Assembly (NCBI GenBank): GCA_030141605.1 | Contig: JAQGDQ010000183.1 | Span: 300,241-364,240 of the forward strand | Length of the DNA stretch: 64,000 nucleotides | From: Tubiluchus corallicola | Taxonomy: Eukaryota > Priapulida > Priapulimorpha > Priapulimorphida > Tubiluchidae | Direction of reading: 5' to 3' | Shown: piece by piece, positions 1 through 64,000 of the stretch | Layout: each line of letters starts with the position of its first letter | How positions within the stretch are numbered: the stretch's first letter is position 1 | Position numbers and translations under genes: made by a program | The notes under the pieces: generated by a model | Database searches by the model: none | What the model was told of the DNA's origin: nothing | The model's input: the letters and a program-made list of their open reading frames with translations, nothing else

Positions 1-184
1 GAGCTTTTCCTATTAAAGGGAACTGCTATTCGAGTTGCTCATCCTTTAAGGAAATCCGTTTGTGAAATTGAAACGGACAAGTTCTGTTGTACAAATCTAC
101 AGATTTCATCACAGCAAATGTAAAAAAACACGTTAAAAAAAGTAACAAGAATTCCTAGAAACATCTTGAACTCAAGCACCAAAC

Positions 185-380
185 CTGAAACTCGTTCTTA
201 AATTCTCCGTCTCTTCGTTTCCCAGTGACCACCTCTAAAAGTTTCGCAACCTCGATGGTAGTCTTGGTCGATGTTACGAACGCCACGTTTTCGTAAATGG
301 CCGCTCCATCTTCCTTCTCGTTGAGGTCTGCGCTTTCGGCAGTCGGAGACGATTCTGGCAACTGTCCATCCACCTGTATC
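185..380 (-). CDS. Receptor exon 15: juxtamembrane cytoplasmic tail
   Basis: 196 nt. Acceptor GTCGTGTACATAG at 381-382 takes phase 2 and gives KRIQVDGQLPE; the exon closes in phase 0 at CAG|GTTTGG, a weak donor. The tail has an acidic segment, the tyrosine motif IYENV, and then TIEVAKLLEVVTGKRRDG followed by EFKNEFQ, which resembles the helical wedge before the first PTP domain of receptor tyrosine phosphatases. Without the donor the frame stops eight codons later, giving a short-tailed receptor, so the downstream continuation is inferred. Confidence 0.62.
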
Positions 381-1696
381 CTATGTACACGACTTTTGTA
401 AGTTCAAAAGATCAACATCAGTGAGTAAAAAAGATACAAGGAGAAGATCAGGATCTGCCAGCGGGGTGATTAGTCTAGGGGTCAGTTGCATTTGACCCGT
501 CTTCTAAGAATAAGGGCGTCTTAACTACAGGAATGAGAATGACAAATTGCAAAAAACTCTGAAACAGGCCGGGGGTTTGGGGGCTGCGTAGGCCCCCACG
601 GGGGTTCAAGGGGCAAAGCAACAAATTGCAGTTTTGTGACCATAGAGAGCCCCTAAGTGGACTTAAAATATCAATTACCTTGTTTCATGCATAATTTAAA
701 ATACCCAACTATCAAAGATACATGATACCTAATTTTCTCAAAAACGCCTAAGTACTGGCCGCTCCTATGCAAAAGTATATAAAAACTGTCTGCAATTGAC
801 TCAAATAACTCCACACAATTGATTCTATATTTTAATACATAGAGATACACACGTGGTTACACTGATGTACGTGATGTAAACAAAGTGACGGCCTGCCAAC
901 TAGCGGTCAGCTTGCGAAATAATGTACTGGGTCCATAAAAATTTTCTCAACGAATTTAGGCGATTTACAAAAATGGCACTACTGGTCTTCCAAAAACTCA
1001 GAATTCCGCATATTCGCGGAAAATTCTCATCCCTGTAACTAGTGATGGGCAATTTTGAAATTTTCCTAATTAAATTACAATCTTGTTCTTGCAATTCTAT
1101 ATTACAATTAATCTTTCGCAGTAATTTTTTAGTGTTTTAGCCACATTTTTCAAACTTTGCAGGCCTGAAATCTATAAACTTCTTCATCACTGTCGGCCAT
1201 TTTCCTACTTACAAACTAATTTTTAGGGACACGCATCTTCATTAACTACTCTATTACTATGTCAACTACACACATCACATGAAAATGAATTTGAATTCCT
1301 CAGTTTGAAACACTGTGTTATTTTGATTTATATGTAATTATTAGTTTTGTTTTTGATGAGTTTAAATTTTCCATTTTGTTTGCTAATTTAAATTTTGTCT
1401 CTTCTCACAGCCAAATTTATTTACGGTTTCTAAATTTAAACTCATTTGAACTTGTTGCCTCATTTATTTTTATTTTATTTTTCTTTTGTTAAGTTGCTCA
1501 TTATTTTCATTTGTACACACCTTACTTGACAGGTCAGTTAATTTTCTTCAGTTTGGATAGGGGTGGTTGACTTGGTGACCCTTGGTCTTTTCGCCACCCC
1601 GTCTCTTTTCCGTCTTTATTTTAGTTTTTAGCTTTTGTTTATGTTTATTTTATAACATTCAGAGACAAATAAATTTTTTACTTACTTACTTACACA

Positions 1697-1730
<34 letters not shown>

Positions 1731-4700
1731 TACTTACTTACTGCGTGGTTTGCAATTGTGTGTGATGTACTGTGTAAGGTGAGAAAAACAAAAAAATGCA
1801 GTTTATATGTGCTAAAAACACTGCCTTTTAATCAGTGTGTGACGCGTATGTTTTGCTCCCGATTAACTGAATTACTGTTCAGTAGTCTATTATATTGATT
1901 CATACTTGGTTGTAATCTGGATTAATTTGATTAATCTATTAATCGTCCATCACTAAATATGGAGTCATTCCACTACATCAGGGGTGTGCAAATTATCTGA
2001 CTAGCCGGGCCACATTAAACATTCCCGCAATTCCTGTAGGCCACATACAGTTTGGTCAAGGAGCCAAGTACAGTAGGACCTAATAACCATTTTTTTTGCA
2101 TCCGATTTGCGTACATCATTGCTACTGCACTACTACATTCAAGAAACTATTTTAGAAGTTATTAAAATTTATATTAAAAACCAAATATTTCGTCATGTCC
2201 GACAGCGACATTAAGTGACAATGGTCTTGTAAGGGTTAATGCCATGCGATCTAGAGGAAAAAACTACCCGCACTATCTTTGCGATATTGGCGCAGACTTC
2301 AGCTGGAACGCGCGGGCCGCACTTTCATTACATTGACAAACCTCTTCGCGGGCAGCACAAGATCTCTCGGCGGGCCGCAAGTGGCCCGTGGGTCGCAGTT
2401 TGCACACCCCTGCACTACATCAATACCTCAACCCTGCAGTGGAAGTCGATGGCATATCATGAGCAACAATATCCGGTAGATACGCATCCAGACCGCGAGG
2501 CTGATTCCGATCTTCCCTCAGCAGAGAAGCCAGTGACTGATTCAGCTTCTTCCACTTAAAGAAACCACCAGATTTCGATGAACCGGTGTCTAAAACACGT
2601 CAAAAATGAAATATTATAATCGGTTTAGGTTAACGAAGAACAGCCTAATTGTGACTCAGCTGAAAAAGAAGAAAAAGAAAAAAGAAGACGTCTAAAAACT
2701 GTATTTAAGACTCGCAACATCTGCAATTCATTCTTGAAAGACTTACAATTTTTGAATGCCTTTTTTCTTTAATTCATTAACCACTGCTGATTTTTGATTA
2801 AACACAACCAGTCAAGATCATTAATTCTGGTTTATCACAGTTAATATATATATATATTGTTGGTTTAACACCAGCTATTTTAATTAAATAACCAATTTAA
2901 ATTGAAATTTATCGCAGAATTGCAAGTACCAGACACATTCAAAGTTCTAGAAACGTGAATATTTAAAAATTTTTTAAATTTACAAATTCTAGCAGTAAGC
3001 TGCACAGTTTACGTATCTGTAAATGGTTGAATGTCTCGCCGAAACACGTGCACCAGGATGAATGGCACGCTACTATGTTACCTTCCAAAAGTTCCAAATA
3101 TGCACACATATATATATATTTTTCCACTGAAGAAGTTGGTTAAAATTACCCATACCACTTTCAGAAAAATCACATATATAGCTACCACTGCATTAAAATC
3201 AAGTAACGAGTCGCTGCCTCTGCACAATGGCTCAGCAAGCGCATCTGCTTTCTCATAAAATAGTACTTAATCTACTGTAACTGATTATGGAATTAGCTTT
3301 TCATCCGACTAGCCAATTATGACAATGGAACCGACGTCCTGCCACAAGATGACGTTGGGCATTGCGTAGCACCTGCTTGGTAAAATTTTGATGTTTTAGT
3401 TTTTTTTTAGTTTATTATCATCACATTCAGTACAATGTAATGACATTAAGCACACAGTGACATCAAAATTATTACAGTAATAAATTATTATGTTTCATAT
3501 CATAATCGTTATCGTTATCGTTATCATAAAGGAATAATTGTACTGCAGTGGGCTAGAGAAGCAAAGGCTTGTATAAGCCCACTGTCGTGTGAATCCGATA
3601 AAAAAAGAATGGATGAGTGAACAAAAAAAGAACTGGGAGAAAGGTTAGATCACACAGGAAGGACAGAAGGATGTGTTAGCGAAAATGGTAGGAAGAAAGA
3701 TAATAGATTGCGCTATGTTGACATCAATGATGCTTTGTTTTGCATAATCTGTACCAGGATTGTGGTATGACTGCTGCAGTAGGTGTGGGAAATTAGGAAG
3801 TGTTGTACTTGTTGAGAATCATTGCTCTGTATTTCTCAATAAAGATAATATTGATGTTAATAACTGGTCATACCCGAATCATTCTTGTTTGCAGATTCTC
3901 CAGATTTATTGCTCTTATGCCTTGAAAAAAGTAAATTAAAAACGAATGTAGTAAACAAATCAGAACTGAGCGTGACTAGCAGCTAACACTTCTACTTTCA
4001 ATACGGTACACTACTGATCAACAGTGTTTATTTACCAACACATTTACTGCAATTCAGTTTGTGCTTAGCTCAATTATTTACACAATCTCCGACAGTTATC
4101 TTCATCTGCAATCCCGGAGAAAACGATCGGGACGCACGACGCTACTTGTAACGCATCAGAATTTTCCAGGAAACGATACCGTTTTTGAGTTGTCACGAAA
4201 CTTTTCACTTTTCTAGAGCACAGATTGCATTTTTGAGCTAGGCTAAGTAAATTACATGTACAGTCGACCCTCGTTAAACCGGACCCCGTTAGCCCGGATA
4301 TCGGGATAAGACGGACGTCATCCGTGGTAAAGGAAACTGACCGATTTCCGTCCGAGCTGGAGCGCTAAACACAACACGGCCTACCAACTGTACAATAATT
4401 TCTTTATCCTCACAGGTTAACTATTTTAAAGTAATATACAGTATAGTATATAGTGCAGTGTATATAGGCCTTATTAAGGTGGTTATTCCTGTATAATATA
4501 GACCATATATAGGCATATCAGATAAATCGGACAATCGGCTAAACCGGTCCACCCACCGCCACAATTAGTCCGGTTTAATGAGGGTTGACTGTATTTTGAT
4601 TAAATGGACCATAATTTTTCATTCGAGTTAGGCGATATTTCGAGTTATACATTTTGCGTTAACCGATTATTTTGTGGGAAAAACCAAGAATTTCTTCCGT

Positions 4701-7700
4701 TCCGCCGAAATTCTTTGAGTTAGACGATTTTGAGTTATGTGGAGTTCACTGTAGTCAGGTCTTATCTGATAATTTTAACTCTACTCTTTGATATATTTTG
4801 TGTCTGAATATTATACTATCAAATGTAACAATTATTCATTTTTGGCTTGATTTGTAGCATTGAAAAAGACTGCTAAGTCGAAACGATTGTCTGTACTTGA
4901 TAAACATGTTTTTTATATAGTTACTAATGAGTTAAACAATCACCTCTTGCAAAGGAAAACCAGGACGACAGCGATTATTATCAGCAGTGCAACGATCACT
5001 CCGACGATGGCGCCAATAATCAAAGCCGTGTCTGAAACATGAATGAAACGACTGAGACACTTTATTCAGAAAAACTTTTTTGTAAAACCACAAACCTGAA
5101 ACTAGATAAAAAATATTGGATGATTTTTTACCAGGGATGAGAATGACAAATTGCAAAAAACTCTGAAACAGGCCGGGAGTTTGGGGGCCGCGTAGACCCC
5201 ATGGGGGTTCAAGGAGGCGAAGCCAGCAACAAACTGCAATTTTGTGACCATAGAGAGCCTCTAAGTGGACTAAAAATATCAATTACCTTGTTTCATGCAT
5301 AATTTAAAATACCCAACTATCAAGGATACATGACACCTAATTGTCTCAAAAAAGTCTAAGTACTGGCAGCTCCTATGCAAAAGTATATAAAAATTGTCTG
5401 CAATTGACTCAAATAACTCCGCACAATAGATTCTATATTTTTATACATAGAGATATACACGTGGTTACACTGATGCACGTGATGTAAACAAAATGACGGC
5501 CTGCCAACTAGCGGTCAGCTTGTGAAATAATGTACCGGTTCCGTAAAAATTTTCTCAACGAATTACGAGATTTACAAAAATGGCACTACTGGTCTTCCAA
5601 AAACTCGGAATCCCGCGTATCCGCGGAAAATTCTCATCCCTGTTTTTTACACGACAGATTTGCTAGATAATAAAGTCTAAAGCAAAATACAAATTAATTA
5701 AGTGAAGGGACCTCTAAGCGCAGTACATCCTCACTTAACGACCGTTAGGGATGAGCATCGAACGCTCAAATTCGATTCGAACGAGTTTTTTTAGTTCGAA
5801 CTCGATTCGAATCCAAAACTATAGATTCGAATAATTCAGCACTTCAATCACACATGTTCTTTATCACTAAAACGATTGAACATCATGCAATTATCATAAT
5901 TTAGCTGTGATTTCTGCACACAATTTTAAACAAATTACTAGTCATTTTATTGCAGAACAAAATCTAGTGATACACATGATCTTTGTAAGTCTAATTTTTA
6001 CTGGTGGCTCGAAAACTTGTTCAAAAATCTTTCAATCTCAATTCGAATTCGGTTCGAATTCGAAACACTGAAGTTCGGATCGATTCGAATTCGAAAGTCG
6101 CAAATTCGGTTCGATTCGAATTCGCTTTCTGGTAGAGAATGCTCACCCCTAACGACCGTCATGAATTCCAACAAAATACGATGTTAAGTGAAACGTTGTC
6201 AAACGAACGCACGACTTCCATAGAAAGTAAAGTAAAATAACTGAGATACGTTCTAGAGACAAAAATCAAAAATCAATATGTTTTATTTATATTTCTGCTG
6301 ATTAATCTTTTCCTTGCATGCTTGAAACCACCTATAATTCTTATCAGTACCCTAGCAAGCGGTTTCTCATTCGCTAACATTGAACCATATGAAGCTAGCA
6401 TAGTTTACTCTGTAACAGGCTACAAAGCCAAGCCCTGGCGTGGCCTTGAGACAATTTCGTCTGGATACTGGTTGCTTTAGCAACAGCCTGCAGGCAAAAT
6501 TCCTTCGTAGGAAGTTCTGCAAACAGATCTGCTTGATATAAATGATGCAATTAGCAGTTAATGGGAAAGTAAAAACAAAAATAATATTATATTGGTTCTC
6601 GTTACTAGTGCATTTTTGAAACAGAATAACACTATGTGAATTGTTTTAATGATTCAAATTAGGTAAACATGTCGTTGACAAGTAAAAAAATGTCGTTAAA
6701 ATAACACAAGCATGGTCAAGAGAGAAAAAGGTGCTAAATGTTTAGTATCATTAAACAAACCGTTGCTAAAGTGGATGTCATTACGCGAGGACTCAGTGTA
6801 TCAAAATTAAAACAATAACTCTCATTGAGGTAACCTCGGGCTGTTGAAACACAAAATTAAATATTTCAGATACTCGGTCTTACTGTCAGTTTCAAACTCT
6901 ACCACCACCTCTTCAGATTTTGGTCCTTCTCCTTTTTCGTTTACCGCCCAAACTTGAAATCTGTAGCCTTCCTCGGCTGCCATGTTGTCTTTTTCCTCCT
7001 CGAAAGTTACGGACGTCTCCGAAATTTGAGCGGCAGCGACTACGGCTTGCTCGTCGTTCAACAACTCATACTTGTAAGCCGTTATACGTCCGTTTCTCTT
7101 ACAGCACTCGGGTGCAAGCCAGCTAATTGTAATCGACGACTCGGTGGCTTCAGAATTGAGACCGGACGGTGGTCCAGTAGGAGCTACAAAAAATGGCAGA
7201 AGCCGTCACTAGAGACAAGACAGCAGCGAAAAATAAAATCGGTTGAAGTGTTTGTTCAGCTAACATTTATTTTGATTTATAAACCCAAAATTACATTTTA
7301 TTTGTATGCAACTAGTTTATTTAATATCAAAAGCAATTACTGACATTTTTAGATTTCAATTAAATTAATCAACTTTAAAAAGTTAATTAATACAAAACAT
7401 TTTTATCCAGCCGAAATTTTAATACTTGGAATATAAATGAACAACCCACCCCCATAACTTTTGGCACTTTATCTTTAATATGAACATATATTCAGTTTGC
7501 ACCAGGGATGAGAATGACAAATTGCAAAAAAACTCTGAAACAGGCAGGGGGTTTCGGGTCACCTAGACCCCCAATGGGGTTGAGGGGCAAAGCCCCCTTG
7601 GAGCCAGCAACAAATTGCAATTTTGTGACAATAGAGAGCCTCTAAGTGGACTTAAAATATCAATTACCTTGCTTCATGCATAATTTAAAATATCCAACTA

Positions 7701-10700
7701 TCAAGGATACATGATACCTAATTGTCCCAAAAACGCCTAAGTACTGGCTGCTCCTATGCAAAAGTATATAAAAACTGTCTGCAATTGACTCAAATAACTC
7801 CGCACAATTGATTCTATATTTTTATACATAGAGATATACATGTGGTTACACTGATGTACGTGATGTAAAACAAAGTGACGGCCTGCCAACTAGCAGTCAG
7901 CTTGTGAAATAATGTACAGGGTCTGTAAAAAATTTCCTCAACGAATTTACACGATTTACAAAAATGGCACTACCGGTCTTCCGAAAACTCGGAATTCCGC
8001 GTATCCGAGGAAAATTCTCATCCCTGGTTTGCACATAGATATTAATTTTTCAATTTAGCCTTAATTAGGCCTGCCAGAAAAGACATTTCACATGCAAGTA
8101 AAGTCACATATTGCTCTTTCACTGCTTTGAATGATTAATAAGTGTAGCTATAGGCATGTCGATCAGTAGGACATATAATCAGTATAGTTTATTTATTAAT
8201 AACTTGTGTATCAGTTTCTAAAATGAGAAAATTATGAATACACATCAGCTGAACTTCAAGCAGGAATTTAGTAGCACACTGCAAGTAGTTACTGTTGTGT
8301 TTGTACCTGGTCTAATTAACATAATTATGTTCTAGCTAAAACAAAAATTAAAAGTTTTGTTAAACTGGTAACGTCAAAATCGCTTTACCATGGTAATTGT
8401 TGTCAGAGGCGAGTATGAAAAGTTCGAGTTCAATTCGAACACGTTTGTTTATTTTGAATTCGAATCGAACCTAAAACTATAGATTCGAATAATTCACCAC
8501 CTTCACGAGTACTATACTGTAAATAATCATTCTTTAGACAACACCTAAACAATCCGGTGTTGATACTGTTACAACTTCACAACAATGGCGACCGACAACC
8601 TGAAAAATGTACTCACCCTTCACCTCCGTTTCCACATCAATAGAGGTCCTCTTCCCCTCAACAGACTCCGACGAAGACATTCCCCAAACTTCGGCTCTGT
8701 ATTGTGAAGCACCACATAGTTCTCGTAGTACATACTCGGTTACGTTTGCACCAGTCTCTGCAACGAGCATCTGTAGATCATCGTCTTGACAGTCGGCAGC
8801 AGACGTTTGACGTAACGATACCCGATACCCTGTCACGTTGAGACCAGAGTCAGCGGGATGATTCCAAGTAAGCCTCTGATTCCCATCACCATCATCTTTT
8901 GTAACATCTAAATTTCTCACTGGCTTTATACCTTTTGAAGAAAACAGGCTCATGTCAGAATCCGTCTGTTGACTTTTATGCAAAGTACAATGTCTGCACT
9001 ACAATGATGACAGAAGCTGTCTGACAACGGTCAGAATCTGACCAAGATACAATGTCCACACTCCATACATGACACAAGCTGTTTGACAATGGTCAGAATC
9101 TGACCAAGATACAATGTCCACACTCCATACATGACACAAGCTGTTTGACAACGGTCAAAATTTGACCAAGATACAATGTCCACACTCCATACATGACACA
9201 AGCTGTTTGACAATGGTCAGAATCTGACCGAGATACAACATCCACACTCCATACATGACACAAGCTGTTTGACAATGGTCAGAATCTGACCAAGATACAA
9301 TGTCCACACTCCATACATGACAGAAGCTGTTATACAATGGTCAGAATCTGACCAAGATACAATGTCCACACTCCATACATGACACAAGCTGTTTGACAAT
9401 GGTCAGAATCTGACCAAGATACAACGTCCACACTCCATACATAACAGAAGCTGTTATACAACGGTCAAAATTTGACCGAGATACAACATCCACACTCCAT
9501 ACATGACACAAGCTGTTTGACAATGGTCAGAATCTGACCAAGATACAATGTCCACACTCCATACATGACAGAAGCTGTTATACAATGGTCAGAATCTGAC
9601 CAAGATACAATGTCCACACTCGATACATGACACAAGCTGTTTGACAATGGTCAGAATCTGACCAAGATACAACGTCCACACTCCATACATAACAGAAGCT
9701 GTTATACAACGGTCAAAATTTGACCGAGATACAACATCCACACTCCATACATGACACAAGCTGTTTGACAATGGTCAGAATCTGACCAAGATACAATGTC
9801 CACACTCCATACATGACAGAAGCTGTTATACAATGGTCAGAATCTGACCAAGATACAATGTCCACACTCCATACATGACACAAGCTGTTTGACAATGGTC
9901 AGAATCTGACCAAGATACAATGTCCACACTCCATACATGACAGAAGCTGTTATACAACGGTCAAAATTTGACCAAGATACAATGTCCACACTCCATACAT
10001 GACACAAGCTGTTTGACAATGGTCAGAATCTGACCGAGATACAATGTCCACACTCCATACATGACAGAAGCTGTTATACAACGGTCAAAATTTGACCAAG
10101 ATACAATGTCCACACTCCATACATGACACAAGCTGTTTGACAATGGTCAGAATCTGACCGAGATACAATATCCACACTTCATACATGACACAAGCTTTCA
10201 TACAATGGTCAGAATCTGACCAAGATACAATGTCCACACTCCATACATGACACAAGCTGTTTGACAATGGTCAGAATCTGACCAAGATACAATGTCCACA
10301 CTCCATACATGACAGAAGCTGTTATACAACAGCCAGAATCTGACCGAGATACAATATCCACACTCCATACATGACAGAAGCTGTTTGACAACGGTCAGAA
10401 TCTGACCGAGATACAATGTCCACACTCCGTACATGATAGAAGCTGTTTGACAACTGTCAGAATCTGACTGAGATACAATATCCACACTCCATACATGACA
10501 GAAGCTGTTTGACAACGGTCAGAATCTGACCGAGATACAATGTCCACACTCCATACATGACAGAAGCTGTTATACAATGGTCAAAATCTGACCAAGATAC
10601 AATGTCCACACTCCATAGCTGACACAAGCTGTTATACAACGGTCAAAATCTGACCAAGATACAATGTCCACACTCCATACATGACAGAAGCTGTTTGACA

Positions 10701-13700
10701 ACGGTCAGAATCTGACCGAGATACAATATCCACATTCCATACATGACAGAAGCTGTTTGACAACGGTCAAAATCTGACCGAGATACAACATCCACACTCC
10801 ATACATGACACAAGCTGTTATACAATGGTCAGAATCTGACCAAGATACAATGTCCACACTCCATACATGACAGAAGCTGTTATACAACGGTCAAAATCTG
10901 ACCAAGATACAATGTCCACACTCCATACATGACAGAAGCTGTTTGATAACGGTCAGAATCTGACCAAGATACAATGTCCACACTCCACACATGGCAGAAG
11001 CTGTCTGACAATGGTCAGAATCTGACCAAAATGCAACATCCATAGACGTCAGAATCTGACCGGAGAGGACATTGGATTTTGCTTGCCGACCAACATAAAG
11101 TCCGGACTATAGATGAGCACGGTTTGCCAAAGTCGTTACATTGAATAAATACACGTTTACAAGTATAAACAACAAACTGGCCATAAAATACAATATGAAA
11201 ACCAAAACACACCTGTAACCACTGGGAAATAATAATGCAACAGACTGTTTCTGTAGCAGTAAGCATTGAGCACGTGAAACCGGGCACTTAACTGCATTAA
11301 CAGAAAAGTGAACACTTAGAACTCTCCTACCTTAAATGTAAGAAAAGTTGTGCACATTTAGAACTCTCCTATCTGAAAGGTAAGAAAAGTTGTGCACACT
11401 TAGAACTCTCCTATCTTAAATGTAAGAAAAGTTGTGCACATTTAGAACTCTCCTATCTGAAAGGTAAGAAAAGTTGTGCACACTTAGAACTCTCCTATCT
11501 TAAAGGTAAGAAAAGTTGTGCACACTTAGAACTCTCCTATCTTAAATGTAAGAAAAGTTGTGCACATTTAGAACTCTCCTATCTGAAAGGTAAGAAAAGT
11601 TGTGTACACTTAGAACTCTCCTATCTTAAATGTAAGAAAAGTTGTGTACACTTAGAACTCTCCTATCTGAAAGGTAAGAAAAGTTGTGTACACTTAGAAC
11701 TCTCCTATCTTAAATGTAAGAAAAGTTGTGTACACTTAGAACTCTGCTATCTGAAAGGTAAGAAAAGTTGTGCACACTTGGAACTCTCCTATCTGAAAGG
11801 TAAGAAAAGTTGGGTACACTTGGAACTCTCTTATCTGAAAGGTAAGAAAAGTTGTGTACACTTGGAACTCTCCTATCTGAAAGGTAAGAAAAGCTGTGTA
11901 CACTTAGAACTCTCCTATCTGAAAGGTAAGAAAAGTTGTGCACACTTAGAACTCTCCTATCTGAAAGGTAAGAAAAGTTGTGCACACTTAGAACTCTCCT
12001 ATCTTAAATGTAAGAAAAGTTGTGCACACTTAGAACTCTGCTATCTGAAAGGTAAGAAAAGTTGTGCACACTTAGAACTCTCCTATCTGAAAGGTAAGAA
12101 AAGCTGTGTACACTTGGAACTCTCCTATCTGAAAGGTAAGAAAAGTTGTGTACACTTGGAACTCTCCTATCTGAAAGGTAAGAAAAGCTGTGCACACTTA
12201 GAACTCTCCTATCTGAAAGGTAAGAAAAGCTGTGTACACTTGGAACTCTCCTATCTGAAAGGTAAGAAAAGTTGTGTACACTTAGAACTCTCCTATCTGA
12301 AAGGTAAGAAAAGTTGTGCACACTTAGAACTCTCCTATCTGAAAGGTAAGAAAAGTTGTGTACACTTAGAACTCTCCTATCTGAAGTGTAAGAAAAGTTG
12401 TGCACACTTAGAACTCTGCTATCTGAAAGGTAAGAAAAGTTGTGTACACTTAGAACTCTCCTATCTGAAAGGTAAGAAAAGTTGTGAACACTTAGAACTC
12501 TCCTATCTGAAAGGTAAGAAAAGTTGTGCACACTTAAAACTCTCCTATCTTAAATGTAAGAAAAGTTGTGTACACTTAGAACTCTGCTATCTGAAAGGTA
12601 AGAAAAGTTGTGCACACTTAGAACTCTCCTATCTGAAAGGTAAGAAAAGCTGTGTACACTTAGAACTCTCCTATCTGAAAGGTAAGAAAAGTTGTGCACA
12701 TTTAGAACTCTCCTATCTGAAAGGTAAGAAAAGTTGTGCACACTTAGAACTCTCCTATCTTAAATGTAAGAAAAGTTGTGCACACTTAGAACTCTCCTAT
12801 CTTAAATGTAAGAAAAGTTGTGTACACTTAGAACTCTCCTATCTTAAATGTAAGAAAAGTTGTGTACACTTAGAACTCTCCTATCTTAAATGTAAGAAAA
12901 GTTGTGTACACTTAGAACTCTCCTATCTGAAAGGTAAGAAAAGTTGTGAACACTTAGAACTCTCCTATCTTAAATGTAAGAAAAGTTGTGCACACTTAGA
13001 ACTCTCCTATCTGAAAGGTAAGAAAAGCTGTGTACACTTAGAACTCTCCTATCTGAAAGGTAAGAAAAGTTGTGCACATTTAGAACTCTCCTATCTGAAA
13101 GGTAAGAAAAGTTGTGCACACTTAGAACTCTCCTATCTTAAATGTAAGAAAAGTTGTGCACACTTAGAACTCTCCTATCTTAAATGTAAGAAAAGTTGTG
13201 TACACTTAGAACTCTCCTATCTTAAATGTAAGAAAAGTTGTGTACACTTAGAACTCTCCTATCTTAAATGTAAGAAAAGTTGTGTACACTTAGAACTCTC
13301 CTATCTGAAAGGTAAGAAAAGTTGTGTACACTTAGAACTCTCCTATCTTAAATGTAAGAAAAGTTGTGCACACTTGCAACTCTCCTATCTGAAAGGTAAG
13401 AAAAGTTGTGTACACTTAGAACTCTCCTATCTGAAAGGTAAGAAAAGTTGTGAACACTTAGAACTCTCCCATATGAAGTGTAAAATACATACCACCTGCT
13501 ATAGTAGTAATGAATGAAGCTTTGCTTTTATCACTCCAGCCAACTTTGTTGTTGTATCTCACAGTGAACGTGTAATTAGTAAAGAATTCCAATTTCTTCA
13601 CTTCATATTCTGTTCTAGTGCCTGCTTCCACAAAACCGGGCTTTGCGCTTGAGTCCTCTTCATTTCTGTACTCGATGCGGTAAATAATTTCTTTATCACA

Positions 13701-16700
13701 GTTTGCATCTTCTTCTGAGGGCTTCTGCACAGCAATAAAAACTCTAACAGGTCAGAATGCCAAGTAGCGACGACATTAAAATGCCTTCAAAAATTCTTAG
13801 TCAAAATGCTGAACGAAACCCATGCCTCTTACTAATACATGAAATGACACAAAACCAACTAACAAAATCACTGTCGTGAAGCTCACGATTTCTTGATTTT
13901 ATTTTTTATTTATTATGTCATATTATTACATTCTCTGGTTAAAACATTAAAAAATCCCACACACGAAATTTCAGCTGTAAAATAAGTCTATTTCTTCATA
14001 TACAGTCTAAACTTCCATCCTTGAACTAGTATGCATAACATTTACCTTTCATTGAATAGCTGGCTTCCTTGCTTCATAGAAAACTTACCTGGTCAGTTGG
14101 CTGTCAGAGATCGTTGTATAAGCATGTGTTGTTAATGATTTATAAATTAACTCACCTGTATTCTACGTATGCTGATGTCTTAGCAATTTACCTTCAGAAA
14201 TTCTTCATAATCACCATGCTCTGTTCATACTGTATGATTAACCCGTTTAATTAGTGTGTTTACAAACATAAGACTACAATGCAAATGGCTTCAACTGTTG
14301 ACTGTTTCCGTGTTGACAAACAATCAGAACAACACACAAATCTTACAAAAGTTCAAAATGCAACTTCAGTCCAAGTATCAAAAGAACCCGATTTGTTTCT
14401 ACATAGTTTTACCTCAAATTTCACGTTGACTACGGCATGTTGATTGTCATCTGATTTCCTTGTACTCAGCTGTGGTGGGCTCACCGAATGTAATGGTTCT
14501 AAAATGAAAAGGACCTTAATTTGCAGACAGACACAGCAGTAGCATAATTGAAGTGTTAATTTACTGAACGTACGGGAATATACAGAGTCCGTCCAGAAAT
14601 GGATACGCCCTTCAGGAAAGGAAAAATCTCTATAAATATTTAATCCTTTTAAGTACTTCTATAAATGTAAATTCCTCTTTCAATGTTTTATCAAATTGCG
14701 ATAACAATGTTTACTGTAGTAGGATATTTTCTCAACAGATGGCATTATCATCTTAAGACTACCGTCAAGCTGAGTTACGATGGCAATACTTGTTTTCTGT
14801 ACAGAAACTTATTTGAGTTTACTTACCACCACAAGCAGTAGTGAACTTTAAGGGAAATGACTTCCGGCCTTCTCTTCCTCCAGTCTTCACGGCCACAGCA
14901 GTGGTGTATGACACGCCAAGCTTCAAGTTTCTAAGAATGCATTCATAGACTTGCTTGTACTGATCATAAGGCATTGTACAGCCATCTACTGCTTCCCATG
15001 CTGGCTGCTCACTCATCCCGGACTCTGAGATGTATACCCTGAACCCAGCAGGATTAGGCAGCTGGGAATACAAAATGTTGTTGTTTTTTATAGTCTGACA
15101 CAACTGAAATCATGTAGCATTGATTACTGCTGTTTTGCAATATTGATCAATTAACTTATGCTTTCTATTTATCAAAATCAGAAGAAATAGATTCAAGCAT
15201 TATAAGTTTTACATGTCAAATGTAGACCTGCGTTAACTCAAATGTAGACTTAGGTAGTTCAAATGTGTCTTGCTAACTCCAATGTAGACTTAGGTAGTTC
15301 AAATGTGACATTGGTATCTCAAATGTGGATAGGTGGTAAAGTTTAAGCATGTTAAATTTAATCTCCTTTAATCTTAATTTAATAATTGCTGTGAAAATAA
15401 TAACTTTATAGGTCTACTAATAGTTCACTAATATTCTGCAAACTTTACATACCATTGGAACTGTTAGAGAAAACAATACATTCTTAAAATAAACAATGTT
15501 TCTTGAGAGAAACTAATTCATTAATGCAGTGCTAATGCATTACTTAAAAAACTAATTAGTGATTCACTTTTCATTGGGAAGTGGGAACCAATTTATTCTT
15601 TTCTACCGACGTTGCGGTTTATCAAAGAATTTAGTTTGAGCATAAACAACGCATATTTCAAAGTTATGAAAGAGGTGATGACTATCTTTGGTTTATCTTT
15701 TTGTAATTTGCACTTAAATGAGTTAATTACCGATTTATTCAAAGCAACACATCTACATTTGACTTACCTAAGTCACATTTGAGTTACCAAAACACATTCG
15801 AAATTCCTATGTCCACATTTGACTTACCTAAGTCACATTTGAACTTTCCTGTGTCTACATTTGACGTGTAAAACCTATAGTACCAACAATACAAACTGAG
15901 AACAAGATTAAGTTGCAGCTATGAGTGTACGTAAAACTTCTGTCTTTTAAAACATGCACCTTCTATTTACTTCGCAGAAATGCTCCTTTTAAAGCACCGC
16001 AATTGCTTTTTTATAGTTTTACACAGGACAAAAACATAATACGAATCGTAAAATAATTTACTCTAATAATTATTTCATTTTTCCATGTCATTTTAGCAAA
16101 AAATGCACCAAGTTCAGCTACGATGGGTTTCTCTTTCAAATAAGGATATGCTGAAACAAAGTAGAAAGATCTTCTATCAGGTATAAATCATTACGAACAT
16201 ATCATACTAAACAGTATCAACGCATTACTGCATTCAGTCATCTCTAAAGCTTACCATACGTAATCTTTTACAAGAAAACAAACTGATGTAAACTAGGAAT
16301 GAGTAGAACTACAGTGGAACCTCAACTTACGAAAACCCTATTATACAAACAATTCAGAATACGAATCGGGCTTCGAAGAAATTTCCGTCCCATTTAACGA
16401 AAAGGTATTCAAGATACGCGGTCCTCCCAGAATGCATTTCGTAGCATCTCGTGAACGCTTTGTTGTGCGCAACACGTGAGCGCTTCAAAAGATAAAGTGT
16501 CATTATTCGTAAGAACATCTATTATCATTTTTCATTGATTTTATTATTTTCTCATTGTTTTTTAACATTTATGTAAATGATTATGTTGTTATTAATGAAC
16601 ATATTTCTTTCGAGTGGGGACAACATTTACACCGTTTTCGGGGAGTGGGAACACACCATTTATAGGGTAAATCTTGTCTCATAATACGAAGATTCTGAGA

Positions 16701-19700
16701 TACGAAAGGCCCTCCAGAACAAATTAATTTTGTATCTCGAGGTATCACTGTAGTCATAGTAGACCAATTTTTTTAAGTCATAAGTCATTTATTTCACATT
16801 ACACATTTACAATGGTTACATATACAATATCTAGTGAAAGGGCCTACAATGAACGTAATACAAATAAGAAATACTGCACAGGAAAAGCCTCAAACACTGT
16901 TCACTTATACACGAAGGTAAATGTGTTGCGGACAATCAGAAAGCAGGGCTTGTTAGATTGTCCCACACAGTGATAGAAATCGTGAGATGGCCACTCAAAT
17001 GACATTCACAGCAATTTAATCGTCAAGTACAAAACTACACTTTCACTCTCAATTACTCAGCTAAACTACAATCCAAATCGGAAATAACAAAAAATACCAA
17101 AACTGAGTATTTTACATACCGTTGTTAGTTTGATAAACGCTATAATGCTCTCTTCCACCGCAGAAGTCAAAACTGTTTATCGTAGAACTTCTGCCAGTAA
17201 ATGACACTCCACAAGCAACATCACAGTTTGTGTCATCAACTTCTGAAGTAAACACCGTTTCCATTCCACATTTGCATTCATTATAGCGAGTCAAAACAGC
17301 AAACAGGAATCCTACAACATTCAAAACACTTGAAAATTTAAAACTCAATCAGAACTCTGTAAAGACTTATAAAACCAATTAAGACTTGCAAACAAAGTAT
17401 CTAGCAACTACAAATTATATGTTTATGCTTATCACAATGTTATTAGCTGTAGTTACCTTCTGAATTGCAATAAGAAACACACATCCTTGAAGACATAGTC
17501 TGCAATTGAAGGGTACTAGACTCATCCAGGAAATAATTCTGTCCTGCTGGATAACATCCACTACCAAGTTTTGTTCCAGCTAAAGGCACTAAACATTCCA
17601 CAAAACATTGTACTGTTTAAAAATTCAAAAATAGAGTTTTTTACTCAGTGTATATACAATTAGGTAAAATGTCAAAATAAATTATGTGCAGGGATGAGAA
17701 TGACAAATTGCAAAAAATTTTGAAACAGGCCGGGGGTTTGGGGGCCGCATAACCAGCAACAAATTGCAATTTTGTGATCATAGAGAGCCTCTAAGTGGAC
17801 TTAAAATATCAGTTACCTTGTTTCATGCATAATTTAAAATACTCAACTATCAAGGATACATGATACCTAATTGTATCAAAAACGTCTAAGTACTGGCCGC
17901 TCCTGTGCAAAAGTATATAAAAACTGCCTGCAATTGACTCAACTAACTCAGCACAATTGATTCTATATTTTTATACATAGAGATCTACACGTGGTTACAC
18001 TGATGTACGTGATGTCAACAAAGTGACGGCCTGCCACCTAGCAGTCAGCTTGTGAAATAATGTCGGGTAATAAGGTCCGTAAAAATTTTCTCAACGAATT
18101 TACGCGATTTACAAAAATAGCACTACTGGTCTTCCAAAAACTCGGAATTCCGTGTATCCGTGGAAAATTCTCATCCCTGTTTGTGTTTACAAGAGCACAT
18201 CAACAAGTTGTTTTCAATTTTTTGTACTTGTTTGAAGAACTGCTCAGTTTTGGCTGTGGCCTCATGCGCACCTAAGAGTGAAGTTAGCGAATGATGCATT
18301 CAAACACGTATACTCCGAATAAGCCAATTAAACAAGGCGATAGGTATCGCATGTACCTCAAACGCACTCGCATTTAAAATAAAACATCGTGTAATTAAAA
18401 TCAAACTCTGATGCAAACAACCAACACAAGCCATTTTATGGTTGACTCGCTTTAACAAAAGGAAGCGAGTTCTGTTAACAAATTAATGTTCAATATTTAA
18501 GACAAACTAACACAGCATAAACTTCTAATTCAGCAAAAATAAATTGCACTGTACATTGCCTCTACTGCTGGTGCATGCTGGGATTGCGTGTCTCTGGCAA
18601 CATGGCAGCTTCCCTTTCACTGATATAGGTTATTTAAATGCAAAGAATTCTCTTTTTTACTAACACCAGCCTTAAAAGCAAGTAAGAGTGATGCTAAATC
18701 GATATAACATCGTTATTGCTGTATTTTTAGTGTCATTTTCCCCGGTCATGTGCAGTAATATGTTCATCTGTTGCAGTTTACTTAAATACGAATTGTAATG
18801 ACAAACAAACAACTATGCACAAAAAAAAATGAAAAAAACTATGATTTAATTAATATGGCCGTGGATACATGAATTCTGAATTAGTGTGTATGTTGTCGTG
18901 CTGGTGTGATGGTGTTTCATATCTGGTTAATATTAGTGATTTCAATTTTGTTTTAAATGCTGATAGGGACTTGATTTGTTTAACCTGTAATGGTAGAGAA
19001 TTCCAAAGTAGAATTGCTCGTAACTATCAGCCATTTATACAGCACCGTATGCACTGAAGCACTTAATAATATCAATTGTGAATGATCGTTTTCCTATTGT
19101 TGCATAAATTGTCTGACTTTATCGTTTGAAATAATTTATGGTAGCGTCTAAAAACAGTTTATCATTATAGTGTCGTTGAAAAATGTATCATATCGTTATT
19201 GCATCGCCAAATTTGTATCGTTAAAACAAACTTACAAGAAGTAGGATATACTTCTAGAGCCCATCCACCACCACATGTTTTACATAGCGAGTCGTACAAA
19301 TTGCACGTCTCTCCGTTACTGCCACATCTTCTGTTACATGGATTTTTAGCGGGTAAGTGGCGTCCATAAGTATGTCCACAGTAACATCCACCTCCGTGCT
19401 CTAATCCAGCAAATGGGAAACTTTGCCTTGCGCAGTAATCCTTGCAAGTCTCTGGATTATTAACATTTCCACTTCTTTGATCTGGCATGTCTCTTGGTCC
19501 TGCATCCCCATGTCTATTACGATCTTTGTCTTCCCAACAACCCAAATTGTCCGTCAGGATATTAAATTCTGGAACATAATACAATAACATCCAGCCTGTA
19601 ATGCAACATGCTTACTATACATGTATTATAACATGTAAACGTCGACTATGAAAATCGTACTTACAAAACAGTAAACTTGATCAATTCTTCTACTTCAAAT

Positions 19701-21290
19701 TAATCAAGAAATATCTGCAAATTTACGAGAGCACTGTCCTGTACCATTCTCCCCTACCATAACGTCCTGAAAACACTTCTCCTGTAGCTGTATCTTTACA
19801 CCAATCTCTACTACAGTGCAGAAACCAAAACCAATGCAAGTGGCATAGCTAAGGCGGTGGAGGGGAATACAGAGCATCGACTGTGCCACAAGCTCTAGAT
19901 ACGCCACTGTTAAGTAATAGTTAGGTGTGCATATAATTGACAAACTGTTTCGTTTTTAACCTTGACAAAGTTGTCTTGTTTTGCATAAAAGTGGCATTTA
20001 TTATTCTCTTGACTTTTAGCACTTCAACAGCAATAGCCAATCAATCACTCAATGCATATTATTGAAAAAAAAAGAAACAGTATAGGTAAAAAAACGTTGA
20101 TGAAGTCAAATTAACCAAATAAAAGAGTTGCAGTATGACACATTGAAAGCTTGGCTTGTTAGGGTGGCAGAAATGAGTGAATGAAAGAATGGTTAGGGTC
20201 AGAAGAAATGATGGAATGGAAAAAAATAGTAAGATTAGGGATAGGAAGAAGGAAAAGAGGAGAAGAAACGACCACAGTGTATGTTTAATTTACATAGAGC
20301 TATATTAAAATAGCATTATAATTGATTGGAGGCCATATATTGCGACTGCATGAGACATGGAACCACTAAAATTGTATTATAAGTATGAATCAAAAATGGT
20401 CCTTTTCACGTACTTTTTGAAACTAAAAATAGTTTTGTGTATTTTTACTTGGGTACTTATTTTATTCCAGTTATTGGGGGCTGTGAATTTAATAAAGTGC
20501 CTGGCACTATTAGTACGACAGTAAGGGACATGATATTCATTGAACCTTGTAAAGTAATGTTTAGGATTTGCTGTAATGGGATTTGCAAAGGAAGTGGGAA
20601 ACAAGTTGTAGTATGTCTTATATATACAAGTGATATATAAACAAGTCTTCGAGAATTATTATATCACATTCAGTAATACTATGGTTGCTTACTCTCTGTA
20701 TAGTACACGGAGACGGCATTTTCTCCCGGACAAATTAAGTCAATTCCATCACATGGTTTACAGTTCGTTGAAAACCTGTCATACGGATATCCATTGCCAC
20801 ATCTGCAGACGTAGTTGCCATTAGCGTCATTGGAGATACTGCCGAAATAATAGCCTGCATCTCTGCATAATGTTCTACACTGAACGTGCAATTTGGGTTG
20901 ATCTAGAACTTTCTTCACAGGAAAATAAGACTCAGGTGCATAATACTGGAAGCATCCTTTATGATACCAGTAGTGGGGAGCTAAAAGAAAAACCATATTC
21001 AGCTTGTTACTGTCACTAAATTTAAAATCAAGTTCGACCAGATGGTTTAGTCTAGTGGTAATGCATCTGCTTTCCGTCTGGGAGGTCAAGAGTTCGAACC
21101 AGCGGCCAGGGCATACCAAAGACTTTAAAAATGGTACCTGCTGTTACCCTGCCTGACGCGTAGTATTTTATTGTAAAAGTGGGGTAATAATAGTCTCTGT
21201 TATGTAGTTGTAAGTTGTTATTTACAGTCGGCGATAATAGCTCTTTGAGCTAATGTTAATTGTTGACCCAAAAGCCGACTTTAAATGAAG

Positions 21291-21343
<53 letters not shown>

Positions 21344-24300
21344 TACAACAATATTAAATTGGAAATAGGAAGATGATCGACTTGACGAATTTTTATTTTA
21401 TTACACAAATGCAAATTATGAAAACTTCAAAAAATTCAAGCATGAGAGTACTACTGCATTATAATTCAATGATATTACAACTTAACACAGTACAAATAAT
21501 TTCATGCTTTTCCAATTTTGGATTTTAACAAACAATTTTGGATTTGATACGATTTTCGTAGTTTGATGTTCAGTGCAGTGCACGAAAGCGAGACAGGATT
21601 GTTATTAGGATTTTTAACACTCTTAGTGAAAACTTGCAGACAGACAGAGCTTCTCTTACAAACACCAGTAGCTTAGGGGTCAAATTTAAACTAAAAACAA
21701 GCTTTCTTCAATAAAACGACCTAATTGCAACCTACAGGGATGAGAATGACAAATTGCAAAAAACTCTGAAACAGGTCGGGGGGTTCAAAGGGGCAAAGCC
21801 CTCTTGCAGCTAGCAACAAATTGCAGTTTTGTGACTTAAAATATCAATTACCTTGTTTCATGCATAATTTAAAATGCCCAACTATCAAGGATACATCATA
21901 CCTAATTGTCTCAAAAACGCCTAAGTACTGGCCGCTCCTATGCAAAAGTATGTAAAAACTGTCTGCAATTGACTCAAATAACTCCGCACAATTGATTCTA
22001 TATTTTTATACATAAAGAACTACATGTGGTTACACTGATGTAAACAAAATGACGGCCTGCCAACTAGCGGTCAGCTTGTGAAATAATGTACTGGGTCCGT
22101 AAAAATTTTCTCAACGAATTTACAAGATTTACAAAAATGGCACTACTGGTCTTCCAAAAACTCGGAATTCCGCGTATCCACGAAAAATTCTCATCCCTGC
22201 TCTTAGTGAAAACCTGCAGATAGACAGAGCTTCTCATACAAACATCAGTAGCTTAGGGGTCAAATTTAAACTAAAAACAAGCTTTCTTCAATAAAAACAC
22301 CTATTTGCAACATAATATTTGACACTAATTTTACTAAATTTCATGGCTTCCTTCCTAATGAAATTGGGCATCAAATATCAAAGCATACACTCTTTCCCCA
22401 AAAAATTTTGTTCAGATTTGCTTCTGAAACTTACCCATTTTTTATGTAGGACTACATGTATTTAACTACACATGATCAGGAGAAAACTTTAACAAGTTGC
22501 AACGTGTAAACTTCCATTAAGCAAACCAAAGGTAATGCAACTTCATATTAAATAAATCATGCAGTATTAAAAATGAAAAAATTGAATTGTTAATCGAAAT
22601 AGCAGGCCGTTTTTTCGATTAAGTTTAGATTTTCGGTAATTACTGAATGATCCGATTATTGAGAAGTAACGATTTGCACTCTAGGATTGTAAAGCAATAG
22701 ATTTAGCAGGAGGACAGCAAAACCTCATAGGTTACCATATTGTCTGAGTTGAAAAAGAGGACACTTTTTCGCAAACTTGTAAGTAGGCAAAAATGATCAG
22801 TCTAGGGTCTATTAAAACAATGCAAAATAAAATGCAAATTATACAAATAGGCCTACATGTATTCTAATAGCAATACCAAATGGCTATACTGCAAAAAAAC
22901 ATTAACACACTGCAACTGTCAGTCGCCTGCTTCTTCTTGGCTCTCAGAAACATTTTGGCTCTCAGGAATCGTGTTTTGAGATGTTAGCAACATCTTGTAT
23001 TGAAAATTAACGAGCTTTTCTTTGTCTCGTACTGTCGTACTCCTCTGCAGTTGGCAACGTCCGTACATACTTACGGATTGAGGCAAAACCCGGATAAACT
23101 GCCAATTTTTTGAAAACCCGCCCGGACAGCGGTCCAAAAAGAGGACGTGTCCGGGGAAACCCGGACTTATGGTAACCCTGTCTCTAATGCCACAACAAAA
23201 GTAAACACAGACAATGTACTTTTGTTGAAGTTATAAATACTGAACTGTCCAAAGCTTCAAAATAACAGCATTAGTATTACTCCATCATGATGGAAAAATC
23301 AGTAATGACAATTATAAGATAGCAATAACTACCTAATAAACAATAGAAAATGTGAAAGAAAAAAACAGAAAGCTATCAATTGCTGTTGTTGCTACCTTTA
23401 GACATTTTTCCATCAAGATGAGCAAACTTACTCTGAAACATCGGATAGTACCCTATTTATAATCACTGCAAAAATGCATGATGTCAGCATCCAGATGTCG
23501 GCACTGGATAATCTTTTGATGCATATGTCTGAAGACAAACTGATTGTTAAATTAAAAAAACAACTGAGCTTAAGAAATTGTTACCTACTGTACACTTGCA
23601 ATAATTTATTTTTTCAACAACAATCTAAGTAATATTAAAACTGACAAATCAAGTTTTACTATAAAATTACTCCTTGAAAATTTGATGTCATAGCAAAATT
23701 TTCTTCTGTGAAAGCAAAATAATTTTTTAAAAAAGATCTTCAGAATTACCTCCAATGTCATATACAGCAACAGCATTGTCATTCTCACTACAGAAACCAC
23801 CACCAGAACATCTAAGACAAGGTAACTCAGCAGCACCTGTTTTGCTCCATTTTTCACCACAATAACAATTATTGATAGAATCTGGTTTTCCAAGGAATGC
23901 GTAGTAACTTAGCCACCTTAAATCATTCGGTGATTTTCTTCGTGATTTCTTAGAATTGTATTCTCGACACTTTTCAATGCAGTTGTCTGCTGAAGTCACT
24001 TCACCAAAATCTTCTTCTAAGCTTGTGAATGTAGTAGCGTCTTTGAAGTGCCAACAACCTCTAAATTCTACACGCTCACCATGCCACACTGAAATAATCA
24101 ACTTTATTTCAAATTGGCTGGCAATTAACAATATTATTAATTAGATTATGACTATAAATGCCAGAATCTAATTAATTTTAGATCATTTTCCTAGACATTT
24201 TAAAACAAGTAAAAAAAATGCCAGAACATTTTTGTAACATATTATTAAAACTTACAGCAAATGCTCTATGTTGTAAACTCACCATTTTCAATGCTAACTA

Positions 24301-27300
24301 GACATGGGTCTAACTAGACATTTAGTAAACAAACTGAATGTAAACCAAACTAGAGTTCCAACAGTTGATAAACTTTCTCTCTTCTTTAATGGACATTTAG
24401 TGCCAGCACTCAGGAATTCCTGCCTTTAGTTCCTCTGCATCAAATTGCCCTGTGCGACCCTTGTACATTTTTTCTTTAAAGCACAAGAAACCTTTCACTG
24501 ACATAAAGCATAAAAAATCGTCTCGAAATTTGATACGACTTACATACTACCTTTTCGTATACAGGGCTTGCATCGGCCATAACGCTGTATAAAACGTGTA
24601 AATTTAAACTCCCGCGATGACCGTTAGGCGCAGCCATTTTAAAGGTAAGTTGTTTGAAACAAGTTTTGATAACATTAAGTAAAGTTTGAAAAAATAATCA
24701 GAGTATTCGTAGCATGCATGTTGCTAATTAAGTAAAATTTTAAATTACTGTATTTTATCAATAAGATTAAAAATACGTTTTTGGGTGAGTCAGCGACATT
24801 TTACCAATCGACACGAGCATTTTAAATTATTAGTCTAGTTATATAAGTGTTTCCAGCAGATAAGTGAAATGCTAAGTAATATAGATTTGCACGGAAAGTT
24901 TTTTGGGTCATAATTTAACATCGCCTTTTCTTCCATTGATTTACGTGGCGTAGTGACGTCTTGTACTGGCGCCGTCGCAACAGTATTGTGGGAGATTTAA
25001 AATGAAAACAAACAAAAATTCCTTTCAACGCGAGTATGATATGTGCATAAAATTGTTGTAAAGTACTATAATTCTTTACGGGAATTTTGCTGAAAACTAC
25101 TTCGGGTGCCCCTTTTCTTATTCTTTAAAGGAATGCCAGGCACAGTAATAGCATTGTTCTGGCATTTAAATTTTTGGTAAAAACATATTGGCCATGTCTT
25201 AAGGGCTAATAAATAAAACTATAAAGTTGCAACTTCCAAAATCAAAACTAATGTATTTTAATATAATGCCTTTAAATTTCAACTTTGTGAAGCGCTTGTT
25301 TCGAATATTAGTCTAAGCTTCAGCATATTCCCCAGCGCCACCCAATGTATTAGCAGTAAAAACTTGACATTAACAATCACCCAAATCTTAAATGCACATT
25401 TAAACTAAATTTAGACAGTTCAGACACATGTAAAAGTGTAAAACATCAAGTAAGTAAGTAAATAAGTAATTTATTTGTCTCTAAAAAAATAAATGTAAGA
25501 AAAAAAGTAAAATAAAACATAAAAGAGACAGAAGTTCCATTGAGAAGAAGTTAAATCTATAGACAAGAAAATTGCTGCAAATCTGTCTTTGATCAATGGA
25601 GTTAAAGGACAAGAAAAGGGGCACCTGAAGTAGATTTCAGAAAAATCGCCTTAAAAAATTATACTACTTTACAGCAATTTTATGCACATATCGTATTTGT
25701 GTTGAAAGGAATTTTCATTTGTTTTCATTTTAAATCTCGCGCAATATTGTGCCGACGGCGCCATTACATGACATCACTAAAATACGTAAATCAGGGGAAG
25801 AAAAGGCAATGTTAAATTATGACCCAAAAAAACTTTCCATGCAAATCTATATTACTTACCATTTCACTTACCTGCTGGAAACACTTATGTAACTAGAGTA
25901 ATCATTTAAAATGTTTGTGCCAGTTGGTAAAATGTCGCTGACTCACCCTCCAGGGTGCGTCACTCACTAGCCAAAAACGTATTTTTAATCTTATTGACAA
26001 GATACAGTAATTCAAAATTTTACTTAATTAGCAACATGTATGCTACGAATGTTCTGATTATTTTTTCAAACTTTACTCAATGTTATCAAAAACTTGTTTC
26101 AAACGACCTACTATTAAAACGGTTGCGCCTGACGGTCATCGCAGGAGTTTAAATTTACACGTTTTATACAGCATTACGGCCGATGCAAGTCATGCATGCA
26201 AAAAGGTAGTATGTAAGTGGTATAAAATTTCGAGACGAATTTTTTAAGCTTGATGTAAGTGGAGGGTTTTCTTGTGCTTTAAATATACTTGAGACTGATA
26301 ATTAAAGTTCATTCAAAACTATAATTACATGTGTAATATGCTTATATGTTGAGCATCAGATTTAATGTTCTATTTAAATCTATAAATTCAACTTACATCC
26401 AGTGTCATACACAGCATTAGCTTCACTACTTCCGCAGAAAAACTCGTTATAACAATCTCTGCAGTCTGTGGAACGTCCCAATCTGCCGTAACTGTTACCA
26501 CAACTACAACTGTCCTGCCCTATACCAGCAAATGGAAACCCGTCATTCAGACAAGCTTCTACACAATTATTCGGATGATTTCCCTGAAGGGATCTTGGAA
26601 CTGCAGGAAGATCTGATTCAGTATCACGCAGGGCAGTGAAACAACCTTGGTATTCATATTCTGAAAAACAATACAACTACTGATTTACGATTCTTATGTG
26701 CTCACACACTCCGTTCAACTTCGGGTCTAAGTAAAAGCTGATGAGTGGTAAATAATGAAAAATAAACATTAGCTAGAAAAAGGTTTCCAAAGAAACCAAA
26801 TATTAAGCCACTTGAATACAAAAATAAATAGCATCACGAAATAAAAAAGTAAATTAACTTTATAAAACTGAGGATTCCAAACATAGTTTTAAAGTGTGGC
26901 CTCTGACCCTTTTTACTTCAGGTAGTGGATTCTCTGTTGTAGCAAAATGCAATAAAACAGTCAACATTAATTATTATTATCATTTATTTATTATTATTAT
27001 TATTATTACTATTATTATTAAAAGTCAAATTCAGGACAATTCGTCAAGCAAAAAAGTTGTACCCAGGGTTTGCTCTGCACACTAATCACAACAGAATAGC
27101 AGGAAATGATCCGTGACTTCCACATTTAAGTTGACACAAATGTTTAGCCCTACCAGATGCGTGTCACCTGGTCAACAGTTTAATTTATTTAAATTTTAAG
27201 ATGTTTATTACGAAATTTGAAAATCAACTAAATATGGGATATATTTTGGGTATCTTTGAAAGGTCAGTAAGGGACAGGGGGCAAAATTATCAAATATGGG

Positions 27301-28974
27301 ACATGTCCCATATATATAAGGGACGTTTGGCAAAGACATCGAGAGAGAACAAGGGCAAGATAGAAACAGATATTATTGTGACACCTTACGACATAAGAAC
27401 ATTTATTTTCTCCAATTAGTTTGACATAAAATTTTTTTAAATATTACGTAATTATTATCGTGGGGCAGGGCAGGTAAGGACCATAGGGTCATCTAGTCTC
27501 CTGCCCTTTCTTGTAAATAGATTAGTATATTAAAATTAAATGGTGATGCTGCAGCTAACAAAAACAAAAAACATATAAGAAAATAATATTATTAATAATA
27601 AAAACAGTATAAATGATACAGAATGTCTTATCTTGTTCTACTACAGGCCAGGTTTAGCTTGCATACTCTGACCTTGTGTGAAAGCATAATTCTAAAAATA
27701 ATCGGTACAAGGAGAATAGTTAGGACGGTTAAATGAATATGAAAACTTGGGATCTGAGACGATTACCTGCAAATGGCAAAAACTCGTTGACAAAAATAAT
27801 TTATTCAGTGGTAATACGAAACGTTTCATGTTTCAGACTACTGAAACTTAGTAATGGATGGGCTTGAACAAGCAAGTTGCTAACGGATTACGACGCTATC
27901 AAATTCACCAAGAAAACGCGAATTTTGATCTTACAAAATTTACGGCGAAATCAAACACGTGACTAATCTTCATAGGATGTGGTGCCATCTACAATGAAGA
28001 ATGGGAAATGAGAGAGAGCGAGCGAGAGAGAGAAATTCAGAGGTAGAGATGAGTGAAAGTTACAGATAGTTAGTGTTGCCCGAATACAAAATTAAAAATA
28101 CAGGACTCGTAAAATTTCTCTCTATGTTACTATATATATATACAAATTTATTAGACCAATATGTTATATAAAAGTAAAGAAATAAGTTAAAAACATTAGG
28201 CAAGGACTTTAATGGCTTATGACGAAAACAGAAATAAAATCATTTGAAAATTACTCAATATAAGCAACATAGACAACCAAGTTAAATTCCGAGAAAGTGA
28301 AATCATTGCAAAATTCTTATTCCATAGAGACAATATAAAAATGTAAAGAAAGATCATTTTGAAAATTATTATTTAATACAAAAAATAAACTAAAATCTTG
28401 TTTCATATGGAAAATGTGAAAAGAAACAAAACTGAGAAACTGATATGCAAAATTTTCCTGGTTAGATTTGGTTCTTTTCATCGAGTGAATCTGAGAAAGG
28501 AAAATATAATTACTTATAGAGTTACAACTAAGAACCGTAAAAAGGTAGCAAACATAATTATATTTTTATTACGAAATGTGTAAATGAACTAAATATGGGA
28601 CATTTGGATGTGCTTGAAACGTCAGTAAGGGACGGGTTACAAAATTATCAAATATGGTACAAGTCCCATATATAAGGGACGTCTGGCAAAGAGATAAACA
28701 GAGAGCAAGACAGAAGCAGATATTACTGTGAAAACTTAACACTTTGAATGATAATACTGACTACTTGCTTGTTCTAAATTATGTGAAAAGTTTCCTGTGG
28801 GCTCAACCTGTACGCAGTATTATTAGCTATAAGGAAGTCACCTAGTTACCATTCTGATCATAATTTTTGATGGATTAGTTCCTCAAAATAAATAAAAATT
28901 TACATACCAGGAACAGCATGGGAATTTTCGATCAGAACACGGACCATGAACAAGTAAACACCGAGCGTCCACAT
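185..28974 (-). CDS. WSC-FN3 receptor, probable receptor-type tyrosine phosphatase (3' incomplete)
   Basis: Hand-assembled gene of 15 visible exons whose phases all join without a break, totalling 3,147 nt (1,049 codons). Order: signal peptide; five WSC domains (cysteine-rich, carbohydrate-binding family); four FN3 domains; one transmembrane helix; a cytoplasmic tail of about 65 residues. The protein should be a type I plasma-membrane receptor. The tail ends with a helix-like stretch followed by GEFKNEFQ, which resembles the juxtamembrane segment of receptor tyrosine phosphatases just before the PTP domain; that assignment is inference, because the catalytic part would lie left of position 1. 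The tail also has YENV, a possible Grb2-type pYxN site. Exons 2-7 and the single-exon FN3 domains are phase 1-1, the classic arrangement for domain shuffling. The introns are full of transposons and satellites. Alternatives are another single-pass receptor or a receptor with a different cytoplasmic enzyme. Confidence 0.8.
528..1035 (+). mobile_element. MITE family A, copy 1 (hAT-like)
   Basis: 508-bp non-coding element with terminal inverted repeats CAGGRATGAGAAT. The flanks share TAACTA. It is one of five copies in the receptor introns, and the copies are about 90% alike by eye. Confidence 0.85.
1400..1742 (+). mobile_element. Probable LINE 3' UTR with TTAC/CTTG tail
   Basis: T-rich stretch with GTCTCTTTTCCGTCTTTATT and AGAGACAAATAAATTTTTTA, then (TTAC)n(CTTG)n(TTAC)n. 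The same tail occurs in reverse at 25441-25545. No coding part is seen. Confidence 0.5.
1979..2412 (+). mobile_element. MITE family D, copy 1 (hAT-like)
   Basis: 434 bp, ends CAGGGGTGTGCAAA / TTTGCACACCCCTG, with a perfect 8-bp duplication CACTACAT. The interior carries GGGCCGC-rich stretches. The termini are of a type seen in hAT elements of many animals. Located in the last visible receptor intron. Confidence 0.9.
3400..3720 (-). mobile_element. Possible LINE 3' UTR
   Basis: On the minus strand a pyrimidine-rich region is followed by (CGATAA)n-like repeats and ends AATAAACTAAAAAAAAACT, resembling a retrotransposon 3' end. Weak evidence. Confidence 0.35.
3990..4753 (+). mobile_element. Tigger/pogo-like element family H, copy 1 (interrupted)
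   Basis: Shares its body with 43650-44310 (TTTGAGTTAGGCGA motifs, TTTTTGTGGGAAAAAC, GATTTTGAGTTA) and ends GGAGTTCACTG|TA. The left end is blurred. It is interrupted by the family B element at 4261-4591. Confidence 0.65.
4261..4591 (+). mobile_element. Tigger/pogo-like MITE family B
   Basis: 331 bp with long termini CAGTCGACCCTCGTTAAACC / GGTTTAATGAGGGTTGACTG flanked by TA on both sides. Start CAGT plus TA duplication fits Tc1/mariner-Tigger elements. It is nested in the older element 3990-4753. Confidence 0.85.
4944..5031 (-). CDS. Receptor exon 14: transmembrane segment
   Basis: 88-nt exon, phase 1 to 2. Acceptor ATTCATGTTTCAG, donor AAGAG|GTGATT. It encodes a 26-residue apolar run starting ALIIGAIVGVIVALL and ending VFLCKR, a single-pass helix followed by a basic stop-transfer. 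The reading frame is fixed by joining to exon 13; other frames of the same DNA are shadows. Confidence 0.85.
5132..5642 (+). mobile_element. MITE family A, copy 2 (hAT-like)
   Basis: 511 bp with ends CAGGGATGAGAAT / ATTCTCATCCCTG and a perfect 8-bp target duplication TTTTTTAC. The 8-bp duplication points to the hAT superfamily. No coding capacity. Confidence 0.9.
5721..6798 (+). mobile_element. Possible Tigger-like element, interrupted
   Basis: Left end CAGTACATCCTCACTTAACG and right end (inverse) CACTGAGTCCTCGCGTAATG are alike and bordered by TA on the right. It is interrupted by MITE family C. The interior is not recognised. Confidence 0.4.
5756..6151 (+). mobile_element. MITE family C, copy 1 (hAT-like)
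   Basis: 396 bp with ends TAGGGATGAGCAT / ATGCTCACCCCTA and a perfect 8-bp duplication ACGACCGT. Both ends are dense in TTCGAA/TTCGAATT motifs, so the single strand folds strongly. It appears nested in a Tigger-like element. Confidence 0.88.
6884..7183 (-). CDS. Receptor exon 13: FN3 domain 4
   Basis: 100-codon single-exon FN3 domain, phase 1-1. Acceptor ATTTTTTGTAG, donor GACA|GTAAGA. It begins APTGPPSGLNSEATESS, then ITISWLAPECCKRNG, ITAYKYEL, YRFQVWAVNEKGEGP and SEEVVVEFET. This is the best FN3 match in the gene and the last domain before the membrane. Confidence 0.9.
7503..8026 (+). mobile_element. MITE family A, copy 3 (hAT-like)
   Basis: 524 bp with the same termini and a perfect 8-bp target duplication GTTTGCAC on both sides, inserted in the intron between the receptor exons for FN3 domains 3 and 4. 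Confidence 0.9.
8404..8500 (+). mobile_element. MITE family C, left-end fragment
   Basis: About 95 bp resembling the left end of family C (GAGCAT changed to GAGTAT, then the TTCGAA-rich part and AAAACTATAGATTCGAATAA). Truncated; no right end is seen. Confidence 0.7.
8617..8931 (-). CDS. Receptor exon 12: FN3 domain 3
   Basis: 105-codon single-exon FN3 domain, phase 1-1. Acceptor CTGTTTTCTTCAAAAG, donor AAGG|GTGAGT. It reads GIKPVRNLDV ... RLTWNHP, GYRVSLR, TEYVLREL and YRAEVWGMSSSE, all FN3 landmarks. The 62-bp minisatellite ends about 55 bp upstream of its acceptor. Confidence 0.87.
8988..11065. repeat. 62-bp minisatellite, about 33 copies
   Basis: Unit of 62 bp containing ACAATGTCCACACTCCATAC, (A/T)GACA(C/G)AAGCTG and the palindrome GGTCAGAATCTGACC. 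From about 9290 to 10150 two unit types alternate (124-bp dimers), and within this a 248-bp four-unit block recurs. It lies in the receptor intron between exons 11 and 12. The short reading frames in it come from the repeat and are not genes. Confidence 0.95.
11308..13481. repeat. 42-bp minisatellite, about 51 copies
   Basis: Unit GAACTCTCCTATCTGAAAGG + TAAGAAAAGTTGTGCACACT + TA. Because 42 is divisible by 3, stop-free frames of hundreds of codons exist on both strands (579 codons on plus) but without an ATG start. A nine-unit, 378-bp higher-order block is repeated at about 12630-13010 and 13010-13390. The array ends about 12 bp from the donor of receptor exon 11. Confidence 0.95.
13493..13724 (-). 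CDS. Receptor exon 11: FN3 domain 2, second half
   Basis: 232 nt, phase 0 to 1. Acceptor TTGCTGTGCAG, donor CAGGTG|GTATGT. It includes IIYRIEYRNEED, TEYEVKKLEFFTNYTFTVRY and KVGWSDKSKASF, a clear FN3 C-terminal half (the Y-x-Y-x-V pattern and the G-W/S turn). The 42-bp minisatellite starts about 12 bp inside the following intron. Confidence 0.83.
14413..14498 (-). CDS. Receptor exon 10: FN3 domain 2, first half
   Basis: 86-nt exon, phase 1 to 0. Acceptor TTTTCATTTTAG and donor GAG|GTAAAA. It reads EPLHSVSPPQLSTRK ... AVVNVKFE, a proline-led strand A and a strand B of alternating hydrophobic residues, where VNVKFE takes the place of the usual V-x-W. It fits the same split as FN3 domain 1 and restores the phase for exon 11. 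Confidence 0.65.
14827..15061 (-). CDS. Receptor exon 9: FN3 domain 1, second half
   Basis: 235 nt, phase 0 to 1. Acceptor TTTTGTATTCCCAG is followed by LPNPAGFRVYISESG and later YECILRNLKLGVSYTTAVAV, the C' to G strands of an FN3 domain. An alternative in-phase acceptor at 15104 would add 14 residues. Donor GGTG|GTAAGT. Confidence 0.78.
15205..15875 (+). mobile_element. Terminal-inverted-repeat element family E, copy 1
   Basis: About 670 bp. Both ends carry GTTTTACAYGTCAAATGTAG in inverse orientation, flanked by TATA. Each end is a ladder of short repeats of the type TCAAATGTAGACTTAGG / TTCAAATGTG. In a receptor intron. Confidence 0.8.
16062..16150 (-). CDS. Receptor exon 8: FN3 domain 1, first half
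   Basis: An 89-nt exon inferred from sequence and phase. Acceptor TACTTTGTTTCAG takes the single base left by exon 7 (phase 1), and donor TTAGA|GTAAAT leaves phase 0, as the next exon requires. It reads AYPYLKEKPIVAELGAFFAK followed by MTW, which looks like strands A and B of an FN3 domain with the conserved tryptophan. The short length makes it the least certain exon together with exon 10. Confidence 0.6.
16312..16750 (+). mobile_element. Tigger/pogo-like MITE family F, copy 1
   Basis: 439 bp with ends CAGTGGAACCTCAACTTACG / TATCTCGAGGTATCACTG, TA on both sides. Inside is the shared stretch AGAATACGAATCGGGCTTCG. Lies in the intron between receptor exons 7 and 8. Confidence 0.88.
16760..17010 (-). 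mobile_element. LINE 3' end, second copy
   Basis: Reverse-complement copy of 50650-50875, including the TAAGTCATAAGTCATTTATT tail and the CCCACACAGTGATAGAAA block. In a receptor intron. Confidence 0.6.
17120..17311 (-). CDS. Receptor exon 7: WSC domain 5, second half
   Basis: 64-codon exon, phase 1-1, with acceptor ACATTCAAAACA...GTTGTAG and donor AACG|GTATGT. It reads GFLFAVLTRYNECKCGMET ... CGGREHYSVYQTNNG. The FAVL...ECKCG block matches the central F.G...CxCG segment of WSC domains. Exons 6 and 7 together give a domain of 105 residues. Confidence 0.78.
17457..17579 (-). CDS. Receptor exon 6: WSC domain 5, first half
   Basis: 41-codon exon that has no long open frame of its own. The acceptor is GTGCCTTTAG and the donor CAGAAG|GTAACT, phase 1-1. 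It reads SGTKLGSGCYPAG ... MCVSYCNSEG, the N-terminal half of a WSC domain (GC motif and CxxxC pair). It joins in frame to the exon at 17120-17311, which supplies the second half. Unlike WSC 1-4, this domain is split by an intron. Confidence 0.72.
17689..18179 (+). mobile_element. MITE family A, copy 4 (hAT-like)
   Basis: 491 bp with family A termini. It lacks about 30 bp of the GC-rich stretch near the left end, and no clear target duplication remains. Confidence 0.85.
18840..19060 (-). mobile_element. LINE ORF2 C-terminal relic
   Basis: The minus strand reads RAILLWNSLPLQVKQIKSLS then AFKTKLKSLIL, the WNxLP...FKxxLK pattern at the end of non-LTR retrotransposon ORF2. Stops upstream show that it is dead. 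In a receptor intron. Confidence 0.7.
19236..19568 (-). CDS. Receptor exon 5: WSC domain 4
   Basis: 111-codon exon, phase 1-1. The acceptor is TATGTTCCAG and the donor TTCTT|GTAAGT. It contains LGCWEDKD, RDMPD, CKDYCARQSFPFAGLE, CYCGHTYG and ALEVYP. This is the most typical WSC domain of the five. Confidence 0.88.
20090..20630 (-). mobile_element. LINE ORF2 C-terminal relic plus 3' UTR
   Basis: Minus-strand frame 20377-20604 reads VPYCRTNSARHFIKFTAPNN followed by WNKIS...FSFKKYVKR, the C-terminus of a non-LTR ORF2. A pyrimidine-rich 3' region follows down to about 20090. In a receptor intron. Confidence 0.65.
20693..20980 (-). CDS. Receptor exon 4: WSC domain 3
   Basis: 96-codon exon, phase 1-1. 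The acceptor is TTTCTTTTAG and the donor ACAGAGA|GTAAGC. The landmarks are HKGCFQYY, CRTLCRDAGYYFG, CRCGNGYP and AVSVYYT. It fits the family well and keeps the expected cysteines. Confidence 0.85.
21035..21345 (+). mobile_element. tRNA-derived SINE with (TTA)n tail
   Basis: The head has a box A-like TGGTTTAGTCTAGTGG and a box B GAGTTCGAACC, as in RNA polymerase III tRNA promoters. A body of about 190 bp follows, ending AAGCCGACTTTAAATGAAG and a (TTA)n run of about 50 bp. It is not a functional tRNA: the acceptor stem does not close. In a receptor intron. Confidence 0.82.
21293..21345. repeat. (TTA)n microsatellite
   Basis: Tail of the tRNA-derived SINE at 21035. Confidence 0.9.
21620..22315. 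repeat. 115-bp direct repeat flanking a MITE
   Basis: CTCTTAGTGAAAACYTGCAG ... AATAAAA(A/C)GACCTAATTGCAAC occurs at 21620-21734 and 22200-22315 with about 90% identity. MITE family A copy 5 fills the gap exactly. Confidence 0.85.
21735..22199 (+). mobile_element. MITE family A, copy 5 (hAT-like)
   Basis: 465 bp with family A termini and small internal deletions. It sits exactly between two direct copies of a 115-bp intron sequence (21620-21734 and 22200-22315) rather than between a short target duplication. Confidence 0.85.
22738..23179 (-). mobile_element. hAT-like element, family K, second copy
   Basis: About 440 bp sharing both ends and a minus-strand frame (22919-23137, containing CQLQRSTTVRDKEKLVNFQY) with the copy at 42838. 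No target duplication is visible. It lies in the intron between receptor exons 3 and 4. Confidence 0.8.
23750..24088 (-). CDS. Receptor exon 3: WSC domain 2
   Basis: 113-codon exon, phase 1-1, with acceptor ATTTCAG and donor GGAG|GTAATT. It contains FRGCWHF, NCIEKC, CYCGEKW and AVAVYD, all WSC landmarks. It is longer than WSC 1 because of a basic insert around KKSRRKS before the central strand. Confidence 0.85.
24480..25124 (+). mobile_element. TTAA-flanked DNA transposon, copy 1
   Basis: 645 bp flanked by TTAA on both sides, ends AGCACAAGAAA and AGAATAAGAAAAGG (inverse). TTAA duplication is typical of piggyBac and Kolobok elements. No long open frame. Paired in opposite orientation with the copy at 25616. 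Confidence 0.8.
25125..25615. other. Spacer between inverted transposon copies, with LINE-like 3' end
   Basis: 491 bp. It contains (GTAA)n followed by TTTATTTGTCTCT, the reverse complement of the tail at 1660-1740, so a LINE or SINE 3' end with a TTAC tail lies here on the minus strand at about 25441-25545. Nothing else is recognised. Confidence 0.5.
25616..26278 (-). mobile_element. TTAA-flanked DNA transposon, copy 2 (inverted)
   Basis: 663 bp flanked by TTAA, with termini AGGACAAGAAAA / AGCACAAGAAAA. It is the reverse complement of the copy at 24480 over its whole length, so the two form a large inverted repeat with a spacer of about 490 bp inside one receptor intron. Confidence 0.82.
26397..26660 (-). 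CDS. Receptor exon 2: WSC domain 1
   Basis: 88-codon exon, phase 1-1. The acceptor is TTTTTCAG and the donor GGAT|GTAAGT. The translation runs from EYEYQGCF through FPFAGIG and CSCGNSYG to AVYDTG, the standard WSC order of cysteines and glycines. It completes a codon with the last base of exon 1 and supplies the first base of a codon to exon 3. Confidence 0.85.
26965..27022. repeat. (TTA)n microsatellite
   Basis: A run of TTATTA with few interruptions. No SINE head was found upstream. Confidence 0.85.
27197..27400 (+). repeat. Dispersed repeat L, copy 1
   Basis: About 200 bp sharing TTATTACGAAAT, CAACTAAATATGGGA-like, AGTAAGGGAC and CCCATATATAAGGGACGT with 28563-28735. The core GTCCC...GGGAC is palindromic. 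Probably an old transposon remnant in the first receptor intron. Confidence 0.55.
28563..28735 (+). repeat. Dispersed repeat L, copy 2
   Basis: Second direct copy of the sequence at 27197-27400, about 1.35 kb apart, with scattered substitutions. Confidence 0.55.
28908..28974 (-). CDS. Receptor exon 1: signal peptide
   Basis: ATG at 28974 opens a 22-codon peptide beginning MWTLGVYLFMVRVLI and ending near SHAVP, a hydrophobic signal peptide with a plausible cleavage region. The donor is CCTG|GTATGT, phase 1, which matches the phase-1 acceptor of the first WSC exon. A tandem array of about 190-bp units begins immediately upstream, in the presumed 5' UTR/promoter. Confidence 0.7.
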
Positions 28975-28976
28975 AT

Positions 28977-29730
28977 TTATTAAGTTTCAGTCTGCACACT
29001 TCTACGGAATTGATCAAACCAGCACCGTCCTACCCAATTTCCTGGGTGATGTGTGCAATTCATGTCCTGTTCGAGGGCAGAAATGAGTGAAGTTTTGCAG
29101 TAAGAGAAACTCAGTAAAAAAACGTTAAAAGGACATAATTATGACTGAACTGAGATTCACTCATACATGTAGTTATTAATTTTCACTCTGAATATTCTGC
29201 AAAATTGATCAAACCAGCACACTCCCCACCTACACAACTTCCTGGGTGGATGTGACGCAATACATATCCTGTCGTTTGGGACAAAAATGAGTGAAGCTTT
29301 GCAGTAAGAGAAACTCAGTATCAAACGTTAAAATCAGATAATTATGACCGAACTGAGATTCACTCATACATGTAATTATTAAACTTTCACTCAGAACACT
29401 TCTACAAATTGATCAATCCAACGCACTCCTACCCAACTTCCTGGGGCTATGACAAAATACTGTACCTGCCCAGTTCTTGTACAGAAACGAGCTAAGGGGA
29501 GTCAGTAAAAACGTCAAAAGCAGATATGAATGAATTTTGGGTTCACATAATTATTAATTTTCACTCAAAATACCTAAAAATTGTCACACCCTAACCAATT
29601 TTCTGTGTATGTGACGCAATACTATACATGACCTGTTCCTGGACAGTACCAAAGTTTTGTCGTATTTGGAATTGAAAGTCGGTAAAAAACACAAAAGCAG
29701 ATATGAGTAAACTGAGGTTTATTCTAATCT
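28977..29730. repeat. About 190-bp tandem repeat, four copies, next to receptor exon 1
   Basis: Units start near 28977, 29173, 29375 and 29550, sharing TTATTAATTTTCACTC, AATTGATCAAACCAGCAC, ACTTCCTGGG, AAATGAGTGAAG and TTGCAGTAAGAGAAACTCAG. The array covers the presumed 5' UTR and promoter of the minus-strand receptor gene. Copies have diverged by perhaps 15-25%. Confidence 0.85.
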
Positions 29731-29967
29731 AACATCAAATGTGAAAGAAAACTGATCTTTGGACAATAAGACGTACACTGCGCGAGTCTGACACACATAC
29801 TATGATGGTCAGTTCCAGTGAACAAAAAACTGCAAACTTTTTAAGCATTAACTGCTGGAAACTTGACAAACCTGACGAGCACAGAAAATTGATAGCAGAA
29901 TTACATGAAATTTTGGGAAACAGTGATAGGTGCAAAACAACTGAAACAAGTTTGAGAAGCTGAAAAA

Positions 29968-29978
29968 GGAACGAGAGA

Positions 29979-30046
<68 letters not shown>

Positions 30047-30125
30047 GGAGAGTGAGTGAGACAGAGGGAGAGAGTGAGTGAGAGAGAGAAGAGAGAGCGG
30101 GGAGAGCGGAGAAAGGGAGAGAGAA

Positions 30126-30167
<42 letters not shown>

Positions 30168-30265
30168 AGGACGGAGGGAGAGTGAGTGAGAGAGAGGGAG
30201 AGAGAGAGAGAGAGAAGACAGAGAGAGGGGGGAGACAGAAATGAGAGAGAGGGGGGAGAAAGAAA
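29968..30265. repeat. (GA)n-rich microsatellite
   Basis: About 300 bp of GAGA runs interrupted by GAGTGAGTGAG and GGGAGA blocks. Reading frames across it are low-complexity artefacts. Confidence 0.95.
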
Positions 30266-31339
30266 GGATTTAGAAACAGGAATTGAAAACGGCTATATTT
30301 GGAACTCGGTAAAACGTAAAAACATAGATGATTGTGTAATCTAACTTTTTTCTTACTGACAAAATCATCCCTAATGGTGGTACAAACCCGCAAATAATTA
30401 ACTTTGATACCAAAAATGAAAGATAGGAAATGTGAAAAAGATGGTATACAGGTTACATCTGAACTAAGGCCGTCTGCTTCTTGCAGTCGTTTTGTACCAC
30501 TGAACCACTGAAACTCTCAATGGTCAAGATAGTCTGCAAGGTATTTGTTTATTTCTGGCTTAATTTTAACGGAGACTCCACCTGTTGGGAGAACCACTAC
30601 TTAGACCGGCCTTTTGTAACTGTCAGAAAAGTTTGAATCAACGACATTTAAAACTAACAAGTCGTAACTTGTACCTTGGGGAGGCCGGCCATTTTGGTTG
30701 GATCCCGGATCCAGTTAGTAGAGCTGATTTTCCAAGGCAACAAAGTAATGGAAGTGCCGTTTCTTTCCCCACTGATTCCACCTTCCTGCAGTAAATCAGA
30801 AGAAACACCAAAAACAAAATGGTTCTCCATATTACTTAATCTTTACTTACTATTTAATGTGAACGCACTCCAAGATTAACCACAGCCTTCACAGTAAGCC
30901 ATGTGACAATGGTAAAATGTCTTTAGGGGGGTGGGATAACGGGCACCCCTCTGAAAATTTTTAAAACTGCGCTCGGAATGCATTTTACGTAGTTTTCTTC
31001 TTGAAGAGACTGCCTCCGGCAGGCAACACTGTGTCATGGGGTACATCATTCGCACGTTCCCACGATCTCTGGTGCGATCCTGGGGAGCAGTCAAAGTTGA
31101 CAATTGTTTCTTTGGTTTCTTGGTAATAATTACTCGAACGAACCTGCTCACTCAGTAATGAGCAGGTTCAGTAATTGTAATTCTTGTTTTGGCAACAATA
31201 CAACAACAACAACTGGAAATTTATTTATGTCACGAGCAAACATAAATAATTCTGCTTGCTTGTGGCATATACGTGTGTTTACTTTTTGAGTTGGAAAAGT
31301 AGTACTAGGTGGGGGGTAATGGACACGACCGGGTTTTCC

Positions 31340-31378
31340 GATTTGGGTAACGGTCCGAGAAAGTTTGGGAACCACTGA
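31340..31378 (+). mobile_element. Possible hAT-like MITE end
   Basis: GAGAAAGTTTGGGAACCACTG is the inverse of a terminus common to many hAT elements (start CAGTGGTTCCC). I could not find the matching left end, so only the end is listed. Confidence 0.35.
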
Positions 31379-31680
31379 TCTAATGGCTAGTTTCTTTCTA
31401 GCCATAAATAAATGACTTTAAATAATGAAATAAATAATCGAATAAAATATGAATAAATTTTCGAATAAGATCTACAGCCTCAATCTGGAGGGGCACCAGA
31501 GCCATGGGGGCAGTGGTCCCAATGCCCTTTCTTGAGTGAGGTAGTGCGGGAGCAGAACTTTTGATAGGAAAATGTGTGGTTATTCATCATTGTCCCAAAA
31601 AGTTTGCAGGAACATGGACACAGCCCAGTAATGATAAAGCCACGTCCTGTACACATGCGAGTTCTCAGTATATTGACCAG

Positions 31681-32073
31681 TAGGGGTGAGCATCGAACGT
31701 TCGAATTCGATTCGAACGAGTTTTTTCAGTTCAAACTCGATTCGAATCCAAAACTATAGATTCGAATAATTCAGCACTTCAATCACACATGTTCTTTATC
31801 ACTAAAACGATTGAAACATCATGCAATTAGCATAATTTAGCTGTGATTTCTGCGCCCAATTTTAAAGAAATTACTAGTCGTTTTATTGCAGAACAAAATC
31901 TAGTGACCTTTGTAAGACTAATTTTTACAGGTGGTTCGAAAACGTGTTCGAAAATCTTTTAATCTCAATTCGAACTCGGTTCGAATTTGAAACACTGAAG
32001 TTCGGTTCGAATTCGAAAGTCACAAATTCGGTTCGATTCGAATTCGCTTTCTAGTAGAGAATGCTCACCTGTG
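31681..32073 (+). mobile_element. MITE family C, copy 2 (hAT-like)
   Basis: 393 bp, about 90% like copy 1, starting TAGGGGTGAGCATCG and flanked by the perfect 8-bp duplication TTGACCAG. The last few right-terminal bases are altered. Confidence 0.88.
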
Positions 32074-32599
32074 TTGACCAGTGAATAAAAGGGGACGGGT
32101 CAGCTTTTCTGAAACTCGGGTCTGCGTTGGCCAGAAAATGTTATTGCATATCGCGATAACACTGTGTATCAGGCATTTGGGGCGCCTTAGATATACCTTA
32201 ATATATAAGTCTTATCGTTATCAGCATGGCCACAGAAATACAGGTAAACAAAATATGCCCTTTTCGTAAATGCTGACCCCACCCCTGTAATTTGCTGACG
32301 GCATTCCTATCAATATGGTTGTGCACTAAACTGAATAAAAAGAATACTACACAATATCAAAGAAGAAGAAAATCGTAATTATTATTTAATGTTATAATAA
32401 TTTTCGATCACAAGGTCAAAGGACACAACACTCTTAAACATATAGAACATGTAATGATTATTGAGTATTAACAAAACTTTGAAAATATTCACAACACGCA
32501 ATAATAACTGAATGGTGGTCAGCTGAATGGTGGTCAACAAGGTGAACCTTTCCGGCTTTTTTGACCAAACGTACTACAAAAATAATTGCAACTAGCTTT

Positions 32600-33325
32600 A
32601 ATACAACGTAGTCAAAATGAGGGAGTGAATGTTTCTTAAGCTTATGTAGCCAAAATGAGGGTGTGGATGTTTCTTAAGCTTATGTAGTCAAAATGAGGGT
32701 GTGGATGTTTCTTAAGCTTATGTAGTCAAAATGAGGGTGTGGATGTTTCTTAAGCTTATGTAGTCAAAATGAGGGTGTGGATGTTTCTTAAGCTTATGTA
32801 GTCAAAACGAGGGTGTGGATGTTTCTTAAGCTTATGTAGTCAGAATGAGGGTGTGAATGTTTCTTAAGCTTATGTAGTCAAAACGAGGGTGTGGATGTTT
32901 CTTAAGCTTATGTAGTCAGAATGAGGGTGTGAATGTTTCTTAAGCTTATGTAGTCAAAACGAGGGTGTGGATGTTTCCTAAACTAATGTAATCAGAATGA
33001 GGGTGTGAATGTTTCTTAAGCTTATGTAGTCAAAATGAGGTGTGAATGTTTCTTAAACTTATGTAGTCAGAATGAGGGTGTGAATGTTTCTTAAATTTAC
33101 ATAGTCAAAATGAGGGAGTGAATGTTTCTTAAATTTACGTAGTCAAAATGAGGGTGTGGATGTTTCTTAAATTTACTTAGTCAAAATGAGGGTGTGGATG
33201 TTTCGCAAGCTTATATAGTCAAAATGAGGTGTGAATGTTTCTTAAACTTACGTGGTCAGAATGAGGGTGTGAATGTTTCTTAAACTTATGCAGTCAGAAT
33301 AAATGGAGTGAACGTTTCTTAAACT
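32600..33325. repeat. 38-bp minisatellite, about 19 copies
   Basis: Unit about AGCTTATGTAGTCAAAATGA + GGGTGTGGATGTTTCTTA, with variant units toward the right. It lies 260-990 bp beyond the COP1 stop codon, so it may be transcribed in the 3' UTR. Confidence 0.93.
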
Positions 33326-33586
33326 AACTTCTTGCACAAAACAGGGGCATCAACATCCAGATAAGCATCATAAATCCGGTCTAAAAAATAAACTTGGAAC
33401 AGTTTACATTTCAAGATAAAGCGGAGTTTACAATCAAGTAACATACTAGTAACAATATTGGTGTTCTTTTGCACCAGAAAGTTCTCTGGAATGTGTGAGA
33501 ACAAAACAAATACCAAAATTAGTTGCCAGTATATCTGCCACCTGAAGTGCAAAGATTGAAAAATGACATTGAACAAGCCTTCAGCA

Positions 33587-35506
33587 TCAAACCAGTTCCA
33601 ATAATTTGATTGTTCCTTGACTATTAGCAGCAACAACGACATTTGAATCGGCTCGCCAAGAAACTGCACTGACAAACTCGCTCGTGTCCTCGTCACGTTT
33701 GTCCTTCTCGAGAACACCGCCGACCGTATCAAATTTGAACGTGAGCAAGTTCTTCGACAAACCCTTGTAGTAAATGTACAGTGAATTGTTTTCGCTTCCA
33801 CAAGCGATGTAGTCACCATCTGTGGCAAGCCCAACAAAGTTTTTCTCATTGCTGTGTCCCCTGAATGTCCTGAGGCAGTTATTCTGACTAATATTCCATA
33901 ACTTGAGTTGGCTGTCAGTAGATGCAGAAACAATTTCCTCAGAACTGACAAACTTGGCATAAGACACGGCCTTTCGATGGCCCTTGAAAACGCACACGGG
34001 TTCTTTTGGACTCCTGAGATCGTAATAATGTACAAAGTGGTCAGCCGATCCAAAGGCGAGGTGATAACGACTATTCGGATTAAACTTGACACAGCAAACA
34101 TTTGCTTTAGCCTCTAAGCTAGCAACTGAATGTTCACTGTTTGTTGACCATAGCTTCACTTTTGCATCATCGGAACCAGATGCCAAAAGTTGAGTGTCCT
34201 GCTTATTAAAGTCGACACTCCAACATCTCTTTTCGTGCTCTTGAAATGACTTGACAGAGGTTCCCGTGAACGCATCCCATATGGTGACGGTTCCCTCGTA
34301 ATCACTACTGGCCATCTGGCCTTTATGATACGAGCTCCAACTTACGCAACTTATTTTGGAATTGCACAGCATTTCTACAACAGGGTAATGAATGTCGACC
34401 ACATCTTGTATGACAACGTTGTACTCGAACACCTTGATCTTCTTTGTCACTCCCGCAATTGCAAAGTAGTCGCAGTCTCGATCAAACTCTATGCTGGAAA
34501 CGATGCTCGAGGTATTATACATGTCGCTTGCGTAGCTGAGGGTAGCTAGAGGTCGAATACTGCTGTACTGCGTGAACTTTGAAAGACACTGAGTGAATTC
34601 CTGGATGCCCTGAACTGAATTTTGATTGCTTTGTAGATCTTTTAGCCTCGTGGTAAGATAACAATGTTCTAAATCATCAAAGTGTTGCGCAACGTGTTTT
34701 CTCCTAACAGCCATAGACGAACATAGCCAACGATTTCGCTCACTCATTCTGCTGGTGTTAAAACCGTCTTGCACAAACGTATTTGAAGTGGTACTTGCAC
34801 TTTTCGATATTGATGCTTCTCCATTAGGGCCATTGCTAAGCTTTGTTTCGTCAACATTGAACACCTTGTTGTGTGCTAGTTTGTGATTTTGTAAATAACT
34901 TTCAACGATATTAGCATCACCGTCTATCACTCGAATTTCTTGTTGTAGTTGCTCTAATTGATCTTGTTTACGCTTTCGCATTTGCGTAAGAAACTCCTTC
35001 AATAGCTGATTCTGAGCTTCCCTGCAATCAGCTTCTATTTGCTGCTTTTTCCTCACAAGTACGTCCAACATGGCATTAATATCATTTAGTCCGAGTGAAT
35101 CACTTGTACTAGACAGGAACTCATACATTTCTGATTTTCCGGGTTCGTACTGTAAGTAGTCATTCATAGACTTTGTTGCATCAAGTTTAGCTCGCTTTTC
35201 TGATTGCTTTTGTTTTTCCTTTAGTATTAATTCATTCAACAGTATATTAGGAAAAATCTGATCCATTTTATCTACAACATAATTGCACTTTGGGCACCTA
35301 CTGTTCATTTCCAATGCCCTTGTTATGCAGGAATAGCAAAAACTATGGCCACATTTAGTCATGTGTGGTTCGTTTATTATGTCAAAACATATTGGGCAAA
35401 GGTAGTCGCTATTTCGATCGTCACACGTTTTCGCGGTACCACTGAAGATTGGTGGGTGTGCTCGCTTTCGAGATCTCATCTGCAACTTAGCCGATCTGTC
35501 AGCCAT
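33587..35506 (-). CDS. COP1: E3 ubiquitin-protein ligase COP1, intronless
   Basis: Complete 639-residue protein from ATG 35506 in one open frame. A C3HC4 RING finger lies at 37-74 (C37, C40, C52, H54, C57, C60, C71, C74), a coiled coil at about 145-200, and a WD40 propeller from about 335 to the end, with the COP1-typical [11 protein letters not shown] at 424-434. A basic RSRKR at 11-15 may be a nuclear signal. The family targets transcription factors such as c-Jun and ETS proteins for degradation as substrate receptor and ligase. It is somewhat shorter than vertebrate COP1 (about 730). The lack of introns is unusual, because vertebrate COP1 is highly interrupted, and it suggests a retroposed ancestor or complete intron loss. 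A 38-bp minisatellite lies about 260 bp past the stop. Confidence 0.95.
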
Positions 35507-36181
35507 GCTTCCAAACTACCCAAAGTCTAACCTAAACGACAATTTTCAACATACTTCCTTGAAGTTAACGTAGTTCCACAAATGATACCGTGGTCGTTCC
35601 ACGTTTGCTTTCACGCATTTAGAAATAATCATGAAACATTTAATCCAACTGCGATAGACCAAACTAACGTCGTACAACCTTACATTCGGATGTGACAACT
35701 TAAAATAATTCCAAAAACCATAAAATTGAAAGACTTATGTGATTCGGCAGTATGGGACATCATGGGGGTAGCACGACAGTGACTGCGAAACCTCCGTTGC
35801 TATTTCTCAAAGAGCAGTACACTGGTGTTGGATCAGTTGGCTTGCGTATCAAGTTTGGCCAGATAGATATCAGCGGGAAATGCATAATACAATTTTGGTA
35901 GCTCGTAAAACGTGGCTTTTAGAGCAGCAATCAGTTTTTATTAAAAGGAAAATCTATAGGAGATGATTTCCAAGCAACTGTGCCAGTAGCCACTATACTA
36001 ACCAGCATACTATTGTTAACAAAGCCATCAATGTACCACATTACGTGATGACACCAGACAGCCCTGATATCACAAAAACGATGGCAACAACAACAACAAC
36101 AAAGACAAGAATAACAGCAGCGGCAACAATAATAACAATCACAGCAACAACAACAATGACTACCACAATGACAACACTACC

Positions 36182-36213
<32 letters not shown>

Positions 36214-36814
36214 CACCAACAACAACAGTGACAGGGACAACATGAGCAGGAGTAATTATAACAATAAGACAAACTAAAGCAGCATTTTCAGCAAAACCAG
36301 TTATTACAGTAATAGCATCTACGAATAACTGTTTAATTACCTAATATTCATGCAATGACTTGATTGGGCTTACTAAATATATTTCTGCAAAAGAGTGAGT
36401 TTTGTTGTATTGGAATATTAAACCAGAAATGCCAGGCGGTACATCATCATCATCATCATCATCTAGTTTCCCGCTGATTTCGAGGACCCACCAATCTGAC
36501 ATTTGTAATGGTGTTATCATATGCCCCACCACCTACTTCAGTGCCCCTTTGACATCGACACACACCAATGTAGCTTTTTGCACATTTTATTCTCCCTCCT
36601 CCCACAGACAGGCGACAACATCACTTACGTTAATTAACGGGAAACCATCAGTGGATTCTACTGGCATCCGGGGTGGCAGCCCCAATTCATTATGTACTCA
36701 TTCTCATCGACCCAGATTCCTCTTCGTCACGACCGATTACAACCAGCCATGTCTTGCTCCGCAGCACTGACAGATGTACTGGACGAGTAGGTTGTTCGAT
36801 TAAAAAAAGCATGC
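35507..36814. other. COP1 upstream region
   Basis: About 1.3 kb without a recognised gene. The immediate 200 bp before the ATG should hold the COP1 promoter; I see no clear TATA box. An ACA-rich low-complexity tract occupies 36078-36240. Confidence 0.5.
36078..36240. repeat. (ACA/CCA)n low-complexity region
   Basis: Trinucleotide-rich ACAACA/ACCACC tract. The threonine-rich frame across it is not considered coding. Confidence 0.85.
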
Positions 36815-36832
36815 AGTCAGATAACGATGATT

Positions 36833-37250
36833 CTTCTTCTTCCCAGCTTTTCCCTATGCGGGGTCACCGTTGTGAATAAGTCTTCTCCATGCATTCCTGT
36901 TGTTGACCATCTCTTCATTTATGTTCTTCTCTCTAAGGTCGCCGTTTATGCATTCAAACCATCTCAGCTTGGGTCGTCCTCTTCTTCTATTTCCCAGCAC
37001 TTCCATTTCCATGACTTCCCTTCCCACGTGATCTTCCCCGACTTTTCTTTTCAGGTGCCCATACCATCGCAATCTTGCCTCTTGTATCTTTTTCGAGGCT
37101 TCCACTACTTTCACTGTTCCTCTAATATTACTATTCATGATTTTATCCCTTCTTGTTACTCCCACCATCCATCTCAACATCCTCATCTCCGCCACATCCA
37201 TATTCTTCTCTTCGGTCTTCTTTAGACGTGCTGCTTCCAGCCCATAGATT
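36833..37250 (-). mobile_element. 5'-truncated LINE with 18-bp target duplication
   Basis: 418 bp encoding on the minus strand the C-terminal end of a non-LTR retrotransposon ORF2: GLEAARLKKTEEKN, AEMRMLRWMVGVTRRDK, RLRWYGHLKRK, RRRGRPKLRWFEC and AWRRLIHNGDPA stop. This is a typical tail of such proteins. The identical 18-bp sequence AGTCAGATAACGATGATT flanks it at 36815-36832 and 37251-37268. The clean frame and perfect duplication mean the insertion is young. Confidence 0.92.
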
Positions 37251-37268
37251 AGTCAGATAACGATGATT

Positions 37269-40200
37269 ATCATGACTAAATCACCTATCTACCTTGCATT
37301 ATAATGGCGATATCACGTCTTCTGCCTACCCTAAACTTAATTTCGGTATGTGGATGGCCCAATCGTGTTATTAATAATTACTGCTGCACTTGTAAAGTAA
37401 ACAGTAAAGGTTTATACGACTGATACGAGTTTTACTTTTTATTAACCTTGTACCCTGGCAGCCATGCTATCTGTGTTCCTGGTTTTGTAAAAAAAAGCTC
37501 AAACATTGTTACACTTTTCAGAATTCTCCAAACTGAAATCTAGCATTCAGTGGCAGGTTTGCTGAAAGTGGACTGAAATCCGTCTCAAAGCGTACCTGTA
37601 AGATGAGTCACTGAACCAACAGAGGTAGCCGCATTCGGATGTGTAATAATTGTGTACACGTGCTTACTTTGATATTATCGATCTAGACACAGGTTTCAAG
37701 ACTAGTGTTGTTGAATTTTATTTCAGAGAGAACTGCAACACGTCTCACACATTCCAGTGCCACACCCATCTGAATCTACCGTGACATAATGTTATGCACA
37801 CTATAATCCATCCTTGTAATCAATTTTACAGCTGACAGTCGTTCAACTGTGAGTTTAGTAATATAATTAGTAAGAGCAGTATAACCAAAATTGCATTTCT
37901 GTTACGTTACAAATAGAAATAAAACAAATAGAATCTCTCCACCACTTTAAAAAGAAATTACAAGAATATCAATATAACAGGTTTCAACTTCCACATTGTG
38001 CATCTGATACTAATTACACAGACTCAACTTTCATCTACCCCCGCCCCTGATTCCATAAAACGATTGAAAATGAAATTTTTTTAAAAAGAAATTATGTAAT
38101 GTAATACGTGTTATGTTAGTTTTGTAATGTCAAATGTATAAATAGTGTAAATGTAATGAGTGAAATTTATGTAATGTAAAGCATGTTTCTGTTAATTGTG
38201 TCATGTCAAATGTATATATAGTGTAAAATGTGTCATGTAAAATTGAATGTACTTTTGTAATATTGTTTTGTAAAAATATTTTAATATGGCGTTTGTAAAT
38301 ATGTTCATTTATTGTATATAATTAGACCTTAGTTTTGCACTTTAGTTTTTGTTAGTCAGCACTGGACGCATTTGTCTTGAACAGTGTTGTTATCTTAACA
38401 TTACGCCGAGGCTTACTCAATTTTATTATAGTCTGTGAACCATTTTAAAGACAAATAAAGAATTAATATAATAAATAAATATATATATATTACAGGGGAT
38501 TTCTGGCTTCATTTAAGCCAATGCATGCCATACCCTAGTGGGCCTTGTGCTAGCTGCTATGTGCGCAAATGGACAGCCTGACAGCGATGTCCAATCAAGT
38601 TTAATTGCACTTTGCGCTCTTATGTATGAGTGGATGGCACCCAAGTACATTGAAAGTCAAGTGCAGTTTAAATTATTCACGAGAGTCAGAGAGACAAAGC
38701 TGGAGAAAGAACGATAGGGTTAGCGGAAGCGTGGAAATCATAGCAGAAAGTGAAACACATTTGTGTACAGGAAGTGAGATTTCACTGCAGTGCTCTAGAA
38801 ATTAACTGAGTGTAGGGTGGGCAGGAGTTCATTGCCATGCATGGCCGAATTCGAAAACCGCCTCAACAGCGATGCTATATCAGAGACTTGCAATGTTATT
38901 CCGTCCATGCACGACTTAAAAAACAACATATATCAGCAGTTCCTCGTTGCTTTTGAGTGCCTGGCGGCTTTGGTGTACCGACATTATAGTAAAAAAAGCC
39001 AGGTAGTATTATAACACAAACCACATAGGCAGATGTAATCAGTGTCTGATCACCCTCACTCATCATTGATAACACTCGGAATGGAATACTCCTATCTTCT
39101 CTTCCTAACTCCTGAAAGCAAGTATTTAAATACGAGCAGAATAGAAAGGAGACAAAAGTAGATCGTTTATACCGGCAGCATCGCAATAACCTAGAGAATA
39201 AGAGGTACATCTGACCAAACCGTTTGTGTAATCAAACAAGCTCATTCAGTGTGGATAAGAAACAGTGGGTAAATTTTTTTGTAGTCTGGCATACCCTCAA
39301 CATGATAATTATAATTTTGGGAGCCCCAGAGAATGTTTTGTCTAATCATGCGCGACACATTTTATCATTTTAAGCAATCACTATCAACACATTTAATTTA
39401 ATTGACTTTTCTGACTTAGGGTGGCAGGCTAACACACGAGGAAAGTATTTGTATGACCCAAAACGGTAAAAGCCGAGTTTAGCAGAGGTGGATTAGTGAC
39501 ACTGATGTGCATCTACTACGGCGGAGCAGCAAGGCAAAGATTTTAACTCTCTTCAAGCTTCTCTAATCAAAGAAATGCTCAAACGAAGCACAAAACTGAA
39601 AGTTTCATAGAGAAGCAGCTCTGTAGAAGAAACACTGTACAGTTCTTTGCCCGAAGAAGCTGATTCATGGTGCACAAATCATAATATCAGACAGTTACTG
39701 GGATTTAGATCCAGTCTAGAAGTAACGTAAGAACAAATAGAAAATAAAAACATATTATAATTTTAATAATATATATTTACTTAAATTATCATTTCCACAT
39801 TTTGCACTTAATTTCTTTTTAGTGTTTATAATAAAACAGCAGGTAACAACAAATACAAGTGGACTATCTTGTTCTATGTGTGAGACTCTTACAGAAGTAA
39901 CAATTTATTGCAAGATAAACTACACCAACTAACATACACCTAGGTTACATTCAAACATACATACATATGTAATAAATACAACAATAAACGAATGCTTTAT
40001 ATATAATGCATAAAAATAAAACTGTGAAAATATCACTTACAGTGAAAATAGTGGAATTTCAGACTTGTGGAGATTTGTTAACAGACACATAAGTCACATG
40101 GATACATTTTTCATATTGATCTAAAATGTCCTTTGTGAGATGGTGAGAAAAATACATTTTAAAGTAAAATATGTCACATTTTTGTAGTGATTTCACGTAC

Positions 40201-41679
40201 CCACCTTTAGCTCTATGAACTATGAATTTTATTTCATTTCACACATCAAAAAATTCAATATCAAACACATTAATAAACTTTAAATAAAATAATTTGAGTA
40301 GTGCGAAGTGAGTGTACGACCATACGGTCATTAACACACTCACCTTACATAAATGACAAAATGATTATAATTATGCATGCTTCTGTAGATGACTTAATGT
40401 AAATAAGGATGAAGCAAATGATGTAATAATAGCAATGGTATAAGAGCAATAAACTTGAATGTTGAGAAAGGAAAACATAATATGTAATAGAAAGGAACAC
40501 ATAGTATTCAGCGCTATTGACGATACACATGCATGCTGCCAAGACACTACAAACACTTTGATGTTGCTAGAAGATAAAGAAAAGCAAGAAAAATCATTGC
40601 TAACATGTAAACTGTTAGTAATTTGATTTGCACCTTTGAGTTGTGACCTCTAATTGACCTTTGACCTTCAAAACAGCTCTCTTTACCAAAACCTTTGCTT
40701 AATCATTTTTTTATTCTGCTATAAACAATATCATTTTTCTATTCTACTCTACAAGTGCCACTCAGAATTTTAAAAATTATTGCCATATCACGCATCACAC
40801 GGTCCCAATTTGCCAAAAACACTCATACCGCAAATCAAATAACACGGCACTAGTTTGACTACTTTGCATGTGGAGTAACAAAAGTTTGACAATGCATCAC
40901 AAGCCAAACTATTAAGGTCGAATGTTACTTGAAGATGGGCAGACATTTCCATATGCACACAATTAAATTGTATGGGCCGAGCATTCTTAAGGTGAATAGA
41001 CTCACGCTGCAAAATGTGTATAAAGAACAAGATTTCAATCCACAGATATATAAGTATGGTAAACTTTCTCTGAACTGTTTGTAAGCTGTACATCTTATGT
41101 GAAATAAACCCATAATAATAATAATAACATAACATATTCAGCTGACAAGACACAACTTATAACTTACTATTGAACTACTATCATTAGCCACAATAGATTT
41201 TTAGTACAAGTATATATTAATATTTTAAATACTTCTTTGCATATTATCTGATATAGTGCACATTAAAATATTCAACCTGTGTCTTGACAAATTGCACTTA
41301 AAAACCAATGGAATTAAAGGAAACATCACATACAAATATATTTTGGAGTTTTTTCACTGTACTGTCAGCACGGATGACAAATCTACTCTTATGAGAGTAG
41401 TAATACAAACAGACGAATGCTGTAACAGAACGTGTACACATACAAAGACTTCACGCACAATCACTTTTTCACAGAAACTTCTCGTACAGTTTTGCACCTA
41501 AAGTTTTGTATTATTGCAAAAATGAAAGATCGAATTAATCATTACACAGATTCAAAAATCCTGCGATGACGTGAGCTGAAAAACTTCGTTTTTATTCTTT
41601 TTCTTCCGCCTCGAGAAAAAGTTTGAAAGAAAGGCCGTATGAACAGAATTTAGAAAGAACACAATTTTTCCTCAAAATC
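37269..41679. other. Long region without recognised genes
   Basis: About 4.4 kb of AT-rich sequence with one possible LINE tail (38085-38490) and scattered short frames with no family resemblance. Confidence 0.5.
38085..38490 (+). mobile_element. Possible LINE 3' UTR
   Basis: AT-rich sequence with an internal duplication of ATGTCAAATGTATAWATAGT, ending AAAGACAAATAAAGAATTAA and (TA)n. The end resembles other LINE tails in the window; no coding region is visible. Confidence 0.4.
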
Positions 41680-42303
41680 TTTTAAAGCAAAACCGGACCT
41701 AATCTTATACTGTAGGTCAAAATAATCTACTCTTTAAAATATTGAAAGGAAACATACTGTTTTTTCAGAAATGACATATGTGAAAGAATTATTACCACAC
41801 GCACACAATTTCACATTCGCACCACTAGTGCTTCACTGTTACGTGCATTTCGCCATTCTCTAGTTAGACGGGAACTAGCGCCTGCATTTCGGAAACGCAT
41901 TGCACAAAAACAGGTGCTGTACCTCTCAGCTCAGATGTGCTAGTTTCTGACATACTGCACACGTTCGACAGCTCATGAGCACAGCAGTAAATTTGAAATT
42001 TGAATTTTATCTTAAAGCTTGCCTAGTTTTAGTACAACACACTGAATATCTTACAGTAGCACTGTACTTCAATTTTCGCTTTCGTAAACACGTGCAACAC
42101 GCTCGTGGAATATCTTTGTTGTTGAAAATTATGTTGGTTTGTGATGTCATCAGTAGTTGGGCTTGCACGGCGCTAATTAAGTTTTTAATCTATTATTTTA
42201 TCATGAGAAATGCTTTTGTACTATTAAATGTGTTAAAATGTTTACTTTTTATCGGACTTGAAAATGGGGTAGTATATGAAATCATCTTGTCTTGCTTTAA
42301 AAA
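41680..42303 (+). repeat. Dispersed repeat J, copy 1
   Basis: About 620 bp repeated in the same orientation at 55016-55628 with many small differences. It includes a 161-codon frame (41975-42460) whose first 60 codons are partly conserved in the other copy (MSTALNLNF..., LLLKIMLVCDV). The other copy has a stop at codon 62. I do not recognise the peptide; a non-coding transposon is more likely. Confidence 0.65.
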
Positions 42304-42837
42304 AAATAAACAAAATATGAAAGTTAATGTATGTACAAACGCAAACAAAACGGGCAGCAAAATCAAGATGTATAAAATCAATAGTGACAAAGAATGTATA
42401 TCTCACAACATACGCGTAAACTATATGTATAAACAACGAGCAGAAGTATCAAATATTTAAGTATTTGGAAATAAATATAAGATAGACCTACTTGGAGGCT
42501 TGTACGTTTTTTGTTTCAACTGTGCATATAAGACGCAGAAGACTAGAAAGCAGACAATTTTTTGGCTCTAAAATTAAAATGTGCCTCTTTGTGACAAGGG
42601 AATCTTTACGATGCTTTTCTGCATTCAAAACTTTAAACTGGTGGCACCACCTGTTGGCAAAACAAAACAGATAAACATTCAGGCAGCTTTAAATCAATGA
42701 TGAGCGATTAATGGATTAAATGTATTAACCCCGATTACAACCACGTGTAAATCGATATAATTGGCAATTGAACATTAATTTCACCTAACTGAGAACAACC
42801 ATGAGCAAAATGCAGTAAACTCCGCATAACTCAAATC

Positions 42838-43642
42838 TAGGGTTACCATATTGTCTGAGTTGAAAAAGAGGACAGTTTTTCGCACACTTGTAAGTAAGCA
42901 AAAATGACCAGTCTAGGGTTTATTAACGCAATGCAAAATAGCGAATACGCAGAGTATCGACAGCGGTGTGAGTCGTGTGACCCATAGTGATGTGCGCATC
43001 GCTTATTTTTGTTCAGTAAATATGTACACAAAGCTTTTACAAGGGTTGCATTTTGAGATGTTAGCAACATCTTGTATTGAAAATTAACGAGCTTTTCTTT
43101 GTCTCGTACTGTCGTACTCCTCTGCAGTTGGCAATGTGCGTACATACTTACGGATTGAGGCAAAACCCGGACAAACTGCTGATTTTTGTCGGAGTTGAAA
43201 AAGAGGAGCACATGTCGAGCATTCGCTTCCCAGTAATATCGATCTGCGAGAAAACACGGGTACTTGGCCTTCATTTCATCCGTAAATGCACACTGTCGTT
43301 TCGGCATTGCTACTTTCTAATGAACTTTTACCAGTTGCTCAAAACTGCAAAACAGCGAAACTATGCAAATTTAAAAAAATTCACATAAAAACAAACAAAA
43401 CGGCTCCCGGAAGCTGATGTCATTTTAAGTCGTTAGCGAATACGCCGAGTATCGACAGCGGTGTGAGTCGTGCGACCTATAGTGATGTGCGCATCGCTTA
43501 CTCTTGTTCAGTAAATATGTACACAAAGCTTTTACAAGGGTTGCATTTTGAGATGTTAGCAACATCTTGTATTGAAAACTCGCCCGGACAGAGGCCCAAA
43601 AAGAGGACGTGTCCGGGGAAACCCGGACGTATGGTAACCCTA
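42838..43642 (-). mobile_element. hAT-like element, family K, nested copy with ORF relic
   Basis: 805 bp with ends TAGGGTTACCATA / TATGGTAACCCTA and a perfect 8-bp duplication CTCAAATC. It is inserted inside a TA-type element. A minus-strand frame at 42843-43307 opens MPKRQCAFTDEMKAKYPCF, reminiscent of the first residues of hAT transposase genes, but no catalytic region is present. A block of about 143 bp occurs twice inside it (42940-43083 and 43435-43580). Confidence 0.85.
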
Positions 43643-44047
43643 CTCAAATCCAACCGGACTACTTTCCAGCACGGAAACTCTAAACTCCTCCTCCAGACGG
43701 CGGAGCTAAATAGAAGACAGAAAGTCAACCCTTCTATACATAAACAACGAGATTGGATGACAGTTACATAAAGAATAACAAATTATGTAGTGAAACAGCA
43801 TTTTTTATGTTACAAAAGGACACGTACACAACACTGTTAAACAATATGACATTGGGGCTACTAATGTCTCACTTACTGCAGTTCAGTTTGTGCGAAGTTC
43901 AATTATTTAAACACTCTCAGTCAAGTAGATCAATATAGGAGAAAATACTCGAGGGACGCGACTTGTAAGACATCACAATTTTCCCAGAAGACGTTTTTGA
44001 GTTGTACGAAAGTTTTTAATTTTCTAGAATATAAATTGCATTTTTGA

Positions 44048-44225
44048 GTTAGGCGAAGTAAATTTTGAGTTAAGCGATGTAAATTTTGAGTTAAAGCGAA
44101 GTAAATTTTGAGTTAGGCGAAGTAAATTTTGAGTTAAGCGAAGTAAATTTTGAGTTAGGCAAAGTAAATTTTGAGTTAGGCGAAGTAAATTTTGAGTTAG
44201 GCGAAGTAAATTTTCAGCTAAGCGA
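44048..44225. repeat. 21-bp tandem repeat, about 8 copies
   Basis: Repeats of GTAAATTTTGAGTTAGGCGA inside transposon family H copy 2. The other family copy (near 4240) has a single unit, so the array expanded after insertion. Confidence 0.88.
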
Positions 44226-45352
44226 TGTTTTTTGTGGGAAAAACAAAGGATTTCATCCGTTCCGGTAATTTTTTCGTGTTATACGATTTTGAGTTACTCT
44301 GAGTTTACTGTACATGCGCTTCACACTGACTAAAAGGCAGCGTTTTAGCACAATAATTAATGAAATCTTTACTTTTCTTCTTCCTTTTTCTCCCCTTACA
44401 CGATGCGCACAATTGCAAACCACAGTGTCGCAAACTGGGGTTTCAACTTATTCACTATGGCAAGCGACGCATCTAGTAACATTGTCGCGAGGTAGTTATA
44501 CAAATGTGCGCGTCTACGCAAATGGTTAGCGAGGATGAAAATGGCAGATGATGACAAAAGCTGCGAAGAAGTTTATAGGCTATATTATGTTGCAATCATT
44601 GAAAAATAAGGCCAAAACACTAAAAAAAAATCACCACAAGAGACTGACCGTAGTATCGAATTACAAGGAGAAGATTATGATAGAATTACAAATTTCAAAA
44701 TTGCCCATCGGAACTTAAAGTGCCACCAGACTGTTTGAGCAAAAACAGATTACACAGTTGATGTTCTGTAACAGCAAAATAACAACTTGTTCCCAGCCAT
44801 ACAGGAATGTAGTTCTCAGATCGTGAAACCCAAATCTTGCAACGAGCGATGACCCCACGAATTTGAGAATGCATTACCGAGTCAACTCACTTCAGTTTAA
44901 GTTAGTCCAGCATGAGGAAGAGTGAGTAAACTCAAAAAATAAATAAATAAAAATAAATAGGCTGAAAAATCTCTCCTTCTCTATCTATAAATACATTTGA
45001 ACATTCATTATGTTATGCTAGTAGGCCAAACGTATGCTTTTGCACATTCAGAATGGACTCCAGCATTCACTATTTAATAAGGACTGTTGCAACTTAGCTC
45101 ACCGTCAAGGATAACCCACTAAGAAGAGTCAGTGAACCAAAAGGGGTGCCTCTACCATATTTGGATGTAAATACATTTCCACTCAGATATGAAAACAGCC
45201 AGAATCATTATGAAACTTATGCCCAGAAATCCATTCACTGATCAGCCTCAGCATTGCTTAACTTTGATTAGGAAGCACACACGCTATTCCCTCCTTGTCC
45301 ACTACATTATTATACTCTCCATCGATATCATAATTGCACAAAGTTATCTATA

Positions 45353-45842
45353 CAGTGGAACCTCGACTTACGAAAACCCTATTACGAAACCTATTACGAA
45401 AACGACTTAGGAAAAATTCAGAATACGAATCGGGCTTCGAAGAAATTTCCGTCCCATTTAATGAAAAGATATTCAAGATACGAAAACGAAAATCGAAAAT
45501 GCCGCCCGATAGCAGTCCTCCCAGAATGCATTTTGTAGCATCACGTGAACGCTCTGTTGTGCGCAACATATGAACGCTTCGAAAGGTAAAGTGTCATTAT
45601 TCGTAACAACATTTATTATTATTTTTCATTGATTTTAATATTTTCTCATTGTTTTTTAACATTTACGTAAATGACTATGTTGTTATTAATGAACATATTT
45701 CTTTCGGGTGGGTACAATATTTACACTTTATACGACTGTTTTCAGGGAGGGGGGCTGGAAAGAATTACGCCTTTCGTAGGGTAAATCTTGTCTCATAATA
45801 CGAAAATTCTAAGATTTAATTTCGTATCTCGAGGTATCACTG
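45353..45842 (+). mobile_element. Tigger/pogo-like MITE family F, copy 2
   Basis: 490 bp with the same termini and TA duplication as the copy at 16312, and close in sequence. It ends 68 bp beyond the SVOP stop codon, so it may lie in or next to that gene's 3' UTR. Confidence 0.88.
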
Positions 45843-45885
45843 TATGTGTTTGTGTGTGTGCGTGCGTGGGTGTGGGTGTGTGACA
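45843..45885. repeat. (GT)n microsatellite
   Basis: GTGTGT-rich run between a Tigger-like element and the SVOP stop. Confidence 0.85.
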
Positions 45886-45910
45886 GTTATTACCAGCAGC
45901 TTCTTCTTAA

Positions 45911-47503
45911 TTAATGAGTATCCTTCATCGATCGTCCCTTCGTTTCTATTGGAAGCAACATGGAAGCTACAGCAGCTATCAGGCAGCTGCTGGCGTAGAT
46001 TCCGACCGTGAGGTTGACGGAATACCGCAGTAAAACCTGCGCCACGAACGGCGTGACGATGGCGCCTATGCGAGCGAATCCGCTGCACGTTCCCAGTCCC
46101 AAAGCTCGGAACGTCGTCGGGTAAACCTCCGGCGTGTACACGTACACGGCCTGGAATGCGCCCGAGACGAATGCCCTCGCCACGAAAATGAAGAAGGTCA
46201 TGACGGCTCTGTTTGTGCAGATAAATAATAAATACGTAAATAAGGAGAAAACGACAAATTCCAGCGCCATGGTCTTCTTCCTTCCAATCAGATCAACAAT
46301 TACAAAGGTAACGAATAATCCGGGTCCCTCGGCTAACGTAGTCCATAGTAAGTCCGTATAGTCTTTTCTAGTTAAACCCTTACAAGTTAGATAACAGCTA
46401 GCGACATCTACGGGAGGACTGACATCGTAACCGTGGCAACCATCTGATGCCTCGTAAAGTTCGGTAGTTGCCAAGACTAGACCGTAGTAAGCAAATGCGC
46501 ACACGAACCAGATTATCCACAACAGGATGGTAATAAAGCGAGTCTCGGGTATAAACAGGTCTTGCACCCGCCCACGCTTCGCCGGCTGCTCGGAAGCCAC
46601 GAGCCGACCGAGCGGCATCGGTTTGTTGTTAGTTCTTGCTAAGCGTTCGATAATTTTTAACGCTTTGTCGGGTTTTCCCTCTGCAACGTGAAATCTTGCG
46701 CTTTCGGGCAACCACACGCAGCAGAGGGAGAAGATGAGAAGCGGGAAAGCGGAGAAGATCAACAACCACCTCCAACCCATGGTCGGCATGACGATCAGAG
46801 CCAGGAGAACTTCGAAACAGGTACCAATCACCCAAAATATCTCTACGGCTACAACGCACTTGGCACGGGCGGATGCCGGCAGAAATTCCGCGTACAAGGT
46901 CACGGACTGCGGAGCGCCACCTACGCCAAAGCCCACCAAACCTCGTAAGATAAGCATCCACACCAGCGTTGGCGAAAAAGCGCTCAGCAGCCCGTAGAAA
47001 AATGTGAGCACACTGCAGAAGATGAGTTCCACTTTGCGTCCGTAGCGATCGCAAATGTATCCCCAGAAGAAACTGCTCGACATCATTCCGCAGAAAACCA
47101 CCGTCGTAATCGTGGCGCGCTCAAACTCGCCCAGCCTCCAATCGCAATGCAGCGCGGGAGACAGTATGCTTAAAATCATCATCTCCATCGCATCCGCCAT
47201 CCAAGCCAAGCCGGTCAGGAGCGACAAGATGATTTGGAATTTGCCAAAACCAATGGCTTCCACGGCTTCTTCCACCGTGAAGGTATCCTCCGAGAGCCGA
47301 TCGGCATTTACGTCGGGTTGCTCTTCCCCGTTGTCTTCCGTAGGTGCCTCTGACTCCGCATTTGCACCTGGTGCTCTCATTTCCACTTGCTGTGGACTGG
47401 TAGACACCACTCCCGCTCCGTCTTTACCACCCATTTCTTCATACTTACTGCCGCCATCACTAGCGAACACTCGCTTGAATTTGACAAACAAACTTTGGCT
47501 CAT
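45911..47503 (-). CDS. SVOP: Synaptic vesicle 2-related MFS transporter (SVOP-like), intronless
   Basis: 530 residues from the first in-frame ATG at 47503; a stop lies in frame shortly upstream and the 18 codons between have no ATG. After an acidic N-terminal region come twelve predicted membrane spans of the major facilitator fold. SVOP hallmarks include [14 protein letters not shown] before TM1, [12 protein letters not shown] in TM1, DRYGRK in the TM2-3 loop, LYAEFLP, WLPESAR after TM6, DLIGRKKTM in the TM8-9 loop, [10 protein letters not shown] and a C-terminal [11 protein letters not shown] proteins sit in synaptic and secretory vesicle membranes; their substrate is not firmly established. 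The coding region has no introns, unlike vertebrate SVOP. A Tigger-like element ends 68 bp past the stop. Confidence 0.92.
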
Positions 47504-50500
47504 GTAGAAAATTCGGAGATTTTTACACAATTTCTGATGGCACTTTGAGAGAAGCAATTCTTAATGGCTGAAAAGAATGAAAATACATAAATTTGGGATG
47601 AACAAAATTACATTCAATTCTGCTACACTTGGGGTGTCACAGCACGGAATAACTGACATCTAAAATATAGATATATATATAAATATACATATACAAACAC
47701 CTAAAAAATGTCATGAGCCTGTAAGTAAACTTGTATTTTTAATAACGGGCAGCTGACCAAGTGGCTAATAGGTCTTTCGCTGCTCCTCAGTTGCAATGAA
47801 AAGTAAAAATAATTATGTCGAATTTTAACTGCTATTGAGAAAATAAAATTGAATTGAATGGAATATAAGCCCTAAAGAAATGCTTCTAAAGTTTTAAGTT
47901 TTCTCGCACAAATATAAACCTGATTAATCGCTGCAAAACAAATGTTCGATCTTCCATTCTTTCGAGCTGACCAATTGCAATACCAGTACATTCCGGATAA
48001 AAAAACACTTAGCAATCCTAGACAAAACGAAACAATCAGTGGAAGTTTTTGAGTGGGGTGATCAATCTTCGCTTCTTTAGCAATAATATAATGTAATATC
48101 TGCTAGAAATGAAACATATGTACTATGTTAAAAAGTAACTATTTTTAAGTAGGTCAATAACCAAGATGGCAAAACCCTACAAGTTGGTTGAAAACAGCAC
48201 TGTTTGCGTTACTCTACAATGAACCAGGCAGCAGCTTCTGAAATTCAGTCATTAATCAGCCGAGTTTGCTAGTTAGTAGGCTAGTAAACTCCGATAAAAT
48301 ATAATTTGCTTTAGGCTCTAATGGTTATATGCATAACTCCACTATGAATCCCCAGTAATTATGGTGCTGAGATACCATTGAATTTATACCGTTGGTATCA
48401 CAATCAACACCATAATTATCAGGGATTAATGTTTAACTAATGTTCCTGAAACACTTGCTTGTAACGTTTCCAGCTACTCCGATTCAGTAGTTTCTACCTC
48501 ATTAGGACCACACTACGTACATAATGTAGAACTTTATAACACCAATTTGATTAACTTAATCTTTGATATGGCAAAGTGAGCTTACCTTTAGCACAATATA
48601 TTACTAGTCATTACCTAGTCGCTACATCTTACATAGTAAAACACGCTCACTGTAACACATAAATATTTTTAATGAGCCTAAAAGTAAAAACTTCTAATAT
48701 TATTGATTGTTCACGATACTTTCGTGAATAATAATACTTTCTGCAGCTAATATGCAGTGCCACCTGTTAGGCGAAAGCCTTACCAACAAACTAGCCAGTA
48801 CATAGCGAAAAGTGAAGAGTTTCCATATTGCAACTTTGAGCACCACTGAAAAAATGTGAAACTTTTGTTATAGGAAGTTATTATTAGGTATCGAATGTGA
48901 TGAGGGAAGACTCTTGGAGTAAGCAACTACACATAAGATGACTATTATAGAGATCGCAACCGAGTCCAACTCTAGATCCTTATAACCTCGTAAGGCATGC
49001 GATATGAGGTTATCTTCCTTTTCCCTTATGATGAGTATATACGCGGGAATGCTCTTGAACCTCAGCGAGAGTCAACTACTGACTTAATTTTAGAGTTCAA
49101 TAACGTGCGGTAAAAGGATTTAGCAAACACAGCTTTAACCTCAGGTTTGAAGAGTGTTGCATCGTGGACATCAGTGACATACACTAGCACTTAACGTAAA
49201 GTTGGCGTCAGCAGGTGAGCTTGCTGGGTTTTGGAACGAAATGAAAATGAAATGAAACGAAAACTGCATAACAAAATGAGGTTAAAATCATTTCGAAACT
49301 AGATCTTTTTTGCTTTTTGCAATCAACAATGAGGGAAGAGCATCAAAAACAAACAAATTTGTAGAGTGAATGATCGAAGTAAAATTAATGTGTCAATGAC
49401 TTCAAGCTGACAGTATCTAGATTCTAGAATATGGTAAATTATACTAATGTAAAAGAAAAGAATGCAGGTAACGATGAAGAAATAATGCATTAATCTAAAA
49501 TCTTCAAAGAAAAATAATAGGCATAGTCACCCTCAATAAACTGAGCAGCACCATGTAATATATTAACCATCACTGACTGTACCTTGTAATCGTGAAAAAT
49601 AAACATACTGACAATGCTAAACTTCACGACGTTTTTTTTTAAAGAAAGGATGCATAGTTAAACATGTTGCATTTATTTTACTGTTATCACTTAAACTTAG
49701 AAAAATATAACAAAGAAATTTGGAAAAAATACTCTATGAAGCATAAAGTTAATTTATACTAACGTTGTGTAGAAATTTTTAAGTGAAAATTACCACATTA
49801 CTGATTAACTTTGTGACTTTTCATAAGTGCTCTTAAACTACTTCAAATTTCTGCAGCTTACCTGCTACTGCTATTATGGCGACAGTGATGATGACTACTA
49901 TATGTGACGTTAAACTCAAATGACCACAAATTTCACAGACAATTTAACACAAATTTAAACACTCTCTACTCTCCCAGTCAGGAACAAGAATAATGAGTTT
50001 TAAAGGCGCCTGCTCTCAGTTTCAAAGGTAGACATTGAATGAATAAGAATCAAAAGCGATTAAATCACGAAGTTTACCAATTCAAAATTGTCATTAGTTG
50101 GTTACATACACCATTGCAACATGTTTGAGCATGTGTTAATATTTCTAGTTAGGTATAAAATACAGAGTTTCCTAATTCTCATTAGTGTGCATCATAGACT
50201 TGTCAACGCTCGTGTAAATTGAGCATACACACCTTGCACATTTGATCCTCTTTCATAGAACCTAGTCAGTCTCACACAATCTGCAACATCTAATACTAAT
50301 TTGGCTTCATCTTTGGGTTGATTAAAAGCATTTATTTTTACATTCACCTTTTATAGTGCAAAACTTTGCTTAAAATAGTAGCTATTGTTCTTTTTGTTTA
50401 AAGCTAATTTTTCCATTTGTTGAGTTTGCTGTAACATTGTTTAAACTCTTTCATGCCGATGTGAATTTTATTTTTTGTAAGATAAGACAGTACATTTTAG

Positions 50501-50649
50501 CTTAATCAAGTTATCTTAATTTTACATACTATTAACAAATAATACTATCTTTTATATCATCCCACATATGAGCTTCATTCATTACATCATTCCATTTTAA
50601 GCACTAATGTTTTCTTTATCATACGATTCACTTTAAATTTTCAGATTAT
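47504..50649. other. Region upstream of SVOP without recognised genes
   Basis: About 3.1 kb. It contains the hairpin at 48347-48427 and no other supported feature. A degenerate tRNA-like stretch near 47750-47800 is too weak to call. Confidence 0.5.
48347..48427. other. Long imperfect hairpin (about 80 nt)
   Basis: Left arm AATCCCCAGTAATTATGGTG pairs with right arm CACCATAATTATCAGGGATT (17 of 20 positions), and the stem continues with GATACCA / TGGTATC around a loop of about 15 nt. It is a microRNA-precursor-sized fold in unannotated DNA upstream of SVOP. A small palindromic transposon would look similar. Confidence 0.6.
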
Positions 50650-50875
50650 TTCCATTACTTTTTTTCTATCACTGTGTGGGACAATCTAACAAGCCCTGCT
50701 TTTTTGATTGCCCGCAACACATTTACATTTGTATATTAGTGAACAGTGTTTGAGGCTTTTCCTGTGCAGTATTTCTTATTTGTATTACGTTCATTGTAGG
50801 CCCTTTCACTAGATATTGTACATGAAACTATTGTAAATGTGTAATGTGAAATAAATGACTTATGACTTATTTTTA
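50650..50875 (+). mobile_element. LINE 3' end with (TGACTTA)n tail
   Basis: About 225 bp ending AATAAATGACTTATGACTTA. It matches in inverse orientation the sequence at 16760-17010. A shared 3' end with polyadenylation-like signal and short tandem tail suggests a non-LTR retrotransposon UTR. It lies about 450 bp upstream of the channel start codon. Confidence 0.6.
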
Positions 50876-51313
50876 ACAAAAACTTGTCAACGAAGTTAAT
50901 CTTTGAGAGAGGAAAGCACAACTCTGTTGATAATAGGTGGGGCATCGGTGTTGCTGGGTGTTGCATGTTGCTTAATGTGGCTAATGTGTGCTGAATTGCT
51001 TGCATTACACTTGTAGTCAAACTGTGACTGTTTACAATGCAAACATCGTAAATTATTGATCTTCTTACTTTTGCTTTTAGTGCACCATTACACAATTTTG
51101 TTATATTCATATTAACATTTTATCTTTTTACAGGTGCGTCAAAGCCACGAAAATGGCAGCGTACAGTTTGTGCATGCATCGTATATCATCAAGTGATCAA
51201 ACTGTCTTGGTGTGAACACGTTTTGCTACTGAAATGACATTTGCAAAGTTTTTTCTTCCGCTTTTGTTGTTGTAAGTTGCCCGTTTCTCCTCTGGTTATG
51301 TTAACAAGCTCAA

Positions 51314-51971
51314 ATGGAGCAGCAGGTTTTTTTGTCGAGTGAAGGTGATGAAAAGGAAAAGGTAAAAAATGAAAGTTGCAGCGCAGCGGATGCTGCAGAG
51401 GATGTCAATAAAAGTGAGACTCATGATGGTTTAGCTGACAAAGTAGATGACAACCTGGTGAACTCCGTTTCAAATGAATCGAGTAGAAGATCTTGTAATT
51501 TAACTCAGAATGAAGTTAAATGCGCTGCAGATGCTGCAGAGGATGTCAACAAAAGTGAGACTGATGATGATTTAGCTGATAAAGTAGATGACGACCTGGT
51601 GAACTCTGATGAAGCAAGTACAAGATCTTGTAATTTAACTGAGAATGAAACTCCTGTCAATGCAGCAGTCGACGACCGCTGTTCTTCCGTAGAAGATGAA
51701 GTTTTTCAGGATAGTGTTGATACATCTCCTTCGCAAGAGACCTTGCGGAAAAGCGCAACAGAACAGTCGCAGCTTCCGGACTCTGGATTCTCGGACAGCG
51801 ACAAAGAGGTCCGATGGTCGTCTTCGGATTTGGATCCCGCAGATAAAGGGGATCATCGTATCAATGTCGCAAACGATATCATTCGCACAGCCTACAGAGA
51901 GTCCGTCGATAAAGAAATGGACCAGCGGATTGATAAGTTTAATATGGAAATCAAACAGGAATTCTTTACCT
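51314..51971 (+). CDS. DEG/ENaC exon 1: acidic cytoplasmic N-terminus
   Basis: The ATG at 51314 is preceded in frame by TAA four codons upstream, which fixes the start. The 219-codon exon ends TTTACCT|GTAGGT in phase 1. It is very acidic and contains a tandem duplication: residues 22-69 and 70-114 both read roughly CxAADAAEDVNKSET...DDxLVNS...SCNLT. The last 50 residues are helical and charged and lead into the HG motif of exon 2. Confidence 0.85.
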
Positions 51972-54900
51972 GTAGGTATTTTTTTATTTTATTTATGTTG
52001 ATGGTATATTAGATATTTGGTCATCTGAAGCCAGTTGTGGATCCAATCTATCGTGATTTAAAAAACTGGTAGTGATCCACTTTTGGCTCAAGTTTGGAAT
52101 GTAGTTTCTAAGCCAACAATAAAAACCGACTTCTGGTATTTTATAATTTTTTGTACGTTAATATTCTTACTTGATACAGTCATATAAAAGTGTATTTTTA
52201 ATTTGAAAAGTAAAACGCAGTAATTGTTATAACATCGTTCTTTCGGGGAATTCAGGATGCAACCGTGTTTTTCTACGGCTAACTCTCGGCCATGGTTGCC
52301 GTTTTGTATGATGCTCATTGTATTGGAGGCTAAAAAGTATCGAATTTTGCGCCAAATCAGTGTATTAACAGCCAAATAGTGTTGCCACCTATACCATAAT
52401 TATCAGAACATACATGATTTCGTGATACAAAAAAGAGGCTATACAATAATCGATAATTATACGATAATTTAGTCATGCAAAACTAAAAAACAAAGCGTGA
52501 AAAAATTTGCACTGAAAAAATTTAAAGATAAGATAAGATAATATTTACTTTCATCGGTATGATACAAAACAGTACATATTTGTAAAACATGAGCTTAAAA
52601 CTCGTAAACCGATATCAAACATAATGTATAAGAGCGATAACATGGTAATAATATGTACTTCTTAAAATGTTTTGGATGCCACCAGAGGTATTAGTACAAG
52701 AGATATTTAAACTACATGAAAACAGTAAAAATTTGAGACAGTAAAATTTTAGGCAGTAACATTTTCTAAAATTTACACAAAAAGCTATCTAGGTAAATAA
52801 AAAATTTTCCTGCCAACACATTCAGCATTTAATTATGACTTAACAAAACTGGGAAGTTCGCTGAATTTACAAATGGCACATTTACATGATACACCAGTCC
52901 ATGAGTTAATTAGACGTTTAAATTCCCCAAGATTTTCGGCCATTCGGAGACAGTTTGGTAATTCATTCCACAATGTGGCTCCATAATAGGAGAAACTTTT
53001 CTTGCCGTATGTAACACCATCATTAAAACATCATTGCTCACAAACTTTGATTTCAACCGATTTTAAATATTCCACGATTCAGCTTTAAACATTAACAAAG
53101 CTTTAAAAAAAGTTTTTGTGGCCAGCTCAGTTCGCTATCTTGGCTCTTTTTTCAGTAAGAAATAGAAAAGTTTTTTTTATATAGGTGCATTTCATTTGCA
53201 AAGAATGCTTGATAGCAGGTGTGGTACAGTTTGTGTAGTTCGAACATTCTATATATATATACAGGTTAGCGCAGGGGTGTGCAAATTATCTGACTAGCCG
53301 GGCCACATTAAACTTTCCCGCAATTCCTGCGGGCCACAGGCAGTTTGATCAAGGAGCCAAGTACAGAAAGGCCTAATAACGATTTTTTTGCATCCGACCT
53401 GCGTACATCATTACTACTACACTCAGGAAACTATTTTATAAGTTATTAAAATTTATATTACAAACCATATATTTCTACTTTCAGGACAGATAGTGGTAAT
53501 TTCATTACAATGCATATTAGTAATGTGTATCACACAGTCTGTGTAGTACAGTGACATTAAGCTACAACCGTCTTGTAAGGGTTAATGGCATCCGATCTAG
53601 TAGAAAAAACTACCTGCAGTATCTTTGGGATCGTGGCACGGACTTCAGCTGGATACACTCAATTAATCGCCCAGGCCGCACTTTCATTATGTTGAGAAAT
53701 CTCTTCGCAGGCCGCACAAATTCTTTCCGCGGGCCGCAATTTGCACACCCCTGACTTACAGTGTTTTCAGTATCATAAGTTTTGTAAGTCGTTTGCGTTA
53801 CTTGTCATTATTGTAGAAATTGTGAATTTGCAAACTCGGTGGAATGGTTTAAGACACCGGCTTGTCTGTTTGGCTCTAGGGATTGCTTTTATAGTTGTTG
53901 CTAGCATCATAGGTTCTGTCGTGTGATTGGCTGATCTTGAGATGAAAACTCTAAAACTTATGAGTAGCTAAATGCACTTTTCCAGACGTATTTTTTTGTG
54001 CAACTTAAGTACTTTCAGAGGACCTGGTTATGCCTAGATCAGTAATTTTTAGTTGTACTTTCAGCACTGAGCCAGCATTATGCACAGGCTGCATAAGATT
54101 ATGGACATCCATAAAATAAGACCAAAAATCCATCAAATAAAATTTGAAAAATCCATAAAATAAGAAATGCATAAAATAAAAAAATATTTTTTTTGTGATT
54201 TTTTGTACAAAGTAACGAGTTGTGTAAGCATTGGCAATACTGAAAACGAACGTTAGAAGGAGAGAAAGAGAAAGAAAACAAACCAACAAAAGCGCATTTC
54301 CGGATTTGCTATTTTACATTGTTTTTTCTCATTGTCTTTTTGTTATCAAGATGGTGAAGTTTCAACCAAAGCATGAGCTGGAGTTCGGTCTGAAAATATC
54401 TGAGAGAGACCTAGCCACCAGGATCGGAAACTTCAGCCTAGAGGGCATTCTACATTCGTACCAAATAGATGAATTATTTGAACTGAAGTGATGAATTACA
54501 AGGCATTGTCTCGTAAAATTTGATTAAATTTGAAGGGATATGAAACCGATAAAATTAAAACGAAACCGATAAAATTAAAACTAAGTCCTGCGTGTTTAAA
54601 AACACGTTTCAAGCACTCCTGTTTTTACTTTTTAATTGATTTCCCCCTGGGCATCTCGTTCCAGATATAGTCTATTTCTTATTTTATTGATATCCATAAA
54701 ATAAAATTTCAAAAATCCATAAAATAAGCTATTTTATTTATTTTATACATATCCATAATCTTATGCACCCTGATTATGCATGGCTAACCTTTCATTATTC
54801 ATACTAACACGAGCTTCCCATCTGGACTTGTCTGGGGCAAATTATTTGATCGAGAAACAGAATACTTTGCAGTTGACTATGTCCTTCCCTTCCTGTCACC

Positions 54901-57900
54901 ACTCTGCTAGCCTCTTTGAGCCTAATGCTGCTTAACTAGTAGCATTTAGTTTTATAAAATAACATTGGACAAGATTAGCATGCATTGTGTTTTGTAATAT
55001 TAAACATCTCTTTCTGTAGTTTAAAACAAAACTGGACCCAAGATTAAACTGTAGGTCAAAACAATCTACTCTTTAAAATGTTAAAAGGGAACACACTAGT
55101 TTTTTTTAAATGACTTGCGTGATAAAATTATTGCCACACAAATTGTGTTTGCGCCACTAGTTCTTCGCTTTTACATGCATTTCGCCATTCGCTAGTCAGA
55201 TGGGCACTAGCACCTGCATTTTGGAAAAGCGTTGCGCAAAAAAACCTGGTGCTGTAGCTCTCAGTTCAGATGTGTTAGTTTCTGACAAACTGCACACGTT
55301 TGACAGGACATGAGCACAGCGTTAAATTTGAATTTTTATCTTAGAACTTGTCTAGTTTTAGTACAACACGCTGAATCTCTTACAGTAGCACTGAACTTCA
55401 ATTTTCTCTTTCGCAAATACGTGCAACATGCTCGTGGAATATTTTTGCTGTTGAAAATTATGCTAGTTTGTGATGTCATCAATAATTGGGCTTGACCGCC
55501 GTAAATTAAGATTTTAATCTATTATTTAATTATCAGAAACGCTTTTGCAGTATTAATTGTGTTAAAACGTACACTTTTTGTCTGACTTGAAAATGGGGTA
55601 GTGTTTGAAAAATCATCCTGCCTTCCTTTAACCGAGTAATATTTGTTTTTTCAGCAACCACATGTCATGGTCTAGTCAAAGCCTACCATTCACCAAACCG
55701 CTACATAAAGTGGTTTTGGATCGTCGCTGTTTGTACTGCGTTCGCCGGTCTCATATCCCAAGTGTATAAGCTTTTGTACGATTATTACGAGGTAGGTAAT
55801 AAGATTGTTCGTTTATTAAATTACAGGTGTATAAGCTTTTGTACGATTATTACGGGGTAGGTAATAAGATTGTTCATTTATTAAATTACAGGTGTATAAG
55901 CTTTTGTACGATTATTACGAGGTAGGTAATAAGATTGTTCGTTTATTAAATTACGCTTCGCACATTACGGAATGATCAATCAATGCCTTGCCAGGTTCTG
56001 CTCTGCCCGCTGGGTTTAATTAAATACCGCGGTCAAGCAGTCTGCAATCTAACATGTGAATTCATCAATATCGTGACGTATGATTTACTTTCTGACATTC
56101 TGCAGTATACAGTATAGGCAGGGTGCATAAGATTATGGATATGTGTAAAATAAATAAAATAGCTTATTTTATGGATTTTTGAAATTTTATTTTATGGATA
56201 TCAATAAAATAAGAAATAGACTATATCTGGAATGAGATGCCCAGGGGGAAATCAATTAAAAAGTAAAAACAGGAGGCTTGAAACGTGTTTTTAAACACGC
56301 AGGACTTAGTTTTAATTTTATCGGTTTCATATCACTTCAAATTTAATCAAATTTTACGAGACAATGCCTTGTAATTCATCACTTCAGTTCAAATAATTCA
56401 TCTATTTGGTACGAATGTAGAATGCCCTCTAGGCTGAAGTTTCCGACCCAATGCATGTATTCAGTTTTGATTGCCTTATTTTGTACAAAAAATCACAAAA
56501 AAATTAATTTTATCCATTTCTTATTTTATGGATTTTTCAAATTTTATTTTATGGATTTTTGGTCTTATTTTATGAATATCCATAATCTTATGCAGCCTGA
56601 GTATAGGACACTGTGAGGAACTGTGAGGATGCACTGTTACTGAGACAGCCTTAATGTTTTTTTGGTTTTGTGAGTTTTTACCGCCAGTAATAATGAAAAT
56701 CATCAGTGACCTTTGTCCATGGCCACTTGGCTACCATCGATGGTCATCTAACTAAAATATCTGGTAGTGTAAGCCTGTAGATTCAAGTTATGTACTTTGA
56801 AAGTGTTGCTAGGCATCTTCAGTGACCTTTGTCCATTGCTACTTGGCTACCATTGATGGTCATCTAACTAAAATATCTGGTAATGTAAGCCTGTAGATTC
56901 AAGTTATGTACTTTGAAAGTGTTGCTAAGCATTTTCAGTGACCTTTGTCCATTGCTACTTGGCTACTATTGATGGTCATCTAACTAAAATATCTGGTAAT
57001 GTAAGCCTGTAGATTCAAGTTATGTACTTTGAAAGTGTTGCTAGGCATCTTCAGTGACCTTTGTCCATTGCTACTTGGCTACTATTGATGGTCATCTAAC
57101 TAAAATATCTGGTAATGTAAGCCTGTAGATTCAAGTTATGTACTTTGAAACTGCTATTAGGCATTTAAAAATAATAAAGCAAGTAATTTACTAACCTCTA
57201 CATCGTTTCCAATATTACAATTAGCTTTTTCTAACTCTTTTGTTACTCGCTAACCTTACATGGCAACAACATGGCTACATTTCAAACATTTTAAACTTAT
57301 AAATTGGTATAGATCTTATTCTTTTGGAAGTAGAGAATTTAACAGTGAAATTAAGTGAAACTGTCGGGTAATAATGGGCTTACAAGAAATTTGATCACTT
57401 TGTAAAAGTTTAAGCGTTTGACCCGTTAAATTATAAACGTTCAATCTGGAAATTCAGCTCTATTAAAATGGCAGCATTTTACTATTGAAAAATTGGCACA
57501 AAATTGTCGGGATTTTTTAGTGCAAGTGACATTTTGACAAGTATACAATATTTAGCAAACAAAAAGGTTTCTAAACAAACACTGAAATGTTGAACGTGTT
57601 GCTATGGTTACCGATGGTTTTACCAACACTCGGCTATTGACTGTCTGGAGCGGCATTATAAGTTTATGTGTTTTTCAGAGTGTAAATATTTATCGTGAGC
57701 AGTGTGGAAAACTTGAATTAAAAGCTAAATTGTTTAAACTAGTGTAATTTACTAAGCTAATGAACTTAGGATGCAGGTAAGTTAGCACAAGCTGATACGG
57801 TTGGATTCAAGTTTGGCTGTGCGTGCCTGCGTGCGTGTGTGTGCTTGTGTGTGCTTGTGTGTGTGTGCACGTGCATGTGTGTACGGATGTGCATATGTGT

Positions 57901-60900
57901 TATGTGTCTTATGGTAAAACACAAAGAGGGTTTTTTTGATGAGCTGGAAAGCCGTCCACCACGCTACCCCTTTTTTTCTGAAATGGGTGAAATTTGAAAA
58001 CCATTTCACAACCTTGATGTGCTTTAGGCTTGAAGCATTTTGCAGTGGCTCACACTTCCAAGTTAGTCATTTTTGACAGTGAGAGCGCAATCAATGTGGT
58101 TTTTCTTTATTTTGTAACCTTCATGCGTTGTTGTTGTTGTTGTTGGCATCCTTCTGTTTCGGAAGACAATGGATTGTGCGCTAAGAGAGTCAGTTATTGA
58201 TCACATTGATGGAGCTGCAGCGTCGACTGTGGCTGAGCAGTGCGATCCTTGAACCACTGGAGTGGCCTCTCCAGGGCGCAGGCCTGGGCAAGGTGTATGG
58301 AGATCCTGAGTTCTCCAGACAACAGGAACCCCCTCTCTTCCTCCCTGGTGTAGTCCAAAGGAAAGTGGAGCGATACGTTTGGCACCAGGTTGGCTGCAGG
58401 AGCTGCCGGAGTCAGTGAGCATGCTGCACTGGTCCGCCTTCTGGGCTCCACTCCTGATTTGGAAGGTTTACTCCTCTACACATGGCCGTTGGGTCACTTG
58501 ACCTCCTCCGCCCTCTAGCCGTTGGCTGCTTGTGCAGCTCCACCGCCTAGTGTCGAGATACAGTGTGGGCATCCCGCAAGCCTACAGCACCTGGTATTCC
58601 TAGGCGGTCACCCATCCAAGTACTAACCAGGCTCTACGTTGCTTAAGTTCGGTGATCAGACGAGAACCGGTGTTTTCAACGTGATTTGGCCGTAATCACC
58701 TTTATGCATGCAAATAAAATTACTAGCATTGCAACATTAGCAGTACATAGTTGTAATCATTCAATTTCACTATGTGCCAGTGTGGAGACTCCTCATTAAC
58801 ACACATCTGTAGCAACAGATCAACAATGCACACAAATATAGGTTTTACATGTCAAATGTAGACCTGCGTTAACTCAAATCTAGATTTAGGTAATTCAAAT
58901 GTGTCTTGGTAACTCAAATGTAGACTTAGGTAGTTCAAATGTGTCTTGGTAACTCAAATGTAGACTTAGGTAGTTCAAATGTGTTAACAATGGTTTTCAA
59001 CAAATCTTAAGCGTTTTTGGTAAGTCAAATGTAGACACATGTCAAGTCAAATGTGACATTGGTATCTCAAATGTGGATAGGTGGCAAAGTTTAACGATGC
59101 TAAATTTAATCTTCTTTAATTTCAATTTAATAATTGCTCCTAAGTTAAAATAACAACGTTATAGGTTCACTAATATTCTGCAAACTTTACATACCATTGG
59201 AACTGTTAGAGAAAACAATACATTCTTAAAATAAACAATGTTTCTTGAGAGAAACTAATTCATTAATGCAGTGCTAATGCATTACTTAAAAAACTAATTA
59301 GTGATTCACTGTTCTTTGGGAAGTGGGAACCGATTTATTCTTTTCTGCCGACATTTTTTGTAAAACGTTGACAAATAAAATGTAGAATTCTATGTCTACA
59401 TTTGACTTACCTAAGTCACATTTGAACTTTCCTGTGTCTACATTTGACGTGTAAAACCTATAGTATGCTGGAATATGTTTACATGGTTCTCTTGGCAAAA
59501 TGTTTGAATGCTAAAAAAATTACAAATCTGACTACCATTCTATGTGAGAGTGTATATATATATATATATATTATATTACGTTGCAGCATTCTAAGAAATG
59601 CTTTGTTTTACTTGTTTATGCAGTAACAAATTTAACTAATTTCTTTTTCTTTTGTTCCAGAAACCAGTAAATACAATTGTTCAAATTCAGTACACAGATG
59701 CCATGCCTTTTCCAGCTGTGACAATTTGTAATTTCAACAGGTTCAGGCAATCTTATCTTGACGGTGAGTTTCCTCGTGGTAAAGCGGCAAAATCTGTATT
59801 TAAATCATGTTTGCTAATAAACAGTTGAGGTGTATCCAATTAAAGTTTTGATTCGCAGATTTAAATGCTACGCATATAGCCTGCATTGTTTCTCATACAA
59901 CAGACAATAGAATTTGTATTAGAACATGGTGCCCATTGTTTCTCATACAACAGATCATAGAATTTGTATTAGAACATGGTGCCCATTGTTTCTCCTACAA
60001 CAGACCATAGAATTTGTATTAGAACATGGTGCCCATTGTTTCTACAACAGACCATAGAATTTGTATTAGAACATGGTGCCCATTGTTTCTCATACAACAG
60101 ACCATAGAATTTGTAACCATAGAATTTGTATTTGAACATGGCACCTATTGCTTGCCATACAGCAGATCATAGAATTTGTATTACAGCAAGGTGCCAATTG
60201 TTTCTCATACAGCATAGATTAGTATATTAGAACATGGCACCCATTGTTTGTCATACAAGAGACCATGGAATTTGTATAGGAATATATTGTCCATTGTTTT
60301 CCATAGAACAGATCATGAAGTTTGCCGTATTAGAACATGCCATTTATTGTTTTCCATACAACTGATGATAAAATTTAGTATTAGAACATGATGCCCATTG
60401 TTTCTCATGCAACAGACATAAAATTTGTAATAGAACAATCTCGCCCATTGTTCGCATCATAGTTTGCTGTAGTCTAGCCATCTCTGTCTGAACTTGTGGG
60501 CATTTAAATATGTGATTTTCATTACAGGGAGTCAGATTTTCTGAACTTGAATAACTCTGATTAACAAACTTGAAGAACTTGATTAATTTTTTATATATAA
60601 TATCTGATGTTGAGGACTTTATTATCAATTTAATTTAATTTTTTTAAATACTTGAGAAACTAGGGGTTTGTTCTTAATTGCACAGATGTTTATAGTGTAA
60701 TGAGGGCGTCACAGGTTACGTAACTTCAATAGGTAGTGGAGGCCTGGAAGTGAATGGAGACACTGCAGGCCTGTTCTGAAAACATGTGTAAAAATTTTAC
60801 ACAAACCGAAACATGTTGTATTTCAACTTTGTAGTTGTTTGCTTATTATTAGCGTGCTTGCTTAGCAAAGTGGTTTATAAGTTGGCAATTAAGCTTTTCT

Positions 60901-63900
60901 AGTTATTCACATATCCTGAATCTCCATTTCATGAGGATCATTTTGATACCAAGTTCATCACTCCATGTTATTTCTAAACTGAGATAATCCAGGTTGAAGT
61001 TGAGGTTCAGGCTGCACAGTGAAAAACATAATCTTGAGAAAAATTGCTATTGAAGTCAGCCAATGTTTTTTTTGTTGCTTTTCTACAAAACACTTAGCAA
61101 CCGCATGAAAGGTTGGTTGCTATGGACTTTGCAGGAACACACTGAAGTTATGTTGAAATCCAATAGATGGCTCTTTCTGACAAATATCTGGGCTTGGCAA
61201 CAGAAAAAAACCGAAGCAAAATGACTGCTTCCACGAGCTACTATTAGCATTTGAAAATGCAAGATTTTTACAGTTGCAGTACTAGTTTCTAGACAGAAAA
61301 GTAGGCACAGGGTTATAAAATCAGATTTTTACTATTTGTTGAATTATTTTTTTGATATTTTGAAGCTAGAATATAAAATTCCAATATATTTAGTATCAGT
61401 GTCTATCAAAAACAAAAAAATGACATTTTACCAAATTTTCATTGCATTCTGGTTTGAAGCATCGTTGTTTTAACTATGCCGACTTAAGGATGATTTTGCA
61501 ATGCAAGCAACACATTTGCATTCATTAAACAGAAATTTAATGTTACGACTTTCTTTTTATTATACCTGCAAGGTAAAAATGTGATACTTTTGTAGAGAAC
61601 AACGTCACGGCAAGACAGTTGCGATATTTTAATGAAATCTTCAACATCTTCCCCGTTTCATTGTTGGAGTTTAATCAGACGGAGACGGAGAGCCTGCAGC
61701 AGTGGATTGATGGACTCAACGTGACGAAATTTATCCGTGAATCCGCCCACCAGTGTGAAAGCTTCGTTGTCAGCTGCTGGTTTGCAGGTGAGAAAGTAGC
61801 TTAAGTTGTACTTCACTTCAGTATGTACACACACAAACTGTTGCATATTTTGAAGATAGTAGTGAGCAATTGTTGAAATGAAATCAGAAGATACAAGAAA
61901 GGTTGTGTGAAGTCTGTGGGTTTCAACAAAACTCGCATTCGTAAAAAGTCGTAATTAGATGTCACTTTTTTAAGTTAAGTAATCCTTTTTGGTTGCTTAT
62001 TAGATTGGCAAGATAAGATATGATGATATAATAAACTTTATCCTACTTTGCGGTAATCATACGTAATTAATTTCATAAGCTGAACATTAAAATAATCACT
62101 ACTATAAACATACGAAATAAAAACATGTGAAACAACAACATGTGAAACAATGACATGTGAAACAATGACATGTGAAACAAAGACATGTGAAACACAACAT
62201 GTAAAACAATATGTGAAACAATGATATGTGAAACAATGATATGTGAAACAATGATATGTGAAACAATGACATGTGAAACAATGATATGTGAAACAACAAC
62301 ATGTGAAACAATATGTGAAACAATGACATGTGAAACGATATGTGAAACAACGTGAAAGAACGATATGTGAAACAACAACCTCTGAAACAACAACAGAATC
62401 TATTGGTCCAATTTATTTAGCGTTTGTTTTTATATAAAAAAATTTGACGCTTGACAAAATTTTTGATGCATTGACGCATCATAACGTAGTTTTAACTACG
62501 CCGACTTATGAACGGTTTTGGTTTGCAAGCTCACAAATATCAATAAGTATGTGAAATATGCAACTTACACAAAAACATTTTGGGCCTTCTTAAGGTAGCT
62601 GGTTGTTGTGTTGATTATAATTATTATCGAATGTAATTCTCTAAAATGAGACGCTTATTGAACAGTGGCATATTATTTACACCTGGATGTGCATTGTGCA
62701 TTCCTCCTTAACATAATATGGTGTAATGTGACATTTGAAACTGCTAAAAAGCAGTCATCTATTTACAGATCAGGCTCACTATTGCTTAATTTCATTTGCC
62801 AAGCACACACCCTGGTCTCTTAGCAACCACAAGTCGCCAGGTTTCTCTCCCGTTTTGCAACTGTTACTTTGACGATGCATCTTTTCTCACTTCTGAGTTA
62901 AACTTCCTACATTTAGGAACGGAGTTTAACTGCTGTGAAGATGCAGAGGCTGCGATTACGGAAATCGGTGTTTGCTGGACATTAGGGGTCAATGGAGCTG
63001 AGGACAGCAGTCGTCACAGCAGGTTTGAGCAAACGTTTCCCTCTACCGGTGCAGGAATGACTGTCTTACTTAATCTACAGTTATACGAATATACCGGTAA
63101 GCTTCGATACTTTCTGTAGCATTCTTCTTGTAAATGCTTTTAGTTTATTCACAGAAGATCATATTAACTCCCTCGGGTAGCTGCCTTAGGAACTAATGAT
63201 CTTGTTGAAGTTGTTATTTTTCGGAAAGGATGAATTTAACTATGTTGCTAACTGTAAAATATTCCAATGCATAGATGACTTTATATTACGTACTAAACGC
63301 TTCCAGTAGTTTCTATCTGATATGAAATGTGTCAGTCTTAAATATTTGTATATTAATATTTTCTAACCGTCATTTTCTACTAATGTCTAATGTAATCTTG
63401 TAGTAAAACTTGTTAGCTTGTGTAGTTATAGTCTATTCTTACTGTGAATGTTACTAATGTCTACTGTAATCTTGTAGTAAAACTTGTCAGCTTATGTAGT
63501 TATAGTCAATTCTTACTGTAAATGTTACTAATGTCTAATGTAATCCTGTAGTAAAACTTGTCAGCTTGTTTAGTTATAGTCTATTCTTACTGTAAATGTT
63601 TTTGTAAATAGTGTATAAAGTCTGTTGTGGTGAGGATCCTAAATCATGTTGTTCAAACTGTCTGATCCAATCCTATCATAAATTATGTTTGAATTAACTC
63701 CATCGGGACTGCATTATTCAAAATAGATCTTATAAGACCCATGACTTTTCTGCTACTGTATGAGCACAGACATAACTAAATGGTACTGTTTGATTCAGGA
63801 GAATCTCCGCTATCCAATCATGTTATTTGTTTAAACATCCATAAGCCACTTATTCTGGTTGATCTAAATAACTCTCATTATTTCTCATTGTAGATTTCTA

Positions 63901-64000
63901 CATTCCCGGAGCCTCGATGGACTTGGGGGCGAAAGTAAACCTGCATGAGCCGAACGCCCCGACCAGCGTCGACTCTCAAGGCGTGGCTCTTCTACCCGGA
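51314..64000 (+). CDS. DEG/ENaC (ASIC-like) sodium channel, 5' part (3' incomplete)
   Basis: Six exons assembled from splice sites give 459 codons with unbroken phase and run off the right edge. An acidic 219-residue N-terminal region is followed by the family's TTxHG gating motif, TM1, the post-TM1 FPAVTICNFN block, and extracellular segments containing SAHQCESFVVSCWF, GTEFNC, GVCWTLG, an L-L-N-L-Q-L strand and the GAKVNLHEP...LLPG block. The rest of the cysteine-rich ectodomain, TM2 and the GxS selectivity filter must lie beyond position 64000. The family forms trimeric amiloride-sensitive sodium channels of the plasma membrane, gated by protons, peptides or mechanical force; the subtype cannot be chosen from this part. 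Introns carry several tandem arrays and transposons. Confidence 0.9.
52513..53110 (-). mobile_element. LINE 3' fragment (CR1/L2-like) with TTATC tail
   Basis: The minus strand reads TYGKKSFSYYGATLWNELP then FKRLINSW and CKCAICKF, stop, the usual end of CR1/L2-type ORF2, followed by a 3' UTR of about 350 bp and a (TTATC)n tail at 52516-52535. The upstream part is degraded. Confidence 0.8.
53272..53753 (+). mobile_element. MITE family D, copy 2 (hAT-like)
   Basis: 482 bp with the same termini and interior as copy 1. The target duplication is no longer recognisable. Located in channel intron 1. Confidence 0.88.
54085..54772 (+). mobile_element. MITE family G, copy 1 (hAT-like)
   Basis: 688 bp with ends CAGGSTGCATAAGATTATGG and inverse, and a perfect 8-bp duplication ATTATGCA. 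An 86-codon open frame at 54231-54491 lies inside; I do not recognise it and it may be a relic. In channel intron 1. Confidence 0.88.
55016..55628 (+). repeat. Dispersed repeat J, copy 2
   Basis: Homologue of 41680-42303. It ends about 26 bp before the acceptor of channel exon 2, so it forms the 3' end of intron 1. Confidence 0.65.
55655..55791 (+). CDS. DEG/ENaC exon 2: HG motif and TM1
   Basis: 137 nt, phase 1 to 0. Acceptor TTGTTTTTTCAG, donor TACGAG|GTAGGT. It encodes STTCHGLVKAYHSPNRY and then a hydrophobic TM1 (WFWIVAVCTAFAGLI). The final 30 nt plus the following 35 nt of intron are tandemly repeated twice more downstream. Confidence 0.9.
55762..55956 (+). repeat. 65-bp triplication over a splice donor
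   Basis: The last 30 nt of channel exon 2 plus the first 35 nt of intron 2 occur three times in tandem (55762, 55827, 55892). Copies 2 and 3 are preceded by TTTATTAAATTACAG and followed by GTAGGT, so each is bounded by AG and GT and is 30 nt, phase 0. Copy 2 changes the last codon from GAG to GGG. Confidence 0.95.
56119..56599 (-). mobile_element. MITE family G, copy 2 (hAT-like), opposite orientation
   Basis: 481-bp internally deleted copy of family G in reverse orientation, with a perfect 8-bp duplication AGTATAGG. In channel intron 2, 1.3 kb from copy 1, so the two can pair as an inverted repeat. Confidence 0.88.
56704..57168. repeat. 116-bp tandem repeat, four copies
   Basis: Units begin at 56705, 56821, 56937 and 57053 with AGTGACCTTTGTCCATTGCT. 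Copies are nearly identical, so the array is recent. Channel intron 2. Confidence 0.93.
57825..57905. repeat. (GT)n-rich microsatellite
   Basis: Imperfect GTGTGTGC run in channel intron 2. Confidence 0.85.
58127..58697 (-). mobile_element. 5S rRNA-derived SINE (SINE3-type) with (CAA)n tail
   Basis: 571 bp on the minus strand: a 120-nt 5S rRNA head, a GC-rich body of about 400 bp, then GTCTTCCGAAACAGAAGG and ATGCC(AAC)n. Flanks ACCTTCATGC (58117-58126) and ACCTTTATGC (58698-58707) differ at one of ten positions and look like the target duplication, which places the 5' end exactly at the first base of 5S RNA. SINE3 elements use the internal 5S promoter and the machinery of a partner LINE. In channel intron 2. 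Confidence 0.82.
58578..58697 (-). rRNA. 5S rRNA-like sequence (SINE head, probably pseudogene)
   Basis: 120 nt matching metazoan 5S RNA throughout, including TTCTCGTCTGATCACCGAA, TTAAGCAACGT, GCCTGGTTAGTACTTGGATG and GTGACCGCCT...GTGCTGTAGGCTT. The internal control region (box A, intermediate element, box C) looks intact. The 5' GATTACGGCC replaces the usual GCCTACGGCC, which weakens helix I against the 3' GTAGGC. Sequence continues past the 3' end without a T-run terminator, so it is most likely the head of a SINE rather than a stand-alone gene. Confidence 0.8.
58841..59458 (+). mobile_element. Terminal-inverted-repeat element family E, copy 2
   Basis: About 618 bp, same termini and ladder repeats as copy 1, flanked by TATA on both sides. 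In channel intron 2. The left ladder has more steps than in copy 1. Confidence 0.82.
59661..59763 (+). CDS. DEG/ENaC exon 3: post-TM1 region
   Basis: 103 nt, phase 0 to 1. Acceptor CTTTTGTTCCAG, donor GACG|GTGAGT. It reads KPVNTIVQIQYTDAM then PFPAVTICNFNRFR, the strongly conserved segment after TM1 in this family. Confidence 0.92.
59884..60465. repeat. About 50-bp minisatellite, about 11 copies
   Basis: Unit around CATAGAATTTGTATTAGAAC + ATGGTGCCCATTGTTTCTCA + TACAACAGAC, decaying to the right. Channel intron 3, close behind exon 3. Confidence 0.92.
61596..61787 (+). CDS. DEG/ENaC exon 4: ectodomain
   Basis: 64 codons, phase 1-1. Acceptor ATACTTTTGTAG, donor GCAG|GTGAGA. It contains RESAHQCESFVVSCWFAG, matching the family's first ectodomain cysteine block. 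Confidence 0.9.
62118..62395. repeat. 14-15-bp minisatellite
   Basis: Repeats of ACATGTGAAACAATG with variants, about 18 copies. Channel intron 4. Long minus-strand frames here are artefacts. Confidence 0.92.
62917..63096 (+). CDS. DEG/ENaC exon 5: ectodomain
   Basis: 60 codons, phase 1-1. Acceptor TTCCTACATTTAG, donor ACCG|GTAAGC. It reads GTEFNCCEDAEA, IGVCWTLG and GMTVLLNLQLYEY, which correspond to the G-x-C-x-x-F/N and G-L-x-x-x-L strands of ENaC-type channels. The open frame extends upstream of the acceptor, but that part is intronic. Confidence 0.88.
63379..63605. repeat. 74-bp tandem repeat, three copies
   Basis: Units start at 63381, 63455 and 63529 with TAATGTCTAATGTAATCTTG. Channel intron 5. 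Confidence 0.9.
63894..64000 (+). CDS. DEG/ENaC exon 6 (cut by window end)
   Basis: Acceptor TTATTTCTCATTGTAG is followed by DFYIPGASMDLGAKVNLHEP and ends at LLPG at the window edge. The GxKVxLHxP...PG block is conserved across the family, so the gene continues to the right. Confidence 0.88.

What the first reader, a model, noticed from the sequence alone, without database searches (positions are those of the whole stretch)
185..28974. Receptor that joins five WSC domains, four FN3 domains and a phosphatase-like juxtamembrane tail
The reading frame is continuous over 15 exons, and 9 of the 14 visible junctions (the WSC exons and single-exon FN3 domains) are phase 1-1 boundaries, so the architecture rests on more than isolated similarities. 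WSC domains are known from yeast stress sensors, polycystin-1 and Kremen; FN3 domains are the usual ectodomain of receptor tyrosine phosphatases. I know of no standard vertebrate receptor with WSC-WSC-WSC-WSC-WSC-FN3x4-TM-(PTP). If the enzyme domain is confirmed, this would be a cell-surface phosphatase with putative sugar-binding modules at its tip.
Basis: partly seen in the sequence, partly recalled or inferred. Interest (0 to 1): 0.8.

Follow-up and report, generated by a model that had tools for sequence, protein, structure and literature searches.

The report
Phosphatase receptor with WSC-domain tip
An animal genome carries a cell-surface tyrosine phosphatase receptor whose outer tip is built of five WSC domains, a module otherwise known from yeast stress sensors and Kremen, and the missing enzyme half was found just outside the window.

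Summary
On the minus strand, 15 GT-AG exons (28974 to 185) splice to 1060 aa without a stop: signal-peptide-like start, five WSC, four FN3, one transmembrane helix, juxtamembrane tail. The tail alone gave no evidence of a phosphatase (3422 of 20,000 shuffles scored as well). The window's own contig settled it: the next minus-strand exons, 2.3-13.3 kb beyond the window edge, continue the frame and encode a complete PTP domain (Pfam Y_phosphatase 7.5e-78; WPDHDVP, HCSAGIGRTG), followed by exons of a degenerate second one (2e-37). In the same genome C1039 has the same WSC5-FN3x4-TM-PTP order, its nine ectodomain units being reciprocal best matches by position (9 of 9 each way). C2203 shares the ectodomain order but its phosphatase part looks degenerate; C1992 fits by position only. 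That is four of about 25 PTP clusters. So: a small receptor phosphatase family with a WSC tip, a new variant of a known kind. Nine full-text searches listed no description of it, mostly judged from listings. Ligand, transcript and organism are unknown.

The parts
28908..28974 (-). exon 1: start codon and signal-peptide-like start (MWTLGVYLFMVRVLIENSHA...), ends phase 1
   Evidence: sequence read, GT donor; no signal-peptide predictor was run
26397..26660 (-). exon 2: WSC domain 1
   Evidence: Pfam WSC 38.2 bits; best match to WSC1 of C1039 gene
23750..24088 (-). exon 3: WSC domain 2 (not recognised by Pfam, cysteine frame kept)
   Evidence: low-confidence model whose top, non-significant PDB match is the yeast Wsc1 sensor domain
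20693..20980 (-). exon 4: WSC domain 3 (Pfam 15.0 bits, below cut-off)
19236..19568 (-). exon 5: WSC domain 4
   Evidence: Pfam WSC 41.9 bits; Kremen1 WSC in the PDB, E 2.1e-5
17457..17612 (-). exon 6: WSC domain 5, first part
   Evidence: WSC5 recognised when spliced, 41.4 bits
17120..17311 (-). exon 7: WSC domain 5, second part
16062..16150 (-). exon 8: FN3 domain 1, first part (weakest exon of the model)
   Evidence: best of two phase-1 to phase-0 candidates in 17110-15065, acceptor 5.0, donor -1.4; adds nothing to the Pfam score
14827..15061 (-). exon 9: FN3 domain 1, second part
   Evidence: Pfam fn3 17.6 bits, below the cut-off of 25; 17.8 spliced
14413..14498 (-). exon 10: FN3 domain 2, first part
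   Evidence: one of three overlapping candidates of the splice scan, chosen by FN3 likeness; raises Pfam fn3 from 29.9 to 34.1 bits when spliced
13493..13724 (-). exon 11: FN3 domain 2, second part
   Evidence: Pfam fn3 29.9 bits, 34.1 spliced
8617..8931 (-). exon 12: FN3 domain 3
   Evidence: Pfam fn3 25.3 bits
6884..7183 (-). exon 13: FN3 domain 4
   Evidence: Pfam fn3 45.9 bits
4944..5031 (-). exon 14: transmembrane helix (TALIIGAIVGVIVALLIIIAVVLVFLCKR)
   Evidence: sequence read
185..380 (-). exon 15: juxtamembrane tail with a YENV motif, ends ...FKNEFQ in phase 0; joins the first PTP exon at contig C1714:297892 (outside the window)

Best explanation
This is a single-pass receptor tyrosine phosphatase. 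Five WSC domains (PAN-like, disulphide-rich) form an outer ligand-binding tip, four FN3 domains form a stalk, one helix crosses the membrane, and a catalytically equipped PTP domain (D1) followed by a degenerate second one (D2) lies inside. Shown by sequence: the domain order, the continuous frame from start codon through D1, the complete D1 catalytic motifs, and the same order in a paralogue read whole. Inferred: ligand binding at the WSC tip changes receptor clustering or access to substrates and so alters removal of phosphate from tyrosines near the membrane; D2 regulates; the YEN motif in the tail, kept in three of three genes read, is a phosphotyrosine docking site.
For: 15 exons in one frame; seven further exons to residue 1346 without a stop, phases matching at every join; Pfam Y_phosphatase 7.5e-78 over the full 234-position profile; solved RPTPs are the best PDB matches, RPTP-alpha first at 2.7e-127; D2 pieces 2e-37. 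C1039: five WSC, four FN3, TM, tail and seven D1 exons in the same order, 9 of 9 ectodomain units best-matching the same position both ways. C2203: same ectodomain order, TM, tail and PTP-like exons. WSC exon upstream on the same strand at a further PTP locus, C1992.
Against: No transcript data. WSC2, WSC3 and FN3-1 miss the Pfam cut-offs. The AlphaFold model of WSC2 is poor (mean pLDDT 57.1) and its match to Wsc1 is not significant (E 0.37). D1 has KNRF where solved RPTPs such as alpha and CD45 have KNRY; activity was not measured. No signal peptide exon was identified in C1039 or C2203. At C2203 the PTP region looks degenerate (WPLEAA in place of WPD; no convincing match to the last two D1 exons). 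A near-copy of the ectodomain on C2110 gave no FN3-4, TM, tail or PTP match, though one search scored only 47 of 265 candidates; the ectodomain may also exist without the enzyme.
Confidence: 0.93

Rival explanations
1. Two neighbouring genes: a WSC-FN3 cell-surface protein and a separate phosphatase, joined only by this model.
For: No RNA evidence; the TM to tail intron is about 4.6 kb and the ectodomain near-copy on C2110 gave no PTP match.
Against: The tail exon ends in phase 0 exactly where the first PTP exon begins, giving [11 protein letters not shown]...ENRKKNRF as in solved RPTPs; C1039 keeps the whole order and C2203 the order up to a degenerate PTP part.
Confidence: 0.04
2. An inactive or adaptor-like receptor: the PTP domains are present but do not work, and the WSC/FN3 ectodomain acts only in adhesion.
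For: D2 has WDLD in place of WPD; the C2203 paralogue has WPLEAA; Tyr to Phe in KNRF.
Against: D1 of the window gene has WPDHDVP, HCSAGIGRTG and VQNADQY; C1039 D1 has WPDHGVP and SAGVGRTG.
Confidence: 0.1
3. A pseudogene or assembly chimera.
For: Large introns with minisatellites and a dispersed repeat; partial near-copy on C2110.
Against: No stop in 1346 codons over 22 exons and canonical splice sites throughout; a diverged paralogue with the same order and a second with the same ectodomain.
Confidence: 0.02

Closest known systems
Receptor tyrosine phosphatases with FN3 ectodomains and two PTP domains (LAR/PTPRS/PTPRF; PTPRA and PTPRE for the cytoplasmic part)
   Same: FN3 stalk, single TM, active-looking D1 and weaker D2; best PDB matches of D1 are RPTP-alpha, sigma and LAR
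   Different: Tip is five WSC domains; as recalled, LAR-type tips are Ig domains. Two LAR-like genes (by inspection) exist separately in this genome as single open frames
Amphioxus BbLcLRR (LRR plus WSC, single TM, inhibitory receptor)
   Same: Animal single-pass receptor with a WSC domain (called putative carbohydrate binding) that lowers tyrosine phosphorylation (passages of PMC8211107)
   Different: Recruits separate phosphatases (SHIP1, SHP1/2) through tyrosine motifs; carries LRRs, one WSC domain and no PTP or FN3 in the domains named there
Kremen1/2
   Same: Extracellular WSC domain; WSC4 matches Kremen1 WSC at 2.1e-5
   Different: Kringle-WSC-CUB with a cytoplasmic tail of 60-75 residues (passages, PMC5014086)
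Yeast Wsc1-type cell-wall stress sensors
   Same: WSC domain at the tip of a membrane-spanning sensor (passages, PMC9024836); weak match of WSC5 to 7pz2, E 0.025
   Different: One WSC domain; no FN3 and no phosphatase (recalled)
Polycystin-1
   Same: Animal membrane protein with a WSC domain (recalled)
   Different: Otherwise unrelated architecture; not compared here

Membership tests
Receptor protein tyrosine phosphatase | Secretory start, ectodomain, single TM, cytoplasmic PTP domain in one frame | tested here: met
   (signal peptide and TM by inspection)
Receptor protein tyrosine phosphatase | PTP signature C-x5-R with WPD loop and Q loop in D1 | tested here: met
   HCSAGIGRTG, WPDHDVP, MVQNADQY; Pfam 7.5e-78
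Receptor protein tyrosine phosphatase | N-terminal segment before D1 resembling other RPTPs | tested here: inconclusive
   profile of 11 PDB segments: 3422 of 20,000 shuffles score as well and 253 of 2059 window ORFs score above it; with D1 attached the alignment to RPTP-alpha begins inside the tail, at query residue 46 of 353
Receptor protein tyrosine phosphatase | Phosphatase activity | not testable with these tools
   needs an enzyme assay
LAR type (Ig plus FN3) | Ig domains at the tip | tested here: not met
   no Ig-family match above its curated cut-off in the spliced protein; the tip is WSC
WSC-domain protein | Pfam PF01822 above the curated cut-off | tested here: met
   WSC1, WSC4 and spliced WSC5 pass; WSC2 and WSC3 do not
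WSC-domain protein | Conserved cysteine framework | tested here: met
   seven cysteines invariant in five of five domains
FN3 stalk | Four fn3 domains above the curated cut-off | tested here: inconclusive
   FN3-2, FN3-3 and FN3-4 pass; FN3-1 scores 17.8 against 25 but best-matches FN3-1 of C1039
Kremen | Kringle and CUB domains | tested here: not met
   no Kringle or CUB match up to E 0.1

The most novel reading that the evidence does not exclude
A family of animal receptor phosphatases whose WSC tips recognise foreign or self glycans, so that contact with microbes or other cells directly switches tyrosine dephosphorylation: a recognition system wired to a phosphatase. The genome also holds many other WSC genes (85 WSC matches, 12 of them on one contig, C1831) from which tips could have been drawn.
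Probability: 0.2. Interest if true: 0.75.

Novelty: new variant of a known kind. Interest (0 to 1): 0.52.

Why it matters
It adds a new type of ectodomain to receptor tyrosine phosphatases. The ligands of many RPTPs are poorly known, and a WSC tip points to testable candidates (beta-glucans, other glycans, Dickkopf-like proteins). The conserved order in more than one gene shows that the combination is old enough to have duplicated and diverged, so it is unlikely to be a one-off fusion.

Tried and rejected
(1) Tail as proof of a phosphatase: an 11-sequence profile of RPTP pre-D1 segments gave the tail -0.5 bits; 3422 of 20,000 shuffled tails scored as well, and 253 of 2059 window ORFs scored above the tail's ORF. 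phmmer of the tail against the PDB gave only chance hits (E 1.2 and 3). The verdict rests on the D1 exons instead.

(2) An extra exon at about 2590-2440 in an open frame: its phase does not fit between TM (phase 2) and the tail, and the TM to tail join is in phase without it; the sequence beside it resembles a transposon end (recalled).

(3) Naming the organism: exact scans for a dispersed repeat of the window in genome contigs and viral contigs found nothing; a relative search with the WSC part in genome contigs gave 7 pattern matches, none confirmed. That it is an animal is my reading from its genes.

(4) Literature: nine searches were answered. Searches asked for WSC together with a phosphatase term: 18, 19 and 30 found none, 24 found 15 papers, 68 found one. 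Of these 16 I opened one by passages (PMC8211107: an LRR-WSC receptor that recruits phosphatases); the other 15 I judged from title and start of abstract only. Passages of three more papers were read. The library lacks most subscription papers and no protein database of eukaryotes was available, so automatically annotated proteins of this architecture may exist.

(5) Structure of WSC2: low confidence, no significant match.

(6) Cytoplasmic exons at the C2110 near-copy: none among the matches listed; the DNA itself could not be fetched.

(7) WSC exons near other PTP clusters: a WSC profile found none in the 9.9-kb stretches; C1039's WSC exons are in the upstream pieces fetched later. On C1765 the WSC match is about 100 kb away. 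On C1992 two further WSC matches lie on the downstream side of PTP exons and do not fit the pattern.

Full report
WHAT WAS CHECKED. The minus strand of the window from 28974 to 185 was read exon by exon. Fifteen exons join with GT-AG borders throughout into 1060 codons without a stop. The order is signal-peptide-like start, WSC1-5 (WSC5 split over two exons), FN3-1 and FN3-2 (each split), FN3-3, FN3-4, transmembrane helix, juxtamembrane tail. Pfam on the spliced protein gives fn3 at 3.8e-29 and WSC at 6.8e-25, three passing stretches each. Taken alone, WSC1 and WSC4 pass the cut-off, WSC3 does not (15.0 bits), WSC2 is not recognised, and WSC5 passes once its two exons are joined (41.4 bits). 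The five domains share 12 invariant columns, seven of them cysteines. FN3-2 rises from 29.9 to 34.1 bits when its first exon is added; FN3-1 stays below the cut-off of 25 (17.6, then 17.8), so its first exon is unproven.

IS THERE A PHOSPHATASE? From the window alone this could not be decided. The tail ends TIEVAKLLEVVTGKRRDGEFKNEFQ, which looks by eye like the stretch before D1 in receptor phosphatases. A profile of 11 segments taken from PDB alignments gave it -0.5 bits, and 3422 of 20,000 shuffles of the tail did as well or better; the tail has no meaningful PDB match. A genome search for PF00102 placed the window at G000:C1714:300241-364240 and showed PTP matches just to its left on the minus strand. 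The DNA was fetched and read. Seven exons follow in phase: contig 297892-297805, 297492-297419, 295206-295075, 291481-291362, 289209-289052, 288671-288536 and 287097-286948. The joined protein is 1346 residues without a stop. The first joins read [43 protein letters not shown]. Motifs: DYINASFVDG, AAQGP, DFWRMIW, KCDQYWP, WPDHDVP, HCSAGIGRTG, VQNADQYVFIY. Pfam Y_phosphatase: 7.5e-78 over positions 1-234 of 234. The best solved matches are RPTP-alpha, sigma and LAR. Further left lie exons of a second PTP domain, Y_phosphatase 2e-37 on the joined pieces (positions 42-219 of 234). It has WDLD in place of the WPD loop; read by hand across its exon join, HCYDGATRCG keeps C-x5-R. It is probably a regulatory D2; its first and last exons were not modelled. 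Its exon borders fall at the same places as in D1 by eye.

PARALOGUES. Of about 25 PTP gene clusters (my grouping of the 74 matches), 20 stretches of 9.9 kb were fetched, then the rest of contig C1039 and part of C2203 upstream. C1039, whose 29,406 bases were read whole, carries five WSC, four FN3, a TM-like helix (one of several hydrophobic stretches, chosen by place), a tail with VYENY, and matches to all seven D1 exons in the same order on one strand; no signal peptide exon was matched. Each of its nine ectodomain units is the reciprocal best match of the unit at the same position in the window gene, 9 of 9 both ways. C2203 has the same five WSC and four FN3 units, a TM-like stretch and a tail with VYENV, but its PTP region looks degenerate: WPLEAA in place of WPD, an exon piece in a tandem array, and no convincing match to the last two D1 exons in the stretch held. 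At C1992 a WSC match lies upstream of PTP exons on the same strand; this is by position only, and two other WSC matches there lie on the downstream side. So four of about 25 clusters show the pair; ectodomain regions of the others were not read beyond the fetched stretches, in which a WSC profile found nothing. By arithmetic (85 WSC matches in 343.5 Mb, about 25 PTP clusters, 30 kb upstream, same strand), about 0.1 such neighbours would be expected by chance, against three besides the window gene.

RESULTS AGAINST. A near-copy of the ectodomain, WSC1 to FN3-3, lies on C2110:1513525-1529742: nine matching stretches, eight at 77-96% identity and one (FN3-1) at 57%, where the window gene itself scores 65 because the alignment runs past the exon. 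No FN3-4 match is listed there (47 of 265 candidates were scored) and no TM, tail or PTP match (67 of 67 candidates scored, 100 of 100). The ectodomain may therefore also exist without the enzyme, or as a broken copy. No transcript reads were available. The AlphaFold model of WSC2 has mean pLDDT 57.1, and its top PDB match, the yeast Wsc1 sensor domain, has E 0.37, which is no proof.

HOW IT PROBABLY WORKS. Shown: architecture, in-frame D1 with the catalytic motifs named above, conservation of order. Inferred: the WSC tip binds a ligand. Passages of PMC9024836 report a beta-glucan-binding fungal WSC lectin and the PAN/Apple fold of WSC; passages of PMC5014086 show Kremen's Kringle and WSC contacting the protein DKK1. 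Either kind of ligand is possible. FN3 domains act as stalk; binding changes clustering or substrate access; D1 removes phosphate from tyrosines; D2 regulates. The YEN motif in the tail is present in three of three genes read and fits a pY-x-N docking site (recalled motif); this is a guess.

COMPARED WITH WHAT IS KNOWN. It is a receptor tyrosine phosphatase by the sequence features that could be tested, save the tail segment, which was inconclusive. It is not LAR-type (no Ig match above cut-off) and not a Kremen (no Kringle or CUB). A useful comparison is amphioxus BbLcLRR, an LRR-WSC receptor that lowers tyrosine phosphorylation, probably by recruiting phosphatases (passages of PMC8211107); here the phosphatase is built in. 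Nine answered full-text searches listed no paper whose title or abstract start describes WSC domains on a receptor phosphatase; few of the listed papers were opened. The library is partial and no eukaryote protein database was at hand, so the claim of novelty is limited to that.

VERDICT. It is a new ectodomain variant within a well-known enzyme class, present as a small family. Interest is moderate to good, and would rise if the WSC tip proved to recognise glycans.

Noticed in passing
window 33590-35515 (-): COP1 ubiquitin ligase (RING plus WD40) in a single open frame of 642 codons, matching residues 102-731 of the 731-residue COP1 chain in the PDB (E 1.6e-256).
   Followed up: partly
window 45914-47560 (-): MFS transporter resembling SLC22 and SV2 proteins in a single open frame of 549 codons.
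   Followed up: partly
G000 C1543 and C1923 (L001-L004): Two LAR-like receptor phosphatases (by inspection) lie in single open frames of 1922 and 1920 aa; with COP1 and the transporter this hints at several large intronless, perhaps retroposed, genes in this genome.
   Followed up: partly
window 8986-11036 and 11308-13477: Two minisatellites (62 bp x 33 and 42 bp x 52) fill most of the intron between FN3-2 and FN3-3; the second is open as a 738-aa frame on the plus strand.
   Followed up: no
window about 500-1140, 5140-5600, 7500-8050, 17640-18200, 21650-22250: A dispersed repeat of roughly 600 bp occurs five times in the window, each time in an intron of this gene.
   Followed up: partly
G000:C2110:1513525-1529742: Near-copy of the ectodomain without listed FN3-4, TM or phosphatase matches.
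   Followed up: partly
G000:C1831:410675-484156: Cluster of WSC exons (12 of the 85 WSC matches), 42-51% identical to WSC4 in the ten listed, with no PTP match on that contig among those listed.
   Followed up: no
L028 (C2203, about 99.3-100.3 kb): A piece of a PTP exon (GGITVRCNLPIKRSKYYDIRILEVANIYNVR...) is repeated many times in tandem.
   Followed up: no
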